Below, in pieces: positions 1 through 64,000 of a stretch of DNA of 64,000 bases. The DNA lies in the IMG/VR virus record IMGVR_UViG_3300037089_000505, positions 62,001 through 126,000 of that record. The stretch is one strand, 5' to 3'. How positions within the stretch are numbered: position 1 is the stretch's first letter; the number at the start of each line of letters is the position of its first letter. The translations under genes were made by a program, and so were the position numbers. The DNA comes from a virus. The notes under the pieces are model-generated. The model worked only from the letters and a program-made list of their open reading frames with translations, had not been told where the DNA came from and searched no databases.

Positions 1-2
1 TG

Positions 3-89
3 CTCGCAATACTTCCTATACTACTCGCAATACCCTATGCGATTGCTCTAATCAGGAAGATAAGGAGTCACCATGAAAAGACTGTTTAA
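3..89 (+). CDS. C-terminal end of a membrane protein (partial)
   Basis: An open frame enters from the left edge and ends at the TAA at 87-89, overlapping the next start by 17 bases. The visible tail is hydrophobic and ends with a basic stretch containing ALIRKIR. This resembles the PYVVGLIRKMR segment near the end of the 112-residue membrane protein at 375-713, so it may be a paralogue of that protein. Only 28 residues are visible and no function can be given. Confidence 0.5.
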   Translation, partial: LAILPILLAIPYAIALIRKIRSHHEKTV

Positions 90-333
90 TTTACTAGTCA
101 TAGCCATTTTGGTAGCTTTACCTTTTGTAGCATGCGGTGTAGCTCCATCTGATCCAACGCCGAAAGTTCCAGGCTTACAAGCACAAAATCTCCCGTCGAG
201 TTTCGTATTTGTTGAAGCCAAAGGTAATTACTATTACATCTATAAGGATGAAAATGGCTATTACCTCATCCATCAGGATTCTACATTTGCCCAGAGCGTT
301 CATATCACTTGGCTTGGTACTACGATTCATTAA
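73..333 (+). CDS. Small predicted lipoprotein
   Basis: 86 residues. The N-terminus is basic (MKR), then a hydrophobic core and a lipobox-like LPFVAC, so the mature protein would be lipid-anchored at Cys21. The rest is short and Tyr-rich (NYYYIYKDENGYYLIH). AAGGAG sits a normal distance before the ATG. It opens a long run of exported-protein genes. The family is not recognised. Confidence 0.75.
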   Translation: MKRLFNLLVIAILVALPFVACGVAPSDPTPKVPGLQAQNLPSSFVFVEAKGNYYYIYKDENGYYLIHQDSTFAQSVHITWLGTTIH

Positions 334-374
334 AGCATCGAGACATATATTCTTTTAGTAACTGGAGGACCAAG

Positions 375-713
375 ATGTTTGCTGAAGCTTTCAAAGCTAT
401 CGGTGAAGCCATAGACACGTTCTTCAACGTCGTGCCCAAGGCTATCGTAGATTTTTTCAGGGCTATGTACAAGAGCGATGCTTTTCAGAAAATGCCTTAT
501 TGGTTTCTGATCGCTTTCGCTGTCTTCAATCTTGTATTTGTTACTTGGGATATTATCTATATAATCAACACGGGCCTTATCTGGTTTCCGTTCCTGGCGG
601 CGCTTCAACTTTTTATTGCCTCGCCCTATGTGGTCGGCTTGATCAGGAAGATGCGCCAGGGAAATGTGATTTCCAGTCTGATTTCAAAGCTGAAGGGAAA
701 GAAAGATGTCTGA
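375..713 (+). CDS. Two-helix membrane protein, unknown function
   Basis: 112 residues. The ATG at 375 is chosen over an upstream TTG because GGAGG precedes it at 364-368. An amphipathic N-terminal third (AFKAIGEAIDTFFNVV) is followed by two transmembrane segments (about residues 45-65 and 70-92) and a Lys-rich tail. It overlaps the RNA ligase gene by 8 bases, so translation is probably coupled. It may be paralogous to the partial protein at the left edge. Confidence 0.7.
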   Translation: MFAEAFKAIGEAIDTFFNVVPKAIVDFFRAMYKSDAFQKMPYWFLIAFAVFNLVFVTWDIIYIINTGLIWFPFLAALQLFIASPYVVGLIRKMRQGNVISSLISKLKGKKDV

Positions 714-1746
714 AAGAAAACTCGCTTCAATCCAGAGGATCGCCAAGATCGAGCCCATCGAGGGCGCCGACGCAATCGAGCGTCTTTCCATTCTCGGCTG
801 GCATTGCGTAAGCCAGAAGGGCACCTTCAAAGAGGGAGACCTTTGTGTCTACTTTGAAGTGGACTCTTTGCTTCCTGTGAAGCCGGAATATGAATTTCTT
901 CGCAAGAGTTCGTTCAATCCTCGGCTCAATGGTTTCCGCATCACGACCATCAAACTTCGGGGTCAGATTTCGCAGGGTCTTGCCCTTCCCTGGAAAGAAT
1001 TGGAATTTGGCGACCAGAACAACATTGTCGAAGGAGCTAACGCAACAGAAGCTCTCGGCGTTCGGAAATACGAGCCCGAAATTCACCCCTCTCTCATGGG
1101 CGATGTGAAAGGCAACTTCCCATCTTACGTTCCCAAGACGGACGAGGAAAGAATCCAGAACGTTCCCAACGTTCTTACCCGCCATGCCGACAAACTCTTT
1201 GTGGCGACAGAAAAGCTGGATGGAACCTCTACTACCTTCTTTGTCTTTGAAGGAGAATTCGGAGTTTGCGGAAGAAACTGGGAACTCAAGCCGACTGAAA
1301 AGAACACCTACTGGGAAGTGGCAAGAAAGATCGATGCTGAGCTCAAGCTCAAGAAATCCGCCTGGAAGAATGTCGCCGTCCAGGGCGAAATCGTTGGACC
1401 CGGAATCCAGAAGAACAAATACGCTCTTTCTGAGTTCAAGTTCTTCGTCTACCATGTATTCGACATCGACGCCTACAGGTACTTCAACCACTCCGCGCTG
1501 ATGCATTTTTGCAAAGCCAATGGTTTTGACACAGTGCCTGAGGTTGCAGTAGATTTCCACCTGCAGGACAAAATGCCCAATGTGGAAGCAGCCGTCAATT
1601 TCTCTAACGCCAAATCGCTTCTCAATCCTGTCATCATGAGGGAGGGTGTGGTAGTCAAGTCGGCTATAGAGAACATTGATCCTGAGCTCGGGCGACTTTC
1701 ATTCAAAGTCATCAATCCCTACTTCCTACTCAAACACGAGGAATAA
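706..1746 (+). CDS. ATP-dependent RNA ligase, Rnl5 (DraRnl) type
   Basis: 346 residues. The N-terminal ~100 residues resemble the OB-like domain of the Deinococcus Rnl5 family (SIQRIAKIEPIEGADAIE start, IKLRGQISQGL). The nucleotidyltransferase domain follows, with motif I EKLDGTS and catalytic Lys170, later EGVVVK (motif IV) and SFKVINPYFLLK (motif V). Family members seal 3'-OH/5'-phosphate nicks in RNA or RNA/DNA duplexes through an AMP-lysine intermediate. Codon use is C-ending and GC-richer than the neighbours. This is one of three RNA ligases in the window, suggesting tRNA or RNA repair during infection. The family call is strong; the exact substrate is inferred. Confidence 0.88.
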   Translation: MSERKLASIQRIAKIEPIEGADAIERLSILGWHCVSQKGTFKEGDLCVYFEVDSLLPVKPEYEFLRKSSFNPRLNGFRITTIKLRGQISQGLALPWKELEFGDQNNIVEGANATEALGVRKYEPEIHPSLMGDVKGNFPSYVPKTDEERIQNVPNVLTRHADKLFVATEKLDGTSTTFFVFEGEFGVCGRNWELKPTEKNTYWEVARKIDAELKLKKSAWKNVAVQGEIVGPGIQKNKYALSEFKFFVYHVFDIDAYRYFNHSALMHFCKANGFDTVPEVAVDFHLQDKMPNVEAAVNFSNAKSLLNPVIMREGVVVKSAIENIDPELGRLSFKVINPYFLLKHEE

Positions 1747-1747
1747 A

Positions 1748-1906
1748 ATGTATGGTCTAGAAGATGAAATTGCTGGTCAAAGAGAAGATATAGAAAAACT
1801 CAAAAGAAAGAACGCAAAGTTGCACAAGCAACTTAAGGACAAGGATACACTAATCAAAACTTTGCAGGAAACAATTGATCGTCTGCAAAAGAAACCATCG
1901 ACGTGA
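1748..1906 (+). CDS. Short coiled-coil protein
   Basis: 52 residues starting at the ATG one base after the ligase stop. Nearly the whole protein is a heptad-patterned, charged helix (EDIEKLKRKNAKLHKQLKDK onward), predicted to form a coiled coil. There is no enzymatic motif. It is probably translated with the upstream RNA ligase, but a partnership is only a guess. Confidence 0.65.
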   Translation: MYGLEDEIAGQREDIEKLKRKNAKLHKQLKDKDTLIKTLQETIDRLQKKPST

Positions 1907-1930
1907 AGATAAAGACTGGGAGGTCTTTTC

Positions 1931-2440
1931 ATGAGCCCCGCTATTTTTATTATAGCCCTGTCCCTTGGGAGATCACCTGCCCTTGTCGCCCAGATTTATA
2001 ACTCCACTCCGGCAAATCCAGTGCTCGCCTGTGCCACTGTGGAGTGGGAGTCACGGTTCAGTTGGGATGCTATTCACCGCAACCCTGATGGTTCCCACGA
2101 CTGGAGATATTGGCAAATCTGCGATAAGTGGCACAATCCATATGCCTATGATGTTAAGAAACACATCAAGGCGGGTGGACAAATCATGATGGACGACTTG
2201 ACAAGAGCTCACGGTAATATACTAACAGCATTGCATTATTGGAACGCTGGCAAGAATTATCCTGCTCACGTTCTCGCTATTTACTATAAGCTGAAGACGG
2301 CGTTAGTAGCTCTTGAAATGTCTCCGCCGCTTGAGGCCCAAACGAGATTGGCATTTTTTGAAAAAGACAACAGCTCATTGCTTGAGCAAATTTTGCTTTT
2401 TGACAACCGAAAAAAGATGAAGGAGATTAAAATAACATGA
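1931..2440 (+). CDS. Lysozyme/lytic-transglycosylase-like protein
   Basis: 169 residues with a hydrophobic N-terminus that may be a signal peptide. The pattern of soluble lytic transglycosylases can be traced: a Glu in VEWESRF (candidate catalytic acid), DWRYWQICD in the place of the usual GxxGLMQI loop, then ILTALHYWNAG resembling the ALxAYNAG segment. Such enzymes cleave the MurNAc-GlcNAc bond of peptidoglycan. GGGAGG lies upstream of the start. The match is by motif order only; a divergent SLT-fold protein is the most likely reading. Confidence 0.5.
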   Translation: MSPAIFIIALSLGRSPALVAQIYNSTPANPVLACATVEWESRFSWDAIHRNPDGSHDWRYWQICDKWHNPYAYDVKKHIKAGGQIMMDDLTRAHGNILTALHYWNAGKNYPAHVLAIYYKLKTALVALEMSPPLEAQTRLAFFEKDNSSLLEQILLFDNRKKMKEIKIT

Positions 2441-2871
2441 GAGCTAATGAATAGCTTTGGAGCGCAATTATTCTATTAATTGTTATGGCTATAATTGGCG
2501 GCTTCATTCTACTAGTCGTAAACATACCGCAACCAAAAGAATTTAAATTCACTGTCAATCTACTCTCTATGAAGAACGTTCGGTCTTTGCGGGGAGATGC
2601 GGCTGGATTTTTACTTTGGAGCGGCAAGATCGGGGAAGAAGAATTCCTTTACGCTTGGGCAAAGAAGCCTAACTCAAATGAAATTTTTCGCATGGTCATC
2701 CCCATAAGATGTGCAAGAATTCTAATGGATGACGATGAAAATCCGCACATGGATGGTACATATTCTTTCTATCGTGAAGTTCATCCTAGCGAGATTAGGG
2801 AGTCTTGGACTCAAGCAATTCTCCACGTTCCTCACAACACTATCGTTTCAATCTATAATTTGGAGAACTAA
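2437..2871 (+). CDS. Membrane-anchored protein with an in-frame TAG at codon 6
   Basis: AAGGAG lies at good distance before the ATG at 2437, but this frame meets TAG at 2452-2454 (MRANE-stop). It then reads on without interruption through a hydrophobic segment (LWSAIILLIV) to the end at 2871. The next in-frame ATG, at 2485, has no ribosome-binding site and would cut off part of the membrane helix (128 residues remain). The soluble part has no known motif. Either the gene carries an amber mutation, TAG is read through, or translation restarts at 2485. Confidence 0.6.
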
Positions 2872-2873
2872 CA

Positions 2874-3083
2874 ATGTGGTGGTTTTGGCTTGTCCTTCTA
2901 ATATGGGGAGCTGCAGGAGCTTCAGGGTTTATTGTCCTCCTTATGGAAGCTAGCGATAATGGCGATGACATTAGCAGTCTTGGTCTATTTGCGTTTCTGT
3001 TCTTTGCCGTCATAGGTCCTTTTGTTTGGTTGATAGTATGGCGGTATGACTCTATTAAAAAGAGAGAGGCAAGGCATAAATAA
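2874..3083 (+). CDS. Small two-helix membrane protein
   Basis: 69 residues. Two transmembrane helices (residues ~3-25 and ~37-58) are joined by a short acidic loop (EASDNGDD) and end in a basic tail (KKREARHK). It starts 2 bases after the previous stop. No family is recognised. Confidence 0.6.
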   Translation: MWWFWLVLLIWGAAGASGFIVLLMEASDNGDDISSLGLFAFLFFAVIGPFVWLIVWRYDSIKKREARHK

Positions 3084-3085
3084 AA

Positions 3086-3271
3086 ATGAACATGAAAAGC
3101 GACAAAGAATTACTTCATGAAACTTATGAGCTTCTAACTAAAATGCGAGACGCTCATGACAGAGCTCTCAAGGGTTGGCAAGATGCTATTGCTTTAGCGC
3201 AAAAATATGCATTAGAAGTGGGTAGACTAGAAAAAGAAGTAGAGATCTTAAAGACCGGAAGTAAAAATTAG
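3086..3271 (+). CDS. Short helical/coiled-coil protein
   Basis: 61 residues, predicted almost wholly helical, with a C-terminal heptad stretch (YALEVGRLEKEVEILK). It sits 2 bases after the preceding membrane-protein gene and ends in TAG. No function can be assigned. Confidence 0.55.
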   Translation: MNMKSDKELLHETYELLTKMRDAHDRALKGWQDAIALAQKYALEVGRLEKEVEILKTGSKN

Positions 3272-3276
3272 CAAAA

Positions 3277-3504
3277 ATGGATAAGCGAGAAGTTATTGAT
3301 TTGCTGAAAGGTTGTGTAATGAAAGTAAGAGTTTTAAGTTCTACGAGTCCAGAGGACTTAGAAGACACAATCAACGATTTTCTTGCTAATTGTCACGAGA
3401 CGACAATAGTTGACATAAAATTCAGCACATTTCCAAGCGAGGGACAGCACCTCAGAGAAGCTGAATACTCTGCATTGATAATTTATAAGGAGATTCAAAA
3501 ATGA
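3277..3504 (+). CDS. Cse60-like small protein with an added LLKG leader
   Basis: 75 residues. From about residue 15 (VMKVRVLSS) the sequence resembles the small Cse60 sporulation-protein family: a DLEDTINDFL helix, then IVDIKFSTF and a YSALIIYKE strand. The first 14 residues (MDKREVIDLLKGCV) are an extra module that recurs at the N-termini of several unrelated small proteins here (18277, 33082, 38925, 39109, 39338). An internal ATG at 3319 could start a bare Cse60-like domain. The biochemical role of the family is unknown. Confidence 0.55.
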   Translation: MDKREVIDLLKGCVMKVRVLSSTSPEDLEDTINDFLANCHETTIVDIKFSTFPSEGQHLREAEYSALIIYKEIQK

Positions 3505-3782
3505 AAGGTGTTCACAAAACGCACTATACATTAGACGGCGAAATTGTAGAGCGCGACATTATGTTAGACGATTATGATCGTAGGTTTGTTATGCACAATG
3601 CATCTAGCGTCACTATTGACGTTGCAAATGATGTGCCCAAATTCTATGACTATAAATCAGGCCGGACAATATCTTTGGCGAGAGCCATTCTTGAGAACCG
3701 CCGAAAGCTTATTCGGAAACCGAGGGTCACAACAAAAAATGGCGACCCATACGATTTGAGAATCGAAAATCTAAACTTTTAG
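3501..3782 (+). CDS. HNH-related protein with degenerate active site
   Basis: 93 residues, ATGA-coupled to the gene before. The C-terminal half follows the AP2/HNH-associated pattern (ISLARAILENRR, then KNGDPYDLRIENL), which in phage HNH endonucleases reads as HxNGxxxDNRxxNL. Here the metal-binding His of the first motif is absent (VTTKNGDPYDL), so nuclease activity is doubtful. It may be a DNA-binding remnant of a homing endonuclease. Confidence 0.5.
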   Translation: MKGVHKTHYTLDGEIVERDIMLDDYDRRFVMHNASSVTIDVANDVPKFYDYKSGRTISLARAILENRRKLIRKPRVTTKNGDPYDLRIENLNF

Positions 3783-3790
3783 GAGGAGCC

Positions 3791-4063
3791 ATGAAGTTAG
3801 TCAAAACAAGTATTGCTGTTGCAGTAATGCTACTGTTGGCGACAGCTGTCTTTGCACAGAGCACTGTCGTTCTCAGAATCAACAACAATACAGTATTCAG
3901 TGTCAATATTTATATTGACGATATTTTTGTGGGAGTTATAAGCCCATACAGTTATTCTTTTGCCAGAGTTCCGTATGGAAGCCACGTAGTATACGCTACG
4001 GCACCTGGAACCAGTATTACTTGGGGTCCGTCAGTAATCTATGATCAGGGAATATACACCTGA
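3791..4063 (+). CDS. Secreted WGP-motif PEGA-like protein
   Basis: 90 residues. A signal peptide (cleavage after AVFA) precedes a single beta-rich domain: INNNTVFSVNIYIDDIFVG, then a PYGSHVVYA turn and TWGPS. The same order (xNxT, IYxD, G, P, G-H, WGP) recurs in the proteins at 6006, 6549 and 11347, so this is a paralogous family resembling PEGA surface domains. GGAGGAG precedes the start. A hairpin follows at 4086-4108. Likely periplasmic or surface-located; ligand unknown. Confidence 0.7.
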   Translation: MKLVKTSIAVAVMLLLATAVFAQSTVVLRINNNTVFSVNIYIDDIFVGVISPYSYSFARVPYGSHVVYATAPGTSITWGPSVIYDQGIYT

Positions 4064-4085
4064 CCTTGAACTTGAATCCATAACA

Positions 4086-4108
4086 TAGTAACGCTAGCAG
4101 CGTTACTA
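4086..4108 (+). terminator. 10-bp perfect hairpin, possible terminator
   Basis: TAGTAACGCT and AGCGTTACTA form a perfect 10-bp stem around an AGC loop. The T-run after it is poor (ATTCACTTT), so it could be a weak terminator, an mRNA-stabilising hairpin, or a dyad-type protein-binding site. Confidence 0.5.
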
Positions 4109-4136
4109 TTCACTTTAACGTTAGAAAGGACTTGGA

Positions 4137-4601
4137 ATGATCTTATTCTATCTTGGTGGGCTGTGGGTAATCGCAATGGTAGGCTGCCTCGTTGTAGACC
4201 TAAAGAAGGAAGAGCTGGTGAAGACCAAGAATTCACCTACGTTTTGGGTCGGTCTATGTGGTGGAGCAGGCGTGATTCTAATTGGAATCTTAGTTTGTGC
4301 TCATAGCGTAGCGATACCTGAAAGCAAATACTTACTAAGCGAAGACTCGAAAATGACTTTGCAAAACTCACAGCTCCAAGTCCTCCCTCAGACTAGCGAT
4401 ACAAACGTATTTCATTTAGCGGTTCAAACTCCGAACGGATTTGAATATTTAAATCAAACAATAAATAGTGTTTCATTTGAGGGAGACACTATAATCCTCG
4501 AAAAAATAGTAAAGCGAGTGGACTGGAAATTCTTTAATTTGGGTTTCAGCAAAGTTACTTACAACTTAATTCTTCCTATCCGAACTGTAAGAGCATGGTG
4601 A
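4137..4601 (+). CDS. Two-helix membrane protein with cytoplasmic beta domain (family A)
   Basis: 154 residues. Two transmembrane helices (residues ~2-22 and ~37-58) precede a soluble domain ending in ILEKIVKR...FFNLGFSKVTYNLILP. That ending aligns with the proteins at 8567 (LQKITRH...WFNFGNTTEEWNLVLP) and 32416 (VQKTSRM...YVLIIP), so three paralogues are scattered over 28 kb. GAAAGGA precedes the start. Function unknown. Confidence 0.65.
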   Translation: MILFYLGGLWVIAMVGCLVVDLKKEELVKTKNSPTFWVGLCGGAGVILIGILVCAHSVAIPESKYLLSEDSKMTLQNSQLQVLPQTSDTNVFHLAVQTPNGFEYLNQTINSVSFEGDTIILEKIVKRVDWKFFNLGFSKVTYNLILPIRTVRAW

Positions 4602-4605
4602 CAAC

Positions 4606-4755
4606 ATGGGAAAGAAGACACAGATGGCCGAACTACAAGAACGCATAGCGCAGGAATTGCGAGAAACTTTTCCAGAGCATTTCGGCGGACATGGGGCATG
4701 TGCAATTCGGATCTTATCTATGATAAAACAAAGCTACGTGAAAGGATCTGAATGA
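4606..4755 (+). CDS. Short hypothetical protein
   Basis: 49 residues (MGKKTQMAELQERIAQELR start), mostly helical, with FGGHGACAIRILSMIKQ in the middle. Its TGA overlaps the ATG of the deacetylase gene (ATGA), which supports it as a real coupled gene. The ribosome-binding site is weak. No family recognised. Confidence 0.5.
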   Translation: MGKKTQMAELQERIAQELRETFPEHFGGHGACAIRILSMIKQSYVKGSE

Positions 4756-5543
4756 AATATACAATCGTCCTATTTTTCTTTTTTTGTGCGTCAATAGTTT
4801 TTGCTCAAGATGGCCCACTACCAACAGCCTTACCAGCTGATAGAGAAATAATTCCTATTTTAATCTATCACGCAATCCGTCCAGTAAGACCCACTGACAC
4901 GCCCTTTGTATTGAATTACGTTTGCACACCTGAAACCCTAGAAAAAGAATTGTCCTTCTTAAAAGCGGCCGGATACACTTCAATAAGTTTTGCCGATTTA
5001 GTAGCACACTTTAAAAGCGACAAGCCTTTACCAAAAAGCCCAATCATCATTTCTTTTGATGACTCATGGGAAGATCAATATACATACGGCGTTCCTCTTC
5101 TAATAAAGTATGGATTCAAGGCCACTTTCTTTATTATTGCCGGCGCTATGGGCGCTCCATATTACATGACTTGGGATGAAGTAAAAATGCTAAGTTCTAT
5201 GGGAATGGAAATTGGCGGTCATACTTGGTCTCATCCTTACCTCGTACAAATTCGCAGACTTCCAGTTTTAGATAAAGAACTTGTATATTCGAAGAAAGTT
5301 CTTGAGGACCAGATTGGAAAACCAATTACTGCTTTTGCTTATCCGTATGGACTTTACAACGATGTGCTAATAAATCTACTCAAGAAAGCCGGATACACAA
5401 GCGCTCGAACTACTTATCCAGGCATTGCTCATTCTGAAAAGGATCTGTTCAATCTCACTGGTCTTATCAGGACTGAGAATATGGCATACTTCACTAATGA
5501 CTTGAATGAGTATTTTAGTGAATACGAGGACATCGCGAAATAG
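4752..5543 (+). CDS. Secreted polysaccharide deacetylase (NodB/CE4 domain)
   Basis: 263 residues. A signal peptide ends near SIVFAQ. The CE4 motifs follow in order: PILIYHAI, SFDDSW (motif 1, catalytic Asp and metal Asp), GGHTWSHP (motif 2, metal His pair) and FAYPYG (motif 3). The family removes acetyl groups from N-acetylglucosamine-type sugars in peptidoglycan, chitin-like polymers or exopolysaccharide, using a divalent metal. Being exported, it probably modifies the host envelope or capsule from outside the cytoplasm. The fold call is strong; the substrate is not determined. Confidence 0.88.
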   Translation: MKYTIVLFFFFCASIVFAQDGPLPTALPADREIIPILIYHAIRPVRPTDTPFVLNYVCTPETLEKELSFLKAAGYTSISFADLVAHFKSDKPLPKSPIIISFDDSWEDQYTYGVPLLIKYGFKATFFIIAGAMGAPYYMTWDEVKMLSSMGMEIGGHTWSHPYLVQIRRLPVLDKELVYSKKVLEDQIGKPITAFAYPYGLYNDVLINLLKKAGYTSARTTYPGIAHSEKDLFNLTGLIRTENMAYFTNDLNEYFSEYEDIAK

Positions 5544-5555
5544 GAGGGTAAGGGT

Positions 5556-5993
5556 ATGTTTTTCACCGCAGCTCTTTGGATGTTGATCTTGGGCAAGATT
5601 GGCGGGATTTTTCTCGCAGCGGCAATCTTGTCTTCTGCCACCGCTATTATCGCCGGAATTTTCTGGGCCGTCAATGCCTATGAATCAGAAGACGATAACC
5701 AAAAAGAAGGCGATACAAACTTTGATTGGAAAGTCAAGTCTAAAAAGATTTGCACTTCCTGGCTTGTCGTAGCAATCATCAGCATTTTCATTACGACATT
5801 TACCCCCTCTACAAAGGAATTGATCCTTTTAGCCACCTTCAAAGGCGTCGATCAGTATAACACAACTCATCCCAATTCCTTGATTTCTGTCAATGGAATT
5901 GTGGGAACAGCCGATGACGTCATGAAGGTTTTCCAGGATTCACTCACTAAGGTGGAGCAGATGATCAATCCGCCGCCAGCTCCTGCAAAATAA
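5556..5993 (+). CDS. Membrane protein with three hydrophobic segments
   Basis: 145 residues. Hydrophobic segments at ~2-22 and ~25-40 and a third at ~72-92 (TSWLVVAIISIFITTF). A charged loop (ESEDDNQKEGD) lies between the second and third. The C-terminus is a soluble helix ending in a Pro-rich tail. A strong GGAGG precedes it. Function unknown. Confidence 0.65.
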   Translation: MFFTAALWMLILGKIGGIFLAAAILSSATAIIAGIFWAVNAYESEDDNQKEGDTNFDWKVKSKKICTSWLVVAIISIFITTFTPSTKELILLATFKGVDQYNTTHPNSLISVNGIVGTADDVMKVFQDSLTKVEQMINPPPAPAK

Positions 5994-6005
5994 TTCGGAG
6001 GCAAC

Positions 6006-6539
6006 ATGAAACGATTTGCTATTCTCATAAGTGTTCTTATGCTCGGCATTATATTGCCGCTCGCTGCCCAAAGCAATGTAGGACAGCTATGGGTAAGAAA
6101 CCATTCCTCTTACGTAATCAACTTCTACCTTGATGGCAACTTCATTGGCAGTCTAGTGCCTCTAACAGAATCAAAACTTCCAGTTAGCGTAGGCACTCAT
6201 ACTATTTCTGGAGTCGCCGCTAACAACTCAAACTCTACTTGGGGTCCTAGTCAATTCGTTATGACTGAAAACGGTTATGTTGAAAACTACTGGGACAGCA
6301 ATGTAGCAGTGCCACAAATGACTTGGTTTAAGATCATTAACAAAACTAATCATACGCTGAACATTGATCTTGACGGTCGAACACTTCCTGGCACTGCTGC
6401 TCCCAACTCAGAAACGGTAATCAATCTTTCAGTGGGCAGTCACACAATAACTGCTACTGCTGACGGCTTGAGGTGGGGTCCATTCACTTTCTATGACACT
6501 AGTAGCGGATGGGATTGGACGCTTACACAAACAAACTAA
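6006..6539 (+). CDS. Secreted protein with two WGP-motif PEGA-like domains
   Basis: 177 residues. A signal peptide (cleavage near LPLAAQS) is followed by two tandem copies of the domain seen at 3791. Copy 1 has VRNHSSYVINFYLDGNFIG and STWGPS; copy 2 has INKTNHTLNIDLDGRTLPG and LRWGPF. It ends WDWTLTQTN, matching the W-x-L endings of the relatives at 6549 and 11347. Probably periplasmic or surface-exposed; role unknown. Confidence 0.7.
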   Translation: MKRFAILISVLMLGIILPLAAQSNVGQLWVRNHSSYVINFYLDGNFIGSLVPLTESKLPVSVGTHTISGVAANNSNSTWGPSQFVMTENGYVENYWDSNVAVPQMTWFKIINKTNHTLNIDLDGRTLPGTAAPNSETVINLSVGSHTITATADGLRWGPFTFYDTSSGWDWTLTQTN

Positions 6540-6548
6540 GGAGATGAA

Positions 6549-6893
6549 ATGAGACTTATACCTAAACTTATACCTATTCTTCTATTGGTGCTTCTGCCGG
6601 TGTTTGCCTTTACGCAGACAAACAGCATGCCGGCACCTGCAGTAATTCCTCCAGTAGCAATGCCAATAATCACGACGGCGCCTTCAGCAACGACTGTTAA
6701 TGTGATTAACCGCACGACATTTGAATTGACTATTCTCGTGGACCATGTTTCAGTAGGAACATTGGCCCCACAGAGACAGGCAAATGTTATTGTATCTGAA
6801 GACGTTCATGTGTGGACGGCTACCAACGATAAGGGCCAGACCTGGGGTCCTATCACGATGGAAGGTCCTCACGTTTGGAATCTTGTACCATAA
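6549..6893 (+). CDS. Secreted WGP-motif PEGA-like protein with Pro/Ala linker
   Basis: 114 residues. A signal peptide (LLPVFAFTQ) is followed by a Pro/Ala/Met-rich linker, then one PEGA-like domain: VNVINRTTFELTILVDHVSVG, an HVWTA turn, TWGPI and a terminal HVWNLVP. SD AAGGAG lies upstream. Third member of the family in 3 kb. Confidence 0.7.
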   Translation: MRLIPKLIPILLLVLLPVFAFTQTNSMPAPAVIPPVAMPIITTAPSATTVNVINRTTFELTILVDHVSVGTLAPQRQANVIVSEDVHVWTATNDKGQTWGPITMEGPHVWNLVP

Positions 6894-6937
6894 TCGGCGG
6901 TGCCGATTTCTCTAATTCTTTTTTGGAGGTCTCTATA

Positions 6938-7723
6938 ATGAAGAGATTTTTGATTATCGCTCTTGTCGTCTTGAGCATTGTATTGCCCACGGCGACATTC
7001 GCACAGCAGATGGCACCAGCAACGCCGATTGCCCCCGAGACGCCGCAGGCACCTCCTGCAACTATCGGACCTTCACAGCCGATTGCACCAGCACCAGCAC
7101 CAGCGCCAGTCGTTATCATTCCGTCTTGGACCAACAAGGACTTCTGGGTAGGCACATCATTTGACTTGGGCTTGCCATATACTGGCTTCGTAGTAACGGC
7201 AAATCAGAACCTTAGTAATACTCCGATCCTTGGTTGCAGCGTCTCGCCATTTACCTTTGATGGTATTTTGAATCTTGACCTTGGATACACTCCTATCAAG
7301 CTTGATACCTTTCATCTTGGTGGAATGATTCGACTGTCTGGAGCTCTTTCTTTTACATACATTGGATCTCGATCTGGTTGGGATGGCTATTATTACGGTA
7401 ATGATACTGTAAGTGAATACGCACTTACAAGCTGGTTTGCAATTTCACCTATGATTGCTGGCCGTATTCAACTTGCCGGAAATTCTACGCTTGTTCTAGC
7501 TTTTGGAGCTTCATATTATTCATATGGCGATTATGAGGTAATATTTTCTGATACTGCTGGTGATCCAGCTTTTAACCAGAGCGCATCAGCTCCTACAACT
7601 GGGGCGATAGGCGCCAGTGGATGGAAACCTGCTGCATTACTTCAGTTAGTTGAAGGAAGCTTTACTACTGAGCTTGGTCTTACCGGACCAGACTTCTACG
7701 TCGGCTGCGGATACGCTTTTTAA
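6938..7723 (+). CDS. Predicted outer-membrane beta-barrel protein
   Basis: 261 residues; the ATG at 6938 has a strong TTGGAGG. A signal peptide (TATFAQQ) leads into an Ala-Pro repeat linker. The rest alternates amphipathic strands rich in Gly, Tyr and aromatics (FWVGTSFDLGLPYTGF) and ends in FYVGCGYAF. A terminal Phe is typical of BAM-dependent outer-membrane proteins. A strong terminator follows. Likely inserted in the host outer membrane; role unknown. Confidence 0.65.
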   Translation: MKRFLIIALVVLSIVLPTATFAQQMAPATPIAPETPQAPPATIGPSQPIAPAPAPAPVVIIPSWTNKDFWVGTSFDLGLPYTGFVVTANQNLSNTPILGCSVSPFTFDGILNLDLGYTPIKLDTFHLGGMIRLSGALSFTYIGSRSGWDGYYYGNDTVSEYALTSWFAISPMIAGRIQLAGNSTLVLAFGASYYSYGDYEVIFSDTAGDPAFNQSASAPTTGAIGASGWKPAALLQLVEGSFTTELGLTGPDFYVGCGYAF

Positions 7724-7740
7724 GTTCTTTCGATTTTCTT

Positions 7741-7768
7741 AGGCAGGGCCAAAAACCCTGCCTTTGTT
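7741..7768 (+). terminator. Rho-independent terminator
   Basis: AGGCAGGG and CCCTGCCT form an 8-bp GC-rich stem with loop CCAAAAA, followed by TTGTTG. It closes the transcript of the exported-protein genes upstream. Confidence 0.8.
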
Positions 7769-7789
7769 GCGTGAAAAGAGGATCTCTAA

Positions 7790-8563
7790 ATGTTAGGATT
7801 ATTCTTGGCCCTTAATCTAACCTTAATGCCACCAAACGTAAATCTCTTTGATTATAACAGTCCTTTAGTAAGTGGAGATTATGCCAGTAGCTTAGTAGAA
7901 GATATCAATCTTGAAGCACAAATCAGATTGTTCAACTTTCTTTACGTAGGAGGAAGTGTAGGGACTATTACACACGACGAATCTCTTAGTGCATTTAATT
8001 TTGTCCCTACGTATGAGAAATATACTTTCGATGCTGGAATTGATTATGTAAATCCGACTGATAAGAAAGCTGGATTTAAGTTCGGTTGGATTCATGAATG
8101 TATTCATCCTACAAACATCTATAAAACTGGTGGCGGCACATATGAGGGTTCATATGATTTACTTTTCACAAACATCTATGACCATAAAGGACCATTTGAT
8201 CTTGGCTTTGAAGAAGGCCTGTATCTGAATTACGGCTTTGAAGATTACTCATATTCTACTGTAATAGATCCTCGTCCACTTATGTTTACTGGCTCCTATC
8301 AAAAAATTCATCTTGATCCTTTCTATTTAGCCTTTGACGAAAAGGTTTATCTGCATGAAGTAGCAGCTCATGAGGATGTTTGGAAAAGTCTTTATTCTAC
8401 CTTTCAGGCTGAAGCCGGCATAGATCTTAATGATATGGTATTTGGGGTTAGATGGAACAACGTAGATCCATTAGCTCCTTTACTTTGGGCTGAAGGTGTC
8501 CAGATTACCACAAAAGGATACTTCAGTGTCTTTATGACCTTCAAACTTGAAACAGAGAGGTGA
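7790..8563 (+). CDS. Beta-strand-rich exported protein, barrel-like
   Basis: 257 residues. The N-terminus is short and hydrophobic (MLGLFLALNLTLMPP), a possible signal sequence without a clear cleavage site. The body alternates strands of barrel character (LFNFLYVGGSVG, DLGFEEGLYLNYGFEDYSYS) and ends GYFSVFMTFKLETER. AGAGGA precedes the start. Likely outer-membrane or periplasmic; not assigned to a family. Confidence 0.55.
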   Translation: MLGLFLALNLTLMPPNVNLFDYNSPLVSGDYASSLVEDINLEAQIRLFNFLYVGGSVGTITHDESLSAFNFVPTYEKYTFDAGIDYVNPTDKKAGFKFGWIHECIHPTNIYKTGGGTYEGSYDLLFTNIYDHKGPFDLGFEEGLYLNYGFEDYSYSTVIDPRPLMFTGSYQKIHLDPFYLAFDEKVYLHEVAAHEDVWKSLYSTFQAEAGIDLNDMVFGVRWNNVDPLAPLLWAEGVQITTKGYFSVFMTFKLETER

Positions 8564-8566
8564 AAC

Positions 8567-9037
8567 ATGTGGTTTCTGATTGCTTGGCTGATAGCTTGGT
8601 TTTTCATTGCCATTGCTGTTGGTTGGACTGATGAAGCATTTAGTGGCGTCGCTACTTTCTTTCTCGGCGGCGTAGTTCTGGGACTTTTTGTCGTCCTTGG
8701 AGTTCTTATAGGCACTGAGTCCATCAGCACTAGTAAATATACACTCGTTTCTAACGAGAAGGTCTATTACAGTCGCGATAGCGGTCAGAACGACCAAAGA
8801 ATAAAGATTGTAAAAGGCTCAGACGGGAAAGCTCAACTAATGATAGTGGGAGCTGGAGAACATGAAACCTATCTGGTGTCAAACTGCGGACTACACAGTA
8901 TTACCGTCAGCACAGACAATGAATTCTACCTACAGAAAATTACTCGCCACCTTGAAAGAGGATGGTTCAATTTCGGAAACACAACTGAGGAATGGAATCT
9001 AGTGCTTCCTAAAACATTGGGCCTCGAGATAAACTAA
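8567..9037 (+). CDS. Two-helix membrane protein with beta domain (family A)
   Basis: 156 residues. Two transmembrane helices (~3-22 and ~29-50), then a beta-rich domain ending YLQKITRHLERGWFNFGN and WNLVLP. It is paralogous to 4137 and 32416 by topology and by this C-terminal block. SD GAGAGG. Function unknown. Confidence 0.65.
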   Translation: MWFLIAWLIAWFFIAIAVGWTDEAFSGVATFFLGGVVLGLFVVLGVLIGTESISTSKYTLVSNEKVYYSRDSGQNDQRIKIVKGSDGKAQLMIVGAGEHETYLVSNCGLHSITVSTDNEFYLQKITRHLERGWFNFGNTTEEWNLVLPKTLGLEIN

Positions 9038-9039
9038 AA

Positions 9040-9216
9040 ATGAAGTGTCCTGACTGTAAAGGCGAATGTGGAGAATATGAGGCTGTCTTGTATAAAGGAG
9101 CTGGAGGCGGCCCGTGGAACATGTGCGACTTCTGTGAAGGCAATGGGACAGTATCATTCTTTCAATGGCTGTCATGGAAGTGCTCTGTTCTTTTCGAAAA
9201 TATAAGAAAAAGATGA
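9040..9216 (+). CDS. DnaJ-type zinc-finger mini-protein
   Basis: 58 residues. Two CxxC knuckles, CPDCKG and CDFCEGNG, repeat the CxxCxGxG style of the DnaJ/Hsp40 Cys-rich domain, enough for one zinc site. A basic, aromatic tail follows. The stop overlaps the next ATG (ATGA). Similar stand-alone knuckle proteins occur in large phages; a chaperone or nucleic-acid role is only inferred. Confidence 0.55.
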   Translation: MKCPDCKGECGEYEAVLYKGAGGGPWNMCDFCEGNGTVSFFQWLSWKCSVLFENIRKR

Positions 9217-9653
9217 AAACATTTTTAGTCATAACCATCTTTTTGATTTGTGCTATTATGACAAGTTTTGGACAAGTGAAAGATTTGGTAATGGCCTCTG
9301 AAAAACTTTGGGGACAACCAAAGGAAACTATAATCCAGAACTTACACCATCTTGCTGAAGAAAGAACACAGCTCGTAAATAACACATTGCTTGATGTGGT
9401 AACTTACTTATCAGGTGATCATAAGTCCACTGATTTGTATTTCAAGGACAACGTGTTGGTTATGATCCAACGTTTCTTTTATGGTCCTAATGACAAATTA
9501 GACCGCTGGATAGAAATTGCGACTAAAGAAATGGGTCCATCAACGAATGATAGTGAAGTTAGCCCGCAATGGATTACAGCTAATTCAATTGTGACTTTAC
9601 GAGAAGCACGAGGTAGTTATGTTCTTTTGGAGATCAAAGGAAAAAATCTATGA
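9213..9653 (+). CDS. Secreted hypothetical protein
   Basis: 146 residues from the ATG at 9213, coupled by ATGA. A clear signal peptide (MKTFLVITIFLICAIMTSFGQ). The mature part has a helix (DLVMASEKLWGQPKETIIQN) and a strand-rich half (VTYLSGDHKSTDLYFKDNVLV). The layout resembles small periplasmic proteins of unknown function; no family recognised. Confidence 0.6.
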   Translation: MKTFLVITIFLICAIMTSFGQVKDLVMASEKLWGQPKETIIQNLHHLAEERTQLVNNTLLDVVTYLSGDHKSTDLYFKDNVLVMIQRFFYGPNDKLDRWIEIATKEMGPSTNDSEVSPQWITANSIVTLREARGSYVLLEIKGKNL

Positions 9654-9835
9654 AGCCAAAAAATAAAACATACCTGATGATTTACTTGGCTCACGAAGAT
9701 GACGGTTATCAAATCAAGCGAGTGACTGGCGAACAAATTCGCCAAGAAGTAAAGAAGGGTAATCAAGAATTCACTTTGATTGATGGCATCATTTTGAAAT
9801 CAGAGCATAACAAAATAGACGTCACAAATCTATGA
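9650..9835 (+). CDS. Short hypothetical protein
   Basis: 61 residues, ATGA-coupled to both neighbours. A compact mixed alpha/beta pattern (TYLMIYLAHEDDGYQIKRVT). No known motif. Confidence 0.55.
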   Translation: MKPKNKTYLMIYLAHEDDGYQIKRVTGEQIRQEVKKGNQEFTLIDGIILKSEHNKIDVTNL

Positions 9836-10101
9836 AACTACGAGTAGGGTATGACGGAACAAGATACACGGTACAGTATAAGTCTTTCTTGTTCTGGCAC
9901 ATATTGAGAGAAGGTTGGAGAAACTGGCACGACTATTCGTTCTACAAAGATTTTTGTTGGAACGACAAAATGACTTTTGAGACTTTTGAACATGCGTATA
10001 ATGAGGCCGAAACTTTTAAATTCAAGTTTGCTCGTTCTTCTAAAAAGACGGCCTATCATGTATTAGACAAAAACAAAATAGATTGGAGACTACATGGCTG
10101 A
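9832..10101 (+). CDS. Hypothetical aromatic-rich protein
   Basis: 89 residues, many Trp, Tyr and Phe (WHILREGWRNWHDYSFYKDF), then a helix (TFEHAYNEAETFKFKFA). Coupled to the upstream gene by ATGA and overlapping the downstream start. Not recognised. Confidence 0.55.
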   Translation: MKLRVGYDGTRYTVQYKSFLFWHILREGWRNWHDYSFYKDFCWNDKMTFETFEHAYNEAETFKFKFARSSKKTAYHVLDKNKIDWRLHG

Positions 10102-10252
10102 ATTTCCCCAAGAAACTAAGAAGAGTGATAATTGCAACAACTGCTATCACAGAGACAAAATCGGCGCGGGACCTTTTTGTAAATATCACGCTATGATGGA
10201 AATTAGATTGAATTGGGTTTGCGACCATTGGAAAGAAAGCATTCATAAATAA
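10094..10252 (+). CDS. Small Cys/His-rich putative zinc protein
   Basis: 52 residues beginning MAEFPQETKKSDNC. Four Cys are placed as CNNC, FCKYH and VCDHW, giving a probable single zinc site. It overlaps the previous gene by 8 bases. A relative in style is the 48-residue protein at 44788 (CDNCSF, HCRHGEF, ICDSW), suggesting a small phage-specific Cys family. Confidence 0.55.
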   Translation: MAEFPQETKKSDNCNNCYHRDKIGAGPFCKYHAMMEIRLNWVCDHWKESIHK

Positions 10253-10261
10253 AGGAGTTTT

Positions 10262-10657
10262 ATGAAAACGTTTTTAATCGCTATTGTAGCGATGTGTGTA
10301 GTGTTGGGTTGTGCAACAGTGAAAAAAGAAGCAGTCCTAATTGATGGCATTCCGTATATTCTACCAGTGCCGCCAGCTGCGCCTGACAATCCGCATCATA
10401 GTGGGCCTGCTGCTACCAATCCTACCAATTCTGATCCTGCGCCAACGCTAACTGTCCCGACAACTGGAGGCGATAATAATGGAGCTGGTGGCAATAGCAA
10501 TACTGGATCAAGCGGCAATAACAATAACAACAACAATGGATCAGGCAGTAACAAAGACCATCCAGATAAAAGCAAAAATCACGACAACGGCCATCACAGC
10601 AAAGATAAGGATCACGACAGTCATCGCGGCGAATCCAAACGTGGTCGCCACAGATAA
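10262..10657 (+). CDS. Low-complexity lipoprotein
   Basis: 131 residues. A signal sequence with lipobox VVLGC anchors the protein. Then comes a Pro/Ala segment, a Gly/Asn run and a His/Lys/Asp-rich C-terminus (NHDNGHHSKDKDHDSHRG). It is likely unstructured and could bind metals through the His/Asp tail. AAAGGAG precedes the start. Confidence 0.65.
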   Translation: MKTFLIAIVAMCVVLGCATVKKEAVLIDGIPYILPVPPAAPDNPHHSGPAATNPTNSDPAPTLTVPTTGGDNNGAGGNSNTGSSGNNNNNNNGSGSNKDHPDKSKNHDNGHHSKDKDHDSHRGESKRGRHR

Positions 10658-10678
10658 GATAATTGCTGGAGGCAAAAT

Positions 10679-11113
10679 ATGAAAAAACTAGCCCTCGTTT
10701 TAATAGCATCTCTTTTTGTATTACTCGCAGGATGTCTTCTACCTAATTTTCCATATGCATTTTACGTAACTGATCAAACAGTAATAACTCCTGCACCTGT
10801 ACCCACAGCAGCTCCCGCGGGAGATAATTGGGTTTATGCTCCTGATTATGGTTGGGTATATTGGGACAACTCTTGGGTATATTTGAATGACAGTTGGGTT
10901 TATTGGCCAGCTTTTGATTTCAATGTCTATCAATATTACAGAGTTCATCCCTTTCTTCAGTACCATCATTACTATGGTGGACATCAAATAAATAGAAGCT
11001 ATATACCCGAACAGGATAGCCGCGGCACATCGAGACGGTGTGGGGCGTGGCGAAGACAACACCCAGGATTTAAGCCACACAATTGGTCGCCAAGACCTCA
11101 TCAGGGACGCTAA
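10679..11113 (+). CDS. Lipoprotein with Trp-Val-Tyr repeats
   Basis: 144 residues with lipobox VLLAGC. The middle carries four short repeats of the type (N/S/G)WVY (NWVYAPDYGWVYWDNSWVYL and a further SWVYW), likely forming beta strands. The C-terminus is basic. SD TGGAGG. The repeats suggest a surface or glycan-binding role, but this is not established. Confidence 0.6.
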   Translation: MKKLALVLIASLFVLLAGCLLPNFPYAFYVTDQTVITPAPVPTAAPAGDNWVYAPDYGWVYWDNSWVYLNDSWVYWPAFDFNVYQYYRVHPFLQYHHYYGGHQINRSYIPEQDSRGTSRRCGAWRRQHPGFKPHNWSPRPHQGR

Positions 11114-11124
11114 AGGAGTATAAT

Positions 11125-11334
11125 ATGAGTTGGGGAATTGCAATTGTTCTTTGGTTTGTGTTTGGTTTTATAGGCTACCTTATCGGTAACCCAAAAAATC
11201 GACCAGTTCTTGGTTTTGTGCTAGGGTTTCTTTTGGGCATAATCGGAATTATCATCATGATATGCCTTAAGCCGAAGGTATTGACTGTCGATCAGCCACC
11301 CACGGCAGATCAGCCGCCTACTACTGGCGCATAA
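11125..11334 (+). CDS. Small two-helix membrane protein
   Basis: 69 residues from the ATG at 11125 with AAAGGAG upstream. Two transmembrane helices are separated by a short NPKNRP loop, followed by a tail with two DQPPT repeats. The GYLIGNPKNRPVLGFVLGFLLG layout is common in small phage and bacterial membrane proteins of unknown role. Confidence 0.6.
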   Translation: MSWGIAIVLWFVFGFIGYLIGNPKNRPVLGFVLGFLLGIIGIIIMICLKPKVLTVDQPPTADQPPTTGA

Positions 11335-11346
11335 CAGGAGTCATAT

Positions 11347-11643
11347 ATGAAATTGAAATTAGGTCTTTTGATTGGGCTGATGGCGATGTTGTTTCTAGCA
11401 AGCTGTGCGACTGTTCCGGTTCACGCTCCAGTCATTCTTCAAGTCAACAACTTCACTCTATTTGCCGTCAGTATTTACGTCGATGACGTTTATCTTGGAA
11501 CGATGCAGCCTTTCACTAAAGACGCTGTCCATATTTCCTACGGCTATCATAAGCTTTTTGGTAAGGCAATCGGAACAAGTCTCGTTTGGGGACCAACTTA
11601 TATTACCGATACTGAAAGCTACAAATGGAATCTTACAGAATAG
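11347..11643 (+). CDS. WGP-motif PEGA-like lipoprotein
   Basis: 98 residues. Lipobox FLASC, then one domain of the family at 3791/6006/6549: VNNFTLFAVSIYVDDVYLG, a YGYHKLFG turn, VWGPT and a terminal YKWNLTE. Unlike its relatives it is lipid-anchored. Ends in TAG with the next SD overlapping. Confidence 0.7.
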   Translation: MKLKLGLLIGLMAMLFLASCATVPVHAPVILQVNNFTLFAVSIYVDDVYLGTMQPFTKDAVHISYGYHKLFGKAIGTSLVWGPTYITDTESYKWNLTE

Positions 11644-11651
11644 GAGATAAT

Positions 11652-12296
11652 ATGAAGAAAATTCTTTTCTTAGCAATAGTGCTAGTTGCGCTTATTCTGC
11701 CAGCTACAGTATTTGCTGCCGATCAATTCATTGATATGTTCATTGGCGGTGGAACTACGGGACTTACTGGAACATATGATGGTTATTATCCTAATGATTT
11801 TGTCAATCACGGACATACAATAAATATTTCTAACTCCACATTTGATTTTGTGTTTGGAGTAGATTATTATTGGGTGCTAAATAAAGAGCACACTTTCTGG
11901 ATGGGAATCGGAAGTACATTATCTATGGCTTATCCAGCCTTAAATAGCGTTTCGCCAGAAACTATATCAATAGATGTTCCGTTTGAATATCTTTTTTCAC
12001 CACACTTCTCAATAGTAGTGAAACCATCTTTACTTGGTATGTGGATGCCAGCGTCGCTAAATAAATTTTCAAGTGCAGACCTAACTGGAATTGGTTTTAG
12101 TATTGCTGCAGGGCCAGCTTATTACTTTGACGAACATGAAAATATAGGCGTCTGCCTATTAGCGGGATATAAATATTTACCCGCAAGTTGTACTGATGAA
12201 ACTGGCAAATATAAGACAACGTTTACTGGTGGCGGACCTTTCGTATCATTATATCTCTCGTTTGAGCTATGGTCAGACGATCAGGTTGAGGAATAA
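11652..12296 (+). CDS. Predicted outer-membrane barrel protein
   Basis: 214 residues from the ATG at 11652 (SD AGGAG). A signal peptide (ATVFAAD) precedes strands with Gly/aromatic alternation (FMIG-type GGG start, FVFGVDYYWVLNKEH, FWMGIGSTLSMA, VCLLAGYKYLPAS). It ends FVSLYLSFELW plus an acidic tail. This resembles 8- to 10-strand barrels; function unknown. Confidence 0.6.
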   Translation: MKKILFLAIVLVALILPATVFAADQFIDMFIGGGTTGLTGTYDGYYPNDFVNHGHTINISNSTFDFVFGVDYYWVLNKEHTFWMGIGSTLSMAYPALNSVSPETISIDVPFEYLFSPHFSIVVKPSLLGMWMPASLNKFSSADLTGIGFSIAAGPAYYFDEHENIGVCLLAGYKYLPASCTDETGKYKTTFTGGGPFVSLYLSFELWSDDQVEE

Positions 12297-12299
12297 AAT

Positions 12300-12746
12300 A
12301 TGAAGAAGCTTTTCTTTTTGGTCCTTGTAATAATAGGGCTCGTTCTACCGTTGTCCGCCTTTGCAGCAGATGTGGGCACTCTGTTTTATTGGGGCAACAG
12401 CGTTAGCTTTGTCGAGACAACTATGGCCGCTAATTCAAAGGCTGAATTTTTGCAGAAGTTTGATATTGGCAAAACATGGTATCTAACTTACAGTGTAGAC
12501 TTCTATGGTGAAAAAGCCCAACTGAGTTATTTATTTGACGACTCTGGACTTTATCAAGTCGTTTGGTATCCGTTGAGTTACGACCAGGCTCAAGCAGTGA
12601 AGTCAGATTTTACTAAAAACATGGGACGACCGCCAACTGTAAGAAGCGACTATGTTTATTGGATAAAAGAACACCGAACGGAAATTAAAATTTACAAGGT
12701 TAATGATGAACTTAGACTTATAATGTTCAGGTGGGAGGAACCATGA
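12300..12746 (+). CDS. Secreted hypothetical protein
   Basis: 148 residues with a signal peptide cleaved after SAFA. The mature part is alpha/beta, with strand pairs (TWYLTYSVDFYGEKAQLSYL, GLYQVVWYPL) around a helix. The architecture recalls the secreted protein at 9213. Its stop overlaps the ATG of the Rap1a/Tai-like gene. Confidence 0.55.
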   Translation: MKKLFFLVLVIIGLVLPLSAFAADVGTLFYWGNSVSFVETTMAANSKAEFLQKFDIGKTWYLTYSVDFYGEKAQLSYLFDDSGLYQVVWYPLSYDQAQAVKSDFTKNMGRPPTVRSDYVYWIKEHRTEIKIYKVNDELRLIMFRWEEP

Positions 12747-13111
12747 AAAAGATTTTTCTTTCTTTCATTCTATTAATTGCCGTTGCTTTTATGGCAAGTG
12801 CAGCAACAGCTTTTGTGATAGGAACTGATTTAATTAGCTGGAATGCCGACTTCAAGGTTTTTATTACTGGGGGAACAGACTACAGTTCGGTCACTGTCTT
12901 TCGTTTTATGGAATATGTCTGTGGAGTGGTCGACGCTAACTTTGATTTGGGTGGCAGCAAAGGACCGACGTGGTTTAAACTACCTATCGGAACAACCGTC
13001 AGAGATGTTTCAGTTGTAGTCAGTAATTATCTAGACAACCATCCAGAAAAAACCAACGAGAGCGGAGCTTTTATTGTGGTAGAAGCTTTGTCTAACGCTT
13101 TTCCACATTAA
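12743..13111 (+). CDS. Exported Rap1a/Tai-like protein
   Basis: 122 residues from the ATG at 12743 (GGGAGGAA upstream, ATGA-coupled). A signal peptide (MASAATA) precedes a domain with the layout of Rap1a/Tai immunity proteins: FMEYVCGVVDAN, then LPIGTTVRDVSVVVSNYLDN, HPEK and a final VVEALSNAFP. Family members neutralise type VI secretion peptidoglycan-amidase effectors in the periplasm. A second copy without a signal peptide is at 41629. Recognised from motif order only. Confidence 0.6.
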   Translation: MKKIFLSFILLIAVAFMASAATAFVIGTDLISWNADFKVFITGGTDYSSVTVFRFMEYVCGVVDANFDLGGSKGPTWFKLPIGTTVRDVSVVVSNYLDNHPEKTNESGAFIVVEALSNAFPH

Positions 13112-13113
13112 GT

Positions 13114-13132
13114 TTCGAAAATAGCATATATT
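13114..13132 (+). promoter_or_regulatory. Class-1 promoter element (TTCGA-N8-TATATT)
   Basis: GTTTCGA, 8 bases, TATATT, in the gap before the GC-rich gene at 13194. Predicted transcription start about 13139. Member of the recurrent GYWTCGA-N8-TAnnnT set. Confidence 0.6.
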
Positions 13133-13193
13133 GATTTATAAGTTCCTGACCTCATGAATATAGAGGCAGGCCCAAGAATAGGGAGGAATTTTC

Positions 13194-13727
13194 ATGAATG
13201 CACAGCCTTTGAATCCAGCCGATGTCGAACAGGTCTTCACAGAGCTCCTGGCAAAGAACGGCCAGGTCACTTCGTTGGAAGTGAAGGAGGAGCTGAGGAC
13301 CCGGGGCTTCTGGGCCACACAGGCCATCGTTGGACCTCTCGTCCAGGACGTCGCCAATCAGCTTGGCGTTCCTTTCACAAACAACGGACGGTTCAACACC
13401 TACACGCCCCTCGTGACTACGGTGACCGACGACGAAGACGAGGATGATAGCGACGGAAGCATTTCGAGCCCGAGCCTCACGGCAACCGGCTCCACTCAGC
13501 TTCCCTCCACTCCTGTCAAGGTTCGGACACCTCCGGCTGACCCGGCCGACCGCGAACCGATAACCAATCCGGCTTCCGGCGACTGGACGGTCTATGACAT
13601 CCACAACGGACCTTCGGCTTCCCTGGCCTTCCAGGCAAAGCTGACTGAGAACCAGGCCAAATACGCCTACATTCTCAAGGTCTCTCCGGTTCTCTATACG
13701 GATGTCAGGGCCAAACGGTTGGCTTAA
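13194..13727 (+). CDS. GC-rich protein with winged-helix-like N-terminus
   Basis: 177 residues. The first ~65 residues (VFTELLAKNGQVTSLEVKEE, then GFWATQAIVGPLV) look like a winged-helix DNA-binding domain. An acidic hinge (DDEDEDDSDG), a Ser/Thr/Pro linker and a C-terminal ~50-residue domain (WTVYDIHNGPSASLAF) follow. Base composition is clearly GC-richer than the neighbours. It has its own promoter (13114) and a strong terminator, so it is a one-gene unit, perhaps abundantly expressed. Family unknown. Confidence 0.65.
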   Translation: MNAQPLNPADVEQVFTELLAKNGQVTSLEVKEELRTRGFWATQAIVGPLVQDVANQLGVPFTNNGRFNTYTPLVTTVTDDEDEDDSDGSISSPSLTATGSTQLPSTPVKVRTPPADPADREPITNPASGDWTVYDIHNGPSASLAFQAKLTENQAKYAYILKVSPVLYTDVRAKRLA

Positions 13728-13769
13728 TCGCCAGCCTCGCCTTCCCAAATCGGCGGAGGGCCTCGTACG

Positions 13770-13800
13770 GAGGGGAGGAATTCGGTCCTCCCCTCTCTTT
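13770..13800 (+). terminator. Rho-independent terminator
   Basis: GAGGGGAGGA pairs with TCCTCCCCTC across an ATTCGG loop (10 bp with one near-end variation), followed by TCTTT. Closes the single-gene unit at 13194. Confidence 0.8.
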
Positions 13801-13817
13801 GCATGTAAGGAGTCATA

Positions 13818-14018
13818 ATGACGCAAACTTTTCGCATTGAAAAGGGCACTTATCACTGCACAGAATGCGGCAAAGAAATCAAGATCACCAAAGTGCCTAC
13901 AGTCTGGAATCCTACAACTGAGCTCATAGTCAGAGAAGATAGGAACAATGAAATCTGGCATCCGAACCAAGATGCGAAAGGCCAATACTATGAGTGTGGC
14001 CCGATGAGGAGAATATAA
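13818..14018 (+). CDS. Small CxxC protein
   Basis: 66 residues with CTECGKEI early and a single later Cys (YYECGP), so a partial zinc ribbon or dimeric zinc site. AAGGAG before the start; the stop overlaps the next ATG (TAATG). Function unknown. Confidence 0.55.
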   Translation: MTQTFRIEKGTYHCTECGKEIKITKVPTVWNPTTELIVREDRNNEIWHPNQDAKGQYYECGPMRRI

Positions 14019-14293
14019 TGGACGGCGATGGCTTAGTTGCGGTAGACTCTAAGGAAGATCTACCAACCGATGTCCTAAAATTTTTTGAATCACAAGCTGA
14101 TCTTGGCGAGAGGTATTTTCCAAGGCCATCAGCTTTAGGAATTCATTATGGCGGCCGTTGCTTCAAAATGCAGGCTTCATCTTTCTGTGAAATCAACATG
14201 GACGGTGGGGCATTACTTTTCTTTTCAACTAACCACTGGGTCTATGTCCTTTTCCTCGGCGCATTCACCTGGTCCAATCCGGTAAACTTATGA
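14018..14293 (+). CDS. Hypothetical protein
   Basis: 91 residues from the ATG at 14018 (GAGGAGA upstream, 1-base overlap). An acidic first third, then a strand-rich C-terminus (GGALLFFSTNHWVYVLFLGA). No motif recognised. Confidence 0.5.
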   Translation: MDGDGLVAVDSKEDLPTDVLKFFESQADLGERYFPRPSALGIHYGGRCFKMQASSFCEINMDGGALLFFSTNHWVYVLFLGAFTWSNPVNL

Positions 14294-14517
14294 AAAAGAG
14301 TTGCTACATTGGCAAAGAACGCTACTGTCTCGCCTTAGAAGCATGGCGTTCATATCCCAAATGTAGCCTCGGTTTTTCAATCGCTTGTGACTACGACAAA
14401 CAATCTTGTATTTATCGAAATCCTCGTCCTTTGGAAAAGTGTCCCAAACCTAAAACATACGCTCAGCTCATTGCCGTTAGAGATAAAAGACACAATGAGC
14501 CCAAGGAGATATCATGA
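14290..14517 (+). CDS. Cys-rich hypothetical protein
   Basis: 75 residues with five Cys (SCYIGKERYC, KCSLGFSIAC, SCIYR) plus KCPKPKTY. Coupled by ATGA to both sides. Probably metal-binding or disulfide-stabilised; no signal peptide, so metal binding is more likely. Confidence 0.5.
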   Translation: MKKSCYIGKERYCLALEAWRSYPKCSLGFSIACDYDKQSCIYRNPRPLEKCPKPKTYAQLIAVRDKRHNEPKEIS

Positions 14518-14864
14518 CAGATGAAGAAGAGAAAGGCGCTCTAGCTGCTCATTTGATTCTCATGCGAAGTGCTTATGAGAATCCTGTGGCAATGGATGCT
14601 CCTCTTACGCAAGCTGAGATTGAAGAACTGGGTAGTTTTTTGGCTGCAATAAGAACGCCAGTGCCGACTGACGCCGTTCATTTTACTTGCGCAAAATGTG
14701 GCGGCAAGAGATGGCAAACAAAAGAAGAATATACCCTTATGGTAGCCGAAGCTACTCTTCAATATACCGAAGAACAGATTGCCGAGAACGGTGGCATGGA
14801 AAACATGCCGAGACTTTGTTCTACCTGCTACAAACAGGTTCACTTGAAACCTCTAGAGAACTGA
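14514..14864 (+). CDS. Zinc-ribbon protein
   Basis: 116 residues. A helical N-terminal half (LILMRSAYENPVAMDAPLTQ) precedes a four-Cys ribbon (CAKCGGKRW ... LCSTCYKQ) separated by a helix. Coupled by ATGA. Possibly nucleic-acid binding. Confidence 0.55.
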   Translation: MTDEEEKGALAAHLILMRSAYENPVAMDAPLTQAEIEELGSFLAAIRTPVPTDAVHFTCAKCGGKRWQTKEEYTLMVAEATLQYTEEQIAENGGMENMPRLCSTCYKQVHLKPLEN

Positions 14865-14865
14865 C

Positions 14866-15030
14866 ATGGTATTTCCAACTATAGAAAAAGGCGACTGCGT
14901 CTACCACATGCAAAATGATTGTGGTATGGGCGTAGTTATTTCCGCCGACAAGTTTGACGAGATTGCATATGTAGAATGGCCTTGGGGTCATAGTTGGGAA
15001 TACTTTGGAGATTTGATGTTGATAAACTAA
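14866..15030 (+). CDS. Short hypothetical protein (SH3-like pattern)
   Basis: 54 residues beginning MVFPTIEKGDCVYHMQND. The pattern KGDCVYH-GMGVVISADK-AYVEWPWG is that of a small five-strand SH3/KOW-like barrel. It starts within two bases of the upstream stop. Function unknown. Confidence 0.5.
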   Translation: MVFPTIEKGDCVYHMQNDCGMGVVISADKFDEIAYVEWPWGHSWEYFGDLMLIN

Positions 15031-15041
15031 GGGGAAGAAAT

Positions 15042-15401
15042 ATGAGACAGCTGCTTATCATTACAGGCGATACCAACGACGACGATTTGGTAACCAAACA
15101 GTGCTATATCAAGGACGAAAAAGAATTGGAAATGGTCAAGAGAGTTCTTGCCGTCATCAAGACGAAAACTCTTTCAATGGCAGGCGGAAGTCGCCACAAT
15201 TGGCCGAGCAGTGATTACTGTTCTGAAAGCGTTCAGGATCTTTACAAGGGACTCCTGAGTGAAGATGATATAGAGTGGTTTAACGAATACGTGCCTTACG
15301 GCGAATTCGGGATCCATACTATTCGTAGAGCAGTCTTGTATGAAATTCAAGAAGAAGAAAAACTTTTTGAATATTACGATTTAGTAAAATTGAGGACATA
15401 A
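15042..15401 (+). CDS. Hypothetical phage protein
   Basis: 119 residues from the ATG at 15042 (GGGGAAG upstream). It begins MRQLLIITGDTNDDDLVTK and includes a helix with VKRVLAVIKTK and HNWPSSDY. This resembles small phage proteins of unknown function that carry an ITGDTNDGD-like opening; role not known. Confidence 0.55.
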   Translation: MRQLLIITGDTNDDDLVTKQCYIKDEKELEMVKRVLAVIKTKTLSMAGGSRHNWPSSDYCSESVQDLYKGLLSEDDIEWFNEYVPYGEFGIHTIRRAVLYEIQEEEKLFEYYDLVKLRT

Positions 15402-15405
15402 AACA

Positions 15406-15651
15406 ATGAGAAAATTATTTCAGACCTTGGGGCCCAGATGGAGCAGGAAGACACTTCCTGCTGGAGCTGGCATAGACGTTCTAGGAAAATGGGCACTTTC
15501 TGATGAGCCAGGTGATTGCCACTTAGCCGTTGGCCACTATGTTTGCATAGGTGGTGATGGTGCTTTTGACGGCTGGTATGATGACTTGGGCTTTTTCATA
15601 AGCCAAGATCCGCCAGTAAGATGGGCACCCATTCCAAGCTACTATGAATAA
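15406..15651 (+). CDS. Hypothetical protein
   Basis: 81 residues, rich in Gly, Asp and aromatics in the second half (VGHYVCIGGDGAFDGWYDDL). It overlaps the next gene by 8 bases. No family recognised. Confidence 0.45.
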   Translation: MRKLFQTLGPRWSRKTLPAGAGIDVLGKWALSDEPGDCHLAVGHYVCIGGDGAFDGWYDDLGFFISQDPPVRWAPIPSYYE

Positions 15652-15931
15652 ATACCTTCAATTAATGAAGGAGCTGAAAGAAAAAGGCACGGGCAAAATG
15701 ACCGTGTTCGGCAATTCAATGTTGCCAATCATAAAGAGCGGATCTACTCTTACCTTCAAATCTCAAACTACATATGAAATTGGAGATATTGTTTTCTGCA
15801 AAATGCGTGGGCGTTATATCGATGCTCATCTAATCACTAAGAAAAATGCTAAACGTGGCTACATGATTTCAAACAATCACGGATGGGATAACGGCTGGAC
15901 ACGCACAATCTATGGTAAAGTGATTCTTTAA
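15644..15931 (+). CDS. Minimal S24/S26-like peptidase-fold protein
   Basis: 95 residues. FGNSMLPIIKSGSTLTF carries the GxSMxPxI signature around the nucleophilic Ser of LexA/signal-peptidase folds, then YEIGDIVFCKMRG and DAHLITKK, where the S26B family has its His. The C-terminal ISNNHGWDNGWT resembles the substrate loop. The S24/S26 fold is likely; activity (autoprotease, signal peptidase or none) cannot be decided. It lies directly before the repeat array. Confidence 0.6.
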   Translation: MNKYLQLMKELKEKGTGKMTVFGNSMLPIIKSGSTLTFKSQTTYEIGDIVFCKMRGRYIDAHLITKKNAKRGYMISNNHGWDNGWTRTIYGKVIL

Positions 15932-16022
15932 CGTGCCCGAAAATATGCCGGCTGCCTACCCGAAAATATGCCGGCTGCCTACCCGAAAACGTGCCGCGAC
16001 GTGCCCGAAAATATGCCGGCTA
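15932..16022 (+). repeat. Four-unit direct-repeat array (22-23 bp)
   Basis: Units start at 15936, 15959, 15982 and 16004, each with CCCGAAAA-TA/CG-TGCCG. Units 1 and 2 are identical over 23 bp (CCCGAAAATATGCCGGCTGC plus CTA); unit 3 reads CCCGAAAACGTGCCG. The array is non-coding, contains a GCCGGC core, and is followed by about 50 bp of very AT-rich DNA. It looks like an iteron-type origin or a multi-site operator. Confidence 0.75.
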
Positions 16023-16072
16023 TAAATAACATAACAACTAACATATTACAATATAGACAACATATTTACAGG
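16023..16072. other. AT-rich tract beside the repeat array
   Basis: About 50 bp made almost only of A and T with scattered C (TAAATAACATAACAACTAAC onward). Together with the adjacent direct repeats it has the layout of a DNA-unwinding element, though it could simply be a promoter region for the gene at 16088. Confidence 0.45.
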
Positions 16073-16087
16073 TAATGGAGCCAGAAT

Positions 16088-16750
16088 ATGAATAAGCCCA
16101 TTATAGGGAAATTAATCGAATGGTTTGAGGAACAACCCGCCAACAAGAAGTGGACTAAGGATCAAATAGTGGGGCGCATTCTTAGTGGCCTTGCTTGCGA
16201 AGTCCTGACTAGAAATGAAGAGAAGTGGCTTAAATCTTGGGCACAAAAACAGATCTTTGACATTCCAGAGGATATGCAAAAGTCTTTTGTTCATGAAAGG
16301 CCAATGCCTACCACACTGCCTCCGACTGAACGTGTCGTTTCTAAGAGTGAACAAAAGAGACGCACAATCCAAGAAGGCGCCAGAAAGAAGGGTGGAATAA
16401 ATCCACCACCAACTTCGCCGAAACCCAATGTCAAACCGAGCCCTCAAAAACCAATGCGACCGGCTCTTCGCCACATAACAGAGGGGAAGAATCCAACTGA
16501 ACTTTATCCTGCAATCAGAGTTGATTGGACCGAATCCGAAAGAGGTTGGGGACAAAGGCCTGATGGTTATTCTCTGCACCTCACCAGGGAAGATTCTGAG
16601 GCCTACATTAAAGAATATTGGGACAAGATGCCTGCTCAAGTGCCTGATGAATATTCCCGACCAGAGGATCCGAAGGTCATAGACGTAAATGCCAAGATAC
16701 TTCGTGAAATCAAGAAGTCTAAGAATGGAATAAGACGCTATGATCGATAA
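16088..16750 (+). CDS. Basic Pro-rich hypothetical protein next to repeats
   Basis: 220 residues. An N-terminal helical domain (~1-70, LIEWFEEQPANKKWTKDQIV), a basic Lys/Pro linker (~90-125) and a C-terminal domain with YPAIRVDWTESERGWGQRPD and EDSEAYIKEYWDKM. Its place immediately after a repeat array plus AT-rich DNA makes it a candidate repeat-binding or initiation protein, by position only. Confidence 0.6.
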   Translation: MNKPIIGKLIEWFEEQPANKKWTKDQIVGRILSGLACEVLTRNEEKWLKSWAQKQIFDIPEDMQKSFVHERPMPTTLPPTERVVSKSEQKRRTIQEGARKKGGINPPPTSPKPNVKPSPQKPMRPALRHITEGKNPTELYPAIRVDWTESERGWGQRPDGYSLHLTREDSEAYIKEYWDKMPAQVPDEYSRPEDPKVIDVNAKILREIKKSKNGIRRYDR

Positions 16751-16955
16751 AGAGGTAATGGATCTAGGTGGCGGAGCCTATACTCCTATTAGAGAAAGAG
16801 AGAAGAAGATGGCTAAGAAAGAAAAAATGGTTAGTGTAGACATTGAGTTGGACAATACAAGTTTCCTTCTCCTGGCAAAGCGCGCCCATGAGTTGGACAT
16901 CACTTTCAATCAACTTATCATCGACATTTTGAGAAAGCAGATAGGCGACAAATGA
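16740..16955 (+). CDS. Ribbon-helix-helix-like regulator
   Basis: 71 residues overlapping the previous gene. The C-terminal ~45 residues (VSVDIELDNTSFLLLAKRAH, then FNQLIIDILRKQI) fit the beta-alpha-alpha RHH fold of Arc/CopG repressors. A better start with GAGAGAAGAAG may be the internal ATG at 16809. It could act on the nearby repeats; this is inferred from position. Confidence 0.6.
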   Translation: MIDKEVMDLGGGAYTPIREREKKMAKKEKMVSVDIELDNTSFLLLAKRAHELDITFNQLIIDILRKQIGDK

Positions 16956-17713
16956 GTGAAGAAATCAAAAAAGTCTATGAGCGGATAAACGCTTTTGCAG
17001 CTTCATACAACATACAAAACCTTGGAGATGCATGCGGCTATCCATTACTCTATCTAACTCCCCAAAAAATATCTGGTGCACCAAACTTGCTAATTGCTGG
17101 AGGCTTTCACGGCGGTGAAGAGCCAGCTGGCACTTTGGGCCTATTGAAATTTTTGGAAACATATTCCTTTAAAGATAGAGTCAATCTTTCATTCTTACCT
17201 CTTGTCAACCCTTCGGGATTTGCTTTGGGCCAACGACTCAATGCCAACGGCGGGAATCCTAATCATGGATTTTGTTCTAGAATCCGAACAGACGAGGTTT
17301 TATCTGAAGAAGGGGAGATTCTAGTCAAGAATATAGCAGAACTTTTTGAAGCCGCTTCGGATGGATTTTTGACATTGCATGAAGATTGCGATCAATCCAG
17401 GTTTTATCTTTTCACATTTGAACAGACCGAAAAACCTGGACCGTTTACAAGTCGACTGTTTCAAACAGAGTGCAAATTCTTCGAGCCCATTACCGAGTCC
17501 ATTCTAATTGATGAAAAATATGGAACTCGCGCATTTGATGGTGCCGTCTGCTTTAATGATTGTGATGGGACTTTTGAAGATCTCTTATTTCATATGGGTG
17601 TTCCTTATATAGCCTGCACAGAAACTCCAGGTCTTCAACCCATAGATGAAAGAGTCGATGCAAACGTAGCTCTCATACAATCTTTCATAGATTGGCAAAA
17701 GGAAAGACGATGA
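16952..17713 (+). CDS. M14-family zinc peptidase/deacylase-like protein
   Basis: 253 residues, ATGA-coupled. Zinc-site motifs in order: GGFHGGEEPAG (HxxE), LPLVNPSG and RLNANGGNPN (substrate loop), LHED (third ligand), TETPG (catalytic Glu). These define the M14 carboxypeptidase/succinylglutamate-desuccinylase fold. There is no signal peptide, so it acts in the cytoplasm; relatives include the murein-peptide amidase MpaA and aspartoacylases. Fold confident, substrate unknown. Confidence 0.75.
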   Translation: MSEEIKKVYERINAFAASYNIQNLGDACGYPLLYLTPQKISGAPNLLIAGGFHGGEEPAGTLGLLKFLETYSFKDRVNLSFLPLVNPSGFALGQRLNANGGNPNHGFCSRIRTDEVLSEEGEILVKNIAELFEAASDGFLTLHEDCDQSRFYLFTFEQTEKPGPFTSRLFQTECKFFEPITESILIDEKYGTRAFDGAVCFNDCDGTFEDLLFHMGVPYIACTETPGLQPIDERVDANVALIQSFIDWQKERR

Positions 17714-18081
17714 AACACACAATTCTTCGAGTGAGCGGATATTGGGGAGATAGTTATTGGCACATACCTATCCTCTCTGAAGAAGAAAAAATAACTCTAG
17801 ACAAAATAATAGAAGCGATACCAGAGTGTTATCGCTTTCAAACACATAGAGTATATAAGGATGTAAGAAACTTTTGTAAACAACACGGCCAAAAAATCAC
17901 GATCGAAAAAGTTAATGAGCTATTGGCTGAAAATGATGAGGTTGAGAAAAGCGACAATCCTTTAGTAAATTTGCTACGCGAATGGGAATATGAAATGGCC
18001 AGCTTAGAACAACACGACTATGACGCTATGTGTAAAAAGACTGACCAAGTTCTTGCGGAGTATAAGCAATGTCCAAAATGA
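17710..18081 (+). CDS. Hypothetical helical protein
   Basis: 123 residues from the ATG at 17710 (ATGA-coupled). A short strand-rich start (HTILRVSGYWGDSYWHIPIL), then helices (ITIEKVNELLAENDEVEKS). No catalytic motif recognised. Confidence 0.5.
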   Translation: MKHTILRVSGYWGDSYWHIPILSEEEKITLDKIIEAIPECYRFQTHRVYKDVRNFCKQHGQKITIEKVNELLAENDEVEKSDNPLVNLLREWEYEMASLEQHDYDAMCKKTDQVLAEYKQCPK

Positions 18082-18287
18082 AAGAACCCGAATTCCCCAA
18101 ATGCAAAGTCACCATAGGTGTAGAATTCTTGGGTGACTATTTTGAAACTTGGGATGAAGAAATAGATTGGAATGACTTTTGTGATCAAGTCTATGACCTT
18201 TCGGCTGATGTAGAAGTTGAAGTAAGAGAGGCAGCTCAAAAGAGAATAGCCTTGAAAGATGCCCTAAAGAAAAAAGATGGCGACTAA
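18069..18287 (+). CDS. Short acidic hypothetical protein
   Basis: 72 residues, overlapping both neighbours. Strand-rich opening (CKVTIGVEFLGDYFETWDEE), then a helix ending in a Lys-rich tail. Unknown function. Confidence 0.5.
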   Translation: MSKMKEPEFPKCKVTIGVEFLGDYFETWDEEIDWNDFCDQVYDLSADVEVEVREAAQKRIALKDALKKKDGD

Positions 18288-18462
18288 AGAAGAAGTTTTA
18301 AAGCTACTCAAAGCAAAATCCAAAGTGATTATTGCCTGTCCAGAATGCGGTTCAGATAAGATCAATCAATATCGTATGCCGACTGGACCAATCTGGTGCG
18401 AAGCGTGTGGACTAAGAGTTGAACAAAAAGAAAAGAACAATCCATTTATTACAAGGATATAA
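18277..18462 (+). CDS. LLK-leader zinc-ribbon protein
   Basis: 61 residues. Begins MATKEEVLKLLKAKSKV, a variant of the leader shared by several small proteins here. A classic zinc ribbon follows (CPECGSDKINQY ... WCEACG). Overlaps the gene before by 11 bases. Probably nucleic-acid or protein binding. Confidence 0.6.
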   Translation: MATKEEVLKLLKAKSKVIIACPECGSDKINQYRMPTGPIWCEACGLRVEQKEKNNPFITRI

Positions 18463-18463
18463 A

Positions 18464-18928
18464 ATGGTGTTAAAGTTTAGAATGTGGAATCCAACCACTA
18501 AAACAATGATTGATCTTAAAGCAATCACCCCCTTAGCCCTCGATTCTAACTTGAAAGTAGATGGGATCTTTATTCCTTTCAACGGAATGCCCATCATGCA
18601 ATATACGGGCATGACTGACAAGAACGGTAGAGAAATATATGACGGTGACATTCTAAGGAAAAGCGATCCTGAATATTGGGATCCAAAAGCTTGGGAAGGT
18701 TCAGATCTCTTCAGCCCACCAGACGAACATGATAAAAAACTATTTGGTGGTGGAACTGGCTATGTAGAATCTTGTGCTTTTGGTTGGACAGTAATCGATA
18801 TCAATTGTGGCGAGTGGGCCTTTAACGGTCCTGAGGGACCAGGGTGGAATGGTTGGGATGTAGAGGTCATTGGCAACAGATACGAAAATCCTGAATTGAT
18901 GGTGAAAAAAGATGGCCAGAAGATATAA
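18464..18928 (+). CDS. YopX-like phage protein
   Basis: 154 residues from the ATG at 18464 (AAGGAT upstream). Hallmarks of the YopX family: LKFRMWNPTTKTM start, MPIMQYTGMTDKNGREIYDG, DILRKSD and a C-terminal GNRYENPEL. YopX proteins are widespread in phages and form small beta-rich multimers; their role is unknown. Confidence 0.85.
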   Translation: MVLKFRMWNPTTKTMIDLKAITPLALDSNLKVDGIFIPFNGMPIMQYTGMTDKNGREIYDGDILRKSDPEYWDPKAWEGSDLFSPPDEHDKKLFGGGTGYVESCAFGWTVIDINCGEWAFNGPEGPGWNGWDVEVIGNRYENPELMVKKDGQKI

Positions 18929-19226
18929 GAGTTCAGAAGAGTGGAAAAAATTTGGCTTTGAGCCGACTGTTACTGGTTGGACGGATAGTCCTGAAGGGGC
19001 AATGCGATCTGATCCTAATGGAAAGTGGTTTCCAATTCACGTCCTTCAGGATTTTGCCGCCGCTGAATCTGATAGAGACGATATGGAAAAAATGTTATAC
19101 TTACTAGTCAAGAGTCTTGAATCATGGTGGAGGCTTCCAAACGATATGAGAAAGCTTGCCGACATAGAGCCTTTAATAATAACGGCATTGGATATAAAAG
19201 ATGAGATGGATAAAAACTCTGTTTAG
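18912..19226 (+). CDS. Hypothetical protein
   Basis: 104 residues overlapping the YopX-like gene by 17 bases. Contains WKKFGFEPTVTGWTDSPEGA and a helical second half. Not recognised. Confidence 0.5.
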   Translation: MARRYKSSEEWKKFGFEPTVTGWTDSPEGAMRSDPNGKWFPIHVLQDFAAAESDRDDMEKMLYLLVKSLESWWRLPNDMRKLADIEPLIITALDIKDEMDKNSV

Positions 19227-19644
19227 TTCAGTTGATGGTTCCTTAGCTAAAAAGCCAGAAGTAAAGATTGATCCTTCAAAGATTAAACTTTCTTCTACTG
19301 GCCAACTACGGTTTCCGTCATTGTCTGAACAGCTTAAAAAAGAAATAGAAAAGCTATCTGACAAGGATAAGAAATTATTCATTGATGTTGCCATACCAAT
19401 TATAGCCAAACTCAGACGATTTAGCTACGAGAAAGCCTGTGTAGAAACAGTCTGGGGTGAAAGCCTCTGGTTCAGTTTACATTTTGTTCCCGACATTACT
19501 GTTCATTTGCAAGTATACGTAAGGCCGCCTAAAAAAGTTTTGCGAACTTTCTTTACTTTTTGGAAAGGCAAAATCATGTGGACAAATGGTTATGGTAAGA
19601 TTGATGACTGTTTGGCCGATATTCAAGCGAACTTAAAGGAATAA
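19204..19644 (+). CDS. Hypothetical protein
   Basis: About 146 residues, overlapping the upstream gene; the start codon among ATGs near 19201-19204 is not certain. A helical first half (LSEQLKKEIEKLSDKDKKLF) and a strand-rich second half (LWFSLHFVPDITVHLQVYV). Family unknown. Confidence 0.5.
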   Translation, partial: RWIKTLFSSVDGSLAKKPEVKIDPSKIKLSSTGQLRFPSLSEQLKKEIEKLSDKDKKLFIDVAIPIIAKLRRFSYEKACVETVWGESLWFSLHFVPDITVHLQVYVRPPKKVLRTFFTFWKGKIMWTNGYGKIDDCLADIQANLKE

Positions 19645-19645
19645 A

Positions 19646-20014
19646 ATGCTCCACGTAAAAACAGCTCTCAAAGAAAGCTCCATCCACGGCCTTGGATTGT
19701 TTGCGGCCGAGCCAATAAAGAAAGACACTTTAATATGGGAATTCAATCCGTTGTTTGATAAAAGGATATATAACGGAATCCTAAACATGTTGCCCGCAGT
19801 GACTCAAGAATTTATCAAGCTATATGGTTTTTTGGATCTAGGTGGATATTGGATTTTATGTAGCGACAATGCTCGCTATATGAATCACTCAAATAATCCT
19901 ACATGCGAAGATCGAAATCAAAAAGACTATGCCGCAAAAGATATTGAGATAGGCGAAGAGCTCACTTGCAACTATTACGTTTTTGATCGTTCGGTGAGTC
20001 ATAGAAAAATATAA
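19646..20014 (+). CDS. SET-domain protein
   Basis: 122 residues, the size of a minimal SET domain. SSIHGLGLFAAEPIKKDT matches the opening GxGxFA motif, ARYMNHSNNPTCED the RFxNHS-P-C core, and IEIGEELTCNY the E-L-xxDY closing motif, here with Asn before the Tyr. SET domains bind S-adenosylmethionine and methylate protein lysines; a post-SET Cys cluster is absent. Phage copies are uncommon; the target could be a host chromatin or ribosomal protein, but that is speculation. Confidence 0.8.
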   Translation: MLHVKTALKESSIHGLGLFAAEPIKKDTLIWEFNPLFDKRIYNGILNMLPAVTQEFIKLYGFLDLGGYWILCSDNARYMNHSNNPTCEDRNQKDYAAKDIEIGEELTCNYYVFDRSVSHRKI

Positions 20015-20023
20015 GGAGTTAAA

Positions 20024-20341
20024 ATGAAAAATTCAAAGAATCATTGGACTGATGACGAAGGTTGGATGCATGATGATTTGACAAAGAGGCCGGGTAGTGT
20101 GGGTTATGCTATTGAAAAATACATGCGACAGATTACTTCAATAGATGACGTAGATGAACTTAGAAAACTCTTTTTTGATGTAGTCATGGATCCAATAGAG
20201 ATTCAGGGCACGAGCGAAGAGAAGAAGCAAGTCTATATGGAAAAGGCTAATAAGATTGACGATGTAGATGATTTGAGAGAGTTCATATTTGCTATTCATG
20301 GCCGAGCAAAAGATTACAAAAGAAAGCTGGCAAGAAAGTGA
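20024..20341 (+). CDS. Hypothetical protein with duplicated DDVDELR motif
   Basis: 105 residues. The motif IDDVDELRKLFFDV near the middle is repeated as IDDVDDLREFIFAI, indicating an internal duplication of a helical hairpin. GGAGTT upstream. Its stop overlaps a GTG start downstream. Function unknown. Confidence 0.55.
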   Translation: MKNSKNHWTDDEGWMHDDLTKRPGSVGYAIEKYMRQITSIDDVDELRKLFFDVVMDPIEIQGTSEEKKQVYMEKANKIDDVDDLREFIFAIHGRAKDYKRKLARK

Positions 20342-20637
20342 CATTAGACGCACAAGGTTTTAATCGGGAGCCGGGCTGGAGAACTTACACTCTAGTTGGA
20401 CTTGACATCTTTTTAGGAGCAATCTTTATACTCCTAAAATGGTGTGGAATAATTAATTGGAGTTGGTTTATTGTGTTGCTACCCTTCTATTGGCTTCCGG
20501 CCATCTGCTTATTACTTCTTGCGATGGCCATGACAGCCATTCGGTTCGCCGACGCATATAGAGAAATAGAAAAGGTGGTGGCAAATGGAAAGACTAACGG
20601 CGGGACAACTAAAGAAAATTCTAGAAAGAGTCCCTGA
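20338..20637 (+). CDS. Two-helix membrane protein (GTG start)
   Basis: 99 residues from GTG at 20338 (GTGA coupling). Transmembrane helices at ~20-38 and ~45-67 (WFIVLLPFYWLPAICLLLLA), then a polar C-terminus. Function unknown. Confidence 0.55.
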   Translation: MTLDAQGFNREPGWRTYTLVGLDIFLGAIFILLKWCGIINWSWFIVLLPFYWLPAICLLLLAMAMTAIRFADAYREIEKVVANGKTNGGTTKENSRKSP

Positions 20638-20773
20638 TAACGCAGATGTGGTCATTCGTGAAAGGGGTAAGGATCTTTTTATCAAATTGGCCTTCGCTTG
20701 GCAATATGAAAATAAGTGCGAAGCTTTGGTGTTAGTAGAGACAGAAACATGCCCGTCTATACCAGATGTTTGA
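20585..20773 (+). CDS. Short hypothetical protein
   Basis: 62 residues, overlapping the membrane-protein gene by 53 bases. MERLTAGQLKKILERVPDNA resembles the start of small phage proteins with a TVGELIEALEELPPD-type opening, whose function is unknown. GGTGG precedes the ATG. Confidence 0.55.
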   Translation: MERLTAGQLKKILERVPDNADVVIRERGKDLFIKLAFAWQYENKCEALVLVETETCPSIPDV

Positions 20774-21309
20774 AATGTCCCTTGGGACAATACCGCGAAG
20801 TAAATGGCTATAAAATCGTTTGGGGTGATGGTAATCTTTCGGCCCCTATACTTATTATTGGGGAAGCACCCGGAGAATCGGAAGCAAAGCTTGGACGTCC
20901 CTTTGTTGGTAGATCGGGACAGTTCTTACGACACCGATTAGAGCCATATATTGAGTTTCCAAAAGGGTGCTTCATCTCTAACACTTGCCTATGTCGGCCT
21001 CCAGACAATCGTAAACCAACCATAGAAGAACAAACTTCTTGTTCTTCACATATACACACCATGTTATTCACAATGCGACCAAAATTGATCATTACAGCGG
21101 TCAAAGTTGCATCAGATTATTTGAGCATACTTCTAGGTAGGTCATACACAATCTACTTGGCCGAAGCCGCTGAGCTAGAAGACTTAGTTTTTGTATGGTT
21201 GCCTATTTATCACCCGTCTTATGTAATGAGAGCCAAAGAGACGACGGCTACGTTTGAAAATACATTAAGATCATACGCAAAGCTATTCAAGAGTATAGGA
21301 GATTTCTAA
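20749..21309 (+). CDS. Uracil-DNA glycosylase, family 4-like
   Basis: 186 residues from the ATG at 20749. ILIIGEAPGESEAKLGRPFV matches the family 4/5 motif with its PFVGRSG continuation, and HPSYVMR is the second active-site motif. Four Cys (CLKC near the N-terminus; CLC and a later SC) are placed to hold the 4Fe-4S cluster of this family. It would remove uracil from DNA to start base-excision repair. The last residues (LRSYAKLFKSIGDF) are in line with family length. Confidence 0.85.
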   Translation: MPVYTRCLKCPLGQYREVNGYKIVWGDGNLSAPILIIGEAPGESEAKLGRPFVGRSGQFLRHRLEPYIEFPKGCFISNTCLCRPPDNRKPTIEEQTSCSSHIHTMLFTMRPKLIITAVKVASDYLSILLGRSYTIYLAEAAELEDLVFVWLPIYHPSYVMRAKETTATFENTLRSYAKLFKSIGDF

Positions 21310-21554
21310 TGAAGATAAGGATCTATAAGGTTGGAGAGCTATACGGTCTTCAAGTGAAAGATGGTTGGTTTGATTCTTGGCATTGCGGTTCTTGGATGAT
21401 TCCACTAGCTGCAAGAACTGAAGAAGAAAAACAAGCTGGAAAGCATCCGACTGGTTTCAAGTCACCTGAAGAGGCTCAAGAGTGGGCTGAAGAACACCTT
21501 GGAATTAAGGTTGTAAAAGAGCTTAAAGTCAAGAGGGTGGAGCATGGCCACTAG
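21309..21554 (+). CDS. Hypothetical protein
   Basis: 81 residues, TAATG-coupled to the UDG gene. A strand pattern (IRIYKVGELYGLQVKDGWFD) with several Trp, then a helix (SPEEAQEWAEEHLGIKVVK). This resembles small phage proteins with a KTxEEAxEWAEEH helix; role unknown. Confidence 0.5.
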   Translation: MKIRIYKVGELYGLQVKDGWFDSWHCGSWMIPLAARTEEEKQAGKHPTGFKSPEEAQEWAEEHLGIKVVKELKVKRVEHGH

Positions 21555-21792
21555 AGGAGAGGGCCCTCTTAAAGAAGAATGGTATTCAATTTGCTCAATG
21601 CATCATGAGCGTGATGAAAATTGCGACATGTGCAATTGTGGGAAGTGGATAAACGTAGAAGAGCAGAAAAAAGAACACGAACTATTTGAGAGAAATCCAG
21701 AAGAGTGGAGAAGAATTCACGCCCGAGACAGATTAGAATTCTTCGATTTTAAAACTGGTGAGAAGTTGAATCCCTTTCCGAATTTGAGGTGA
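21544..21792 (+). CDS. Small Cys-rich protein
   Basis: 82 residues. A compact Cys/His cluster (SICSMHHERDENCDMCNCG) suggests a zinc site; the rest is charged and helical. Overlaps the gene before by 11 bases. Confidence 0.5.
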   Translation: MATRGEGPLKEEWYSICSMHHERDENCDMCNCGKWINVEEQKKEHELFERNPEEWRRIHARDRLEFFDFKTGEKLNPFPNLR

Positions 21793-21795
21793 AAG

Positions 21796-22308
21796 ATGAT
21801 AGTTGAGAAGTGGCTCGAAAAAGATTGTGTTTGTATTGTCCATCAGCACGACCAAATACCCAGCCTTGTTTGCGGCTATGTGGGTGTTGATGAAGAACAT
21901 CCTCTTTACGGTGTTCGCTACGATGAAGAGTCGCTTATTCTTGAAAAAATGCTCAGACAATCTAAAGCATTTCGTAAAAAGCACGACGTGAAGGAAATGC
22001 TCAAGGATCGTAGCACAGACAACTGGGCTTATCCTATGGAAGATTTCTCTGCTACACCAGAAGGTTATTTTATTAAACATAGTATAAGCTTTGCTGATAA
22101 AGGTGATGTAGCTAACTTACGTGAATTCAATTGTCCCGCTATTTGGTTCTTTGGTTTTGATAGTGGCCACCCCGGCTATGAGTGGGAGAACGTAACCAAG
22201 CTAGATCTCCAAGCAAAAATCCATCGGCTTTGTTTTGAATTAGCCTATGAGCTTGATCAAATCAAGTGGAACATATTACTTCCGAGTCAGGAATACAAAC
22301 TACTATGA
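21796..22308 (+). CDS. Conserved phage hypothetical (WFFGFDSGHPG type)
   Basis: 170 residues. PSLVCGYVGVDEEHPLYGVR followed by IKHSISFAD and PAIWFFGFDSGHPGYEWEN follows the plan of a phage family that normally reads GYVxVPxxHPLYG, VHGGLTYS, WxGFDCAHAGD. The Cys/His residues of the last motif are partly changed (DSGHPG). Widespread in tailed phages; function unknown. Confidence 0.65.
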   Translation: MIVEKWLEKDCVCIVHQHDQIPSLVCGYVGVDEEHPLYGVRYDEESLILEKMLRQSKAFRKKHDVKEMLKDRSTDNWAYPMEDFSATPEGYFIKHSISFADKGDVANLREFNCPAIWFFGFDSGHPGYEWENVTKLDLQAKIHRLCFELAYELDQIKWNILLPSQEYKLL

Positions 22309-22535
22309 GAGCTATATATGAAATCGTTGAAGACATACCTGAAAAACCTTTAGTGATTCGAGATATTGGTTGGCGAGACCATATGTCTGTGACTAACGAT
22401 GCTGAAGCTGTAGTAGAAGATTTATGGAATAAGGGAAAACTATCTGACAGACGCTTGTTCTATTATGATAGCGCAGGCGATTTAGATGAGCTTGTTCACA
22501 TAGATGGTTCTTTTATAAGATTTCGACCAGGTTGA
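22305..22535 (+). CDS. Short hypothetical protein
   Basis: 76 residues from the ATG at 22305 (ATGA coupling). An acidic alpha/beta pattern (VTNDAEAVVEDLWNKGKLSD) ending in a strand with RFRPG. Not recognised. Confidence 0.5.
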   Translation: MRAIYEIVEDIPEKPLVIRDIGWRDHMSVTNDAEAVVEDLWNKGKLSDRRLFYYDSAGDLDELVHIDGSFIRFRPG

Positions 22536-22547
22536 AAGGAGTTCTGA

Positions 22548-22889
22548 ATGAGGACGGTGTGTTTGGATTTTGATGGCGTCGTTCATAGCTACAAGAGCGG
22601 ATGGAAAGGTTATTCGGTAATTCCTGATCCTCCAGTTCCCGGCGTCAAAGAAGCTATTGATGAGCTCCGTAAAACTTACATGGTCAAGATTTTTTCTACG
22701 CGTTGCAAGAAGGCTGAGGGCATCGCCGCCATTGAGAAGTATCTTGAGAAGTATGACATCAAGGTCAGTGCTATTTGCGAGAGCAAACCTTCAGCCTTCA
22801 TTTACGTTGACGATCGCGGTTTTACATTCAACGGCGATTGGCCCGCAGCAGTCGCAGCAATCAAGGGCTTCAAGAGCTGGCTGGAATAG
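22548..22889 (+). CDS. HAD-superfamily hydrolase
   Basis: 113 residues, a minimal cap-less HAD. Motif I CLDFDGVVHSY, motif II IFSTRC, and motif IV YVDDRGFTF. Phage proteins of this type are often annotated as hydrolases or polynucleotide phosphatases; the substrate is not evident. GAAAGGAG lies upstream. The gene ends TAG just before a class-1 promoter. Confidence 0.8.
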   Translation: MRTVCLDFDGVVHSYKSGWKGYSVIPDPPVPGVKEAIDELRKTYMVKIFSTRCKKAEGIAAIEKYLEKYDIKVSAICESKPSAFIYVDDRGFTFNGDWPAAVAAIKGFKSWLE

Positions 22890-22890
22890 G

Positions 22891-22909
22891 TTCGAGGAAG
22901 TCATAAGTT
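22891..22909 (+). promoter_or_regulatory. Class-1 promoter element (TTCGA-N8-TAAGTT), leaderless
   Basis: TTCGA, 8 bases, TAAGTT; the ATG of the ATP-grasp gene at 22916 begins 6 bases later and lacks any Shine-Dalgarno site. Confidence 0.55.
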
Positions 22910-22915
22910 CTTTTT

Positions 22916-23773
22916 ATGTTTGCTCTCAAAGTAAATGACAGAAACTCCAAGGAGTCACAAGCTCTCGCCTATTACAACATGATGGATGGGGTGGGACTCC
23001 AATATTTTCGTAAAGCTGAAGAAGTCCCACCTGATGCTGTTCCTGCTGGTTCGGTAGAGTGGTTTCTTGAAGTCACAAGATGGAAAGTTATACCTGATTA
23101 TTATCCAGAATTTCTCAGACCATATCTCGGCCGTAAAATATGGTGGACAGACCAATGGCCGATGCATGGTGGGATCTTCGTCAAGCCAGCTGACAAGTAT
23201 AAACGCTTCACAGGCAAAATAACTACTGGTGGATATCATGGCAAGAAGAAGGGCCCATACTGGTGCTCTGAGGTTGTAAGCTTCACCAATGAGTGGCGCT
23301 TCTATGTAGCGAATGGAAAGGTTCTATATATTGGTTGGTATTGTGGTCTTAACGACGATGCAATGCCACCCGATCTTAAAGTCGATTGGCCCCAAGACTA
23401 TTGTGGTGCTGTAGATTTTGGGACCACACCTGAAGGCAAGCTACTTCTCATTGAAGCTAATGAACCATTTTCCTGCGGATGGTATGGTCACATTTCAGAG
23501 GGCCGCATTTATGGGAAGTGGTTAGAAATAGGCTACGAGTATATGAAGGAGAAAATGAAAAAGGGAACTGACGGCACTGCTGGTGCTTGGGCTTTAGAAA
23601 AAGGTGAAGACGGAAGAGTCTATATTAGCGCAGACGATCTTGGATTTTGGATCGAAGAAGCATTAAACTACACAGATGGTGCCGGAGCAAGTCTATCAGA
23701 CGATGCTAAATCCAAATTACTCAAACATCTTTATGAGCGGATCAAAGAGATAGCAGAGAAGGCTGTTCTGTGA
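22916..23773 (+). CDS. ATP-grasp-fold protein
   Basis: 285 residues. GGIFVKPADKYKRFTGK is the ATP-binding Lys loop, CSEVVSFTNEWRFYVANGKV the central strand region (R2K-like layout), and AVDFGTTPEGKLLLIEANEP the Mg-binding E-x-N core. ATP-grasp enzymes ligate a carboxylate to an amine via an acyl-phosphate; phage copies are thought to modify peptides or proteins. The C-terminal ~80 residues form an extra helical extension. The start has no SD but sits 6 bases after a promoter hexamer. Substrate unknown. Confidence 0.75.
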   Translation: MFALKVNDRNSKESQALAYYNMMDGVGLQYFRKAEEVPPDAVPAGSVEWFLEVTRWKVIPDYYPEFLRPYLGRKIWWTDQWPMHGGIFVKPADKYKRFTGKITTGGYHGKKKGPYWCSEVVSFTNEWRFYVANGKVLYIGWYCGLNDDAMPPDLKVDWPQDYCGAVDFGTTPEGKLLLIEANEPFSCGWYGHISEGRIYGKWLEIGYEYMKEKMKKGTDGTAGAWALEKGEDGRVYISADDLGFWIEEALNYTDGAGASLSDDAKSKLLKHLYERIKEIAEKAVL

Positions 23774-24236
23774 AAATAAACTCTTACAAAGAACACCTCA
23801 CATATACATTTATAGATAGCCCAGTAGGGCGTTTGCTACTCGCAGGAGACGATCGTGGTTTATGGCAATTAAGTTTCATGAGCACTAAACCAGATATTGG
23901 CGATGCGTGGTCTTTTTCAAAAAATGTTTTTCAGGGCACTCGATCACAACTCAATGCATATTTTGCAGGAGACTTACATCAATTCGAAGAAATTCCTTTA
24001 CATCTTGTAGGCACTGATTTCCAACTTGCTGTTTGGAATATTCTACTTTCTATTCCTTATGGGACGACATGGTCGTACAGCGATGTTGCCCGCGCGCTAT
24101 AGGCAAAGACATCTATCCGGCCTTCAAGGCTTATCAAAAAGACGGAACTACATTTCTCTATGATCACAAGTGGCAAAATCCAACAATCTATCAGGAACGA
24201 CTCCCAGGGAGAAGTTTCGAAGGTATGGTAATATAA
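23770..24236 (+). pseudogene. Broken O6-methylguanine-DNA methyltransferase gene
   Basis: The frame from the start at 23770 (ATG-less GTG/ATGA-type junction) gives an Ogt-like N-terminal domain and the conserved FQLAVWNILLSIPYGTTWSY SDVARA helix, then stops at TAG 24100-24102. Restoring frame by removing two bases in the CGCGCG run yields RAIGKDIYPA, so a 2-base insertion is likely. The new frame runs to 24236 but never shows PCHR, so the methyl-accepting Cys is lost. The rest (AFKAYQKDGTTFLYDHKW) is not alkyltransferase sequence: a deletion or fusion occurred too. Confidence 0.7.
24216..24234 (+). promoter_or_regulatory. Class-1 promoter element (TTCGA-N8-TAATAT), leaderless
   Basis: GTTTCGA, 8 bases, TAATAT, then 5 bases to the ATG of DNA ligase at 24240. 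No Shine-Dalgarno site is present. Confidence 0.6.
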
Positions 24237-24239
24237 ACT

Positions 24240-25580
24240 ATGGACGAACTTAAACAACTGAACAAACTGGTCACCGAACTCAACACCACGAACTCCACCA
24301 CAGACAAAACTGAGATCCTGGCCAAGTATCCGGAATGCAAAAAACTCCTGAGCTGGACCTATGATCCCTTCATCCAGTTCTACGTCAGCTCGGACAACAT
24401 TCTCAAGATGGAAAGCCAGATCAAACCCAACGGAGTTCATACCGACATCTTCGGCCTCATGGCTGAACTCAACTCCAGAAAGTATACTGGCCACGATGCC
24501 ATCGCCTACATCCTTCAGTTCATTTCCGAAAACAAGATTTACCGGGATCTCATCCTCCGCATACTCGATCGGAACCTCAAGACTCGGGCCGATGCCAAAC
24601 TCATCAACAAAGTTTGGCCGGGAACAGTCCCTTCTTTCGAAGTGGCTCTGGCCCACAAATACAACGACTTCAAACAGAAGGTGGATTTCACCAAAGACAC
24701 TTGGTTCGCTTCCAGAAAACTGGACGGAGTCCGGGTCATCACGGTCATCTCCTCAAACGGCGATATCAAATTTCTTTCCCGCAAAGGAAAAGAATTCACC
24801 ACTCTGGACAATGTCCGCAAAGAGCTCCAGAAGAAACTCGAACCATATCGCAATGACTTCGATTTCTTCAAGGGCGGCTTGGTTCTCGACGGAGAAATGT
24901 GCATCGTCAACCAGAACGGCGATGAAAACTTCACGGACATGATCAAGCTCATCCGCCGGAAGGACTACACGGTCGAACATCCCAAGTATAAGATCTTCGA
25001 TATGATGCCTTTGGTAATCTTCGAAGAGAAAGAACCACCCAAAGGAATTCGCAATATCAGGCTGACTCATCGAATCAATCTCATCAACCTCTTCAAAGAT
25101 CAGGGCATCTTCAATGGGGGCATCTTGGACCCGGTGGAGCAGAGGAAGATCGGAACCGAGAAAGACCTCACTGACTTCATGGCTGAAGCCAATTCCAAGA
25201 ATTGGGAAGGACTCATCCTCCGGAAGGATGTCCCCTACAAGGCCGGCCGCTCTTCGGATATGCTCAAGGTCAAGGAAATGCAGGACGATGAATTCGTGGT
25301 CCAGGACGTGGAGATGGGGCCCATCCGGATCATCAAGGGCGGCAAGGAAGTCACCGAGACAATGCTCTCCGCCATCAAGATCCCTTACAAAGGTAACGTG
25401 GTCTCGGTCGGATCTGGCTTCTCCATCCAGCAGAGACAGGAATTCTACAAGGATCCTTCTAAGATCCTGGGCAAAACGGTCACCATCAAATACTTCGAGG
25501 AAACTATCAATGAGCAGGGGCTCTACTCCCTCCGGTTTCCGGTCCTCAAGACCATCTACGATGGAGACCGGGATGTTTAA
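24240..25580 (+). CDS. ATP-dependent DNA ligase
   Basis: 446 residues. An N-terminal helical region (~1-130) of T4/T7-like phage ligases, then the adenylation domain with ASRKLDGVRV (motif I, Lys160), a GEMCI strand, FDMMP, NWEGLILRKD (motif IV) and MLKVKEMQDDEFVV (motif V), ending in an OB domain. It seals nicks in DNA during replication and repair. Codon use is strongly C-ending (AAC, ATC, TTC), unlike most neighbours and like the RNA ligase at 706, suggesting high expression. Start set by position 5 bases after a promoter hexamer. Confidence 0.9.
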   Translation: MDELKQLNKLVTELNTTNSTTDKTEILAKYPECKKLLSWTYDPFIQFYVSSDNILKMESQIKPNGVHTDIFGLMAELNSRKYTGHDAIAYILQFISENKIYRDLILRILDRNLKTRADAKLINKVWPGTVPSFEVALAHKYNDFKQKVDFTKDTWFASRKLDGVRVITVISSNGDIKFLSRKGKEFTTLDNVRKELQKKLEPYRNDFDFFKGGLVLDGEMCIVNQNGDENFTDMIKLIRRKDYTVEHPKYKIFDMMPLVIFEEKEPPKGIRNIRLTHRINLINLFKDQGIFNGGILDPVEQRKIGTEKDLTDFMAEANSKNWEGLILRKDVPYKAGRSSDMLKVKEMQDDEFVVQDVEMGPIRIIKGGKEVTETMLSAIKIPYKGNVVSVGSGFSIQQRQEFYKDPSKILGKTVTIKYFEETINEQGLYSLRFPVLKTIYDGDRDV

Positions 25581-25716
25581 AGAAACTCTAAAAACAGTCC
25601 TTGCTATTTTTGCCATCGTAATAATGGCGGCGCTTCTCCTCTTTCTTCTTTGGACTGTTTTTCATCCAATCGACCGTTTTGTCGGGACAAAAATACAGGC
25701 AGTAGAAAATGTCTAA
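25573..25716 (+). CDS. Single-span membrane peptide
   Basis: 47 residues beginning MFKETLKTVLAIFAIVIMAA; one transmembrane helix and a short polar tail. It overlaps the ligase stop by 8 bases. First of a run of tiny membrane proteins up to 28958. Confidence 0.55.
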   Translation: MFKETLKTVLAIFAIVIMAALLLFLLWTVFHPIDRFVGTKIQAVENV

Positions 25717-25828
25717 GGCAAAGCGATCTGAGCTCATCAAACTGATTGAGCGGGCAGTAATAGTTCAGGGCGTCACAAAGACTTGGCTTGAGGATGCGGT
25801 CCTCGTCTTAAAGAAGGAATCGAAATGA
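25709..25828 (+). CDS. Very short basic protein
   Basis: 39 residues (MSKAKRSELIKLIERAVIVQ start), predicted helical. Overlaps both neighbours by 4-8 bases, typical of the coupled genes here. No function known. Confidence 0.5.
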   Translation: MSKAKRSELIKLIERAVIVQGVTKTWLEDAVLVLKKESK

Positions 25829-26028
25829 AGATGAGAAATGGAATGGAAATCAAGGATCATATCAGTATCACTATGGACAAGGAAGAATATGAACAGGCAG
25901 CCGGGGTCGAGCTGACTGATCGGCAGTGGCAGTCGGTGGTCCGTAGGATTCGGGATCCCAATCGGTCCGAGCTTTATAGCATCCTGAATCATATCACTGG
26001 CGTCATCAACGAAATGAGGAGGAAGTAA
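25825..26028 (+). CDS. Short hypothetical protein
   Basis: 67 residues, ATGA-coupled upstream and TAATG-coupled downstream. DHISITMDKEEYEQAAGVEL followed by a helix with RQWQSVVRRI; similar sequences occur as small phage proteins of unknown role. Confidence 0.5.
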   Translation: MKMRNGMEIKDHISITMDKEEYEQAAGVELTDRQWQSVVRRIRDPNRSELYSILNHITGVINEMRRK

Positions 26029-26324
26029 TGGGGACTAGAACCAAGATGCTTCGGCTCCAGAGAATGGGGCTGATGGAGGAAAGACGCCAGGATCGGCTCA
26101 GAGCATACTGGCTCGCCGAACGAGACCGCACTGAGAGAGAGCAGGGCTACGCAATGCACAAATTCTATGAAGATCAAGCGCAGAAGCGGCTCGCAGAGGA
26201 AAAGGCAAAGAGGTTGTCTACCCGCATTCGGAAGTGGTGGAATGGGCTCTTCTTCAAAGACGCCTCTATTCCTTGCGGCATCGGAATCGATCACAAAGAG
26301 GATATGCCTCCGGAGGGGAAATGA
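26028..26324 (+). CDS. Basic helical protein
   Basis: 98 residues, Arg-rich and almost wholly helical (ERRQDRLRAYWLAERDRTER). Probably nucleic-acid or membrane-surface associated. ATGA overlap with the next gene. Confidence 0.5.
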   Translation: MGTRTKMLRLQRMGLMEERRQDRLRAYWLAERDRTEREQGYAMHKFYEDQAQKRLAEEKAKRLSTRIRKWWNGLFFKDASIPCGIGIDHKEDMPPEGK

Positions 26325-26848
26325 CACTTTCAGACAAGATCTTCAGATTCATAGCCGTCCTCATTGTCGTCGCTCTTTCTTTCGGCGGCGTCTTTTTTAT
26401 CGACGGTCTCCTCACTGGAGATTGGCCGACCAAACACGATCCCAGTATCACCTTCAACCTCATCGGCAGCCAGGTCTACACTTACCATTCGGTAGGTACT
26501 ATTGTTATCAATCCTCATTTTACCGTAGAAGGAAGTGATAAGCCGGGAGTTCCTGCTATTCAATATAGCGACAAATATTGGTCAACCGATAAAGAACATC
26601 CCGAAAATGACAGTACGACTCTTCTCGTTTCTGACTCTGAAAAGGTATTTATTCCTCGGCGTAATTACGTCTTGACTGACTCTAAGGGCAAAAGCTTTTA
26701 TTCAAACGGACCTTTGGTTATCACGCCCAATGACGTCATAAATGGTCGAACAGCTCCGACCATTCGTTTTCAAGAGAAAGGCAAAAATCCGAACTACGCA
26801 GCCGTCTTTATTCTCAGAGGCAAAGCTTTTGTGGAGGTGGCAAAATGA
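26321..26848 (+). CDS. Membrane-anchored beta-rich protein
   Basis: 175 residues from the ATG at 26321. One N-terminal transmembrane helix (~8-30, FIAVLIVVALSFGGVFFI), then a beta-rich domain probably outside the cytoplasm (YTYHSVGTIVINPHFTVEGS; YAAVFILRGKAFVEVAK). A switch in base composition occurs inside the gene: GC-rich to about 26460, AT-richer after. Unknown function. Confidence 0.6.
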   Translation: MTLSDKIFRFIAVLIVVALSFGGVFFIDGLLTGDWPTKHDPSITFNLIGSQVYTYHSVGTIVINPHFTVEGSDKPGVPAIQYSDKYWSTDKEHPENDSTTLLVSDSEKVFIPRRNYVLTDSKGKSFYSNGPLVITPNDVINGRTAPTIRFQEKGKNPNYAAVFILRGKAFVEVAK

Positions 26849-27063
26849 TGTTCTTAAAAATTCTTTGGGGCGTTGTAAAGATCGCCCTCATAGCACTACT
26901 CATAGCGCTAGCCGCAGTAGTATTCGTTGCCATCTTTGGCAGCCTATCCTTTGTATGGTTTGCTGTTTTGGCGATCATCTACATCATACTGCTGATCACT
27001 GGCATAATTTTTCTTGTTCGGTGGTTGGCTGAAAAGGGCTGGTTCGATGAGTTTCTTTTTTAA
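26845..27063 (+). CDS. Small two-helix membrane protein
   Basis: 72 residues, two transmembrane helices (~9-31, ~36-60) and a short tail. ATGA overlap with the gene before; GGTGG upstream. Confidence 0.55.
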   Translation: MMFLKILWGVVKIALIALLIALAAVVFVAIFGSLSFVWFAVLAIIYIILLITGIIFLVRWLAEKGWFDEFLF

Positions 27064-27076
27064 GAAAGGAAGGGAC

Positions 27077-27178
27077 ATGAAAGCTTTTTACTCGAATCAC
27101 GAGAGCCGCATTTTGCACATTGCGGGGCTTGTAGCGATTGCTGTTATATTCATCGGTATCTTGGGACTCGTAATATGA
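27077..27178 (+). CDS. Single-span membrane peptide
   Basis: 33 residues (MKAFYSNHESRILHIAGLVA start): a short polar segment and one transmembrane helix. GAAAGGAAGGG gives a strong ribosome site. ATGA overlap with the next gene. Confidence 0.55.
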   Translation: MKAFYSNHESRILHIAGLVAIAVIFIGILGLVI

Positions 27179-27351
27179 AAAGGCGCTACAGGATCTTTCT
27201 CGTAATTGTTATTTTGCTCACCTTGGGCAATATCTTCATGTTGGTCATAAGCAATAATTGGCCAGGAAGAGTTTCCAGTATCATAGGATGCGCCGGCGGA
27301 ACTGTAGCGGCAATAGCTTGTATTCGATTAATGAAGAGCGCAGTTGACTGA
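27175..27351 (+). CDS. Small two-helix membrane protein
   Basis: 58 residues (MKRRYRIFLVIVILLTLGNI start), basic N-terminus, helices at ~7-25 and ~35-52. ATGA-coupled to the upstream peptide. Confidence 0.55.
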   Translation: MKRRYRIFLVIVILLTLGNIFMLVISNNWPGRVSSIIGCAGGTVAAIACIRLMKSAVD

Positions 27352-27598
27352 TTTCTTTTTCAGAGAAAATCAATTAACGCTCCACAAATATTATCGCTTT
27401 CAGATTTCTAGATGGGAAGCTGATTGTAGAAAGTTAGCTGCATTTCGCATATGGAACTATAAGAAGACTGATCTTGCTGGATTTGGGTTTGTCCTTGAGT
27501 TACTTGGTTTGAACATCGTCCTTGAATTTTACGACAACAGGTATTGGGATCGCGAACACGACCGCTGGAAGAGGAATAAACATGAATCCGAATATTAA
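27344..27598 (+). CDS. Hypothetical protein (TTG start)
   Basis: 84 residues from TTG at 27344, overlapping the upstream stop. Alternating aromatic and charged residues, with FGFVLELLGLNIVLEFYDNR and a basic tail. Many phages carry small proteins with this GFGFxLELLGFxIxLEFYDxR strand pair; function unknown. Confidence 0.5.
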   Translation: MTDFFFRENQLTLHKYYRFQISRWEADCRKLAAFRIWNYKKTDLAGFGFVLELLGLNIVLEFYDNRYWDREHDRWKRNKHESEY

Positions 27599-27821
27599 AC
27601 CAGTCCTTGACGACGCAGCAAAACTGATCGACGCAGACTCTGGCGGAATGAAGCTCATGGAGCTCTTGCCAGCTATTCTCGTGATTCATAGAAACATCGA
27701 TCCTGATGACTTGATCGACGGGCTCAAATGCGATTCTCGTTTCAAGGTCTTTGAATACTATTGGCGGCTTGACGACAATACTTTGCGTCTCAAATATTTC
27801 GTGACCTTGACTTACAAATAG
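27582..27821 (+). CDS. Hypothetical protein
   Basis: 79 residues from the ATG at 27582 (AGAGGAA upstream). A helix (LDDAAKLIDADSGGMKLMEL) then an alpha/beta half (FKVFEYYWRLDDNTLRLKYF). Not recognised. Confidence 0.5.
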   Translation: MNPNIKPVLDDAAKLIDADSGGMKLMELLPAILVIHRNIDPDDLIDGLKCDSRFKVFEYYWRLDDNTLRLKYFVTLTYK

Positions 27822-27829
27822 GAGAAACT

Positions 27830-27997
27830 ATGTCAAACTTGTTTTTTCAGCTTTTTTCCTTTTTCCTTTTTCTCTTCATTGTTGCTGTTGTCCTTTACTT
27901 GACGATAATGCTTTCAGCGATCTTTGCCGTAATTGTTCTTTGTGTTCTAGTTGTCATGTGCATTATTTATCCGATCTATCTTTGGTTTAAGAGGTAA
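27830..27997 (+). CDS. Small two-helix membrane protein
   Basis: 55 residues, extremely hydrophobic (FFQLFSFFLFLFIVAVVLYL and LSAIFAVIVLCVLVVMCIIY) with a KR tail. Possible holin-like size and topology, but no further evidence for that. GGAGAAA upstream. Confidence 0.55.
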   Translation: MSNLFFQLFSFFLFLFIVAVVLYLTIMLSAIFAVIVLCVLVVMCIIYPIYLWFKR

Positions 27998-27999
27998 AA

Positions 28000-28419
28000 A
28001 TGGAGCAGCATCCAAGAAATCCATACGTAGCAGTAGACGCCATCATCCGGGTGAAAGGTGGCGCTAAAATCATTTGTATCAAGCGCAAGAACCCTCCATA
28101 TGGTTTGGCTCTTCCTGGGGGTTTTGTCAATTACGGCGAAAGCGCCGAAGATGCAATCAAACGAGAAGTGATGGAAGAAGTCGGCGTCCGGTTAGATCTC
28201 CTGGCCCAGTTCCATACTTACTCGGCACCTGACAGGGATCCTCGTCATCACACACTCAGCGTAGTATTCATCGCTTGGTCAGAGGATGAACCGAAAGCGG
28301 GAGACGACGCCGCTGAAGTCCTTCTTGTCAATACGCTTGATATTCCAAAGCTTGAGTTCGCTTTTGATCACGCAAAAATCCTAGAGGACTGGAGAGGACT
28401 CGGACAGTATCGACACTGA
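28000..28419 (+). CDS. Nudix hydrolase
   Basis: 139 residues. A complete Nudix box: GGFVNYGESAEDAIKREVME followed by EVGV. The opening VDAIIRVKGGAKIICIKRKN and the closing FAFDHAKIL resemble ADP-ribose pyrophosphatases and the Nudix half of NadM proteins, so ADP-ribose or a nucleotide derivative is a plausible substrate. It may belong with the NAD-salvage gene at 31225. A class-1 promoter overlaps its last codons. Confidence 0.85.
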   Translation: MEQHPRNPYVAVDAIIRVKGGAKIICIKRKNPPYGLALPGGFVNYGESAEDAIKREVMEEVGVRLDLLAQFHTYSAPDRDPRHHTLSVVFIAWSEDEPKAGDDAAEVLLVNTLDIPKLEFAFDHAKILEDWRGLGQYRH

Positions 28420-28427
28420 TTTATTAT
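28409..28427 (+). promoter_or_regulatory. Class-1 promoter element (ATCGA-N8-TATTAT)
   Basis: GTATCGA, 8 bases, TATTAT; overlaps the end of the Nudix gene and serves the gene at 28447, which has its own SD (AACGGAGG). Confidence 0.6.
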
Positions 28428-28446
28428 AAAGGTAACGGAGGAAGCA

Positions 28447-28701
28447 ATGGTCAAAGATTTTTTCTGGAACCTGTTTTGGAAGCCGGTAAAGTCAAATCTG
28501 ATACTGGCAGCTCTTTTCCTTGTAGAGATTTTCTGGTTTCTTGTCCTGGAATGGGAGCGATGGATCCACATCGCATTTCTCATCGGAACTGGCATTCTTT
28601 CAATCTACCTCAACGATGGCCGTTACTTCGTGGCGGCTGCCGGTGGGGCCACAGTCTACAGTCTCCTTTGGTTCAAGCTGGCCGTCTCGAAACGGTGGTA
28701 A
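28447..28701 (+). CDS. Small membrane protein
   Basis: 84 residues with about three hydrophobic helices (ILAALFLVEIFWFLVLEW; HIAFLIGTGILSIYL; AAGGATVYSLLWFKLA). It forms a short unit between a class-1 promoter and a strong terminator. Confidence 0.6.
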   Translation: MVKDFFWNLFWKPVKSNLILAALFLVEIFWFLVLEWERWIHIAFLIGTGILSIYLNDGRYFVAAAGGATVYSLLWFKLAVSKRW

Positions 28702-28722
28702 ACTAGAGGCGGCAGAGATCTG

Positions 28723-28750
28723 GGCCGGTGGAAACACCGGCCTTCTTTTT
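28723..28750 (+). terminator. Rho-independent terminator
   Basis: GGCCGGTG-GAAA-CACCGGCC stem-loop with a GNRA-type tetraloop followed by TTCTTTTT. Confidence 0.85.
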
Positions 28751-28766
28751 ACGAAAGGAAGCAGAG

Positions 28767-28958
28767 ATGGCTACCTTCTTACGTTTCATGGTTTTTATTG
28801 TCATGGGCGCTGGGGGTCTTTTCCTGGGCATCTTTTTAGTATATCTTGCCTGGACGTTTCTACCCTTGATACTTTCTATTTTCGCAACAGTCATAGCATT
28901 TGTGCTTTGGTGCTGGGGAGTAGTTGAAGTCGGGGCATGGGTCATAATTTCGGCATAG
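28767..28958 (+). CDS. Small two-helix membrane protein
   Basis: 63 residues from the ATG at 28767 (GAAAGGAAG upstream, just after the terminator). Two long hydrophobic helices and almost no loops. Last of the membrane-peptide run. Confidence 0.55.
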   Translation: MATFLRFMVFIVMGAGGLFLGIFLVYLAWTFLPLILSIFATVIAFVLWCWGVVEVGAWVIISA

Positions 28959-28966
28959 GAGAGACA

Positions 28967-29737
28967 ATGACTGATTCACTTGGCGATAGGATGAAAGGCA
29001 ATTACGAAAACCGTTCTCGGTTTTACCTGACTCGAAGAACGCCTGTCATCATTCGTGTAGATGGCCGAGCCTTTCACACTCTGACTCGCAACTGCGAAAA
29101 GCCCTTTGATGAGAGTTTGAGCAAATGCATGATCGAGACTACGATCGGACTCTGTGAAGAGATTCAAGGCGCAAAATGTGCCTACGTCCAAAGCGACGAG
29201 ATCTCAATTCTGATTACCGATTATGATCGTCTTAGCTCTGGCGCCTGGTTCGACTACAACCTCCAGAAGATGGCTTCGGTCTCAGCTTCCATCGCCACTC
29301 TAGCTTTCGGTCTTTCTATAAGAAAAATCGCTGGCGATTGGAACGATTGGAAAAGTCAAGCCAAAGCTACATTCGACTCTCGCGTTTTCAATATTCCGAG
29401 AGAAGAGGTGACCAACTATTTCGTTTGGAGACAGCAAGACTGGACTCGCAACAGCCTTGAAATGCTGGCTCGAGCCCACTATTCACACAAACAGCTGGAC
29501 AAAAAGAATGGTGCAGCAATGCACGAGATGCTCCACGAGAGGGGCGTCAATTGGGCGGATCTCCCTGACAAGTGGAAGAATGGAAGTCTCATTGTCAAAG
29601 AGTCTATTCTCATAGACCTGAATCAGGACATGGTAGCTTCAAACATGCGGTCTGAGTGGAAGCCGAAAGATCCATGTCCCATTTTCAAGAACGACCGAGA
29701 CGCTATCGAGAAGCTTCTCATACCTGAGGAGGTATAA
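28967..29737 (+). CDS. Thg1-like 3'-5' polymerase (tRNA-His guanylyltransferase family)
   Basis: 256 residues from the ATG at 28967 (AGGAGAG upstream). VIIRVDGRAFHTLTR and YVQSDEISI carry the metal-binding Asp residues; FDSRVFNIPREEVTNYFVWR followed by QQDWTRNS is the Thg1 signature region, with HEMLHERGVNWADLPDKWKN further on. Thg1 adds G-1 to tRNA-His; bacterial and phage Thg1-like proteins repair 5'-truncated tRNAs by templated 3'-to-5' addition. Together with the RNA ligases here it suits tRNA repair. Family call very firm; specific role inferred. Confidence 0.92.
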   Translation: MTDSLGDRMKGNYENRSRFYLTRRTPVIIRVDGRAFHTLTRNCEKPFDESLSKCMIETTIGLCEEIQGAKCAYVQSDEISILITDYDRLSSGAWFDYNLQKMASVSASIATLAFGLSIRKIAGDWNDWKSQAKATFDSRVFNIPREEVTNYFVWRQQDWTRNSLEMLARAHYSHKQLDKKNGAAMHEMLHERGVNWADLPDKWKNGSLIVKESILIDLNQDMVASNMRSEWKPKDPCPIFKNDRDAIEKLLIPEEV

Positions 29738-29738
29738 C

Positions 29739-29951
29739 ATGTCAAAGAAAGAACTTGAACCGGTCGAGCTCATCGACATCACGATCAAGGCTTTCGCTCA
29801 CGGAGCCCTCATTTTCGAGAAGAGCTACCGCAACATCCAATACACTCTCGACTATGATGATCAGCTCACTGAAATCCAGATCACTGATAGTCTCGGCAAG
29901 ACAAAGACCCAGTCATTTTTCAACGTCGCCGTCATCGTCACAGAAGACTGA
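29739..29951 (+). CDS. Hypothetical protein
   Basis: 70 residues, a beta-rich pattern (VELIDITIKAFAHGALIFEK; LTEIQITDSLGKTKTQSFF). Starts one base after the Thg1-like stop. Not recognised. Confidence 0.5.
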   Translation: MSKKELEPVELIDITIKAFAHGALIFEKSYRNIQYTLDYDDQLTEIQITDSLGKTKTQSFFNVAVIVTED

Positions 29952-29952
29952 A

Positions 29953-30162
29953 ATGACTTTTGATTGGGTTAAAGGCGAGCCGCCGAAAGAATCAAATAAG
30001 AAATGGCTGATTGAAATTCGGCCAGAATTTTTCGGTGGTTCACAGAAGGATTCTGAATACATAGTCATTTCATGGAATCCCATAACACTTTACTATTTGG
30101 ACTGGCTGGGACATGTAGTTGAGCCTTTCTATATCGCAAGACATGTAGAGTTGGAGGTCTAA
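29953..30162 (+). CDS. Hypothetical protein (DUF551-like pattern)
   Basis: 69 residues from the ATG at 29953. FDWVKGEPPKESNKKWLIEI, later a strand and HVVEPFYIARHVELE, resembles the WIxVxDxLPExxxxVLV small phage protein layout. Function unknown. Confidence 0.5.
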   Translation: MTFDWVKGEPPKESNKKWLIEIRPEFFGGSQKDSEYIVISWNPITLYYLDWLGHVVEPFYIARHVELEV

Positions 30163-30163
30163 A

Positions 30164-30583
30164 ATGAAATGGCTTATGTATCGCGATCGCCATAGCTCTG
30201 GCGTCTCGCACTGGATTTATCGGCCACTCTACGTAGATAAGATCACAGACGATCTCAAAAAAGACTGTGAAGAAAGCATGCAGGAAAAGTCCAATGAATG
30301 GAATTGGTCTGATCACTTCCGAGGCATAGAGTGGAAAATCGTTGACACTCGGCATGTCTCAATGAAAGCTATTGCAGCTACTTTGATCGGCATGAAACGA
30401 TCGGTAAACTATCACAAGATTGCTATCAAAGACCTCAACGGTCAAATCCCTCAGATCTTATCTCTACTGGATAACGGCAAGGGTCGCAAAACTGACCCTG
30501 ATGATATCGAGCAGGCACGTCGAGACAAGCAGCGAGCCAAGAGCATGAGGGACTTTCAAAAGCGACAGGCGAAAGGAAAATAA
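30164..30583 (+). CDS. Hypothetical basic protein
   Basis: 139 residues: an alpha/beta N-terminal part (WLMYRDRHSSGVSHWIYRPL), a central strand (IEWKIVDTRHVS) and a Lys/Arg-rich helical tail (QARRDKQRAKSMRDFQKRQA). SD GGAGG. Possible nucleic-acid contact; unknown family. Confidence 0.5.
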   Translation: MKWLMYRDRHSSGVSHWIYRPLYVDKITDDLKKDCEESMQEKSNEWNWSDHFRGIEWKIVDTRHVSMKAIAATLIGMKRSVNYHKIAIKDLNGQIPQILSLLDNGKGRKTDPDDIEQARRDKQRAKSMRDFQKRQAKGK

Positions 30584-30584
30584 C

Positions 30585-30983
30585 ATGGCAATATTCGGAT
30601 GGATCCTTATAGCCCTTATCATTTTCTTTTTAGCCCTTTGGTTACCGAAGAACTTAGCCACTTATTTGGCAAAATCATGGTTTGAAAATAACTACCCAGA
30701 TTGGGCTAATCTTCTCCCGTCCTATAATCGCATGTTCTGGAACCCTCGCCGATGGACAGTAATGTCGTGGTTGAGTTGGCTTCAGAAAAAATTGACCAAA
30801 CAGCTTGCTGAAGTTGAAAAACAAATCAATCTTGCTGAAGTCATAAGCAAAGATCCCGAGTTTGCTTCACGACTTGTCAGCTCGGGTGTGTATGATCAAA
30901 TCCAGCAATGGATCAAGTCTCCTGCAGGTCAAGAATTCAAGAAAGTCGTAGACGAAATCAACAAAAAGGGAAAAAATGACTAA
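30585..30983 (+). CDS. Membrane-anchored helical protein
   Basis: 132 residues. One N-terminal transmembrane helix (~2-20), then soluble helices (LQKKLTKQLAEVEKQINLAE; PAGQEFKKVVDEINKKGKND). Overlaps the next gene by 8 bases. Confidence 0.5.
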   Translation: MAIFGWILIALIIFFLALWLPKNLATYLAKSWFENNYPDWANLLPSYNRMFWNPRRWTVMSWLSWLQKKLTKQLAEVEKQINLAEVISKDPEFASRLVSSGVYDQIQQWIKSPAGQEFKKVVDEINKKGKND

Positions 30984-31185
30984 GATCATAAACTGGCTCT
31001 CTAAAAGAATTGATGAAATGAGCCAACAGGGCTATTGGTATTTTGTTCTCATAACTGCCTGGTGCATCGGCTGGATCATTGCCGATATTGCAACCGGTGG
31101 ATGGCCTTGGGCTATTGGACTCGCAATCATCTATATACCCTTCGTGATTGCTTTTTATAGAAAAATTCGCAAGAAGAAATCCTGA
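30976..31185 (+). CDS. Small two-helix membrane protein
   Basis: 69 residues; helices at ~20-39 and ~44-60 and a basic tail (RKIRKKKS). Overlaps the preceding gene by 8 bases. Confidence 0.5.
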   Translation: MTKIINWLSKRIDEMSQQGYWYFVLITAWCIGWIIADIATGGWPWAIGLAIIYIPFVIAFYRKIRKKKS

Positions 31186-31187
31186 GC

Positions 31188-31206
31188 TTCGACAAAACGA
31201 TAGTAT
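31188..31206 (+). promoter_or_regulatory. Class-1 promoter element (TTCGA-N8-TAGTAT)
   Basis: GCTTCGA, 8 bases, TAGTAT, before the PncB gene, whose AAAGGAG lies downstream of the predicted start point near 31213. Confidence 0.6.
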
Positions 31207-31224
31207 CAATCAAAGGAGAGCTAA

Positions 31225-32412
31225 ATGCCAATAACGCAGTCTCTGCTTAATACCGACCTTTATAAGCTGTCAATGGCTCAAGCGGCTCTTCATCAATTTC
31301 CTGGAGCAGAGGTTGAATATGCTTTTAAGTGTCGTAATAAAGCGCATTGGACTCCAGAAATTGTAGCTGCTATCAACAAAGAAATAGACGATCTTTGCTC
31401 CCTACGATTTACACAAGAGGAGCTTGAATTTCTTTCCCGTATTCGGTATCTCAAAAGAGACTTCCTTGATTTTTTGAGTCTCACACAATTGAATCGAAAG
31501 CATATCAAAGCATGGCTCGATGAAAATCAAGAACTTCAAATTCGTATTAAAGGTAATTGGTTTTTGACTATCTTATTTGAAGTCCCCGTCCTTGCTATCG
31601 TCAATGAAATCTACAATCAATTCACCTATCCCAACGTTGGCCCATTTGTAGGTGGACGTGGTCGCCTTGAAGAAAAAGCAAAGCTGCTCAAAGCCTATCT
31701 TTCAAATGGAAATCTACTCTACTTTAGTGACTTTGGAACACGGCGACGATACTCCTTCCATTGGCAAAAGGAAGTAGTCAAATTCTTGAAAGACGAATTT
31801 GGGCCGTCTGGAGTTTTCACTGGAACTTCAAACGTTCTTCTGGCAAAGACTTTCGGTCTCCGGCCTATTGGCACCATGGCCCACGAATGGATCCAGTGCG
31901 GTCAGGCAACTGGAGTCAGACTCATTGACTCGCAAAAAAGAATGCTTCAGGCCTGGGTAGACGAATACCGTGGCGACTTGGGCTATGCACTTTCAGATAC
32001 ACTCGGCACTGATGCTTTCGTCAAAGACTTCGACCAGTACTTTGCCAAGCTCTACGACGGAGTGAGACAAGACTCTGGTGATCCAATCGCTTGGGGGCAC
32101 AGGATCATTCAGCACTACAAAAAATTGGGCGTTGACCCCAAGACAAAGTCGCTCATCTTTTCAGATTCATTGGATTTTCCAAAGGCCATCAATATCAATG
32201 AGACTTTCAAGAATCAAGCCAAAGTTTCATTCGGTATCGGCACTTATCTGACCAATGATATTGAAGGAATTGAGCCACTCAACGTAGTAATCAAAGTGGT
32301 CAGGTGCAATGGCCAGCCGGTTGCAAAACTTTCTGACTCACCGGGCAAAGGCATGTGTGAGGATCAGGATCACGTCACATACCTCAAGAAGGTTTTTGGC
32401 ATCAAGGAGTAA
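31225..32412 (+). CDS. pncB: Nicotinate phosphoribosyltransferase
   Basis: 395 residues, colinear with bacterial PncB (about 400). LLNTDLYKLSMAQAALHQFP start, SDFGTRRRYSFHW, FTGTSNVLLAKTFGLRPIGT, AHEWIQ, RQDSGDP, IFSDSLDF, SFGIGTYLTND and PVAKLSDSPGK are all present, including the His and Arg residues used for PRPP binding and phosphorylation. It makes nicotinate mononucleotide from nicotinate and PRPP with ATP, the entry step of NAD salvage. A phage copy may rebuild NAD during infection or after NAD-depleting defence. It has its own class-1 promoter. Confidence 0.93.
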   Translation: MPITQSLLNTDLYKLSMAQAALHQFPGAEVEYAFKCRNKAHWTPEIVAAINKEIDDLCSLRFTQEELEFLSRIRYLKRDFLDFLSLTQLNRKHIKAWLDENQELQIRIKGNWFLTILFEVPVLAIVNEIYNQFTYPNVGPFVGGRGRLEEKAKLLKAYLSNGNLLYFSDFGTRRRYSFHWQKEVVKFLKDEFGPSGVFTGTSNVLLAKTFGLRPIGTMAHEWIQCGQATGVRLIDSQKRMLQAWVDEYRGDLGYALSDTLGTDAFVKDFDQYFAKLYDGVRQDSGDPIAWGHRIIQHYKKLGVDPKTKSLIFSDSLDFPKAININETFKNQAKVSFGIGTYLTNDIEGIEPLNVVIKVVRCNGQPVAKLSDSPGKGMCEDQDHVTYLKKVFGIKE

Positions 32413-32415
32413 CAC

Positions 32416-32826
32416 ATGGTTATGCTTATTGGTCTCGGTCTTTTGTTTGCCGGCGGCTTTGTTTGGCTCTCCGTGACAAATGATAGGGCAAGTTTCGGGG
32501 AGATCGGCGTCCTGGTCATAATGGCAATAGCTATTGCCGGCTTTATCACTATGGAAGTCTCGAAAGCAGTAAAGAGCCAGATCGTATCTGAGAAGATAAG
32601 TGTGACCATCCTCGATGACGACAAGGCTATCTTCCATGATAATGGCAAAGATATGGATATCAATACTACGAAGTTTGAAAGTATTGTGTTCACAGGCGAC
32701 AAGCTCTTTGTCCAAAAGACTTCAAGAATGTATCCCAAAAATATTTGGCTTCTCGACATGACTTCGTCCAACTACGTTTTGATAATTCCAGAGGTGGCAA
32801 CAAAATATGCTCCCAAAGGAGAATAG
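32416..32826 (+). CDS. Two-helix membrane protein with beta domain (family A)
   Basis: 136 residues. Two transmembrane helices (~2-18 and ~29-47), then a domain ending FESIVFTGDKLFVQKTSRM and YVLIIPEV, aligning with the family at 4137 and 8567. Follows pncB by 3 bases. Confidence 0.6.
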   Translation: MVMLIGLGLLFAGGFVWLSVTNDRASFGEIGVLVIMAIAIAGFITMEVSKAVKSQIVSEKISVTILDDDKAIFHDNGKDMDINTTKFESIVFTGDKLFVQKTSRMYPKNIWLLDMTSSNYVLIIPEVATKYAPKGE

Positions 32827-32830
32827 AGAT

Positions 32831-33085
32831 ATGAGAGTCGGCGACATGGTCAGAAACAGCAAAGAACAAAGACTTTATTGCGGATGTGGAATGTATCCAT
32901 ACGCTATAGTCATGTCCCTCGATCCCTTCATCTTGGTATCAGAGGAGACTGATATGAGATGGGACCATGTTCTCAGAGAAGAGATGGACGAAATAGTTGG
33001 ACGGGCAAAGACTTCCACTATTCTGCGATGTCTTTGCCGCCTTTCTCTAAAAGAAAAGATAAAATTTTTAAATTGGTCTAAATGA
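32831..33085 (+). CDS. Hypothetical protein
   Basis: 84 residues from the ATG at 32831, chosen because AAAGGAG lies upstream; an ATG at 32807 is an alternative. MRVGDMVRNSKEQRLYCGCG suggests a small SH3-like barrel start, followed by helices with two Cys. Unknown role. Confidence 0.5.
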   Translation: MRVGDMVRNSKEQRLYCGCGMYPYAIVMSLDPFILVSEETDMRWDHVLREEMDEIVGRAKTSTILRCLCRLSLKEKIKFLNWSK

Positions 33086-33315
33086 ATAAGCGTAAGGTCA
33101 TTCATCTTTTGAAAGGAGTACGCTACGCGAAGATAAGAGCTGATTTATCGTTTTTGAATGGCGGTGAAATTCCTTACAAAAATCATTGGGGTAATTGGGT
33201 TTGGCGCGATCCTTCTGTACCAGAGGACAAAAATTGGGGCGGGCTAAAGCCTCCCAATAGTACTTGCATCCCAGTTCTCTATAATGGAATTTGGCACTGG
33301 AAACATTTTCTTTAA
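33082..33315 (+). CDS. LLKG-leader protein
   Basis: 77 residues. Starts MNKRKVIHLLKGVRYAKIRA, the leader shared with 3277, 38925, 39109 and 39338. The remainder is aromatic-rich with many Trp (NHWGNWVWRDPS) and a closing GIWHWKHF. ATGA-coupled. Function unknown. Confidence 0.5.
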   Translation: MNKRKVIHLLKGVRYAKIRADLSFLNGGEIPYKNHWGNWVWRDPSVPEDKNWGGLKPPNSTCIPVLYNGIWHWKHFL

Positions 33316-33325
33316 AGGAAACTCT

Positions 33326-33547
33326 ATGATAATTGCATTGAGCCTTTTTGCAGCTGTAGTAATAGTTGCACTTATTAGCTATGGGATCACATGGCTTAGT
33401 GATCTGTGGTGGAAACATGCAGTAAGTCGAATGCTTCACAAATTAGCCAAAAAATATTCAACAAAAGATCCTCACGTGCATGATGTCTTAGAAAAATTTG
33501 CCAAGGACTGGGATAAAGATCATTTGTTTGGTAAAGGAATAAAATGA
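33326..33547 (+). CDS. Single-span membrane protein
   Basis: 73 residues from the ATG at 33326 (AAAGGAAA upstream). One transmembrane helix (~3-25) then a cytoplasmic helix (SRMLHKLAKKYSTKDPHVHD). ATGA overlap with the next gene. Confidence 0.5.
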   Translation: MIIALSLFAAVVIVALISYGITWLSDLWWKHAVSRMLHKLAKKYSTKDPHVHDVLEKFAKDWDKDHLFGKGIK

Positions 33548-33798
33548 AGCTTGAACAAATGTGTTCCTATAATAGCATGACTGGTATGTATCCAGATCAT
33601 GTTTGGGGTGGGGAACCCCGATATGAAAAGGCACGGCGGGTACGATGCCCAACATGTGGGCGATCAATGATGGCCGCAGTACGTTATTGTCATGATGGCT
33701 GTTGCGCTTTTCAATGTATTCCGCCTCATAAGAAAAAGGGCTGGTGGAAAAAACCAAAACCCAAACCAGTTGAGCACAGACATCCGAGGAGAGTATGA
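33544..33798 (+). CDS. Cys-rich basic protein
   Basis: 84 residues. CPTCGRSMMAAVRYCHDGCC gives a zinc-ribbon-like site; the C-terminus is Lys/Pro-rich. ATGA-coupled both sides. Likely nucleic-acid binding. Confidence 0.55.
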   Translation: MKLEQMCSYNSMTGMYPDHVWGGEPRYEKARRVRCPTCGRSMMAAVRYCHDGCCAFQCIPPHKKKGWWKKPKPKPVEHRHPRRV

Positions 33799-34112
33799 AA
33801 AAATACGGCACAACTCCAGAGAAGACGCGAGAGATATGGCGTTCTATCAATATCCGCAAAGTTCTCAAGAAACATATTGCTTGTCAAAGATGTGGTCTTT
33901 GTTGCAAAGCTGGAGTTTGTGGAGTTGGAAAAGAAGATAAAAATGGTCGATGTATTTTTCTTGTAAAACTAGAGGACAAATATTCTTGTAAACTCTACGC
34001 TCAAGGAAAAGTTGAAGGCGGCCGAATAGGCATAGGAAACGGTTGTGTTGTTCGAGCTTTGCCACGCGAGTTCTTCAGTTTTTATAGCGACAATTATGGG
34101 CCATTGCCATGA
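33795..34112 (+). CDS. YkgJ-like metal-binding protein
   Basis: 105 residues. CQRCGLCCKAGVC matches the CxxCxxCC motif of YkgJ-family proteins, with RCIFLVKLEDKYSCKLYAQG supplying the further Cys. The family binds zinc or iron; its job is not settled. ATGA-coupled. Confidence 0.65.
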   Translation: MKKYGTTPEKTREIWRSINIRKVLKKHIACQRCGLCCKAGVCGVGKEDKNGRCIFLVKLEDKYSCKLYAQGKVEGGRIGIGNGCVVRALPREFFSFYSDNYGPLP

Positions 34113-34447
34113 TTAGTGAATTTCTTAAATTTTATGCGTCTCGGTTTCATCTCATAGATCTTCCGAATACAAGAAAACCTGGAGAAGAAGTTTATAAAGT
34201 AGACGATTGGTCTAAAGTAACGCCAGTTGATATTAAAGGAGATTACTTGGCAGTCTTTGCGGGCTTTGCCTATCCAAACGATACTGACTCTAGCCAGACA
34301 AATTTAATTCATATTAAAGAAGCATATGACCTTGTGGGGAATGGCGAGTGCGTTCGTATCATTTTGGATCCTGGTAAGATGAATAATTTTGCGACACTCG
34401 TAGAGGGTAGGGAAAAGACTTTGACTCTACTTAAACTTAAAAGCTGA
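34109..34447 (+). CDS. Hypothetical protein
   Basis: 112 residues, mixed alpha/beta (KGDYLAVFAGFAYPNDTDSS; GECVRIILDPGKMNNFATLV). ATGA overlap with the gene before. Not recognised. Confidence 0.5.
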   Translation: MISEFLKFYASRFHLIDLPNTRKPGEEVYKVDDWSKVTPVDIKGDYLAVFAGFAYPNDTDSSQTNLIHIKEAYDLVGNGECVRIILDPGKMNNFATLVEGREKTLTLLKLKS

Positions 34448-34452
34448 TGGGC

Positions 34453-34471
34453 TTCGAAGTAAATCTATAAT
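34453..34471 (+). promoter_or_regulatory. Class-1 promoter element (TTCGA-N8-TATAAT), leaderless
   Basis: GCTTCGA, 8 bases, perfect TATAAT, then 5 bases to the ATG at 34477. No SD. Confidence 0.65.
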
Positions 34472-34476
34472 CAATC

Positions 34477-34662
34477 ATGGCCAAATTCCGGGTCAGACTC
34501 AGAGCGAAAGTTCAACTTTCAACTGGGAAGAAATACTTAGACTTAGAGGATCTACTCGTTTTCTTCAAGTTAAGCAAAGAAGTCTGTTATGGTTTAACGG
34601 CTGATCAAGTTTACGATTACCTCATCAAAATTATGGAACGTTGGAAGGAAGAATCTCTATGA
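34477..34662 (+). CDS. Short hypothetical protein
   Basis: 61 residues: basic strand-rich start (FRVRLRAKVQLSTGKKYLDL) then helices. Predicted leaderless from the promoter at 34453. First gene of the unit that ends before the split RNA ligase. Confidence 0.5.
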   Translation: MAKFRVRLRAKVQLSTGKKYLDLEDLLVFFKLSKEVCYGLTADQVYDYLIKIMERWKEESL

Positions 34663-34850
34663 CAGAGCAAGAAGCAAATCAACTCGTTCGAGACTTATTT
34701 TCTGGTCTCACCTGCTATATTCGCAATATAGAAGTAGAAGCTATTTATGGCGATTACGTTTTGGTACATCACAAAAGCCATCCCGAATGGTGTGGTCGAA
34801 TGACGGGTCTGCAAACGAAGCATACCACGCTCTTGTTCACAAAGATATGA
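34659..34850 (+). CDS. Short hypothetical protein
   Basis: 63 residues from the ATG at 34659 (ATGA). A helix (QEANQLVRDLFSGLTCYIRN) followed by beta strands (AIYGDYVLVHHKS) resembling a small SH3-like domain. Unknown. Confidence 0.5.
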   Translation: MTEQEANQLVRDLFSGLTCYIRNIEVEAIYGDYVLVHHKSHPEWCGRMTGLQTKHTTLLFTKI

Positions 34851-34969
34851 AACGGGGTAGATCAATTAGCGCAGAACGCGAAGCAGTTCTTTACATTTCC
34901 GGACGGCTTAACAAAGAGAAACGAGCTCTAATTACCGAGAGAGTAAAGCAGCCTTTTGTTTCGAAGTAG
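34847..34969 (+). CDS. Very short basic protein
   Basis: 40 residues (MKRGRSISAEREAVLYISGR start), ATGA-coupled. Its last codons overlap the class-1 promoter at 34960. Confidence 0.45.
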   Translation: MKRGRSISAEREAVLYISGRLNKEKRALITERVKQPFVSK

Positions 34970-34978
34970 CTATATAAT
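34960..34978 (+). promoter_or_regulatory. Class-1 promoter for the N half of split RNA ligase
   Basis: GTTTCGA, 8 bases, TATAAT, then 6 bases to the ATG at 34985. No SD, so a leaderless mRNA is predicted. The same element with the same 6-base spacing precedes the C half (36939). Confidence 0.7.
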
Positions 34979-34984
34979 TACTCT

Positions 34985-35563
34985 ATGGAACTCTTGAAAT
35001 TCATCGACACCAATTCTGATTGGAAAGAAAAAATCCAAGCCGAACCTTTTTGTGTCAAGGTTGAGGAAGACGAACACTACGTCCTTCTGAAATACGATCA
35101 GATTCATTCTGACTTCAATATTCCCATGGTTCGGGAATGTCGGGGTATCATCCTTACCAAAGACACTCATGAAGTGGTTTGCCATCCCTTCGACAAATTC
35201 GGCAACTATGGTGAGGGATACTGCCCAGAGATAGACTGGGCTACTGCTCGAGTTCAGTCCAAAATCGATGGCTGCTGTGATGCCGATGTTAAACTCATTA
35301 CCAAAACCGGTGAAAAGGCTATAAAAGAAATCGTTGAGGGCGAAGAAGTCCTCACTTTCAATTTCGAAAAAGACCAACCAGAATTTAATGTTGTAAAGGC
35401 AACTTCCAAAAAATTCAACAACAACGATTGGTATGAAATAGAACTAGAAAATGACCAGAAAATAAAACTGACTGGTAATCATCGTGTTTGGGTAGAAAAT
35501 CTGAAATGTTATCGCCAAGTAAAAGATCTGAAAGGCGATGAGGAGGAGGTTAAATTTATATGA
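34985..35563 (+). CDS. T4 Rnl1-type RNA ligase, N-terminal half fused to N-intein
   Basis: 192 residues. Residues 1-96 are the N-extein: the start of a T4 Rnl1-type ligase up to the active-site motif QSKIDG (catalytic Lys93). Residue 97 is the intein Cys1; CCDADVKLITKTGEKAIKEI is block A and IKLTGNHRVWV block B with the TxNH-type His166. The frame ends at 35563 with no C-intein, so the protein must splice in trans with the product of 36964. The cut falls exactly after KIDG, so neither half can form the AMP-lysine site alone. Confidence 0.9.
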   Translation: MELLKFIDTNSDWKEKIQAEPFCVKVEEDEHYVLLKYDQIHSDFNIPMVRECRGIILTKDTHEVVCHPFDKFGNYGEGYCPEIDWATARVQSKIDGCCDADVKLITKTGEKAIKEIVEGEEVLTFNFEKDQPEFNVVKATSKKFNNNDWYEIELENDQKIKLTGNHRVWVENLKCYRQVKDLKGDEEEVKFI

Positions 35564-35943
35564 TTTTAAAAATAATTCTAACAGTAGTAATGTTAGTAGT
35601 TGCATTAGTAGTTGGATTTTTACTACCCAATAATATAAGCTTTTTAGGCTCGCTTATTTTATTGGTAGTATTCTATGTAGTCTATTTTGTTTTTATTAAG
35701 CCAGTTATAAAAATGATCGACAAAGAGCTTCATTCATTCGAGCGTATAAGCAAAAAAATTATTGCAAAATATGGTACCCCAGATGAGCGAGGAATTTCTA
35801 TTTTTCCAGAAGAAAAAATGAGAGACGTGGGAGTATTAGAAGAGATTACGTGGACATGGCATAAAAAAGAGGGCGACTGGAAAGTCGTTTTTTATAGAGA
35901 TAAAGATGGATGGGCAGATTATGATGATGCTGCAGAAAGTTAA
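35560..35943 (+). CDS. Membrane protein gene inside the fractured ligase locus
   Basis: 127 residues, ATGA-coupled to the N-intein gene and preceded by GAGGAGG. Two transmembrane helices (~2-22, ~28-50), then a soluble domain (IIAKYGTPDERGISIFPEEK; ITWTWHKKEGDWKVVFYRDK). It is AT-rich. Its presence between the halves of a split gene beside the endonuclease is unexpected; it may be cargo carried with the mobile element. Function unknown. Confidence 0.65.
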   Translation: MILKIILTVVMLVVALVVGFLLPNNISFLGSLILLVVFYVVYFVFIKPVIKMIDKELHSFERISKKIIAKYGTPDERGISIFPEEKMRDVGVLEEITWTWHKKEGDWKVVFYRDKDGWADYDDAAES

Positions 35944-35973
35944 GCGTCCCATCAACTTTTCATTGAATTTGAC

Positions 35974-35984
35974 AAGATAACTCA
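35974..35984 (+). promoter_or_regulatory. Class-2 element AAGATAA-N4-ATG
   Basis: CAAGATAACTCA directly before the ATG of the endonuclease gene at 35985; same 4-base spacing as at 53471, 54196, 55821, 57167 and 63147. Confidence 0.5.
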
Positions 35985-37007
35985 ATGAGAAATATAAAAG
36001 AAAGTGTTTGTGTTTGCGGACAAAAAATTACAAACATATCAGCGATAAATCATAAAAGACATTGCCCGGTCTTTTTAAAATACCGTGATAAGTGTCTCAC
36101 TAAAGAATTTATTCAAAAAGAATATATTGAAAAGGGTCGGTCTTTAGAAGAAATACACAGAGAGCTTTCGATCCCAAGAAAATATATTGAAAGCAAAGTT
36201 TTAGAGTTTGGTTTCCAATTAAGAAACATAAAACAATCTAAAGCAACTCAATACACAAAGAACAAAACGATAGCGACTACTATTGATAGATACAGCGATG
36301 TAAATGTTTTGGGCAAGAATTCGCCAATTTACAATGAAAGAAATAAGACAGTAAAGCAAAGGTATGGCGTAAATAACGTATTTCAGCTGGCTGCCGTGAA
36401 AGAACAAATCACCAATAGTCATCTTGAAAAATACGGCAAGAAAAGAATTACTAATGGACAAAAAATATCAACAACGAGAAAAGAAAAATTTAAAGCAGGC
36501 GAATATAAATATTTCAGTAGAGCAATGTCAGAGACAGCCAAAAGCACTTATAATAAATTAAGCGAAAAAGAAAAAGTAGACAAAATGGTTCATATGAGAA
36601 AGTTTATAGACGTGAATTCTTTTATGTCAAGACCAGAAGAGAAAGTGGCGTTGATATTAACAGAGCTTAAGATTGAATTTCAACATACACTTTTCATAGG
36701 TCCATTTTCTTACGATTTTCATATCAAACATACGCCCGTAGTAATTGAAGTTCAAGGAGATTATTGGCACGCTTCCCCAGACAGATATGAAGCTAAAGAT
36801 TTACTTAGCAGACCGGGTAATAAGCTTGTTGAAGCTCAAGAGATATGGGTCAAAGATGCGGCTAAGAGGGCATACATCGAAAAATATGGATACAAAGTTT
36901 TTTACATTTGGGAACACGAACTCAAAGATTTGAAGAGTATCGAAGGTAGGTTAATATCTCTGTATGAAGAGCATAAAAATAAAAAGCATCAAGAAGATTA
37001 CAAATAA
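35985..37007 (+). CDS. Vsr-like (EDxHD-type) homing endonuclease
   Basis: 340 residues. N-terminal Cys/His finger (CVCGQKITNISAINHKRHCP), an HTH-like segment (SLEEIHRELSIPRKYIESKV), then repeated DNA-recognition blocks (RYGVNNVFQLAAVKEQITNS). The C-terminal domain (SRPEEKVALILTELKIEFQH; YDFHIKHTPVVIEVQGDYWH; AKRAYIEKYGYKVFYIWEHE) has the Vsr/very-short-patch nuclease fold with catalytic D-E-H residues. Vsr-like nucleases are the ones reported between split-intein halves in phage fractured genes. It is AT-rich, and its 3' end contains the promoter for the C half. Confidence 0.82.
   Translation: MRNIKESVCVCGQKITNISAINHKRHCPVFLKYRDKCLTKEFIQKEYIEKGRSLEEIHRELSIPRKYIESKVLEFGFQLRNIKQSKATQYTKNKTIATTIDRYSDVNVLGKNSPIYNERNKTVKQRYGVNNVFQLAAVKEQITNSHLEKYGKKRITNGQKISTTRKEKFKAGEYKYFSRAMSETAKSTYNKLSEKEKVDKMVHMRKFIDVNSFMSRPEEKVALILTELKIEFQHTLFIGPFSYDFHIKHTPVVIEVQGDYWHASPDRYEAKDLLSRPGNKLVEAQEIWVKDAAKRAYIEKYGYKVFYIWEHELKDLKSIEGRLISLYEEHKNKKHQEDYK
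36939..36957 (+). promoter_or_regulatory. Class-1 promoter for the C half of split RNA ligase
   Basis: GTATCGA, 8 bases, TAATAT, then 6 bases to the ATG at 36964; embedded in the coding sequence of the endonuclease. No SD, leaderless mRNA predicted. Confidence 0.65.
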
Positions 37008-37857
37008 CTCGAAGAGATATGATGTCCAAACTGACAACGGCAATTTCTTCGCGAATAATATCCTCGTCCACAACTCTCTCATCAAGGTTTGGTACCATAA
37101 CTTCTGGCACGTCTCTTCCAACGGTATGATCGACGCTGGGTCTTGCGATCTCTCTCTTCCGTTCGGAAGCTACAAGACGCTCGGCGATCTTTTCAGCCAG
37201 GCCTTTTTCTTCAAACACAAGAAGAGCTTGAATGATCTCAACAAGAACTACACCTATATGTTCGAGCTCATCAGCCCCTACAATCGGGTAGTCATTCCTT
37301 ACACCGAGATTGACATTTACCATATCGGCACCAGGGAAACGAAGACTGGAATAGAGCTTATCATTGATATCGGAATTCAGAGACCGAAAGAATTCAATCT
37401 TCATACTCTGGATGATGTAATCGCCGCGGCAAAAGTCCTCCCCTTCAATGATGAAGGCTACGTGGTGGTTGACGGAAAATGGAATAGAGCGAAGATCAAG
37501 TCGCCAGCTTATGTCGCCGTCCATCATCTCAGGGGCGAAGGCAATCTTTCCTACAAGCGAGTCCTGGTCTTGATCATGTCCAATGAACATACTGAGTTTC
37601 TGAACTACTTCCCTGAGTATGTTGAAGTATTCGGTCAGGTAGAAAAGAAGTATAAAGACTACGTCGAGAAACTCCTTCAGTCTGCAACTGACGCAATTCA
37701 GTATAAGAGCTTGCCTCGAAAAGAATATGCCATGTGGGCAACCAAACAGGTTGAGCCGGCCTTTCTTTTCCAACTCCTTGATGGAAGGATCAAGACGGCT
37801 GAGGAATACTTGGAACAGGTCGGGCCCGAAAAGGTTGCCAAGAAGTTGGGATACTAA
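36964..37857 (+). CDS. C-intein fused to C-terminal part of T4 Rnl1-type RNA ligase
   Basis: 297 residues. Residues 1-37 are a C-intein: block F (RYDVQTDNGNFFANNILVHN) ending in the splice His-Asn, followed by Ser38 as the +1 nucleophile. From Ser38 the extein continues the ligase: SLIKVWYHNFWHVSS joins KIDG to give KIDGSLIKVW. Then come YMFELISPYNRVVI (motif IIIa), NDEGYVVVDGKWNRAKIKSP (motifs IV and V) and the helical C-terminal domain. Spliced ligase would be 356 residues, close to T4 Rnl1 (374). The extein is GC-richer than the intein DNA. It overlaps the endonuclease gene by 44 bases. Confidence 0.9.
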   Translation: MKSIKIKSIKKITNNSKRYDVQTDNGNFFANNILVHNSLIKVWYHNFWHVSSNGMIDAGSCDLSLPFGSYKTLGDLFSQAFFFKHKKSLNDLNKNYTYMFELISPYNRVVIPYTEIDIYHIGTRETKTGIELIIDIGIQRPKEFNLHTLDDVIAAAKVLPFNDEGYVVVDGKWNRAKIKSPAYVAVHHLRGEGNLSYKRVLVLIMSNEHTEFLNYFPEYVEVFGQVEKKYKDYVEKLLQSATDAIQYKSLPRKEYAMWATKQVEPAFLFQLLDGRIKTAEEYLEQVGPEKVAKKLGY

Positions 37858-38087
37858 TGCTGAGCAAATTTCATACATTCATCTTGAAGCACTTTTTTAA
37901 AATATTAGTGCTGATGATGTCTATCTTTGGTATTGCAATTGGTCTTGGGTTGAACTACTTTTTCGGCCTCTCGCTTTTCGTATGTATTTGTTCAGGTGTA
38001 GTTCTCGGACCACACTTGACTTTCGTGATTTTATTTGCTATCTTTCTTTTGCCATATACTCAGGGTAAACTTAAACCTAACGCATAA
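37857..38087 (+). CDS. Small membrane protein
   Basis: 76 residues, TAATG-coupled to the ligase half. Two hydrophobic helices (ILVLMMSIFGIAIGLGLNYF; VLGPHLTFVILFAIFLLPYT). Function unknown. Confidence 0.5.
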   Translation: MLSKFHTFILKHFFKILVLMMSIFGIAIGLGLNYFFGLSLFVCICSGVVLGPHLTFVILFAIFLLPYTQGKLKPNA

Positions 38088-38106
38088 TTGAAGGAGAGGT
38101 AAACAA

Positions 38107-38934
38107 ATGATTCCTGGTATCCCCCTTCATCATATTTTCGATTGGTTCTTTCAACCTGTCAAAGAGTCGCCTGAAGACGACGATATGCTCTACTACATGC
38201 ACATTTCAAATCCCAAATATAAGACGCCCACCAATCTGGCCAAGCTTTGGGACGACCTCTGGAATGTAGTTTGGCATCGCAATTTCGGAACATATGGACG
38301 GTTCACTCACGATCTTTATTGGGGGACTCGTTATCTCCTTCAAAGAATTTTCAGAGCTGATCACACTCCTGACATTGAGCTTTTTGATATGATCTATCCT
38401 ATGACCAAGAGGATTCTACCCAAGCTCAAGGCCTTCAGAAGGTATGCTGGCGAACACGGTCATGGTTACCCTACATACTTTTGCGATTGGGCGCCCACCA
38501 AGCACGACCCCAAGTACGGCGGAATAGGCATGACCAAAGCTCAATATGACAAAGCTAAGAAAGAAGGAAAGTTCGCCGGCGGAGGACCTAAAGCTTGGCT
38601 CAAGACCATTGATGAAATGATTTTCGGTTTTGAACGGATTCTCTGCTACGACAACATCAAAACCAAAGAAGCTGAGGTTTTCCTCAAGAAATATCATCTC
38701 CCTAACATTTGGGCTAAGACCGCCAAAAATCGCCACATGTCCTATTACTATAGGAGCAAGAGTGGCAACTTCATGAGCTCTGGTGCTCCCATCAAGAAGA
38801 GCGAAGAGAAGAAATACACTTTCTTGGGCAAACATACCTATTATCATAACTACGACGCAGAGAATAAAATCTACGAAAGGGCACAGAAGGGTTTGGATCT
38901 TTTTGCTAAGCACTTCTTGTCGCTATGGGATTGA
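38107..38934 (+). CDS. Large hypothetical protein, His/Tyr-rich
   Basis: 275 residues, no signal peptide. Rich in His, Tyr, Trp and Lys, e.g. LWNVVWHRNFGTYGRFTHDL, RYAGEHGHGYPTYFCDWAPT and TAKNRHMSYYYRSKSGNFMS. A helical core seems likely. SD GGAGAGG. The length, conserved-looking His clusters and lack of family match make it one of the larger orphans here. Possibly a metal enzyme; not established. Confidence 0.65.
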   Translation: MIPGIPLHHIFDWFFQPVKESPEDDDMLYYMHISNPKYKTPTNLAKLWDDLWNVVWHRNFGTYGRFTHDLYWGTRYLLQRIFRADHTPDIELFDMIYPMTKRILPKLKAFRRYAGEHGHGYPTYFCDWAPTKHDPKYGGIGMTKAQYDKAKKEGKFAGGGPKAWLKTIDEMIFGFERILCYDNIKTKEAEVFLKKYHLPNIWAKTAKNRHMSYYYRSKSGNFMSSGAPIKKSEEKKYTFLGKHTYYHNYDAENKIYERAQKGLDLFAKHFLSLWD

Positions 38935-39143
38935 CCGAGTCAGCAAAGAAATTTACTCTTCATCTCCTCAAGGGTCATATTTGTTCTAACTGCAAATATG
39001 GTATAATTCATAACAGCTACCAAATGCGGGAAGGCAGACGTGTTCCGGGGTGGACGTGGTGTGTAACCAATAATATGGATGTAGATCCAAGCGATAGTTG
39101 TAAACGATATGACAGGAAAGAAAGAGATACTCCGCCTCCTTAA
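38925..39143 (+). CDS. LLKG-leader Cys protein, tandem copy 1
   Basis: 72 residues. AKKFTLHLLKGHICSNCKYG shows the leader then CxxC; a GWTWCVTNN segment and a C-terminal SCKRYDRKERDTPPP complete four Cys. The last codons are also the start of copy 2 in another frame. Probably one zinc site. Unknown role. Confidence 0.6.
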   Translation: MGLTESAKKFTLHLLKGHICSNCKYGIIHNSYQMREGRRVPGWTWCVTNNMDVDPSDSCKRYDRKERDTPPP

Positions 39144-39372
39144 AGGTTGTAGTTGCGAAAATTGTCGCTTTTCTTTTGGACAAGAAAAGACAACTGTAAA
39201 AATTCCCTATGAACACGATCGTTCAATAGGCGGTAGAAAGAATGTTACATCTTGGATTTGGTATTGCAATAATAAATTTCAACATCGAGATCTTGACAAA
39301 GTAGTTTGCATAGAACCTACTGAATATTGTGAAAGATATGACAGAAAAGAAAGAAACACTCCGTCTTCTTAA
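39109..39372 (+). CDS. LLKG-leader Cys protein, tandem copy 2
   Basis: 87 residues. MTGKKEILRLLKGCSCENCR, then SWIWYCNN and YCERYDRKERNTPSS. Overlaps copy 1 by 35 bases and copy 3 by 35 bases, in the same relative frames, so the overlap was duplicated with the gene. Confidence 0.65.
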   Translation: MTGKKEILRLLKGCSCENCRFSFGQEKTTVKIPYEHDRSIGGRKNVTSWIWYCNNKFQHRDLDKVVCIEPTEYCERYDRKERNTPSS

Positions 39373-39583
39373 AGATCATTCTTGTCTCACCTGTAAATTT
39401 AGTTGGAAGTCTAAAGGAGTTCTTGTTCCTTTTTATGGTGACACTGGAATACCAATGCCTACTCCACGAATTTGTGATTACGATAACATAGTGATTCACC
39501 GTCCTCAAGGTAGAGAATATGCAATGACTAAAGAAGTAAACGATTTATACTACTGTCCTTTATATGAAAAGCTTCGTGGCTAA
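39338..39583 (+). CDS. LLKG-leader Cys protein, tandem copy 3
   Basis: 81 residues from the ATG at 39338 (by analogy with copy 2). MTEKKETLRLLKDHSCLTCK, then ICDYDN and YYCPLYEK. The C-terminus differs from copies 1 and 2 and does not enter a further copy. Confidence 0.6.
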   Translation: MTEKKETLRLLKDHSCLTCKFSWKSKGVLVPFYGDTGIPMPTPRICDYDNIVIHRPQGREYAMTKEVNDLYYCPLYEKLRG

Positions 39584-39591
39584 CATATATT
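39573..39591 (+). promoter_or_regulatory. Class-1 promoter element (TTCGT-N8-TATATT), leaderless
   Basis: GCTTCGT, 8 bases, TATATT, then 6 bases to the ATG at 39598, which lacks an SD. One mismatch (T for A) in the upstream box. Confidence 0.5.
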
Positions 39592-39597
39592 AAACAC

Positions 39598-39837
39598 ATG
39601 GCTATTACATTAGGCATCATTGCTATACTCTATTTAGCAGGTGGCATCACTTTCGGTATGATCTTTGATCGTGAAGCCGAAAACTTTTGCGACCTCTTCG
39701 AAGGCACTGCTGGTCGTTTCATGAATTGGATTTTCTGGGCTCATAACGGTGGCACCTATTTGGTCTTCATCGGACTTGCTACTATGATATGGCCCATCTC
39801 GGCTATACTCACAGCTATTTGTTATTTCAGAGCATAG
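39598..39837 (+). CDS. Small two-helix membrane protein, pair member 1
   Basis: 79 residues; helices at ~3-21 and ~50-76 around a central acidic loop (REAENFCDLFEG). The IWPISAILTAICYF end is echoed in the next protein (LIWPIGAVVAAIIY): a tandem duplication. Confidence 0.55.
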   Translation: MAITLGIIAILYLAGGITFGMIFDREAENFCDLFEGTAGRFMNWIFWAHNGGTYLVFIGLATMIWPISAILTAICYFRA

Positions 39838-39846
39838 GAGAAAACA

Positions 39847-40095
39847 ATGATTGCTATCGTTATTTTGGCTACAATCATCTATCTCTTTATCGGCTTTGTT
39901 GGAGTCATCTACTTGAACGAGGAAGAAATTCTTGACGGTGTCATCGACGATGAAGACAGCGTCTTTTCTTGGATTTTGAGCTGGCTCATCTATACGACTC
40001 CGATCATCAAGTGGGCTTTCTATTTTTTACTTGCTTTGATCTGGCCTATCGGAGCTGTGGTGGCGGCAATCATTTATCTGTCATACATCGTCTAA
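39847..40095 (+). CDS. Small two-helix membrane protein, pair member 2
   Basis: 82 residues, same topology as the neighbour upstream with an acidic loop (NEEEILDGVIDDEDS). SD AGGAG. Function unknown. Confidence 0.55.
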   Translation: MIAIVILATIIYLFIGFVGVIYLNEEEILDGVIDDEDSVFSWILSWLIYTTPIIKWAFYFLLALIWPIGAVVAAIIYLSYIV

Positions 40096-40104
40096 GGAGA
40101 TCAA

Positions 40105-40314
40105 ATGGACGACCTAATCAAAGCTCTTCAAATCATGCGGAAGTATTGTAAAAACGAATACGCTCCGTGTTCTTGTGAACACGATATTCTCTACGTCAAT
40201 TGCGTGGATCCCGCTAACGTTTCTGAGGAAGACATAAAGGCACTCGATGAATTGGGGTTCAGTCCGAATTCTTCTTGGCCAGCATTCTATTCTTTCAGAT
40301 TCGGATCCTGCTAA
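40105..40314 (+). CDS. Hypothetical protein
   Basis: 69 residues. MDDLIKALQIMRKYCKNEYA and later VSEEDIKALDELGFSP with a terminal FRFGSC. Two Cys-His clusters (PCSCEHD). Resembles small phage proteins that precede other genes; SD AAGGAG. Confidence 0.5.
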   Translation: MDDLIKALQIMRKYCKNEYAPCSCEHDILYVNCVDPANVSEEDIKALDELGFSPNSSWPAFYSFRFGSC

Positions 40315-40324
40315 GGAAAAACAT

Positions 40325-41629
40325 ATGGAACTTAAAGGAAAATACGCTAACGCAATCGTCTACAACGACTTAGTCGAGGCTACCTGTATCTCGCAGATTC
40401 TTGGCCTGTTAAACCATCCTCTGTCTGAAAACTCCAACCCTCGCTTCATGCCAGATTTGCACGCGGGAAAAGGCTGTGTCATCGGCTATACTGCTATTCT
40501 TCCGCCTGATGGAAAGGTAGTTCCTAACCTCATCGGTGTAGATAAGGGATGTGGCGTCTATACCATTTGCCTTGGATTCTTGGCCGATATCGGCGAAAAG
40601 TTTGACAAGCTTGACAGGTTCATTCGCAACGAAATTCCTTCCGGGTTCAAGAGCAACGAACGAACCAATCAGGATCTGGAGGAAATTTTCCGAAAGGGAC
40701 TTGCGAGCAATGGTCTTTATGCAAACATCCGTGATTTCGATGTCGCCCTTAAGGAAGTGTGCAAGCGTCAGGATCAGAGCTATGATGCGGTAATGAGACA
40801 GATTGGAACTCTCGGCGGTGGAAATCACTTCATTGAAGTTGGACTCGACGAAGAGAATCGTCTTTGGCTGACGATCCACTCTGGCTCGAGACACTTCGGA
40901 AACATCAGCTGTCTCTTCCATCAGAAAAAGGCACAGAACAAATACCTCGGTCTCGATGATGAAACCTTCCGAGCAAAGGTGGAGGAAATCAAACGGACCA
41001 AGCACGGTAAAGGTATTGAAGCAGCAATTCAGAGACTCCGTTCAGAAGCCCGGAAGGGTGGCAAGAAACCCAACGGTCTTGAGTGGTTAGAGGGCAAAGA
41101 TCGCGAAACTTACATTCACGACTTGAAAGTTGCTCAGTTGTATGCAAAACTCAATCGCCATACGATGGCCTACGCTATTGTGAACGGCTTCTACAAGCTG
41201 GACATTTTCAGCCTGAAGAGAATTGAGTCTGTCCACAACTACATCAACTTCGAAGATAACATCGTTCGAAAGGGCGCGATCTCTGCTCATATCGGAGAAG
41301 AGGTTGTCATTCCCTTCAACATGAGAGACGGTTTGATCATTGGAATTGGAAAAGGAAATCCTGACTGGAACTTTTCTGCACCGCACGGGTCTGGAAGGAA
41401 GATGTCTCGTTCGGCCGCAAAAGGCCTGGACCTTGCTCATTTCGAGAAAGTTATGAAGGATGCGGGTATCTGGTCTACTTCAATAGGTAAAGACACACTC
41501 GATGAATCGCCCATGGCCTACAAGAACACTGAAGACATTGTGGCTCTTTTAGGGCCGACTGTAGAAATTAAGCATCGCGTGAAGCCAATCTACAATTTCA
41601 AGTCTGGCAAAGAAGAGGAAAGAGAATAA
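40325..41629 (+). CDS. rtcB: RtcB-type RNA ligase
   Basis: 434 residues from the ATG at 40325. DLHAGKGCVIGYTAILP, IGVDKGCGVYT (metal Asp and Cys), TLGGGNHFIEVG, IHSGSRHFG and SAPHGSGRKMSRSAAKG (guanylylated His) cover the active site. RtcB joins 2',3'-cyclic phosphate or 3'-phosphate ends to 5'-OH ends using GTP and Mn, the ends left by tRNA-cleaving anticodon nucleases and toxins. It complements the 5'-phosphate-dependent RNA ligases in this window. No archease is visible here. Confidence 0.93.
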   Translation: MELKGKYANAIVYNDLVEATCISQILGLLNHPLSENSNPRFMPDLHAGKGCVIGYTAILPPDGKVVPNLIGVDKGCGVYTICLGFLADIGEKFDKLDRFIRNEIPSGFKSNERTNQDLEEIFRKGLASNGLYANIRDFDVALKEVCKRQDQSYDAVMRQIGTLGGGNHFIEVGLDEENRLWLTIHSGSRHFGNISCLFHQKKAQNKYLGLDDETFRAKVEEIKRTKHGKGIEAAIQRLRSEARKGGKKPNGLEWLEGKDRETYIHDLKVAQLYAKLNRHTMAYAIVNGFYKLDIFSLKRIESVHNYINFEDNIVRKGAISAHIGEEVVIPFNMRDGLIIGIGKGNPDWNFSAPHGSGRKMSRSAAKGLDLAHFEKVMKDAGIWSTSIGKDTLDESPMAYKNTEDIVALLGPTVEIKHRVKPIYNFKSGKEEERE

Positions 41630-41964
41630 TGGTAATTACTTTGAATTTTGCAAGCGCGAAAGATTTGATGAGCTGGCATCATCACAAGCAGAACGTCAAG
41701 TTGTTCAAGCGGACACGAAGTTTTCAGGTGACAGGTTCTGATGGCCTGTACTACGGTTATATCACAGGCGTTCTTGATGGAGTTAGAGCTGCCAATCGGG
41801 ATGTATATTTCAAGATCCCAGACGGAGCAAATATAAAAACTATTGGCAGTATAGTCGACGAGTTCATTACTAGGAACAAAGAAAACATCGACGAAAACGA
41901 ATCAGCAGCATCTGTCGTCATTGCAGCGTTACAGGAGAAGTGGCCACACGTAGGAGGGAAATAA
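41629..41964 (+). CDS. Cytoplasmic Rap1a/Tai-like protein
   Basis: 111 residues, TAATG-coupled to rtcB, no signal peptide. YYGYITGVLDGVRAANRDVY followed by KIPDGANIKTIGSIVDEFIT, NKENIDENESAASVVIAALQ and EKWP follows the Rap1a/Tai plan as in 12743. The usual Cys residues are missing, and it would remain in the cytoplasm, so it is unlikely to be a classical periplasmic immunity protein. Confidence 0.6.
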   Translation: MVITLNFASAKDLMSWHHHKQNVKLFKRTRSFQVTGSDGLYYGYITGVLDGVRAANRDVYFKIPDGANIKTIGSIVDEFITRNKENIDENESAASVVIAALQEKWPHVGGK

Positions 41965-42164
41965 TGAACTCTATGAGATTGGCTAATGGCGTAGAAATCA
42001 AATTTCTTGACGAGCCTGAGGGTAGGTTTATTTGCATTGCCGACCTGATTGTTGGTATCGAACGAGCTGAAAAAACTATGATGGAAAAACCATTCAACAC
42101 TTGGGTTCAGAAAACTACCAAAGGTTTTATCGACAATCTCAAGCTCATAAGAGATGTGAAATGA
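41964..42164 (+). CDS. Short hypothetical protein
   Basis: 66 residues from the ATG at 41964 (GGAGGG upstream). Begins MNSMRLANGVEIKFLDEPEG; small alpha/beta protein. ATGA overlap with the next short gene. Unknown. Confidence 0.5.
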   Translation: MNSMRLANGVEIKFLDEPEGRFICIADLIVGIERAEKTMMEKPFNTWVQKTTKGFIDNLKLIRDVK

Positions 42165-42223
42165 CCAAAGAAATTCGCCATGCTCTTGAAGTATTCAAAG
42201 AAAGGCTGGTAAAGAATGGATGA
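42161..42223 (+). CDS. 20-residue peptide, possible coupling gene
   Basis: MTKEIRHALEVFKERLVKNG, fitted by ATGA coupling upstream and an 8-base overlap downstream. A single amphipathic helix. Its only support is gene packing. Confidence 0.35.
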   Translation: MTKEIRHALEVFKERLVKNG

Positions 42224-42458
42224 TAGAACACTTGAGAAGACAGTAAACCTCATGCTCACTCTTTACCATTGCTTAGACTGTGGCCTCAATGGTAACGATT
42301 GGGAAGAGTTCAAGAAGCTGAAGGCTGAATTTATGGGTCAAGCGGCTGATTCACTTTTTTTCAAATGCCCTAAGTGTGGTAACAAATGGGCTACAGTCAA
42401 TCTCAACATTCTTGACAAACAAAGAAAAGAAAAGGAAGCGGCAAAGGCAAAGGAATGA
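42216..42458 (+). CDS. Zinc-ribbon protein
   Basis: 80 residues. CLDCGLN, then FKCPKCGNKWATVNL form a four-Cys ribbon separated by a helix; charged tail. ATGA overlap with the next gene. Confidence 0.55.
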   Translation: MDDRTLEKTVNLMLTLYHCLDCGLNGNDWEEFKKLKAEFMGQAADSLFFKCPKCGNKWATVNLNILDKQRKEKEAAKAKE

Positions 42459-42961
42459 GTTGGCGAAAGATTGTAGTAGACGGAGAAGCTTATCGCTGGA
42501 AGTGCGGCGGTTCTAATGTTTCCATCCGTAACGAAAAAACTGGCAAAGGTGTCAATATTGCTATTACAGAGCTGAAGCCGATATCACCCGAAGACGTTGA
42601 AGAAATGCATTGGCACAACTTCAATGGTGGTATTACGCCTTCTGATGTTCATGCTTATATCAACGGCAATCTTCGTAGAGAGGAGCTTGGAATCGACACT
42701 ATCAAAATTCTACAGGATATTTACTACGAAAAAGTACCTGCGGCATACGCAGGTGGAACTTTGACAGTCAAAGATCACGACAAGCTTCTCATGTTTAATG
42801 TAGGAAAGGGTTCTTCAGACGAAGAAAATTGTTGGATTGCCCTCAATTACGTCAAGAACAAGAATTCTAATTGCGCTTTTTGGGATCAAGCTGTCAGCAC
42901 TTTACGACTGACGCCTGGCTTTAAGAAGATTGCCACAAAGGCAATGCTCAAGAGTTTCTAA
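42455..42961 (+). CDS. Hypothetical protein
   Basis: 168 residues. MSWRKIVVDGEAYRWKCGGS start, a central LRREELGIDTIKILQDIYYE region and a strand-rich end (DKLLMFNVGKGSSDEENCWI). SD-independent ATGA coupling. Unknown family. Confidence 0.5.
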   Translation: MSWRKIVVDGEAYRWKCGGSNVSIRNEKTGKGVNIAITELKPISPEDVEEMHWHNFNGGITPSDVHAYINGNLRREELGIDTIKILQDIYYEKVPAAYAGGTLTVKDHDKLLMFNVGKGSSDEENCWIALNYVKNKNSNCAFWDQAVSTLRLTPGFKKIATKAMLKSF

Positions 42962-42989
42962 TACTGCATACTTTTTGAAAGGAGAGAAT

Positions 42990-43388
42990 ATGAAGCTGTT
43001 GAAGGTTTTCGCAATTCTTTTGGTGGTACTGGCTTTTGCTTCATGCGGTCAGGGGCAGAAGTTTGTCGACCACACAGTGGATGTCGATACGGCGTTTGGA
43101 AACTACGAGTGGTTCCACACTACCTATCAGGACATTCAAGCCATGTCCCCGAAAATCAAACTCGCTTATGATATGTATCAGGACAAAACGGTGTCTGGGG
43201 ACACTAAGACAAACTACCAGACGAATTACACCGGCTTGGTGAACATCCTGAACAACTACGTGGCTGAGTACAACGCCAAGTCCTCCATGTGGAACAGAAG
43301 TCTTTTCAAGGACAAGAAATTGCCCTACAAAATCAAGGTAACAGTCACCGGTGGTGATGTCAGATTCTCAGATCCAGACGAACAGTAA
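42990..43388 (+). CDS. Predicted lipoprotein (LemA-like size)
   Basis: 132 residues from the ATG at 42990 (AAAGGAG). Lipobox LAFASC. The mature part is helical (NYEWFHTTYQDIQAMSPKIK; NYTGLVNILNNYVAEYNAKS). The helical pattern recalls LemA-type or coiled-coil lipoproteins, but no clear match. A variant promoter (TTCTA-N8-TACTTT, 42956-42974) may lie upstream. Confidence 0.6.
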   Translation: MKLLKVFAILLVVLAFASCGQGQKFVDHTVDVDTAFGNYEWFHTTYQDIQAMSPKIKLAYDMYQDKTVSGDTKTNYQTNYTGLVNILNNYVAEYNAKSSMWNRSLFKDKKLPYKIKVTVTGGDVRFSDPDEQ

Positions 43389-43398
43389 AGGAGATCGT

Positions 43399-43968
43399 AT
43401 GAAGAAATTGCTTAGTGTCTTGGCATTCCTCGCGGTCGTAGCTGCATTTGGGGCGGCCGAAGGTACGCCCGAGTCTTCAATGGCAAAGGGCCAGGCGGCG
43501 AAAGAGACCACAATGAAGGCTCTGATTCGCGCTGTGCCAGTCCCCGAGCTGAAGAACGCTCAGGAGCGCATGATGATCGCCCGCCGAGCTCTCATGTTCG
43601 ACAAGCCCCACGTGGTCGGCTATGTTTACATTTTCATCGCCGGCACATCGACGCCCCTGGGATACTACGTAGTGGATGGAAAGGTTGCCTCGCTGAAGAG
43701 CTACCTTGTTCCACAGCAGCGCATTACCGACGAAGCCGTCATTAACGGTCAGCTGCAGCATGTCAGTGGTTACTACATTGTAGACGACGCTGATATCGAT
43801 GGAACTTACGGCGACAATATTGATGGAGTCTTTTTCTTCACCGATAATGGGGTCTATGTCGAGCTTCCCACTAACGGCCCAGTTGGATACACTTACTCCA
43901 CCCAGCCGCTTCCAATTCGCGTTCCGAAGCTTACTGTTCAGTACGCTGTTCCCGATAAGCCACAGTAA
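43399..43968 (+). CDS. Secreted hypothetical protein
   Basis: 189 residues from the ATG at 43399 (AAAGGAG). A signal peptide (AAFGAAEG). Then a helix (AQERMMIARRALMF) and a repeated beta layout: HVVGYVYIFIAGTSTPLGYY followed by LVPQQRIT, later GVYVELPTNGPVGYTYSTQP. C-ending codons and a strong terminator suggest high expression. Similar proteins occur in metagenomic phages; role unknown. Confidence 0.6.
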   Translation: MKKLLSVLAFLAVVAAFGAAEGTPESSMAKGQAAKETTMKALIRAVPVPELKNAQERMMIARRALMFDKPHVVGYVYIFIAGTSTPLGYYVVDGKVASLKSYLVPQQRITDEAVINGQLQHVSGYYIVDDADIDGTYGDNIDGVFFFTDNGVYVELPTNGPVGYTYSTQPLPIRVPKLTVQYAVPDKPQ

Positions 43969-43983
43969 GCCAAGAGTCCTCCA

Positions 43984-44012
43984 AGGGGCCCTGTGAATGG
44001 GCCCCTCTTTTG
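43984..44012 (+). terminator. Rho-independent terminator
   Basis: AGGGGCCC and GGGCCCCT pair around TGTGAAT, followed by CTTTTGTTT. Confidence 0.85.
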
Positions 44013-44023
44013 TTTCCTAAAGC

Positions 44024-44042
44024 ATCGACATTGAGTTATTAT
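44024..44042 (+). promoter_or_regulatory. Class-1 promoter element (ATCGA-N8-TATTAT)
   Basis: GCATCGA, 8 bases, TATTAT, 12 bases after a strong terminator. The AAGGAG and ATG of the gene at 44065 lie downstream. Confidence 0.65.
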
Positions 44043-44064
44043 GTATCTAAGGAGACAAAAGGCA

Positions 44065-44391
44065 ATGGTGTTTTATGGCATAGCTTTTATCTTGAGCTTC
44101 TTCATCGATGCATCTATTGAGTTCAGTGGGCACTTCCCCATCATCATGGTTGCTATCTTCATTACTTTGATGATTTTGGGATTTCGCCGAGACTGGAGAA
44201 TCAACGAGGTCAAAGGTAGCTGGCAGGTTTATGCCTTATTCATCATACCGACTTTCCTTGTCATGATCATGGCTCCTTACCTTTGTACAGTCACTGCTTT
44301 TCTCATCGCTACAACAATGACCATTACTCACATCATCACTCAGCACACCGATCGGCTTCGGTTCGATCAGGCGGCGGAAAAGAGGAGCTAA
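44065..44391 (+). CDS. Membrane protein
   Basis: 108 residues; the ATG at 44065 is preferred over 44041 because AAGGAG lies between them. Four hydrophobic segments (FYGIAFILSFFI, IIMVAIFITLMILGF, YALFIIPTFLVMIMAPYL, VTAFLIATTMTITHII). Function unknown. Confidence 0.55.
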   Translation: MVFYGIAFILSFFIDASIEFSGHFPIIMVAIFITLMILGFRRDWRINEVKGSWQVYALFIIPTFLVMIMAPYLCTVTAFLIATTMTITHIITQHTDRLRFDQAAEKRS

Positions 44392-44760
44392 GTGGAACTC
44401 CTATTTATTTACAAAGATACCTTTTGGAAGATCTGGCTCCGCCTGGGCTACCTTCTATATCTGGTAGACCGTCTGATAGAGAAACTCTTTGACCTGACGA
44501 CCAAGATAGGCTGGTTCAAAATTGCTGGTTTCATTCGGACCTATGGTACAGGCAGCATGGATCCATCAACTAGAGCGTCAGCCTGGGCTGATACTGTGAT
44601 TGATGTCCGAGACGAAGGGGAAAATTGGCTACTCTGGAGATGCTATTTTGGCTGGACGCTTTTCAAAGAGACCTTGATCTCTTATTTTCAAAGACGTCCT
44701 GCACTACCCCCAACAACTACTGTACTTACTGAAGAAGAAATTCGGCAACTCTTAAGCTAA
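44392..44760 (+). CDS. Membrane-associated hypothetical (GTG start)
   Basis: 122 residues from GTG at 44392 (GAGGAG upstream, abutting the previous stop). One hydrophobic region near residues 8-30, then soluble segments with ASAWADTVIDVRDEGENWLL. Unknown. Confidence 0.5.
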   Translation: MELLFIYKDTFWKIWLRLGYLLYLVDRLIEKLFDLTTKIGWFKIAGFIRTYGTGSMDPSTRASAWADTVIDVRDEGENWLLWRCYFGWTLFKETLISYFQRRPALPPTTTVLTEEEIRQLLS

Positions 44761-44787
44761 ATGCATATTTTATGAGAGGAGAGGTGG

Positions 44788-44934
44788 ATGGCAAAGAACA
44801 AAGATAAGACGTGTGATAATTGTAGTTTCAAACACACGACTCACGAACACTGCCGCCATGGGGAGTTCATCAACCCAATTCCGGAAGCGCGGATTTGTGA
44901 CAGCTGGATCATCAAAGAGGAGGCGGCAAAATGA
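44788..44934 (+). CDS. Small Cys/His putative zinc protein
   Basis: 48 residues (MAKNKDKTCDNCSFKHTTHE start) with CxxC, HCRHGEF and ICDSW. Comparable in layout to 10094. GAGAGGTGG gives the SD; ATGA overlap downstream. Confidence 0.55.
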   Translation: MAKNKDKTCDNCSFKHTTHEHCRHGEFINPIPEARICDSWIIKEEAAK

Positions 44935-45263
44935 TGAAAATCATCGGTCTCACGCTTTTGGGCTTTATTGTGCTCTTGGGCTTTGTATGGATTGCTGAAG
45001 GCAACGACTTTTTCATGTACAAAGTCTTTGCTCCAGCCCAGGCCGCAGTAGAGCGTCAAACTTTCGAGCAAACCAAGTCTTACAATCAAGGCATGATCCA
45101 GACGCTGCGAAGCGAACAACTTCAGTATGAAAACGGCGATGATAAGACCAAAGATATGGTCGCGGCCTACGTCTGGGGCCAGTATGCCGACTATAATCAG
45201 GACATGCTTCCTGGAGATTTAAAGAACTTCATGAGTGAAGTTCATAGCCGTCTTAAGAAATAG
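44931..45263 (+). CDS. Single-span membrane protein
   Basis: 110 residues: a transmembrane helix (~4-22) followed by a helical, probably extracytoplasmic domain (FEQTKSYNQGMIQTLRSEQL; MLPGDLKNFMSEVHSRLKK). This layout is shared with many phage and bacterial small anchored proteins; unknown role. Confidence 0.55.
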   Translation: MMKIIGLTLLGFIVLLGFVWIAEGNDFFMYKVFAPAQAAVERQTFEQTKSYNQGMIQTLRSEQLQYENGDDKTKDMVAAYVWGQYADYNQDMLPGDLKNFMSEVHSRLKK

Positions 45264-45271
45264 GAGGACGT

Positions 45272-45835
45272 ATGAAGAGAGTTTTGTTTGTGCTTCTGAC
45301 TGCTTCCCTTGTCTTTTTCCTTTTCGCTTGTGCGGATGAGACACCCTCAGCCGACAAGACCCAACGGGTGAGACAGGAACAGATCCAGCAAGAAGGCGTA
45401 GCACAGGTCGGGATGCCGGCTATTACTTCGTTTTTCGAAGCGAAGCAACTGAAGCGCATCTACGAGATTCGTGATCACGGCTTTGACGGATCGGGGCCTA
45501 TGCACACCTATACCTACACGGAGAACATGATACCGACTATCGTTCACGGTCATACTGCGATGGGCGGCAAGTTTACTTTCATGTTCGACTCGGTTGGCTA
45601 TGGATTCCCGTACGCCACTCAATTCTCAAACCCTTCAAAGCTAGAAAGGGTTTACAATGCCAGCGCTTATTATTTTGTCATGCCTCAGGCAGAACCGAAT
45701 CTTTTGTTCACGCCGAGCGCAGCAGCTGGTACTTGGGTCCTCGTAGCAGACCCTACGGGCAAGTCTAAAGAGCTGATGCCTATCTACTGCGAGCCCAATG
45801 TCCTGGTTGTCCCTTTCAAGCTTCCGCTTGATTGA
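45272..45835 (+). CDS. Predicted lipoprotein
   Basis: 187 residues; lipobox FLFAC. The mature part starts with a polar linker, then an alpha/beta domain (AITSFFEAKQLKRIYEIRDH; TYTENMIPTIVHGHTAMGGK; VGYGFPYATQFSNPSKLERV). Ends PVLVVPFKLPLD-like. SD AGGAGG. Not recognised; followed by a strong terminator. Confidence 0.6.
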   Translation: MKRVLFVLLTASLVFFLFACADETPSADKTQRVRQEQIQQEGVAQVGMPAITSFFEAKQLKRIYEIRDHGFDGSGPMHTYTYTENMIPTIVHGHTAMGGKFTFMFDSVGYGFPYATQFSNPSKLERVYNASAYYFVMPQAEPNLLFTPSAAAGTWVLVADPTGKSKELMPIYCEPNVLVVPFKLPLD

Positions 45836-45846
45836 TCTAACTACAC

Positions 45847-45877
45847 GGGGCTCTCTAACCGAGAGCCCCTCATTGTT
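45847..45877 (+). terminator. Rho-independent terminator
   Basis: GGGGCTCTC-TAACC-GAGAGCCCC, 9-bp perfect stem, followed by TCATTGTTTT. Confidence 0.85.
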
Positions 45878-45892
45878 TTAATAGGAGTCTAC

Positions 45893-47032
45893 ATGGTAAC
45901 TACAAATCAATTACAGGATCTAGCCAAAGAACATGGTACACCTTTGTTTATCGTTGATCACGACGAAATTCGTGAAAACTTCAAAATGTTTAGGGGGTGT
46001 CTTCCGCGAGTAAGGCCATTCTTTGCCATCAAGGCCAACTCTGATCCTGGTATTGTGCATACTCTTTTTCAAGAAGGTGCTGACTTCGATGTAGCCTCGC
46101 TACCAGAATTCAAAATCGTCTACGAGAACATAAAAGATTTGTCATGCAAAGAGCGCCACGATTGGGTCCACGATAAGGTCATTTACAGCAACACAATCAA
46201 AACTCCCTCAACTCTTCAAAAACTTGACGGCTACAAGCCGTTGGTCACATTTGACAACAGCGATGAAATCCACAAAATCAAAGAGTACGCCCCGAACGCA
46301 AGGTTACTCTTGAGGCTTTGTGTTCCAAATCGTGGAGCTATGGTTGAGCTTTCTTCTAAGTTTGGGGCAAATCCAGACGAGGCAATTGATCTTATCTTCA
46401 AAGCCGTTAGTCTCGGTTTGGTAGTCGAAGGTATCAGCTTTCACGTTGGAAGTCAAACAAGCGACTTCAGCAACTATATAAACGCCCTGACACTAACTGA
46501 TCATGTCTTTCAAGAGGCCAAGAAATGGGGATACTCTGGAATGCACGTGGTAGATATAGGAGGGGGCTTCCCTGCTGCTTACGACGACACTGTCAAACCA
46601 CTTTGTGAATTATCGAGAACAATCAATACAGAATTGGCTTATCGCTTTGGCATGGACGTCCAGATCATTGCAGAACCTGGTAGGTTCATGGTCGCTTCAG
46701 CATGTTATGCTGTTTCAGAGGTCATCGGAGTTGCAACTCGTAACGGAAAGAAATGCTACTACGTCAATGACGGAGTCTATCATACTTATTCGGGGAAGAT
46801 CTTTGATCATTGTCATTATCACATGAAGGCTTTCAAAGAAGGTCCTTCACAAATCAGTACGGTTTACGGACCTTGCTGCGATGCCCTCGACATGATTTCA
46901 AATGGGGATAGTCTGCCAGAATTGTTCAGGGGAGATCTTCTGTATAGCGACATGGTTGGAGCTTATACGACCGCTTCAGCTACACACTTCAACGGATTTC
47001 CGCCAGCAAAGATTGTTCACATCAATCAGTAA
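45893..47032 (+). CDS. Ornithine-decarboxylase-like PLP enzyme (fold III)
   Basis: 379 residues. FFAIKANSDPGIVH contains the PLP Lys, GISFHVGSQ and VVDIGGGFP the phosphate-binding loops, IIAEPGRFMVASACY the Glu-Pro-Gly motif, and STVYGPCCDALD the catalytic Cys-Asp of the second subunit, followed by MVGAYTTASATHFNGF. The size and CDALD motif favour ornithine (or lysine/ornithine) decarboxylase over diaminopimelate decarboxylase. The product putrescine neutralises and packs DNA. SD TAGGAG; placed just after a terminator. Confidence 0.82.
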   Translation: MVTTNQLQDLAKEHGTPLFIVDHDEIRENFKMFRGCLPRVRPFFAIKANSDPGIVHTLFQEGADFDVASLPEFKIVYENIKDLSCKERHDWVHDKVIYSNTIKTPSTLQKLDGYKPLVTFDNSDEIHKIKEYAPNARLLLRLCVPNRGAMVELSSKFGANPDEAIDLIFKAVSLGLVVEGISFHVGSQTSDFSNYINALTLTDHVFQEAKKWGYSGMHVVDIGGGFPAAYDDTVKPLCELSRTINTELAYRFGMDVQIIAEPGRFMVASACYAVSEVIGVATRNGKKCYYVNDGVYHTYSGKIFDHCHYHMKAFKEGPSQISTVYGPCCDALDMISNGDSLPELFRGDLLYSDMVGAYTTASATHFNGFPPAKIVHINQ

Positions 47033-47035
47033 AAG

Positions 47036-47638
47036 TTATCGATTAGGATTATCGTACCAATCAGCAACGGCAGAGTAAGCCTTGTCAATCTTTCGTAGTT
47101 GTTTTTTATCCCACTTAGTGATGCCTAATTTTTTAGCAGCTTTATACCAATCCATACTTACTAATCCATATTTTATGTTAATATAAAGATTGCTTTCGAG
47201 TTCCGTAAATTCTCCAGATAGAGTTGGATCCTTATATTCGTCTTCTATGTCGTAGGCATCACCATCAGCGCCATAACTGTATCGAAAATAATCTATATCA
47301 TCATCACCATGAATATGTTTCTCGTATAGATTTTCTGTCGACATCCCGTCTAAAATGTCTTCTAAGAAATCGCGGTGGGCCGATTCATCCCAATCACTAC
47401 CATTGCCAAAAATAGGAGTGTCTTTACCATTTAACATAGCGAGAAAAATTGTTGCACCATGTCTTCTGATAAAGCTCTTCATATTTGTAGGCATATCTGG
47501 CGCGCCCTTAACTTCAAAACTTGGTCTACCTTTAAACTTTAATTTTTCTTCGCCTAATATGACTCTGATAAAAAAATGTTTGGTGAGGCTGTTGGCGGGG
47601 TAAAACCAAGGCGCTAACGGTAAATCTTTTAATTGCAT
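47036..47638 (-). CDS. Hypothetical protein, minus-strand operon gene 4
   Basis: 200 residues. MQLKDLPLAPWFYPANSLTK start, a mid part with GAPDMPTNMKSFIRRHGATI and an acidic stretch (EKHIHGDDDIDYFRYSYGAD), and a helical end. Last gene of the only minus-strand operon; converges on the decarboxylase gene with 3 bases between. Unknown function. Confidence 0.6.
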   Translation of the reverse strand: MQLKDLPLAPWFYPANSLTKHFFIRVILGEEKLKFKGRPSFEVKGAPDMPTNMKSFIRRHGATIFLAMLNGKDTPIFGNGSDWDESAHRDFLEDILDGMSTENLYEKHIHGDDDIDYFRYSYGADGDAYDIEDEYKDPTLSGEFTELESNLYINIKYGLVSMDWYKAAKKLGITKWDKKQLRKIDKAYSAVADWYDNPNR

Positions 47639-47907
47639 TATTTTTTCTTCTTTCTATTGTTTAAATAACGATTAAATATCTCTCGAGTTACTCTAGCCCA
47701 ATCGTCTTCTGGTAAGTCGAACAACTCTTGTTCTATGTCTTCAACAGTATCGTTATAGAAGAACTCACTGTGTTCGCGCACAGGGTCGACACCTATCATT
47801 TTTGCTATTTGCGTTAATTGTCCATTAGTTAAATTTCTCAACGCCTCTTTGACGGCATCTTCAAAATTCTCGAAGATGCCTTTTATCTCATAACGATCGT
47901 TGTTCAT
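47638..47907 (-). CDS. Hypothetical protein, minus-strand operon gene 3
   Basis: 89 residues. FEDAVKEALRNLTNGQLTQI then DTVEDIEQELFDLPEDDWAR and a Lys-rich tail. All-helical. Start and stop abut neighbours. Unknown. Confidence 0.55.
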   Translation of the reverse strand: MNNDRYEIKGIFENFEDAVKEALRNLTNGQLTQIAKMIGVDPVREHSEFFYNDTVEDIEQELFDLPEDDWARVTREIFNRYLNNRKKKK

Positions 47908-48354
47908 TTAGTCTTGGTTAGGAGCTCCAGACGGTTTTGCTTTATTGATTATAGGAGCCCGAGCAGGAGCAGGATTTCTAGCAATTCTTTTTGCTTCTAT
48001 TTCATGTTGCTGACCTTTAGCTTGTGCTTCTTTAGCAGCCAAATCTGCACCCTTTTCTTTCTGTTGAGTTGCAGCACCAACTTTTTGTTGATAGTTCGCG
48101 TCTACAACCTTAAATAATATTTCATCAGCTTTGTCTATTGGTATTTCTTGTTTTGCAAACTCAGCTTTTAGTTTATCTACGCCCTTATAACCTTCCATAT
48201 TTGCCAGCCATTGAGCAGCATATTGATTAGCAGCTGCTTGACCCTTAGCTTGAACTAATTTGGCATACTGAGCTTTGAAGCCAGCCCAATCTCTTACTAT
48301 CATGGGCAAGTTCCTTTCATTTAAAGGTTTTTCAATTGCATCATTTAATTTCAT
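47908..48354 (-). CDS. Helical Ala/Gln/Lys-rich protein, minus-strand operon gene 2
   Basis: 148 residues, rich in Ala, Gln and Lys (KLVQAKGQAAANQYAAQWLA) with a long charged helix in the C-terminal half and a Pro/Ala tail. Such composition is common in phage scaffold- or core-like proteins, but no specific evidence. Unknown. Confidence 0.55.
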   Translation of the reverse strand: MKLNDAIEKPLNERNLPMIVRDWAGFKAQYAKLVQAKGQAAANQYAAQWLANMEGYKGVDKLKAEFAKQEIPIDKADEILFKVVDANYQQKVGAATQQKEKGADLAAKEAQAKGQQHEIEAKRIARNPAPARAPIINKAKPSGAPNQD

Positions 48355-48357
48355 ATT

Positions 48358-48594
48358 TCATCCTCGTTTATTTAAGTTGAATGCGGGCTTTTTTAGTTTA
48401 CTTACCCTATCATACCATTCTTTAAGTTCCTCTTCACCGACAGAATATTCATCTCCGCCTCGAGGAGTGACATGGTATAAATTACCAACTTTCTTTACTT
48501 TGTTACCCTCTTTCTCTAGTGCTTTTATAACATCCGCCATATTTACAGCCTCAAAGTTTTCAGTCAAAAAATTAGCCCATTCCTTTAAAGTCAT
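48358..48594 (-). CDS. Hypothetical protein, minus-strand operon gene 1
   Basis: 78 residues. MTLKEWANFLTENFEAVNMA start, central strand pair (NKVKKVGNLYHVTPRGGDEY), helical end. The reverse-strand SD is AGAGGAG. Transcribed from the divergent region at 48595-48641. Confidence 0.55.
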   Translation of the reverse strand: MTLKEWANFLTENFEAVNMADVIKALEKEGNKVKKVGNLYHVTPRGGDEYSVGEEELKEWYDRVSKLKKPAFNLNKRG

Positions 48595-48605
48595 ACTCTT
48601 CTCCT

Positions 48606-48624
48606 CTTATACTTATCTTTCGTT
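48606..48624 (-). promoter_or_regulatory. Class-1-like promoter on the minus strand (AACGA-N8-TATAAG)
   Basis: Read on the minus strand: AAACGA, 8 bases, TATAAG, before the operon starting at 48594. A weaker match to the class-1 pattern. A plus-strand TTCGT at 48619 with an A/T hexamer 4 bases before the ATG at 48642 suggests a divergent pair. Confidence 0.4.
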
Positions 48625-48641
48625 TGGCATACTTAAATCAA

Positions 48642-49208
48642 ATGACCATTTTCATAGACCAAGACAACGTATTGAATAAATTCATTGATAATTGTGTGGT
48701 TTATATTAACAGACTATACAATTTTGATATAAAATTCACCGAGGAAGATTGTAAGAATTGGGATGTATTTAAACAGATATTCCCATTTGCCTCTGAAAAA
48801 TTCACAAATGAGATGGCCGAAAGAGTATTTAGTGCAACTGGCTTTTGGTCTACAATGAAAATCAAAGACAGCGCTGCTGAAGTCATGCAAAAACTAATAA
48901 ACGATGGGCATGAAGTTTTTATTGCTACTATGCCCTGGGAAACGGCAAGAAATTGTATATCTGAAAAAATATCTTGGGTTGAAGAAAACTTACCCTTCTT
49001 CAGAACAAAAAACATAATCACCTGTCCTAATAAAAAATTTCTCACTGGCGATGTCATTTTAGACGATGCCCCACATATTATAGAAAATACACCACATTGT
49101 AAATATAGAATTATTTATGATTATCCATACAATCAAAATGTAGAAGCTAGCTTTCGTATTAAAAGCTGGAATGAAGCTTACTCAGTCATAAGCAACTTAG
49201 AACGATAA
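48642..49208 (+). CDS. NT5C-type 5'-nucleotidase (HAD superfamily)
   Basis: 188 residues from the ATG at 48642. MTIFIDQDNVLNKF is HAD motif I in the D-x-D form of cytosolic deoxyribonucleotidases, GHEVFIATMPWE motif II, NKKFLTGDVILDDAPHIIEN motif III/IV. FWSTMKIKDSAAEVMQKLIN is the usual cap segment. These enzymes dephosphorylate (deoxy)nucleoside monophosphates. It fits with the RNR nearby in nucleotide turnover. Confidence 0.72.
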   Translation: MTIFIDQDNVLNKFIDNCVVYINRLYNFDIKFTEEDCKNWDVFKQIFPFASEKFTNEMAERVFSATGFWSTMKIKDSAAEVMQKLINDGHEVFIATMPWETARNCISEKISWVEENLPFFRTKNIITCPNKKFLTGDVILDDAPHIIENTPHCKYRIIYDYPYNQNVEASFRIKSWNEAYSVISNLER

Positions 49209-49231
49209 GTTAACTTCAAGAGGTATTAATA

Positions 49232-49588
49232 TTGAGGCTCAGTAGTAGTCGGGACAATATAGCTGTTGATATTCAAGCGAAAATTTTTAACAAACATAAT
49301 GTATGGTCACTCATCTTTAAGCCCACAGAAGGTCTGAAATTTATTACAAGTGATTCCTTTACAAGCGGTAAGGATCTATATCAGAACATGACGCGTAATG
49401 TTATAGATAAAATTCAACCTTTTGGTGCGACCCTGAAGGAAACTTTTGTCCTTATTGAAGATGAAAAAATAAAATTAGATAGAGACAATGCTGAAAAATA
49501 TATGAACAAAATTATCAAAGAAGATTTAACAATAGTTTTTCGAATCATGATAAATAATAAGAACTATGAGTATCAAGTTAATTCATAG
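49232..49588 (+). CDS. Hypothetical protein (TTG start)
   Basis: 118 residues from TTG at 49232 (AAGAGG upstream). Alternating strands and helices (VWSLIFKPTEGLKFITSDSF; MNKIIKEDLTIVFRIMINNK). Unknown. Confidence 0.5.
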   Translation: MRLSSSRDNIAVDIQAKIFNKHNVWSLIFKPTEGLKFITSDSFTSGKDLYQNMTRNVIDKIQPFGATLKETFVLIEDEKIKLDRDNAEKYMNKIIKEDLTIVFRIMINNKNYEYQVNS

Positions 49589-49597
49589 AGGTGCTAT

Positions 49598-49918
49598 ATG
49601 AAGTTAAATAAATTGTTTGAAATGCACGACGAAGAGCTTGATGAGAAAACTCGAAAAAAGATAGCTAAGTTATTCCCAGCAGCATGGAAAAAGGCCCCAG
49701 CTAAATTTCATGCAGAAGTTAAAAAAGAATATGACGGAGCCGATTTATCAACTGATATAGATCCAGACGATATTGACAATGAAGATGGACCTATTGAAAT
49801 AATGACTTCACCGGCTAATCCTCCTGAAACGGTAAATGATGATGATACAGATGTAGCCGTTGAGGTCGAATTTGAGAATGGAGTGTTAACCGTAATTGGT
49901 TGGCGAATAATGAGTTGA
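49598..49918 (+). CDS. Acidic hypothetical protein
   Basis: 106 residues. A basic helical N-terminus (DEKTRKKIAKLFPAAWKKAP) and an acidic C-terminal half (DIDPDDIDNEDGPIEIMTSP). SD GAGG. Unknown. Confidence 0.5.
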   Translation: MKLNKLFEMHDEELDEKTRKKIAKLFPAAWKKAPAKFHAEVKKEYDGADLSTDIDPDDIDNEDGPIEIMTSPANPPETVNDDDTDVAVEVEFENGVLTVIGWRIMS

Positions 49919-50166
49919 TTTATTATTTTACATCAAGCGACGAAAAATTAACTAAAGACACGTGGGACATTTGGTCATTTTTTATTTCGTTCAAAAAAGA
50001 GAGACCAGTTGTTGGATCAAAAGGAATAATCTTTCGGTACAACGATGACCTCTGTGAAGTAGAAGAATTAGTTTCTGGAGCTGAACTAATGCCGATACCT
50101 TTCTTGACTGAAGAAATGAAACACGCATTTATAGATGGATGCTTCAAAGCATTTAGAAGGGGATAA
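49915..50166 (+). CDS. Hypothetical protein (TTG start)
   Basis: 83 residues; TTGA coupling at 49915-49918 is the favoured start (another TTG is at 49900). Strand-rich middle (GSKGIIFRYNDDLCEVEELV), helical end. Unknown. Confidence 0.45.
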   Translation: MIYYFTSSDEKLTKDTWDIWSFFISFKKERPVVGSKGIIFRYNDDLCEVEELVSGAELMPIPFLTEEMKHAFIDGCFKAFRRG

Positions 50167-50167
50167 T

Positions 50168-50368
50168 ATGGAAGAAATGGAAGCTAGAGAATTAGCAAAA
50201 CAGCGCAATCTTAAACGTGCCGCTAAAAGATACGAACAAAACAAAATGGCAATAGAAAAAGCCAACGAAGATTTACAAAGACGCATATCTAAAAGAACAT
50301 TAGAGATATTAGATTCAAGTATGAAAAATTTTAAGAAAGGTAAAGTGAGTGATCCCATTGACATTTAG
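50168..50368 (+). CDS. Basic helical protein
   Basis: 66 residues from the ATG at 50168 (AAGGGG upstream). Nearly one long charged helix (EARELAKQRNLKRAAKRYEQ). Its stop codon ends at the first base of the tmRNA gene. Confidence 0.5.
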   Translation: MEEMEARELAKQRNLKRAAKRYEQNKMAIEKANEDLQRRISKRTLEILDSSMKNFKKGKVSDPIDI

Positions 50369-50720
50369 GGGACGTTAAGGTTTCGACTGGAATTGGTTCG
50401 GTCTTGGATCGCAAGTAGAGTGCTAAACTCTTAAATTAGCAAAAACACAACTGCCGAAAATTTTGACGCAGATTTTGCTCTGGCTGCTTAAACAGTCCTC
50501 GCACGGGTCTTCAGAGTCTAGTCTCCAACATCTGAATTAACCTGAAACAAATCGAGACTTACTTATAGATGATTTCGTTACATCTCTAAGAAAACTATAA
50601 CGAATTTGATAAAGAGCAGAAGTTGGCTCTTAACTCTTTATCGAGAAAACAATACCAACTAAACTTGTAGAAGTTCTTGATCAGCATTCCAACACGCGGG
50701 TCCGACTCCCGCCGTCTCCA
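50368..50720 (+). ncRNA. ssrA: Transfer-messenger RNA (tmRNA)
   Basis: The 5' end GGGGACGTTAAGG and 3' end CCGTCTCC-A form the tRNA-like acceptor (one G-T pair), with TTTCGACTGG following the 5' arm and a T-arm GCGGG-TCCGACT-CCCGC near the 3' end. CCA is not encoded.
The tag frame ends ...AENFDADFALAA then TAA at 50489-50491, the usual ALAA proteolysis signal; the resume codon is near 50438-50453. Length about 353 nt. It would rescue stalled ribosomes and tag products; SmpB is not seen in the window. Confidence 0.93.
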
Positions 50721-50796
50721 TAAAGAAGATAAAATATTATCTCTTCTTGAAATTAGAAAGTGTCTAAAGATAAAATACACGAGGTAAAAAATAAAC

Positions 50797-50976
50797 ATGC
50801 AAATAGGCGATGTAGTTTTATTAAAAAGCGACATGAGACACGCTATGACAATTGGTTTGAAGTCTAAAGATTATGAAGGATATTGGTGGTGCTACTTTTG
50901 GCCACTTGATGGCAGTACAGTAGCGCATATTCAATTACCTGAATCAGTACTAATACTAGTAAAACCGAATAAATAA
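50797..50976 (+). CDS. Short hypothetical protein
   Basis: 59 residues (MQIGDVVLLKSDMRHAMTIG start). A small SH3-like barrel pattern with YWWCYFWPLDG. GAGGT lies 13 bases upstream. Unknown role. Confidence 0.5.
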   Translation: MQIGDVVLLKSDMRHAMTIGLKSKDYEGYWWCYFWPLDGSTVAHIQLPESVLILVKPNK

Positions 50977-51025
50977 AAAAGCTTAATTAAAAATGTTGTA
51001 AATCAATAAGTCTTATAAGCGCAGG

Positions 51026-51052
51026 GACCCTGGCAACAGGGTCTTTGCCTTT
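51026..51052 (+). terminator. Rho-independent terminator
   Basis: GACCCTG-GCAA-CAGGGTC stem with a GNRA-type loop, followed by TTTGCCTTTG. Separates the tmRNA side from the RNR gene. Confidence 0.75.
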
Positions 51053-51123
51053 GTTTAAAGGAGGGTATTTATTGTCAATTGAATTTCTGTGTTAATTTAA
51101 ATTATGTAGGAGGAAAAATGTAA

Positions 51124-53466
51124 ATGCCCTGGATTTGGAATCAACCCATAAGCAAAGATGTATTTGATATTAAATATAAGTTTCACAGAGAATCTGTAGA
51201 ACAGGTTTTCGATGATATATCTACCGTTGTTTCAACGGTAGAAAAACCAGAAAAAAGAGAGGAGGTTAAAAAACTATTTTATGATACGATGATAGCTGGA
51301 CGATTTATTCCAGCTGGTAGAATTTTGGCAAATGCTTGGCCGAAAAGTAAAATCAAAAACTTTATGAATTGTTTTACAATCGGAATTCAAGACGACATGA
51401 ATGCCATATATGATTCCTTGAAAGAGGACGCTAAGATTAGTAAAGTAGGCGGGGGAGTTGGATTTGATATCTCACCGCTGAGACCGAAAGGAACTCCGCT
51501 TTCTGTAGGCGGAGAAGCTTCAGGCCCAATTTCATTTTTGAGAATTTTTGATGCTTCAGCAAAAATAATAATGACGGGTGGAGCTAGACGAGCCGCTCAT
51601 ATAGCCCTCTTAGCAGTAGACCATCCGGACGTTGAAGATTTTATTACCTGTAAACAAGGTGATAAGAATCGTGCCCTCACTCAGTTTAACATTTCTGTAA
51701 AGATTACCAATAAATTCATAGATGCTGTCGAGAAAGATTTAGATTGGGACTTAGTGTTTGATGGCAAAAAGTACAAGACGGTCAAAGCAAAATATTTATA
51801 TGACTTGATGGTCAAGAATGCTTATACTAATAACGAACCAGGCATGTTCAATGTTGATACAATCAACTTCTATAACAATGGCTGGTGGATTTTTGAGATT
51901 CACGAGTGCAATCCTTGTGGCGAGATTTCTATGGAAAAATATTCTTCTTGTAATCTTGCGTCACTAAATCTTACTACCTACATACTAGAAGCTTTTACAC
52001 CAAAGGCTTCATTTGATTTTGATCTGTTCAAAAAAGATGCTGCAATGGGAATCAGATTTTTGGATGACGTATTAGATGCCGCCGACTATCCGTTACCAAA
52101 AATAGCCGAACGCATGATGCAGACTCGGCGAATTGGTTTGGGGATTACTGGACTTGGGGATGCCTTCGCTATGATGGGCATGAAATATGGAAGCGAAGAA
52201 TCAAAGAAGCTGACAAAGAAAATTGCTACAGTCTTTAGGAATGCCTCATATGAAACTTCGGTAGGACTTGCTGCTGAAAAGGGTATGTTCACAGTTTGCG
52301 ATAAAGAAAAGATTCTCCAATCTAATTTTGTTAAGAAGTTACCTGAAGCTATTCAAGAAGGAATTAAGCAATACGGCCTCAGAAACATAGCTTGTAATGC
52401 TATTGCGCCGACAGGTACAATTTCTTTGACCTTTGGCCAAAACTGTTCGTCGGGTATTGAACCCATCTTTTCCTTTGAATATAATCGACGCGTTCGCACA
52501 AAGAATGATCCAGATGTATATACTGAACAAAAAGTTATGGACTATGCGTGGCGCCTATGGACCGAGCAGAATAGTCATAGCAAAGAAGCGATTATCAACG
52601 CTTTGAAAGAAGAACCAAAACCCAAAGATGTATCAGCTCAAGCTTGGGAACCTCGCCGAGATCTGACTGATGTCGTGAAACATCCAGAGTTCTTTGTAAC
52701 TACTAAAGACGTATCGGCCAAAGACTCAATAGATATACAAGCAATCTTCCAAGAGTATATTGATCAAAGTATTTCTAAGACTCTAAATCTTGCTCCAGGG
52801 ACTACGTTTGAAGAGTATAAGGATCTTTTCATGTACGCTTACAAGAAAGGCCTTAAAGGGTTCACTACGTTCAATCCAGAAGGTTCTATGAAAGGTATTC
52901 TAGAGTACAATGAACCAGTTGAAACTAAAGATTCTGATTATGTAGTAAGACGTAACGCTCCTAAGCGTCCTGACGAGCTTGAATGCGACATACACCAAGT
53001 AACAGTTAAAGGGCAAAAGATCGTAGTCTTAGTTGGAAAACATAAAGGCTCTTTATATGAGATTTTTGCCGACGATGATCAATCTAATAAAATTGACATC
53101 AAGTATGACAAAGGCATCATAAGAAAAATAAGTCGTGGACGTTATGATCTTATTGTCAAGAACGGCGAAGAGAAGCTCATAGTAGAAAATTTGAGTAAAA
53201 ACTTTGGTGGAACCTACGGCGTGTTGGCTAGACTTGTTTCTATGTCATTGAGGCATGGGACGCCGCTGCAATTCGTAGTAGACCAACTTGGAAAATCAAA
53301 CGAGTTCGTTGGATTTGAAAAATCAGTATCACGTGTTCTTAAGAAATATATTAAAGACGGCGAGAAGGTCATGACTGGTGAAGTTTGTCCTGAGTGTGGA
53401 AACGAACTACAATTCAAAGAAGGTTGCGTAAGCTGTCCTAATTGCTCTTGGAGTCGATGTTTATAA
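51124..53466 (+). CDS. nrdJ: Class II (B12-dependent) ribonucleotide reductase
   Basis: 780 residues. FIPAGRILANA, then NCFTIGIQDDMNAIYDSLKE (Cys83), KVGGGVGFDISPLRPKG, MTGGARRAAH, HECNPCGEISMEKYSSCNLA (catalytic Asn263, Cys265, Glu267 and redox Cys276) and NAIAPTGTISLTFGQNCSSG give the reductase barrel of the adenosylcobalamin-dependent NrdJ family. The C-terminus has the family's Cys-rich tail (CPECGNELQFKEGCVSCPNC). It makes deoxyribonucleotides without oxygen or a small subunit but needs host B12. SD TAGGAGG; no cobalamin riboswitch seen upstream. Confidence 0.92.
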   Translation: MPWIWNQPISKDVFDIKYKFHRESVEQVFDDISTVVSTVEKPEKREEVKKLFYDTMIAGRFIPAGRILANAWPKSKIKNFMNCFTIGIQDDMNAIYDSLKEDAKISKVGGGVGFDISPLRPKGTPLSVGGEASGPISFLRIFDASAKIIMTGGARRAAHIALLAVDHPDVEDFITCKQGDKNRALTQFNISVKITNKFIDAVEKDLDWDLVFDGKKYKTVKAKYLYDLMVKNAYTNNEPGMFNVDTINFYNNGWWIFEIHECNPCGEISMEKYSSCNLASLNLTTYILEAFTPKASFDFDLFKKDAAMGIRFLDDVLDAADYPLPKIAERMMQTRRIGLGITGLGDAFAMMGMKYGSEESKKLTKKIATVFRNASYETSVGLAAEKGMFTVCDKEKILQSNFVKKLPEAIQEGIKQYGLRNIACNAIAPTGTISLTFGQNCSSGIEPIFSFEYNRRVRTKNDPDVYTEQKVMDYAWRLWTEQNSHSKEAIINALKEEPKPKDVSAQAWEPRRDLTDVVKHPEFFVTTKDVSAKDSIDIQAIFQEYIDQSISKTLNLAPGTTFEEYKDLFMYAYKKGLKGFTTFNPEGSMKGILEYNEPVETKDSDYVVRRNAPKRPDELECDIHQVTVKGQKIVVLVGKHKGSLYEIFADDDQSNKIDIKYDKGIIRKISRGRYDLIVKNGEEKLIVENLSKNFGGTYGVLARLVSMSLRHGTPLQFVVDQLGKSNEFVGFEKSVSRVLKKYIKDGEKVMTGEVCPECGNELQFKEGCVSCPNCSWSRCL

Positions 53467-53470
53467 GCTC

Positions 53471-53481
53471 AAGATAATTAC
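53471..53481 (+). promoter_or_regulatory. Class-2 element AAGATAA-N4-ATG
   Basis: CTCAAGATAATTAC before the ATG at 53482; no Shine-Dalgarno site. Confidence 0.5.
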
Positions 53482-53907
53482 ATGAAAGACACGAAGGCCA
53501 TGAAGCCTGTTCCTCTAATTGGCGATCATTGGCGATCAACTTATGGCCTATTGTTTGAATCTATTTTCGCTGGCGATCCAGACGCAGAATTCGAAAATAG
53601 TCGAGAGGATCTTAAGAAAGGCAAACTCCGCTTTGATTTAGTATTGACCACCGGAATATTGCGAGAGTTAAAGTCGGCAATCAAGAAAGTAGATTCCGAT
53701 TTCAAATGCATTAACAAAACTGGCGAGATTGCTTATACTACTATAGATCTTAAAAAGAACTTACTCTATACACAACTATTCACAGACAAGACTGCTTATG
53801 CTGATCCTGACGACTATAATTACGGCAACCAAGATTGGTACGCTGAAATTGGAATCAATCTTAGCTCAGGTTCTATAGTAGATTTCAATGTGAGTTATGA
53901 TACATGA
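53482..53907 (+). CDS. Hypothetical protein heading the small-paralogue cluster
   Basis: 141 residues. Helical first third, then strands (LLYTQLFTDKTAYADPDDYN; WYAEIGINLSSGSIVDFNVS). Starts after a class-2 element and couples to the next gene by ATGA. Unknown. Confidence 0.55.
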   Translation: MKDTKAMKPVPLIGDHWRSTYGLLFESIFAGDPDAEFENSREDLKKGKLRFDLVLTTGILRELKSAIKKVDSDFKCINKTGEIAYTTIDLKKNLLYTQLFTDKTAYADPDDYNYGNQDWYAEIGINLSSGSIVDFNVSYDT

Positions 53908-54191
53908 ACGTCTTGACTTTACAACAAAATGAGAGCTATTATTCAAAAAGCTTAAAGTGGTTCTTTACAGTAGTACGAAAAGAGCCGCTCGAAGTCCTAA
54001 CCTTTTACTTTGATGATTATCCAAGAAACAGCGGATGGGATATAAAACCCTTGAAAAAGTTACCAGGACTTCTAAGTGAAGTCATACGAAAATCTAATAA
54101 CACTTTTCTTAAAGCTGCTAATAAAGACTGTGAAAGAATAGTCAAACAGATATTTAGATCTAAGAATTTCACTTACGGCGAAGAATACTAA
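53904..54191 (+). CDS. Small paralogue-family protein (IKxIF type)
   Basis: 95 residues. Strands (WFFTVVRKEPLEVLTFYFDD) then a C-terminal helix CERIVKQIFRSKNFTYGEEY. The latter matches the (L/F/V)IKxIF helix shared by proteins at 54970, 55594, 56113, 57178, 57434, 57613 and 58240. ATGA-coupled. Confidence 0.55.
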   Translation: MNVLTLQQNESYYSKSLKWFFTVVRKEPLEVLTFYFDDYPRNSGWDIKPLKKLPGLLSEVIRKSNNTFLKAANKDCERIVKQIFRSKNFTYGEEY

Positions 54192-54195
54192 ACTC

Positions 54196-54206
54196 AAGAT
54201 AACTAC
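54196..54206 (+). promoter_or_regulatory. Class-2 element AAGATAA-N4-ATG
   Basis: CTCAAGATAACTAC before the ATG at 54207, in a 15-base gap without an SD. Confidence 0.5.
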
Positions 54207-54551
54207 ATGAACTTCCAACACTTACTCAAAGACTCAATATTTACGCGTCCAATAATTCGCTGGGTCTTTGAAAAAGATAAACTTAAGTGGGCTGCAACTA
54301 TTTCTAGTGTAGAAAAAGCATGCCCATTAATGTGGGCTGCTATAGATGAAGTGTTGCCACATGTAACACGTCGAGTAAAAGAAACATTAAAATCTACTAC
54401 CAATCTTTTTGCAAGTAGTGTTGGCGACAATTTATGGCTTAGTTTTTCAAAGCCCAAACAATCGGCATTCGATAGTAAAATAAGTTTTTCTTCTCCAGCT
54501 ATAACTTTCGTAATAGACAAAAACTTTGATGTGTCGGCGAGAATACCTTGA
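54207..54551 (+). CDS. Hypothetical protein in the paralogue cluster
   Basis: 114 residues. Begins with a basic/aromatic helix (FTRPIIRWVFEKDKLKWAAT); later strands (GDNLWLSFSKPKQSAFDSKI; AITFVIDKNFDVSARIP). TTGA coupling to the next gene. Unknown. Confidence 0.5.
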   Translation: MNFQHLLKDSIFTRPIIRWVFEKDKLKWAATISSVEKACPLMWAAIDEVLPHVTRRVKETLKSTTNLFASSVGDNLWLSFSKPKQSAFDSKISFSSPAITFVIDKNFDVSARIP

Positions 54552-54973
54552 TAGAATATAGACAAAAAGGTTTACCAACTTACAGATATTATTTTATCAA
54601 AGATGTTTTCGAAAAAGAAGAAGACATAGTTGAGCGCTGGGATAAAGATATAAAGCTTAAGCTTGATGGATATACAACTGAATGGATTTTGAAAATTAAT
54701 AGACACAAGACTAACTATTCTAAGTTGTCCATAACACTCGCTCGAACTTTCTACAACGAACATCAGATATATACTAATTTAGAAATAGGTCTTTACAGAG
54801 ATGGTTTTCATATAACACTTGTAGATCTTAACGATACAGAGTTACGAAAATACCTATTTGGAGATATAAACAGGTCTACTGCATGGACACAAGAAGTGGC
54901 TAAAGTTGCTCTGATAGCTAATGAAATAACAACTGAGATTAAGAAATTCATCGGCGAGAAAAATAAAGAATGA
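54548..54973 (+). CDS. Hypothetical protein in the paralogue cluster (TTG start)
   Basis: 141 residues from TTG at 54548 (TTGA). Strands around residues 40-95 (TEWILKINRHKTNYSKLSIT; IYTNLEIGLYRDGFHITLVD) and a C-terminal helix (ALIANEITTEIKKFIGEKNK). Unknown. Confidence 0.5.
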   Translation: MIEYRQKGLPTYRYYFIKDVFEKEEDIVERWDKDIKLKLDGYTTEWILKINRHKTNYSKLSITLARTFYNEHQIYTNLEIGLYRDGFHITLVDLNDTELRKYLFGDINRSTAWTQEVAKVALIANEITTEIKKFIGEKNKE

Positions 54974-55203
54974 AAATTCATGACAGCCGAGACAATAACG
55001 ATTACATAGTCAGTCTCGATTTTGTAGGCAATGCAGCCACTCTAAAATGGGATTCGTTTGCAGCCAAGGAGACTGCTCCTACAGATCAAAAGTTTTTCCT
55101 ACATGATCTATTCTCTGAACTAAGAGCAGGTGAGACTACCATAATTTCAATTAATATTTTTGAACGCAGATTTTTGATTAAGAAGATTTGGGAAATGGAA
55201 TGA
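54970..55203 (+). CDS. Small paralogue-family protein (IKxIF type)
   Basis: 77 residues. Strand pair IVSLDFVGNAATLKWDSFA, helix KFFLHDLFSELRAGETTIIS, then SINIFERRFLIKKIWEME. This strand-helix-strand-(F/L)IKKI(W/F) plan is the clearest member of the family. ATGA-coupled on both sides. Confidence 0.6.
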   Translation: MKIHDSRDNNDYIVSLDFVGNAATLKWDSFAAKETAPTDQKFFLHDLFSELRAGETTIISINIFERRFLIKKIWEME

Positions 55204-55592
55204 AGCTTAAAATTTGGCAATATCCAGACGACTTTGACCAAGAAAATTTACCTCGGAGCAAATGGAAGTATGATTACTTTATAACAGGCTTGGACAAAAT
55301 TATTTCCCGTAATGCCATGCCGCGTATGATGCCAGTACATCTTTGGTACAACTACCATGAAGAGAAATGGAATATTCAATTTTGTCAAAGAGCCTATAAA
55401 GTTGAACTAATAGTAAAACCAGAATTTAAATCAGAGATAAAACAATTGAAAGGTCTACCAGAAGAAGTTAGTTTCTTCTATAGGATTCTAATTTTGTTTG
55501 CTTTTGTCCATAACGATTATGAAGAAGTCCACAAAATTAGAGAGAAATACTTTGGCAACAATGATACTACACTTATGAAAAGCGACGAATGA
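55200..55592 (+). CDS. Hypothetical protein in the paralogue cluster
   Basis: 130 residues from the ATG at 55200 (ATGA). LKIWQYPDDFDQENLPRSKW start, HLWYNYHEEKWNIQFCQRAY strand pair, then helices (VSFFYRILILFAFVHNDYEE). Unknown. Confidence 0.5.
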   Translation: MKLKIWQYPDDFDQENLPRSKWKYDYFITGLDKIISRNAMPRMMPVHLWYNYHEEKWNIQFCQRAYKVELIVKPEFKSEIKQLKGLPEEVSFFYRILILFAFVHNDYEEVHKIREKYFGNNDTTLMKSDE

Positions 55593-55593
55593 T

Positions 55594-55827
55594 ATGTGGA
55601 TACAACGACGTGAGACTAATTATATCGCTGACGTCTATTTCAAACATTCTTGGAAAGACAAGGTTACAGTCATGTGGACCAGCACAGGAACTGATCCAAA
55701 AGAACATGTTTGGACAATGACGTTTGATGAATTTGTATTGAACTACTTAAAGCATGCTAAACTAATAACACACGACACTAGCGCTGAAGACTATTTTGTT
55801 ATAAAGAGCATCTTTCACAAAAGATAA
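55594..55827 (+). CDS. Small paralogue-family protein (IKxIF type)
   Basis: 77 residues: YIADVYFKHSWKDKVTVMWT, MTFDEFVLNYLKHAKLITHD, then AEDYFVIKSIFHKR. Same order of elements as 54970 and 56113. Its last codons form part of the class-2 element for the next gene. Confidence 0.6.
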   Translation: MWIQRRETNYIADVYFKHSWKDKVTVMWTSTGTDPKEHVWTMTFDEFVLNYLKHAKLITHDTSAEDYFVIKSIFHKR

Positions 55828-55831
55828 TCTA
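55821..55831 (+). promoter_or_regulatory. Class-2 element AAGATAA-N4-ATG
   Basis: AAAAGATAATCTA before the ATG at 55832; the TAA stop of the gene before is part of the element. Confidence 0.4.
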
Positions 55832-56116
55832 ATGGGGATGATCTGGTATAAAAGAGCTGTTAGTTATAATGTACAAGTAGGAACTGGCGGTGCGGCTGTT
55901 CACTATTTATTGTATAAGGAAACTCCTCCAACATTAAAAACTATCAGATTTGAATCTGGTGCAGAAGAACGTTATGCAGGCCAGAAAACTGGACTAACGA
56001 CTTGGAAGGTTACTCCCGTCCTAGCTGGTAAATTAACACTAGCTGACGATCCGCCAAAAATAGACGAAGAAGATTGCAGAAAATTTTTTCGTTGGATTTG
56101 GTGGGCTGACTTATGA
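55832..56116 (+). CDS. Paralogue-cluster protein
   Basis: 94 residues. Strand-rich (AVHYLLYKETPPTLKTIRFE; LTTWKVTPVLAGKLTLADDP), ending EEDCRKFFRWIWWADL, a divergent form of the C-terminal family helix. ATGA overlap downstream. Confidence 0.5.
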   Translation: MGMIWYKRAVSYNVQVGTGGAAVHYLLYKETPPTLKTIRFESGAEERYAGQKTGLTTWKVTPVLAGKLTLADDPPKIDEEDCRKFFRWIWWADL

Positions 56117-56325
56117 AGTTAAAACTATTAAAAGGAGCAACGGCCAAGTTTACTATAAACTTTAGTTCTGATGAAGTTGTTTTAAGGTGGTCAAGTGGCA
56201 GCGAGGGTTGGATTAACACTACGATAATGCTCAAACAGTACTTGACTCAAGATTTTAAAGTTTTAGAAGTAAGTGAAACAGAAGCTCGTTATTTAATTAA
56301 ATCAGCATTCTCGTTAATCAACTAA
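56113..56325 (+). CDS. Small paralogue-family protein (IKxIF type)
   Basis: 70 residues. AKFTINFSSDEVVLRWSSGS, TTIMLKQYLTQDFKVLEVSE, then EARYLIKSAFSLIN. Closely parallel to 54970. Followed by a class-1 promoter for the HNH gene. Confidence 0.6.
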   Translation: MKLKLLKGATAKFTINFSSDEVVLRWSSGSEGWINTTIMLKQYLTQDFKVLEVSETEARYLIKSAFSLIN

Positions 56326-56332
56326 AGATAAT

Positions 56333-56351
56333 TTCGACACACATATATACT
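56333..56351 (+). promoter_or_regulatory. Class-1 promoter element (TTCGA-N8-TATACT)
   Basis: TTTCGA, 8 bases, TATACT; the HNH gene (ATG 56374, GGTGG) lies about 20 bases downstream. Confidence 0.6.
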
Positions 56352-56373
56352 ATACACAAGGTGGTAACGTATC

Positions 56374-57000
56374 ATGGCTGACGTTTTAGCGCAGAGAGTC
56401 CTTGTGCTTAACAAGGGCTACAATCCAATCAGAATCATCAGCGTGCGCGAAGCGTTCATAAAACTCTACGCAGAAGTCGCTGAAGTAGTCACCGTCGAAG
56501 AAGGTAACTACTGCAACTATGATTTCAACTCTTGGGCAGAAGTCTCTGAGTTGAAAGAAAAGTTGGAAGATCTTGGAGAGCTCGATGATGTAGTCTACAC
56601 TGCTAGATTCATACTCATCGTGCCCAGGATCATCAGACTTCTGGCTTATGACAAGGTTCCAAAGAGGACGCTCAAGCTGACCCGAAAAAACATTTACGCA
56701 CGAGACTTGAGTACTTGTCAGTATTGCGGTAAGGAGTTACCAACTGAAGACTTGAATCTCGACCACGTCATGCCAAAGTCTCAAGGTGGTCAGGCGACTT
56801 GGACAAACCTTGTTTGTTCTTGTATCGTTTGTAACACTAAGAAAGCAGGCAGGAGTCCGAAGGAAGCTCACATGAAATTGATCAAGCTTCCGGTCGAGCC
56901 AAAGTATAATCCAATGCTCCAGGTCCACATCGAGAGCGAGAAGTATGGTGCCTGGAAGAGCTTCATCAGCGAAGCTTATTGGACCACTGAATTGCATTAG
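56374..57000 (+). CDS. HNH endonuclease
   Basis: 208 residues. An N-terminal domain of the type found in bacterial HNH family proteins (RVLVLNKGYNPIRIISVREA), then CQYCGKELPTEDLNLDHVMP followed by KSQGGQATWTNLVCSCIVCN TKKAG: two zinc CxxC pairs around the DH...N core. GC-richer than its neighbours and set into the paralogue cluster with its own promoter, so it may be a mobile insertion or a DNA-processing nuclease. Confidence 0.85.
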   Translation: MADVLAQRVLVLNKGYNPIRIISVREAFIKLYAEVAEVVTVEEGNYCNYDFNSWAEVSELKEKLEDLGELDDVVYTARFILIVPRIIRLLAYDKVPKRTLKLTRKNIYARDLSTCQYCGKELPTEDLNLDHVMPKSQGGQATWTNLVCSCIVCNTKKAGRSPKEAHMKLIKLPVEPKYNPMLQVHIESEKYGAWKSFISEAYWTTELH

Positions 57001-57007
57001 GGAAGAC

Positions 57008-57071
57008 AGCGGGAAGATAAAATCTCTTAAAGAGATAATGAAGCATCGGTTTGCTATTCAATCTTCCCGCT
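57008..57071 (+). other. 64-nt structured element between HNH gene and tRNA
   Basis: AGCGGGAAGAT (57008-57018) pairs perfectly with ATCTTCCCGCT (57061-57071). Inside, ATCTCTT/AAGAGAT (57022-57036) makes a second hairpin and GCA/TGC (57043-57054) a possible third. There is no T-run after it, so it is not a standard terminator; a structured RNA or processing site ahead of the tRNA is possible. Confidence 0.55.
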
Positions 57072-57085
57072 AATTCTCCATATAC

Positions 57086-57158
57086 GCCGGCTTAGCTTAT
57101 TTGGCAAAGCGCCTGATCCGTAATCAGGAGAGGCCCGGTTCGAGCCCGGGAGTCGGCT
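57086..57158 (+). tRNA. tRNA-Thr (anticodon CGT) with C33
   Basis: Acceptor GCCGGCT/AGTCGGC, D stem GCTT/AAGC, anticodon stem CCTGA/TCAGG, T arm CCCGG-TTCGAGC-CCGGG, discriminator T; CCA not encoded. The 7-base anticodon loop TCCGTAA gives CGT at 34-36 and C instead of U at 33. An off-register reading would give CCG (Arg), but stem geometry favours CGT. Confidence 0.8.
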
Positions 57159-57166
57159 TTCTACAC

Positions 57167-57177
57167 AAGATAATTAA
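57167..57177 (+). promoter_or_regulatory. Class-2 element AAGATAA-N4-ATG
   Basis: ACACAAGATAATTAA between the tRNA and the ATG at 57178; no SD. Confidence 0.5.
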
Positions 57178-57447
57178 ATGATCTACTATTACAATAGGGG
57201 CGCATCGCACGGCACTGGCGTCGATAAAGGCAAACACTGGATAGAGTTTTTAGTGACGTTCGACGGGGGCATGGGTGGTACTGAACTTACTCAGCAAGAA
57301 TTAATCAAAGAAGTATTTAGTTACGCTCAGCGCGGATATATAATAGAACTAAACATATCAAAAAGTTTTTTGATACAACAGCAAGCTAAAAGTCAAGGCC
57401 TTAAGTATGTAGATCTTAAATTGGAAAAAATGTGTGACTTACTATAG
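57178..57447 (+). CDS. Small paralogue-family protein
   Basis: 89 residues. HWIEFLVTFDGGMGG, then LTQQELIKEVFSYAQRGYII and ELNISKSFLIQQQAK. The LTQQELIKEVFSYAQRGYII block aligns with LSEQKFIRRIFKYAADGMIL of the next protein. Confidence 0.6.
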   Translation: MIYYYNRGASHGTGVDKGKHWIEFLVTFDGGMGGTELTQQELIKEVFSYAQRGYIIELNISKSFLIQQQAKSQGLKYVDLKLEKMCDLL

Positions 57448-57616
57448 AGAATTTTGGACAGAAGGCAATAAACATATAGCTGATTTTTATGCTACCTATG
57501 GAGAGGCGCCAAATATTTTTGCAGCTTTAAGCGAACAGAAATTCATACGGAGAATATTTAAATACGCTGCTGATGGTATGATCCTTCGACTTCATATTGA
57601 TGACAGGCTAAAATGA
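57434..57616 (+). CDS. Small paralogue-family protein (GTG start)
   Basis: 60 residues from GTG at 57434, overlapping the gene before by 14 bases. YREFWTEGNKHIADFYATYG, then LSEQKFIRRIFKYAADGMIL and RLHIDDRLK. ATGA coupling downstream. Confidence 0.5.
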   Translation: MTYYREFWTEGNKHIADFYATYGEAPNIFAALSEQKFIRRIFKYAADGMILRLHIDDRLK

Positions 57617-57927
57617 AAATGGTTAAATCATTTACTTGGTTCGGTAATAAACTTTTCAGGGTCTTTCTCTATAAACGCATATCTGCTACTACAAAAGCAA
57701 AAGCTATTTGGGCAGAAAGGAATTTTTTGGGTTGGGAAAAGGGTGAATTACTTCACACAAAGTATGGTTGGAGTTTAGAGTATCATTCTACGGGACAAGG
57801 ACCGGGCTCTATACATAAACATATTTCCTTAAACTCAGTAGAGCTACCAACAGAGACGCTTCCGAAGCTAAAAGAAATTTCTTGTCAAAACTTAATGAAG
57901 CAAATTTTTGAATGGGAGTGGCAATGA
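57613..57927 (+). CDS. Small paralogue-family protein (longer)
   Basis: 104 residues. Strands (TWFGNKLFRVFLYKRISATT; YGWSLEYHSTGQGPGSIHKH), then LPTETLPKLKEISCQNLMKQ and IFEWEWQ, the family C-terminal helix. ATGA coupling. Confidence 0.55.
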   Translation: MKMVKSFTWFGNKLFRVFLYKRISATTKAKAIWAERNFLGWEKGELLHTKYGWSLEYHSTGQGPGSIHKHISLNSVELPTETLPKLKEISCQNLMKQIFEWEWQ

Positions 57928-58232
57928 AATTCACAAGAATGGACCCACAATATTATAGTAAAAATATTTTTGCTTTTAACTATGGGGAGTATAAGACTGG
58001 ACAGGGCTTGGCCGCCTATTATGACTATGATCTTCCGAGCCGCAATAAATGGTCTTGGGGTATAATGATGTCCCATAATGAGTTAACTAAAAATAATTTA
58101 TTGCCGCCAATTAAATATGATGAAATACCCAGTCAAGCCCTTCATAGTTTGATAGTAGACTTATTTACTTTACCAAAAATAAAATTTAATCCGGCTCAAG
58201 ATCCTGTCCATAGTAAATTTGAATGGTCTTAG
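57924..58232 (+). CDS. Small paralogue-family protein (longer)
   Basis: 102 residues from the ATG at 57924. NIFAFNYGEYKTGQGLAAYY, NKWSWGIMMSHNELTKNNLL, then IPSQALHSLIVDLFTLPKIK. This follows the order of its neighbour at 57613. Confidence 0.55.
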   Translation: MKFTRMDPQYYSKNIFAFNYGEYKTGQGLAAYYDYDLPSRNKWSWGIMMSHNELTKNNLLPPIKYDEIPSQALHSLIVDLFTLPKIKFNPAQDPVHSKFEWS

Positions 58233-58239
58233 CGAAATT

Positions 58240-58437
58240 ATGAAAGTGGCCTACGGAAAATATAGCAAATGGTATAAGCCCAGCGACCACATGGTTATTG
58301 GTTGCTCAACAAAAGAAAAGTCCATATTGATTCTTCCGAGTCTTTTAGATATAACTTGGTATATAGCTAGTATAAAAGAATATCAGATGTTAATAAAAAA
58401 TATATTTGAGGCCATAAAAATAGAGAACAAAACTTAG
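58240..58437 (+). CDS. Small paralogue-family protein
   Basis: 65 residues from the ATG at 58240 (a TTG at 58219 is the alternative). YKPSDHMVIGCSTKEKSILI, then IKEYQMLIKNIFEAIKIENK with the family LIKNIF helix. Confidence 0.5.
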   Translation: MKVAYGKYSKWYKPSDHMVIGCSTKEKSILILPSLLDITWYIASIKEYQMLIKNIFEAIKIENKT

Positions 58438-58438
58438 T

Positions 58439-58457
58439 TTCGATCACAAGATAAATT
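58439..58457 (+). promoter_or_regulatory. Class-1 promoter element (TTCGA-N8-TAAATT)
   Basis: GTTTCGA, 8 bases, TAAATT, starting the short unit that ends at the terminator 58561-58587. An AAGATAA overlaps it. Confidence 0.5.
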
Positions 58458-58587
58458 ACCAATGAAAGGCATAGATATGTATATGAATCAGTCGCTCGCA
58501 ACATTCCAACAGACCCAAACTACAGATACTGTTTGAACTTTTGCGGGGAGTGCGTAATACAGACTTCCCAAAGTGGAAGTCTTTTTT
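58458..58587 (+). ncRNA. Short orphan transcription unit (possible small RNA)
   Basis: Between the class-1 promoter (58439) and a strong terminator lie about 125 bases holding only a 24-codon frame from ATG 58462 to TGA 58536 (MKGIDMYMNQSLATFQQTQT start). The peptide has no SD. A small RNA, or a peptide-coding leaderless mRNA, is possible. Confidence 0.4.
58561..58587 (+). terminator. Rho-independent terminator
   Basis: AGACTTCC-CAAAGT-GGAAGTCT, 8-bp perfect stem followed by TTTTTG. Confidence 0.85.
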
Positions 58588-58601
58588 GTTGAAGGTGGCA
58601 T

Positions 58602-58805
58602 ATGAGGAGGAAAAAGAAAAGGATTCAGCGTTGGAGACAGAATTCTTGCGAAGGCAAGGTTGACTTCAAATCTATCGAGACGGCGGAGAAAGCAGCAGCC
58701 AGGTTGAATGAAAAGAAGAACAGACCTGGATATCATGAATTAGAAGCTTACCAATGTTCCTTCTGTAAAGGATGGCATATTGGTAAAAAGTATACGCCGG
58801 CGTAG
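58602..58805 (+). CDS. Small basic Cys protein, overlaps a tRNA
   Basis: 67 residues, basic N-terminus (MRRKKKRIQRWRQNSCEGKV), a helix (IETAEKAAARLNEKKN) and YQCSFCKGWHIGKK, the layout of small phage zinc-knuckle proteins. SD GAAGGTGG. Its last four codons (YTPA and stop) lie inside the tRNA-Thr gene. Confidence 0.65.
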   Translation: MRRKKKRIQRWRQNSCEGKVDFKSIETAEKAAARLNEKKNRPGYHELEAYQCSFCKGWHIGKKYTPA

Positions 58806-58867
58806 CTCAATGGCAGAGCGGTACCTTTGTAAGGTAAGGGTTGGGGGTTCAAGTCCCTCCGTCGGCT
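58796..58867 (+). tRNA. tRNA-Thr (anticodon TGT)
   Basis: Acceptor GCCGGCG/CGTCGGC, D arm GCTC/GAGC, anticodon arm TACC-TTTGTAA-GGTA, T arm GGGGG-TTCAAGT-CCCTC, discriminator T; CCA not encoded. Reads ACA and by wobble other ACN codons. Confidence 0.88.
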
Positions 58868-58874
58868 TAAACAT

Positions 58875-58947
58875 AGAGCCGTAGTGTATCGGTTTAGCAC
58901 GCGAGACCGTCAATCTCGAAGGGCGGGTTCAACTCCCGTCGGTTCTG
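58875..58947 (+). tRNA. tRNA-Asp (anticodon GTC) with C33
   Basis: Acceptor AGAGCCG/CGGTTCT, D stem GTGT/GCAC, anticodon stem CGAGA/TCTCG, loop CCGTCAA, T arm GCGGG-TTCAACT-CCCGT, discriminator G as expected for Asp. Position 33 is C rather than the near-universal U. Confidence 0.85.
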
Positions 58948-58948
58948 T

Positions 58949-59557
58949 ATGAGAAAATTATTTCTTGTTTTGTTTTTATTCGTAGCTGCTCTTTCATTTG
59001 CTAATAAGAGCTGGTATGTAGATCAGAATGGAACTGGCATAGGAAACTGTGGACCGGCAACGGTAGCTATGATGATTTCTTATACAGAACACGTTCGCAT
59101 TCCAGTACAAGTAATTCGGGAAGAGATAGGATATACAAGAGATGATGGCAGTACAGATCTTGAAGAGTTATCAGGTGTTCTTGAGCGTCATAAAATTCGT
59201 TATTCTAAAACAGAAATAAAGACGAAGGTTGATTTGGATGAGCTTTTGGAAACTCATCACATAGTTTTAGTTGACGTAGATATGAGCTATATCCCTAATA
59301 AGAGCAACTATGATAAAGGTCACTACTTGATTCTGTCTAGCTATAGTGAAGGGACTTATGAGGCTCAAGATCCTCTTAATGGATCTGATGTTCATTACAA
59401 CGCTGATGCAATATGGTCAGCTATGAAAACGAGAGAAGTACTTGTAACTGGTAATGGAAGACTGCCACTAGTAGGTTTTGGATTTATTACCCAAATACTA
59501 TTAGTCATCGACATTAGTGCTATCGTAGTTCCGAAGAAAATTATTTTGCCGTGTTAG
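58949..59557 (+). CDS. Secreted C39-like cysteine peptidase
   Basis: 202 residues. A signal peptide (MRKLFLVLFLFVAALSFA), then NGTGIGNCGPATVAMMISY with the CGPA active-site Cys, and KGHYLILSSYSEGTYEAQDP with the His and Asp of the C39/papain-like triad. The C-terminal hydrophobic stretch (FGFITQILLVIDISAIVV) may be a membrane anchor. It starts 1 base after the tRNA 3' end without an SD, and its end runs 10 bases into the next tRNA gene. It probably cleaves or binds envelope peptides; substrate unknown. Confidence 0.7.
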   Translation: MRKLFLVLFLFVAALSFANKSWYVDQNGTGIGNCGPATVAMMISYTEHVRIPVQVIREEIGYTRDDGSTDLEELSGVLERHKIRYSKTEIKTKVDLDELLETHHIVLVDVDMSYIPNKSNYDKGHYLILSSYSEGTYEAQDPLNGSDVHYNADAIWSAMKTREVLVTGNGRLPLVGFGFITQILLVIDISAIVVPKKIILPC

Positions 59558-59649
59558 CTCAGTTGGTAGCAGCGTTTCCTTGGAGAATGCTTTTTTAAGA
59601 GAGCACTGTCCTAAGGAAAAGGTCCCCAGTTCAATTCTGGGACACGGCT
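59548..59649 (+). tRNA. Interrupted tRNA (Arg-CCT if a 28-nt insert is removed)
   Basis: Acceptor GCCGTGT/ACACGGC and T arm CCCAG-TTCAATT-CTGGG are perfect. Between D arm and T arm are 33 extra bases. TTTCC (59575-59579) pairs with GGAAA (59615-59619) as an anticodon stem; removing 59582-59609 leaves loop TTCCTAA, which is tRNA-Arg(CCT). The insert folds into its own hairpin (TGCTTTTT/AGAGAGCA). Keeping GGA instead would give Ser. Either a mini-intron, an odd class II tRNA or a decayed gene. Confidence 0.55.
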
Positions 59650-59822
59650 CTCGTCTCGACACATAGACGCATGGGTAAAACTCGAGTCAAGACCCAAGTA
59701 TTCTAAAGTCTAATAGAGCAGCTTTCTAGAAAGCTATCGAGTACTTAATTAGACATTAGCTGAACGATATCGCATTGCGATAGTAGGCGAAGTATTCAAT
59801 GGCAAAGCGGTAAAGGTGCGAC
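59650..59822 (+). other. Structured non-coding region, possible pseudoknot RNA
   Basis: No gene. AAGTA (59696-59700) pairs TACTT (59742-59746) and GTCTAAT (59708-59714) pairs ATTAGAC (59748-59754), interleaved as in a pseudoknot, with hairpin AGCTTTC/GAAAGCT between them. A TATCGCA/TGCGATA hairpin follows at 59768-59782. It ends at the terminator at 59823. Likely an uncharacterised RNA. Confidence 0.45.
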
Positions 59823-59846
59823 AGCCGGGAGAGACCGGCTTTATTT
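59823..59846 (+). terminator. Terminator-like hairpin
   Basis: AGCCGG-GAGAGA-CCGGCT followed by TTATTT; separates the tRNA/structured region from the Bmp gene. Confidence 0.6.
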
Positions 59847-59893
59847 GGAATCATTGCTCGTTGAGCAAAAGTAATATTTATAGAGGAGTTAAA

Positions 59894-61090
59894 ATGAAAA
59901 GATTCAAGAATCTGTTCTTGTTTTTGGCTGTTCTTGTATTAGCGTCAGCTAGTGCTTGGGCGATGCCAGCGGCAGGTAAGACTCTTACCATCGGATTGGT
60001 ACTGGTCGGACCTTACAATGATCTAGGATGGAGTCAGGCAAATTATGATGGCGTTCAATACGTCGTCAAGAATGTTCCTGGAGTTCAGTTCATTTATATT
60101 GACAAGGCTAATCCAGCAGACAGGCCGGGAACGACAGTGTCTCAACTAGCTGAAAGTTTGGTTGCAAAGGGCGCGAAGCTAATTATCTTCAGCTCAGATG
60201 ATATGGGTGATGAGGCAGTTAAGTTTGCTACAGCGCATCCTGATATTTTCGTTGTTATGACTTCTGGTAGCCAGGTATGGAATGCTGGAAAAACCTATCA
60301 GAACCTACCGAACATGATTAACATCATGGGTCGTATGGAATTTGGCAAGATGATCGCAGGAGTTGCCGCCGCCATGACGACAAAGACTGGTAAAATTGGT
60401 TACCTCGGACCACTTATCAATGATGAAACGAGGCGATTGTGTTCTTCAGTATATCTTGGAGCCAAGTACGCTTGGACAAATTACTTGAAGAAAGATGCTG
60501 CTAAGCTTCAATTCAAGGTAACTTGGATTGGATTCTGGTTTAACATTCCGGGTATCACTTCAGATCCCTCACAAGTGGCCGATGCATTTTTCAATGATGG
60601 TTACGACGTGGTAGTTTCTGGTATTGATACTAGCGAAGTTGTTACAGAGGCAGCAAAGTTTACGGCTCAAGGCAAGAAAGTTTTCGCAATTCCTTACGAT
60701 TACTCAAGCGCCTTCGCCGCTTCACCTGAGGTTAATTTGGGCGTTCCTTATTTTAATTGGGGTCCTGCTTATGTAGTAGCTGCAAAAGCTGCAATGGGTG
60801 GTTCTTGGGTTTCCCACTTTGAGTGGAACTCCCCCGACTGGAAGAATGTTAACAACCCTGATACATCAGCGGTTGGTTTCAACAAGGGCAAGGCACTTTC
60901 ACCTAAGGCTTCGGCTGCAGTTGATAAGTTTCTTTCCGAACTTGCATCAGGACTTAACCTATGGAAAGGTCCTATGAAGCTTCAAGATGGTAAGACCTAC
61001 TTGGTCGATGACCAGAAGGCAACAGATCAGCAGATCTGGTATTTGCCTCAACTCTTGGAAAATATGCAAGGACAGAGCGTTTCGAAGTAG
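59894..61090 (+). CDS. Bmp/PnrA-family substrate-binding protein
   Basis: 398 residues from the ATG at 59894 (AGAGGAG). A signal peptide (SASAWA) is followed by the Bmp-family fold: TIGLVLVGPYNDLGWSQANY start, IIFSSDDMGDEAVKFATAHP, GRMEFGKMIAGVAAAM, YDVVVSGIDTSEVVTEAAKF and a C-terminal lobe. Family members (TmpC, PnrA, BmpA) are periplasmic receptors for nucleosides or related ligands feeding an ABC transporter. No lipobox and no permease genes are seen. Perhaps it supplies purines to an infected cell or alters host surface. Codon use is that of the local genes. Confidence 0.85.
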   Translation: MKRFKNLFLFLAVLVLASASAWAMPAAGKTLTIGLVLVGPYNDLGWSQANYDGVQYVVKNVPGVQFIYIDKANPADRPGTTVSQLAESLVAKGAKLIIFSSDDMGDEAVKFATAHPDIFVVMTSGSQVWNAGKTYQNLPNMINIMGRMEFGKMIAGVAAAMTTKTGKIGYLGPLINDETRRLCSSVYLGAKYAWTNYLKKDAAKLQFKVTWIGFWFNIPGITSDPSQVADAFFNDGYDVVVSGIDTSEVVTEAAKFTAQGKKVFAIPYDYSSAFAASPEVNLGVPYFNWGPAYVVAAKAAMGGSWVSHFEWNSPDWKNVNNPDTSAVGFNKGKALSPKASAAVDKFLSELASGLNLWKGPMKLQDGKTYLVDDQKATDQQIWYLPQLLENMQGQSVSK

Positions 61091-61099
61091 TATTACAAT
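61081..61099 (+). promoter_or_regulatory. Class-1 promoter element (TTCGA-N8-TACAAT) nested before a terminator
   Basis: GTTTCGA, 8 bases, TACAAT across the Bmp stop codon. The predicted start (~61106) falls inside the 5' arm of the following terminator, so transcripts from here could not form its full stem. It could serve the two tRNA-Gln genes and the kinase. Confidence 0.45.
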
Positions 61100-61100
61100 T

Positions 61101-61127
61101 AGAGGGCAAGGCTTCTTGCCCTCTTTC
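61101..61127 (+). terminator. Rho-independent terminator
   Basis: AGAGGGCAAG-GCTT-CTTGCCCTCT, 10-bp perfect stem followed by TTC; ends the Bmp transcript. Confidence 0.8.
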
Positions 61128-61129
61128 AC

Positions 61130-61203
61130 TCGCCCTTGGCCAAGTGGATTAAGGCAGAAGACTTTGGATCTTCTATGCGCAGGTTCGAATCCTGCAGGGC
61201 GAA
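61130..61203 (+). tRNA. tRNA-Gln (anticodon TTG)
   Basis: Acceptor TCGCCCT/AGGGCGA with discriminator A, anticodon stem GAAGA/TCTTC and loop CTTTGGA (TTG at 34-36, G37), T arm GCAGG-TTCGAAT-CCTGC. CCA not encoded. Confidence 0.88.
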
Positions 61204-61213
61204 TATTTACACT

Positions 61214-61286
61214 GTCCCGTAGCTTAGCTGGCCGAAAGCGTCTGTCTCTGGAACAGAAGAGCCTCCGTTCAAATCGGAGCGGGACA
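61214..61286 (+). tRNA. tRNA-Gln (anticodon CTG)
   Basis: Acceptor GTCCCGT/GCGGGAC, anticodon stem TCTGT/ACAGA with loop CTCTGGA (CTG at 34-36), T arm CTCCG-TTCAAAT-CGGAG, discriminator A. With the TTG tRNA it covers both Gln codons; no suppressor (CTA) version is present. Confidence 0.88.
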
Positions 61287-61301
61287 AAAAGAAAGGGAAA
61301 C

Positions 61302-61718
61302 ATGGAACTAATAATTTCAATCGGTCTCCCCGGCTCTGGCAAATCTACTTACTATCGCACAGCGCTTGCGAAAAGTCACACACAAATCTCCAAGGATCTA
61401 ATGAGCGGCTCTCCAACTAGAAAAAATCAGATTCAGATTGACATGATTACTCAATCTCTAACTAAAGGATTGAATGCAGTAATCGACAATACTAGTGTCA
61501 CAGCTGAAGTTCGGAGGCCTTTAATTGAGCTCGGCCACAAACTTGGCGCAAAGGTAATTGCGTATTACTTTCCGACTTCAGTCAAAGATTGTATTGCTCG
61601 CAATGCTCAGCGAACGGGTAGGGCTAAAGTACCAAATGTGGCTATCTACACTATGGCAAAGAAGCTTCAAGGGCCAACAAAAGCTGAAGGCTTTGACGAC
61701 ATAATTACGATCAATTGA
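61302..61718 (+). CDS. P-loop kinase, polynucleotide-kinase-like
   Basis: 138 residues from the ATG at 61302 (AAAGGGAAA). ISIGLPGSGKSTYYRTAL Walker A, QISKDLM, AVIDNTSVTAEVRRPLIELG and AYYFPTSVKDCIARNAQRTG (lid Arg residues), ending MAKKLQGPTKAEGFDDIITI: the AAA_33/PNK 5'-kinase layout without phosphatase or ligase domains. It could phosphorylate 5'-OH RNA ends so that Rnl1-type ligase can seal them. Sits directly after two tRNAs. The nucleic-acid substrate is inferred. Confidence 0.78.
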   Translation: MELIISIGLPGSGKSTYYRTALAKSHTQISKDLMSGSPTRKNQIQIDMITQSLTKGLNAVIDNTSVTAEVRRPLIELGHKLGAKVIAYYFPTSVKDCIARNAQRTGRAKVPNVAIYTMAKKLQGPTKAEGFDDIITIN

Positions 61719-61725
61719 GGCATCT

Positions 61726-61989
61726 ATGAATGAAACTGATCATCCTATTTTTCAAAGCTTGACTGATTTTAATTGGTATAAGTCTTCGCTAGACGTTGCC
61801 AGTCGTTACCATTTCCGCCACCGTGGAGAGCCTAAGAAATATCCTTGCAAGCTTCTTCACTCCGAATTTGATTCAGATTCTAACGGACCTGACGGTTATA
61901 ATCATTCTTTCATTTACTTACAGGAAGTCAAGTGTCCGATGTGTGAACACAAAGAGTTTGTGTGGCCACAAATTGAGGACGAAACATGA
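61726..61989 (+). CDS. Small Cys protein
   Basis: 87 residues. NWYKSSLDVASRYHFRHRGE, then YPCKLLHS and VKCPMCEHKEFVWPQ: a CxxC plus an upstream Cys. ATGA overlap with the next gene. Unknown. Confidence 0.5.
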   Translation: MNETDHPIFQSLTDFNWYKSSLDVASRYHFRHRGEPKKYPCKLLHSEFDSDSNGPDGYNHSFIYLQEVKCPMCEHKEFVWPQIEDET

Positions 61990-62516
61990 ACCAAGAAAAT
62001 ACAAAAAAGCTTTTAGATCGATTCAATTTCTTTCAGCCCACTATGCATAATCCAAGAAGATTTTGGGGCTTTGAATGCGGAGACGGTTGGTTTGAGTTGA
62101 TTTGGAAGCTATGTGAAGATTTAGATGAAATGCGAAAGCATTTAATCATTATTCCAGAAGATCCATTTCAGGCTCTTCAAGTCAAAGAAAAATTCGGCGG
62201 ATTAAGATTTTACATCAATGGGTGTAGCAATGACATGTTCCAGCGAATTCTCAAAGCTGAACATGATTCTTTTTCAATTTGTGAAAATTGCGGAAAGGCA
62301 GGCGAGCTCAGACCGGGCGGATGGGTTAAAACTCTTTGTGATGAATGCTGCGAAGCTCGCTATGTAGAAGATTGTAGCATGTGTCATTTGTGCCATGATC
62401 CAAACGAAGAAACTATTCAAGCTATTCAAGAAGCTCGTGGAAGCGAAAATATTTCTCCCGAGCCATTAGAGCCTATTGAAAAACTACTTGAGGACTATGA
62501 TAAGAGGAATCCATGA
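61986..62516 (+). CDS. Zinc-ribbon phage protein
   Basis: 176 residues. GFECGDGWFELIWKLCEDLD, VKEKFGGLRFYINGCSNDMF, then ICENCGKAGELRPGGWVKTL and CDECC. This combination (VKEKFGxLRFY with a C-terminal two-CxxC finger closing in TLCxxC) is typical of a widespread phage/bacterial hypothetical family. Additional Cys (CSMCHLCHD) may make a second metal site. Function unknown. Confidence 0.65.
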   Translation: MNQENTKKLLDRFNFFQPTMHNPRRFWGFECGDGWFELIWKLCEDLDEMRKHLIIIPEDPFQALQVKEKFGGLRFYINGCSNDMFQRILKAEHDSFSICENCGKAGELRPGGWVKTLCDECCEARYVEDCSMCHLCHDPNEETIQAIQEARGSENISPEPLEPIEKLLEDYDKRNP

Positions 62517-62815
62517 TCTTAGCGTTTAAACTAACAATGCCTGGTTCGCCAAGTTGGAATGGAAAATGGAGCGGCGAAGGTCGACTCTATGCACGAACTC
62601 GAACAGTCACAAAGAAAAAAGGCGAAGAGGTTTTGGGCGGATCTGACAAGAAATTCTTCGGCTATCGCTGGTCTGATGGTTGGTTTGCTAGTGTTGAAGT
62701 TGAACAAGTGAACAGCAACGAAAAAAGAAAACTCACAAAAGATTCAGTTGGATTTGCTAGCTATGATTGGATGATAGATTCAATTCTAACTCACGGCAAA
62801 ATCTTAGCCTCTTAG
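62513..62815 (+). CDS. Hypothetical protein
   Basis: 100 residues, ATGA-coupled. Strand-rich and Trp/Gly-rich (TMPGSPSWNGKWSGEGRLYA; GYRWSDGWFASVEVEQVNSN). Likely a beta-grasp or barrel; unknown. Confidence 0.5.
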   Translation: MILAFKLTMPGSPSWNGKWSGEGRLYARTRTVTKKKGEEVLGGSDKKFFGYRWSDGWFASVEVEQVNSNEKRKLTKDSVGFASYDWMIDSILTHGKILAS

Positions 62816-62882
62816 CTTTTTCAAAAACGTACCAAACATTGGCAGTAAAGACGCAAAGATAAAAGCGAAGGAGGGACCGCTA

Positions 62883-63095
62883 ATGAGTGATTTCAATGTT
62901 GAAGATGATCTAGTATATAAGGTGTCCGATGGCGACCCAGATACTGACGACAGCGATGATTTGGATCCATCCGATTTTCCTGATTTCGACATTCCAGATG
63001 ATTTTGATCCCGATGATGACGATGCTTTCGATGACGACAACGTCCTTGATGATTTTGAGGATGACGATATCGACATCGATATAGACGAGCAGTAA
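62883..63095 (+). CDS. Extremely acidic Asp-rich protein
   Basis: 70 residues, mostly Asp with interspersed Phe/Ile/Pro (PDFDIPDDFDPDDDDAFDDD). Almost no basic residues. SD GGAGGG and a strong terminator after it. Such charge is seen in DNA-mimic and in nucleic-acid-machinery tail proteins; intrinsic disorder is likely. No specific family. Confidence 0.6.
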   Translation: MSDFNVEDDLVYKVSDGDPDTDDSDDLDPSDFPDFDIPDDFDPDDDDAFDDDNVLDDFEDDDIDIDIDEQ

Positions 63096-63109
63096 AAACA
63101 AAACAATTG

Positions 63110-63134
63110 GCCAGCTTTGTCGCTGGCTTTTTTG
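63110..63134 (+). terminator. Rho-independent terminator
   Basis: GCCAGC-TTTGTC-GCTGGC followed by TTTTTTG. Confidence 0.85.
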
Positions 63135-63146
63135 TGTGTAGTAAGA

Positions 63147-63157
63147 AAGATAATTCT
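63147..63157 (+). promoter_or_regulatory. Class-2 element AAGATAA-N4-ATG
   Basis: AGAAAGATAATTCT before the ATG at 63158, just after a terminator; no SD. Because no upstream transcript should pass the terminator, a promoter function is the natural reading here. Confidence 0.55.
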
Positions 63158-63439
63158 ATGGCAAGAGCAGTAAAGAGATTAGTCGTCGGTCAACAATATA
63201 TAGATAAATCGCCAAGTGTACCAAAGGCCTTTTTCTTAATAAAAGTTAAATATATTGATAAACGTACTCGCCGACCAGCTATAAGTCGATTAGCTAAAAT
63301 AACTCGTAAAGGTGTCACTTCAGACATATACCCTTTGAGTGGCGGCTATGAGTTTCAAGATGACGCTCATACCAAACGCACATACAACAAACATGAGTTC
63401 ATCAAATTCATTTACAAAAAAATAGATACGGAGTTTTAA
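63158..63439 (+). CDS. Small basic protein, possible distant paralogue-family member
   Basis: 93 residues from the ATG at 63158. ARAVKRLVVGQQYIDKSPSV, FFLIKVKYIDKRTRRPAISR, and a C-terminal YNKHEFIKFIYKKIDTEF that resembles the (F/L)IKxIF helix of the 53.9-58.4 kb family. Shares the class-2 element with that cluster. Confidence 0.55.
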   Translation: MARAVKRLVVGQQYIDKSPSVPKAFFLIKVKYIDKRTRRPAISRLAKITRKGVTSDIYPLSGGYEFQDDAHTKRTYNKHEFIKFIYKKIDTEF

Positions 63440-63440
63440 T

Positions 63441-63872
63441 ATGAAGAAGCTATTATTAACCTTAGCCTTATTATTAGTAGCAGCAATAAGTTTTGCTACT
63501 TCAACTGTTACCGACTGGAGCAAATATTGGACTAATAGACTCACTACTGTCGGCGTAGTAGCTGGCGTAACTAAAGTCAATGCGTTATATTTAGTGAACT
63601 TTGTAGGAACACCAACAAATAACGAACTTAGAATAATAGTAACCTGTAGTGATCCTACTGTTGTGTTTACTAAGTATGATAATATAGCTATATCAGCCGC
63701 TATCATAAAGAATTTGAGTGCCATCAAAACATATAATGGATTGACAACAATATACATAGTCACTTTTCCTTACACGAGAGCTATGTTTGTCAAAGATTTA
63801 TTAGCACCACCGAAGAAACAAAATTTAATGAGTATAACGGTATTAAAAGATGAAACCCAAAAAAAGAAATAA
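63441..63872 (+). CDS. Secreted hypothetical protein
   Basis: 143 residues. A signal peptide (ALLLVAAISFA), then an alpha/beta mature part (NNELRIIVTCSDPTVVFTKY; LTTIYIVTFPYTRAMFVKDL) and a Lys-rich end. SD GGAG. Similar in kind to the exported proteins at 9213 and 12300. Confidence 0.55.
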   Translation: MKKLLLTLALLLVAAISFATSTVTDWSKYWTNRLTTVGVVAGVTKVNALYLVNFVGTPTNNELRIIVTCSDPTVVFTKYDNIAISAAIIKNLSAIKTYNGLTTIYIVTFPYTRAMFVKDLLAPPKKQNLMSITVLKDETQKKK

Positions 63873-64000
63873 TACTCGAAAACCTCGAACGACACTACCA
63901 GCAGCACCAGTCATTGTTCAACTTCAACAACCGCCAGCTCTCATTGAAGAAAAAAAGTCTCCTCTTAGAAATTTATTTGAAAAGTGGATTGCTCCTCTTA
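63850..64000 (+). CDS. Basic Pro-rich protein, N-terminal fragment
   Basis: At least 50 residues, running off the right edge (MKPKKRNNTRKPRTTLPAAP start). Overlaps the gene before by 23 bases. Disordered basic N-terminus, then SPLRNLFEKWIAPL. No function visible. Confidence 0.5.
   Translation, partial: MKPKKRNNTRKPRTTLPAAPVIVQLQQPPALIEEKKSPLRNLFEKWIAPL

What the first reader, a model, noticed from the sequence alone, without database searches (positions are those of the whole stretch)
22891..39600. A leaderless-mRNA subset with 5-6 base spacing to ATG
At 22916, 24240, 34477, 34985, 36964 and 39598 the start codon comes 5 or 6 bases after the -10-like hexamer and no SD is present, whereas neighbouring coupled genes often have strong SDs. 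The start point would fall on the ATG. ATP-grasp protein, DNA ligase and both RNA-ligase halves are among them, suggesting a translation class suited to 70S initiation during infection.
Basis: partly seen in the sequence, partly recalled or inferred. Interest (0 to 1): 0.7.

Follow-up and report, generated by a model that had tools for sequence, protein, structure and literature searches.

The report
Phage promoter placed on start codons
A large bacterial virus known only from environmental DNA appears to carry its own two-part promoter that, in front of about a dozen genes, sits so close that the messenger RNA would begin at the start codon; relatives keep the promoter but do not always keep that placement.

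Summary
The six starts exist as described. The hexamer alone is not evidence: TANNNT shows no excess 5-6 nt before ATG. 9 of 29 P1 sites have an ATG of a 60-codon or longer ORF 5-6 nt downstream (expected 0.33, p=3e-11). Five of the six sites are strong; 22916 is weak. Three other ligase lineages (54-57% identity) keep P1: two with leaderless spacing, one with a Shine-Dalgarno leader. A second motif, AAGATAA-N4-ATG, marks 13 more starts. So 5' ends at or near these ATGs are well supported, from sequence only. A separate 70S translation class is not: the same promoter serves SD-led genes and tRNAs, and one orthologue swaps modes. Leaderless phage mRNAs from -10-adjacent promoters are known (phiYS40); I found no published match to the P1 box in a limited search. 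Host and reading factor are unknown; host RNA polymerase is inferred.

The parts
22888..22915 (+). P1 (weak): AGG TTCGAGG-N6-TAAGTT-N6, then ATG 22916 of R2K ATP-grasp gene 22916-23773
   Evidence: rank 49 of 289,582
24213..24239 (+). P1: AGT TTCGAAG-N6-TAATAT-N5, then ATG 24240 of DNA ligase 24240-25580
   Evidence: orthologous promoters in L014, L094 and L106
34450..34476 (+). P1: GGC TTCGAAG-N6-TATAAT-N5, then ATG 34477 of a 61-aa ORF
34957..34984 (+). P1: TGT TTCGAAG-N6-TATAAT-N6, then ATG 34985 of RNA ligase N part + intein N part
36936..36963 (+). P1: AGT ATCGAAG-N6-TAATAT-N6, then ATG 36964 of intein C part + RNA ligase C part; lies inside the 3' end of the endonuclease ORF 35985-37007
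39570..39597 (+). P1 variant: AGC TTCGTGG-N6-TATATT-N6, then ATG 39598 of a 79-aa ORF
28406..28446 (+). P1 (ATCGACA-N6-TATTAT) with SD leader, ATG 28447
31185..31224 (+). P1 (TTCGACA-N6-TAGTAT) with SD leader, ATG 31225 of nicotinate phosphoribosyltransferase; a P1-like box with SD leader read by eye before its orthologue in G002
44021..44064 (+). P1 (ATCGACA-N6-TATTAT) with SD leader, ATG 44065
56330..56373 (+). P1 (TTCGACA-N6-TATACT), leader with AAGG, ATG 56374 of an HNH endonuclease gene
61078..61099 (+). P1 (TTCGAAG-N6-TACAAT) upstream of two tRNA-Gln genes, the first at 61130-61203
13111..13132 (+). P1 (TTCGAAA-N6-TATATT) upstream of gene 13194-13727; a P1 also lies upstream of its homologue in G005
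35974..35984 (+). P2: AAGATAA-N4, then ATG 35985 of the endonuclease gene between the RNA-ligase halves
53471..53481 (+). P2: AAGATAA-N4, then ATG 53482
54196..54206 (+). P2: AAGATAA-N4, then ATG 54207
55821..55831 (+). P2: AAGATAA-N4, then ATG 55832
57167..57177 (+). P2: AAGATAA-N4, then ATG 57178, just after tRNA-Thr
63147..63157 (+). P2: AAGATAA-N4, then ATG 63158 (two alternative starts lie upstream in frame)
10656..10678 (+). P2 element AAGATAAT followed by GGAGG and ATG 10679 (SD-led use of the same element)

Best explanation
P1 is a promoter of this phage lineage. It has a conserved block AGT-TTCGA(A/C)(G/A) at about -28 to -19, exactly 6 nt, and a sigma-type -10 hexamer TANNNT at -12 to -7, with no conserved -35. 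RNA would start about 6-7 nt after the hexamer. Where an ATG lies 5-6 nt after the hexamer, the mRNA is leaderless or nearly so and must be translated without an SD; where the ATG is 16-31 nt away, the leader is short and usually carries an SD. A second element, P2 ((C/A/T)AAGATAA(T/C)T), behaves the same way with ATG 4 nt after AAGATAA. Shown here: the motifs, their fixed spacing, strand bias, position relative to starts, and conservation. Inferred: that they are promoters, where the 5' ends lie, that host RNA polymerase reads them (perhaps with an unrecognised phage factor), and leaderless translation.
For: Spacing and strand specificity. Distances from hexamer to start are bimodal, 5, 6 and 8 nt or 16-31 nt (one TTG at 10 nt before a tRNA aside). 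In SD-led sites a start 6-7 nt after the hexamer leaves the whole SD in the RNA, e.g. CAATCA|AAGGAG before 31225. tRNA genes follow at record position 140981 and window 61130. Three other DNA-ligase lineages, 54-57% identical to the window's, keep TTCGA-N8-TANNNT at the same place; one of them (L094) was hit by a search for the DNA pattern alone. P2: 12 + and 1 - strand sites in this record against reversed-pattern controls of 0 and 1; 3 and 3 against 0 and 0 in G003. A matrix from 12 SD-led or tRNA sites ranks 10 of 12 leaderless sites in the top 28 of 289,582 positions.
Against: No mapped 5' ends. The factor that would recognise P1 was not found: no Sigma70_r2, Rpb1, gp55-type family or RNA-polymerase-like D.DGD frame, though the record may be a fragment. 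With a 5-nt gap a start 6 nt after the hexamer would lie one base inside the AUG. Eight of the 12 ligase loci (L107-L114, all 37-44% identical) have no P1 before the ligase. The PARP gene, leaderless-type here, is SD-led without the box in G002. Motif discovery and matrix seeds came from the same sites, so some tests are partly circular.
Confidence: 0.77

Rival explanations
1. The leaderless genes form a functional class, translated by 70S ribosomes that the phage favours during infection, as proposed for Thermus phage phiYS40.
For: 23 + strand leaderless-type ATG starts were checked in this record (11 P1, 12 P2). DNA ligase keeps the spacing in two other lineages. PMC3594737 (passages) reports that phiYS40 raises IF2 and lowers IF3. 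The TTCGACA subtype is skewed towards SD-led sites.
Against: The same promoter drives SD-led genes and tRNAs. The ligase orthologue in G005 has an SD leader behind the same promoter. In G005 8 of the 10 coding-strand P1-rule sites with a start have a clear SD leader and one is leaderless-type. No IF3 homologue.
Confidence: 0.15
2. The boxes are promoters or factor sites but the RNA starts elsewhere; the ATGs are reached on leadered or read-through mRNA by SD-independent initiation.
For: Some leaderless-type ATGs lie just after or inside an upstream + strand ORF (36964 inside 35985-37007), so read-through RNA is likely. No TSS data.
Against: Fixed 5-6 nt distance, bimodal distances and SD retention in the sister sites all fit a start 6-7 nt after the hexamer.
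Confidence: 0.12
3. TTCGAAG is an operator for a phage regulator that overlaps -10-only host promoters, rather than part of the promoter.
For: TTCGAA is palindromic; -10-only leaderless promoters are known in Deinococcus-Thermus (PMC12340547, section 7 and passages).
Against: Spacing to the hexamer is exact (k=8 only), which a loosely placed operator would not need; many sites have TTCGACA, which is not palindromic.
Confidence: 0.15
4. Chance: -10-like hexamers are common in this AT-rich phage and the reader picked ones near ATGs.
For: TANNNT alone shows no enrichment at 5-6 nt; 22916 has a poor hexamer.
Against: Second box, spacing test, strand bias and orthologue conservation.
Confidence: 0.03

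Closest known systems
Middle/late promoters of Thermus phage phiYS40 (Sevostyanova et al. 2007; original not held; described in PMC3594737, passages)
   Same: Phage transcripts mostly leaderless; by recall, a single -10-like element and no phage RNA polymerase.
   Different: Here P1 has a conserved upstream block at a fixed 6-nt spacing, there is a second motif family, and the promoter also serves SD-led genes and tRNAs. Host unknown; kinship to phiYS40 not tested.
-10 region adjacent to ORFs in Deinococcus-Thermus (PMC12340547; section 7 and passages read)
   Same: TANNNT about 6-7 bp before the ORF with leaderless mRNA.
   Different: Bacterial promoters; the TTCGA block is not described in the parts I read, and the general TANNNT excess is absent here.
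T4 middle promoters (MotA box plus -10; recalled)
   Same: -10 hexamer plus one upstream box instead of a -35.
   Different: Recalled MotA box is centred near -30 with a different sequence and a longer gap; the P1 gap is 6 nt. A MotA homologue was not searched.
Late promoters of T4 (TATAAATA, gp55; recalled) and of phiKZ/AR9 (PMC5312081, passages)
   Same: Short phage-specific elements near the start site; P2 resembles a -10-only late promoter.
   Different: Sequence differs; no gp55-type family or Rpb1 found; AR9 leaders are 26-491 nt.

Membership tests
Leaderless phage transcripts from -10-adjacent promoters (phiYS40-like) | -10-like element 5-8 nt before the start codon and no SD | tested here: met
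Leaderless phage transcripts from -10-adjacent promoters (phiYS40-like) | Mapped 5' end at the AUG | not testable with these tools
   no RNA data
Leaderless phage transcripts from -10-adjacent promoters (phiYS40-like) | Single -10 element with no further promoter box (recalled) | tested here: not met
   P1 has a conserved upstream block; P2 does fit, with only weak conservation outside the element
Leaderless phage transcripts from -10-adjacent promoters (phiYS40-like) | Shift of host IF2/IF3 levels in infection | not testable with these tools
   no IF3_C homologue in G000, G002, G003, which does not speak to host factor levels
T4-type late transcription | gp55-family sigma | tested here: inconclusive
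   no match for phrog_234 and phrog_12791 at E<=10 in G000, G002, G003; records may be fragments
Phage multi-subunit RNA polymerase promoters (phiKZ/AR9) | Phage-encoded RNA polymerase | tested here: inconclusive
   no PF00623 match and no RNA-polymerase-like D.DGD frame in G000; possible fragment
Sigma-70 -10/-35 promoters | Conserved -35 at about 17 nt from the -10 | tested here: not met
   no conserved columns upstream of the AGT-TTCGA block over 24 sites
Deinococcus-Thermus -10-adjacent ORF pattern | Genome-wide excess of TANNNT about 6-7 bp before ORFs | tested here: not met
   counts at 5, 6, 7 nt are 13, 13, 26 among 2577 TANNNT, other distances 8-19; the 26 at 7 nt are mostly ATGs inside longer ORFs

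The most novel reading that the evidence does not exclude
A lineage of large environmental tailed phages carries its own bipartite promoter, read by host RNA polymerase steered by an unrecognised phage factor. By sliding that promoter 12-17 nt relative to the ATG the phage switches a gene between leaderless and Shine-Dalgarno initiation, with box subtypes (TTCGAAG versus TTCGACA) matched to the two modes.
Probability: 0.3. Interest if true: 0.75.

Novelty: new variant of a known kind. Interest (0 to 1): 0.55.

Why it matters
It gives a testable promoter definition for an uncultured group of large phages, so transcription units can be read from sequence alone. It also offers a natural experiment: the same gene, DNA ligase, sits behind the same promoter with and without a leader in related phages, which would let one ask what leaderless initiation is good for in infection. 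It shows too that a -10-like hexamer near an ATG is not evidence by itself, and what extra element makes it so.

Tried and rejected
Generic -10 before ATG: rejected as sole evidence (no peak for TANNNT at 5-6 nt). Phage sigma or RNA polymerase: PF04542, PF00623, phrog_234, phrog_12791 and a D.DGD scan gave nothing. IF3: nothing. Host: a tmRNA-tag pattern and a NAPRTase scan in genome contigs gave none; the nearest annotated NAPRTase hit lies on a bacterial-looking contig, so it does not name a host. G004 (NAPRTase 69%) showed no P1 in the 21 kb read and no P2 excess. The exact pattern TTCGAAG-N6-TATAAT-N5/6-ATG in IMG/VR gave 27 stretches, about what I estimate for chance from the size of the collection (estimate not computed by a tool); one was the orthologous ligase, and of the other 26 most had short ORFs and none was followed up beyond. 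A TANNNT-N7-ATG bump (26 sites) was mostly internal to longer ORFs and dropped. Four P1-rule sites without a usable start (record positions 85651, 90686, 116468, 120439) stay in the denominator of 29 but in no class. Paper searches: 'TTCGA' with 'phage promoter' and 'consensus' gave two papers, seen as listing and start of abstract only, neither plainly about such a promoter; the listings showed no description of P1, in a library that misses most subscription journals. No structure prediction was run.
Full report
What the window is. The window is bases 62001-126000 of a 143,947-base virus record, possibly a fragment. A tail sheath, ribonucleotide reductase, SbcC-like protein and DnaB-like helicase mark it as a large contractile-tailed phage. 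It carries a tmRNA and tRNAs. The host is unknown. Gene starts come from the ORF listing and my own simple gene caller, so counts of genes are approximate.

The observation. All six ATGs and hexamers are there. Reading the six upstream regions side by side showed a second shared block, TTCGAAG or a variant, 24-25 nt before each ATG. Over the record the combination is AGT-TTCGA(A/C)(G/A), 6 nt, TANNNT, called P1 below. The hexamer with its distance is not by itself unusual: 2577 TANNNT on the + strand show 13 and 13 ATGs at 5 and 6 nt, within the general level. The box makes the difference. With [AT]TCGA-N(k)-TANNNT, k=8 gives 27 on the + strand and 3 on the -, the other 23 spacings 1-11 on the + strand. 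The pattern TTCGAM-N7-TANNAT gives 11 forward and 0 reverse against 1 and 0 for the reversed pattern.

Placement. Of 29 + strand rule sites ([ATC]TCGA-N8-TANNNT), 11 have a start codon 5, 6 or 8 nt after the hexamer (one of them GTG), 12 have an ATG 16-31 nt after it, mostly with an SD, 2 precede tRNA genes, and 4 have no usable start. The 39598 site, with TTCGTGG, falls outside the rule and makes a twelfth leaderless-type site. 9 of 29 have an ATG opening at least 60 codons at exactly 5-6 nt, expected 0.33, p=2.7e-11; at pooled wrong spacings 1 of 127. For the 11 P1 ATG starts checked, none has an in-frame alternative upstream and 10 of 11 have an in-frame stop within 30 nt. A 4-base SD test flags 2 of these 11 and 1 of 12 P2 starts, in bases that a transcript starting at the ATG would not contain.

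Inferring the 5' end. In the SD-led sites a start 6-7 nt after the hexamer keeps the SD in the RNA, in one case starting right at it (31188: CAATCA|AAGGAG). At record position 140951 a tRNA-Asn gene starts 11 nt after the hexamer. The same start would lie on the A of ATG for 6-nt gaps, and one base into it (or on it, if the distance is one shorter) for 5-nt gaps. This is inference; no 5' end was mapped.

A second motif. A start-anchored k-mer scan found AAGATAA ending 4 nt before ATG: 12 on the + strand against about 0.5 expected. A pattern search gave 12 forward and 1 reverse in this record against controls of 0 and 1; in G003 3 and 3 against 0 and 0; in G001 (a near copy) 3 and 1 against 0 and 0; in G002 1 and 1 against 2 and 0; in G004 0 and 1 against 1 and 2. 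The element also precedes SD-led genes at variable distance, e.g. 10656, which argues for transcription rather than translation. 9 of 12 + strand P2 starts have an in-frame stop within 30 nt; 3 of 12 have in-frame alternatives upstream. One P2 site stands before the endonuclease gene between the RNA-ligase halves.

Relatives. The DNA ligase was followed in all 12 loci. P1 stands before the ligase in L103 (100% identical), L104/L014 (57%), L105/L094 (55%) and L106 (54%). The first three have leaderless spacing; L106 has an SD leader. The eight others (L107-L114, 37-44% identical) show no P1 before the ligase. Alignment of the three leaderless-type upstream regions shows the P1 block and -10 standing out from little other conservation. 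L094 was found first by the DNA pattern alone, as 1 of 27 hits in IMG/VR. In G002 the NAPRTase gene has a P1-like ATCGAGA-N6-TATAAT with an SD leader, as in the window (read by eye); the PARP gene, leaderless-type here, is SD-led in G002. In G005 the rule gives 16 sites on the coding strand and 3 on the other; 10 of the 16 have a start, 8 of these with a clear SD leader, one leaderless-type (a CCA-adding-enzyme-like protein, named by eye), and one further site lies directly before a tRNA-Tyr gene. With TTCGAM-N7-TANNAT G005 is less clean: 1 forward and 6 reverse against controls 4 and 2; G006 (the L094 record) gives 4 and 0 against 0 and 0, G007 1 and 1 against 0 and 0, G008 none.

A third motif in relatives. 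G003 has GCATAT(A/T)T 34 times against 1 reversed control, 8 of 34 with a long-ORF ATG at 6-8 nt (expected 0.44, p=1e-8); in the window's record it is weak, 21 against 7, 1 of 21. The gene that follows it at record position 34222 (343 aa, just before the SbcC-like gene) has it with leaderless spacing here and, at 8423, in G002. So the leaderless layout recurs with another motif in relatives.

Who reads P1. No sigma-70 region 2, Rpb1, gp55 family or RNA-polymerase-like motif was found. Host RNA polymerase, perhaps with a phage factor, is the default inference. Upstream of the AGT-TTCGA block no column is conserved over 24 sites, so there is no conserved -35.

Comparison. phiYS40 transcripts are mostly leaderless, with a rise of IF2 and fall of IF3 (PMC3594737, passages). 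PMC12340547 (section 7 and passages) describes TANNNT 6-7 bp before ORFs in Deinococcus-Thermus. PMC5312081 (passages) notes that phage transcripts are often leaderless. This case is the same kind, with a new upstream block and mixed use, hence new variant of a known kind.

RNA-ligase halves. They are real: phrog_562 matches profile 23-108 in 34985-35563 and 107-360 in 36964-37857, with intein parts at the junction. Each half has its own P1, and the endonuclease gene between them has P2.

Noticed in passing
window 34985-35563, 35985-37007, 36964-37857: RNA ligase split by a split intein, with a homing-endonuclease-like gene (MTES_1575/phrog_3339) between the halves; resembles the 'fractured gene' arrangement (recalled). 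Each half has its own P1, the endonuclease P2.
   Followed up: partly
L045 1-139 (G003) and L113 about 5893-6010: DNA-ligase relatives whose C-terminal part is preceded by an intein C-terminal-like stretch ending in HN before C (read by eye), suggesting that the ligase is intein-split in other phages.
   Followed up: no
G003 (L045-L050), e.g. record positions 54495, 66285, 39730 (+): GCATAT(A/T)T, 34 sites against 1 reversed control, often 6-8 nt before ATG: a further leaderless-type motif.
   Followed up: partly
G003 54474-/54495+, 66262-/66285+, 106619-/106651+; G000 18099-/18111+ (record positions): Back-to-back AAGATAA on one strand and GCATATTT on the other, as if divergent leaderless promoters.
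   Followed up: no
window about 15940-16020, - strand: Short direct repeats containing GCATATTTTCGGG, seen as three GCATATTT hits 23 and 45 nt apart.
   Followed up: no
record position 57057 (L010:17457-18689): WGR-PARP-like gene in the phage, leaderless-type P1 here and SD-led in G002.
   Followed up: partly
CAKLQH020000008.1 (L052): The record named Acinetobacter phage MD-2021a looks like a bacterial chromosome contig (hut, glmS, phoR genes).
   Followed up: no
window 28967-29737 and 50368-50720: Thg1-like tRNA-His guanylyltransferase gene, and a tmRNA whose tag AENFDADFALAA had no match to a related degenerate pattern in genome contigs.
   Followed up: partly
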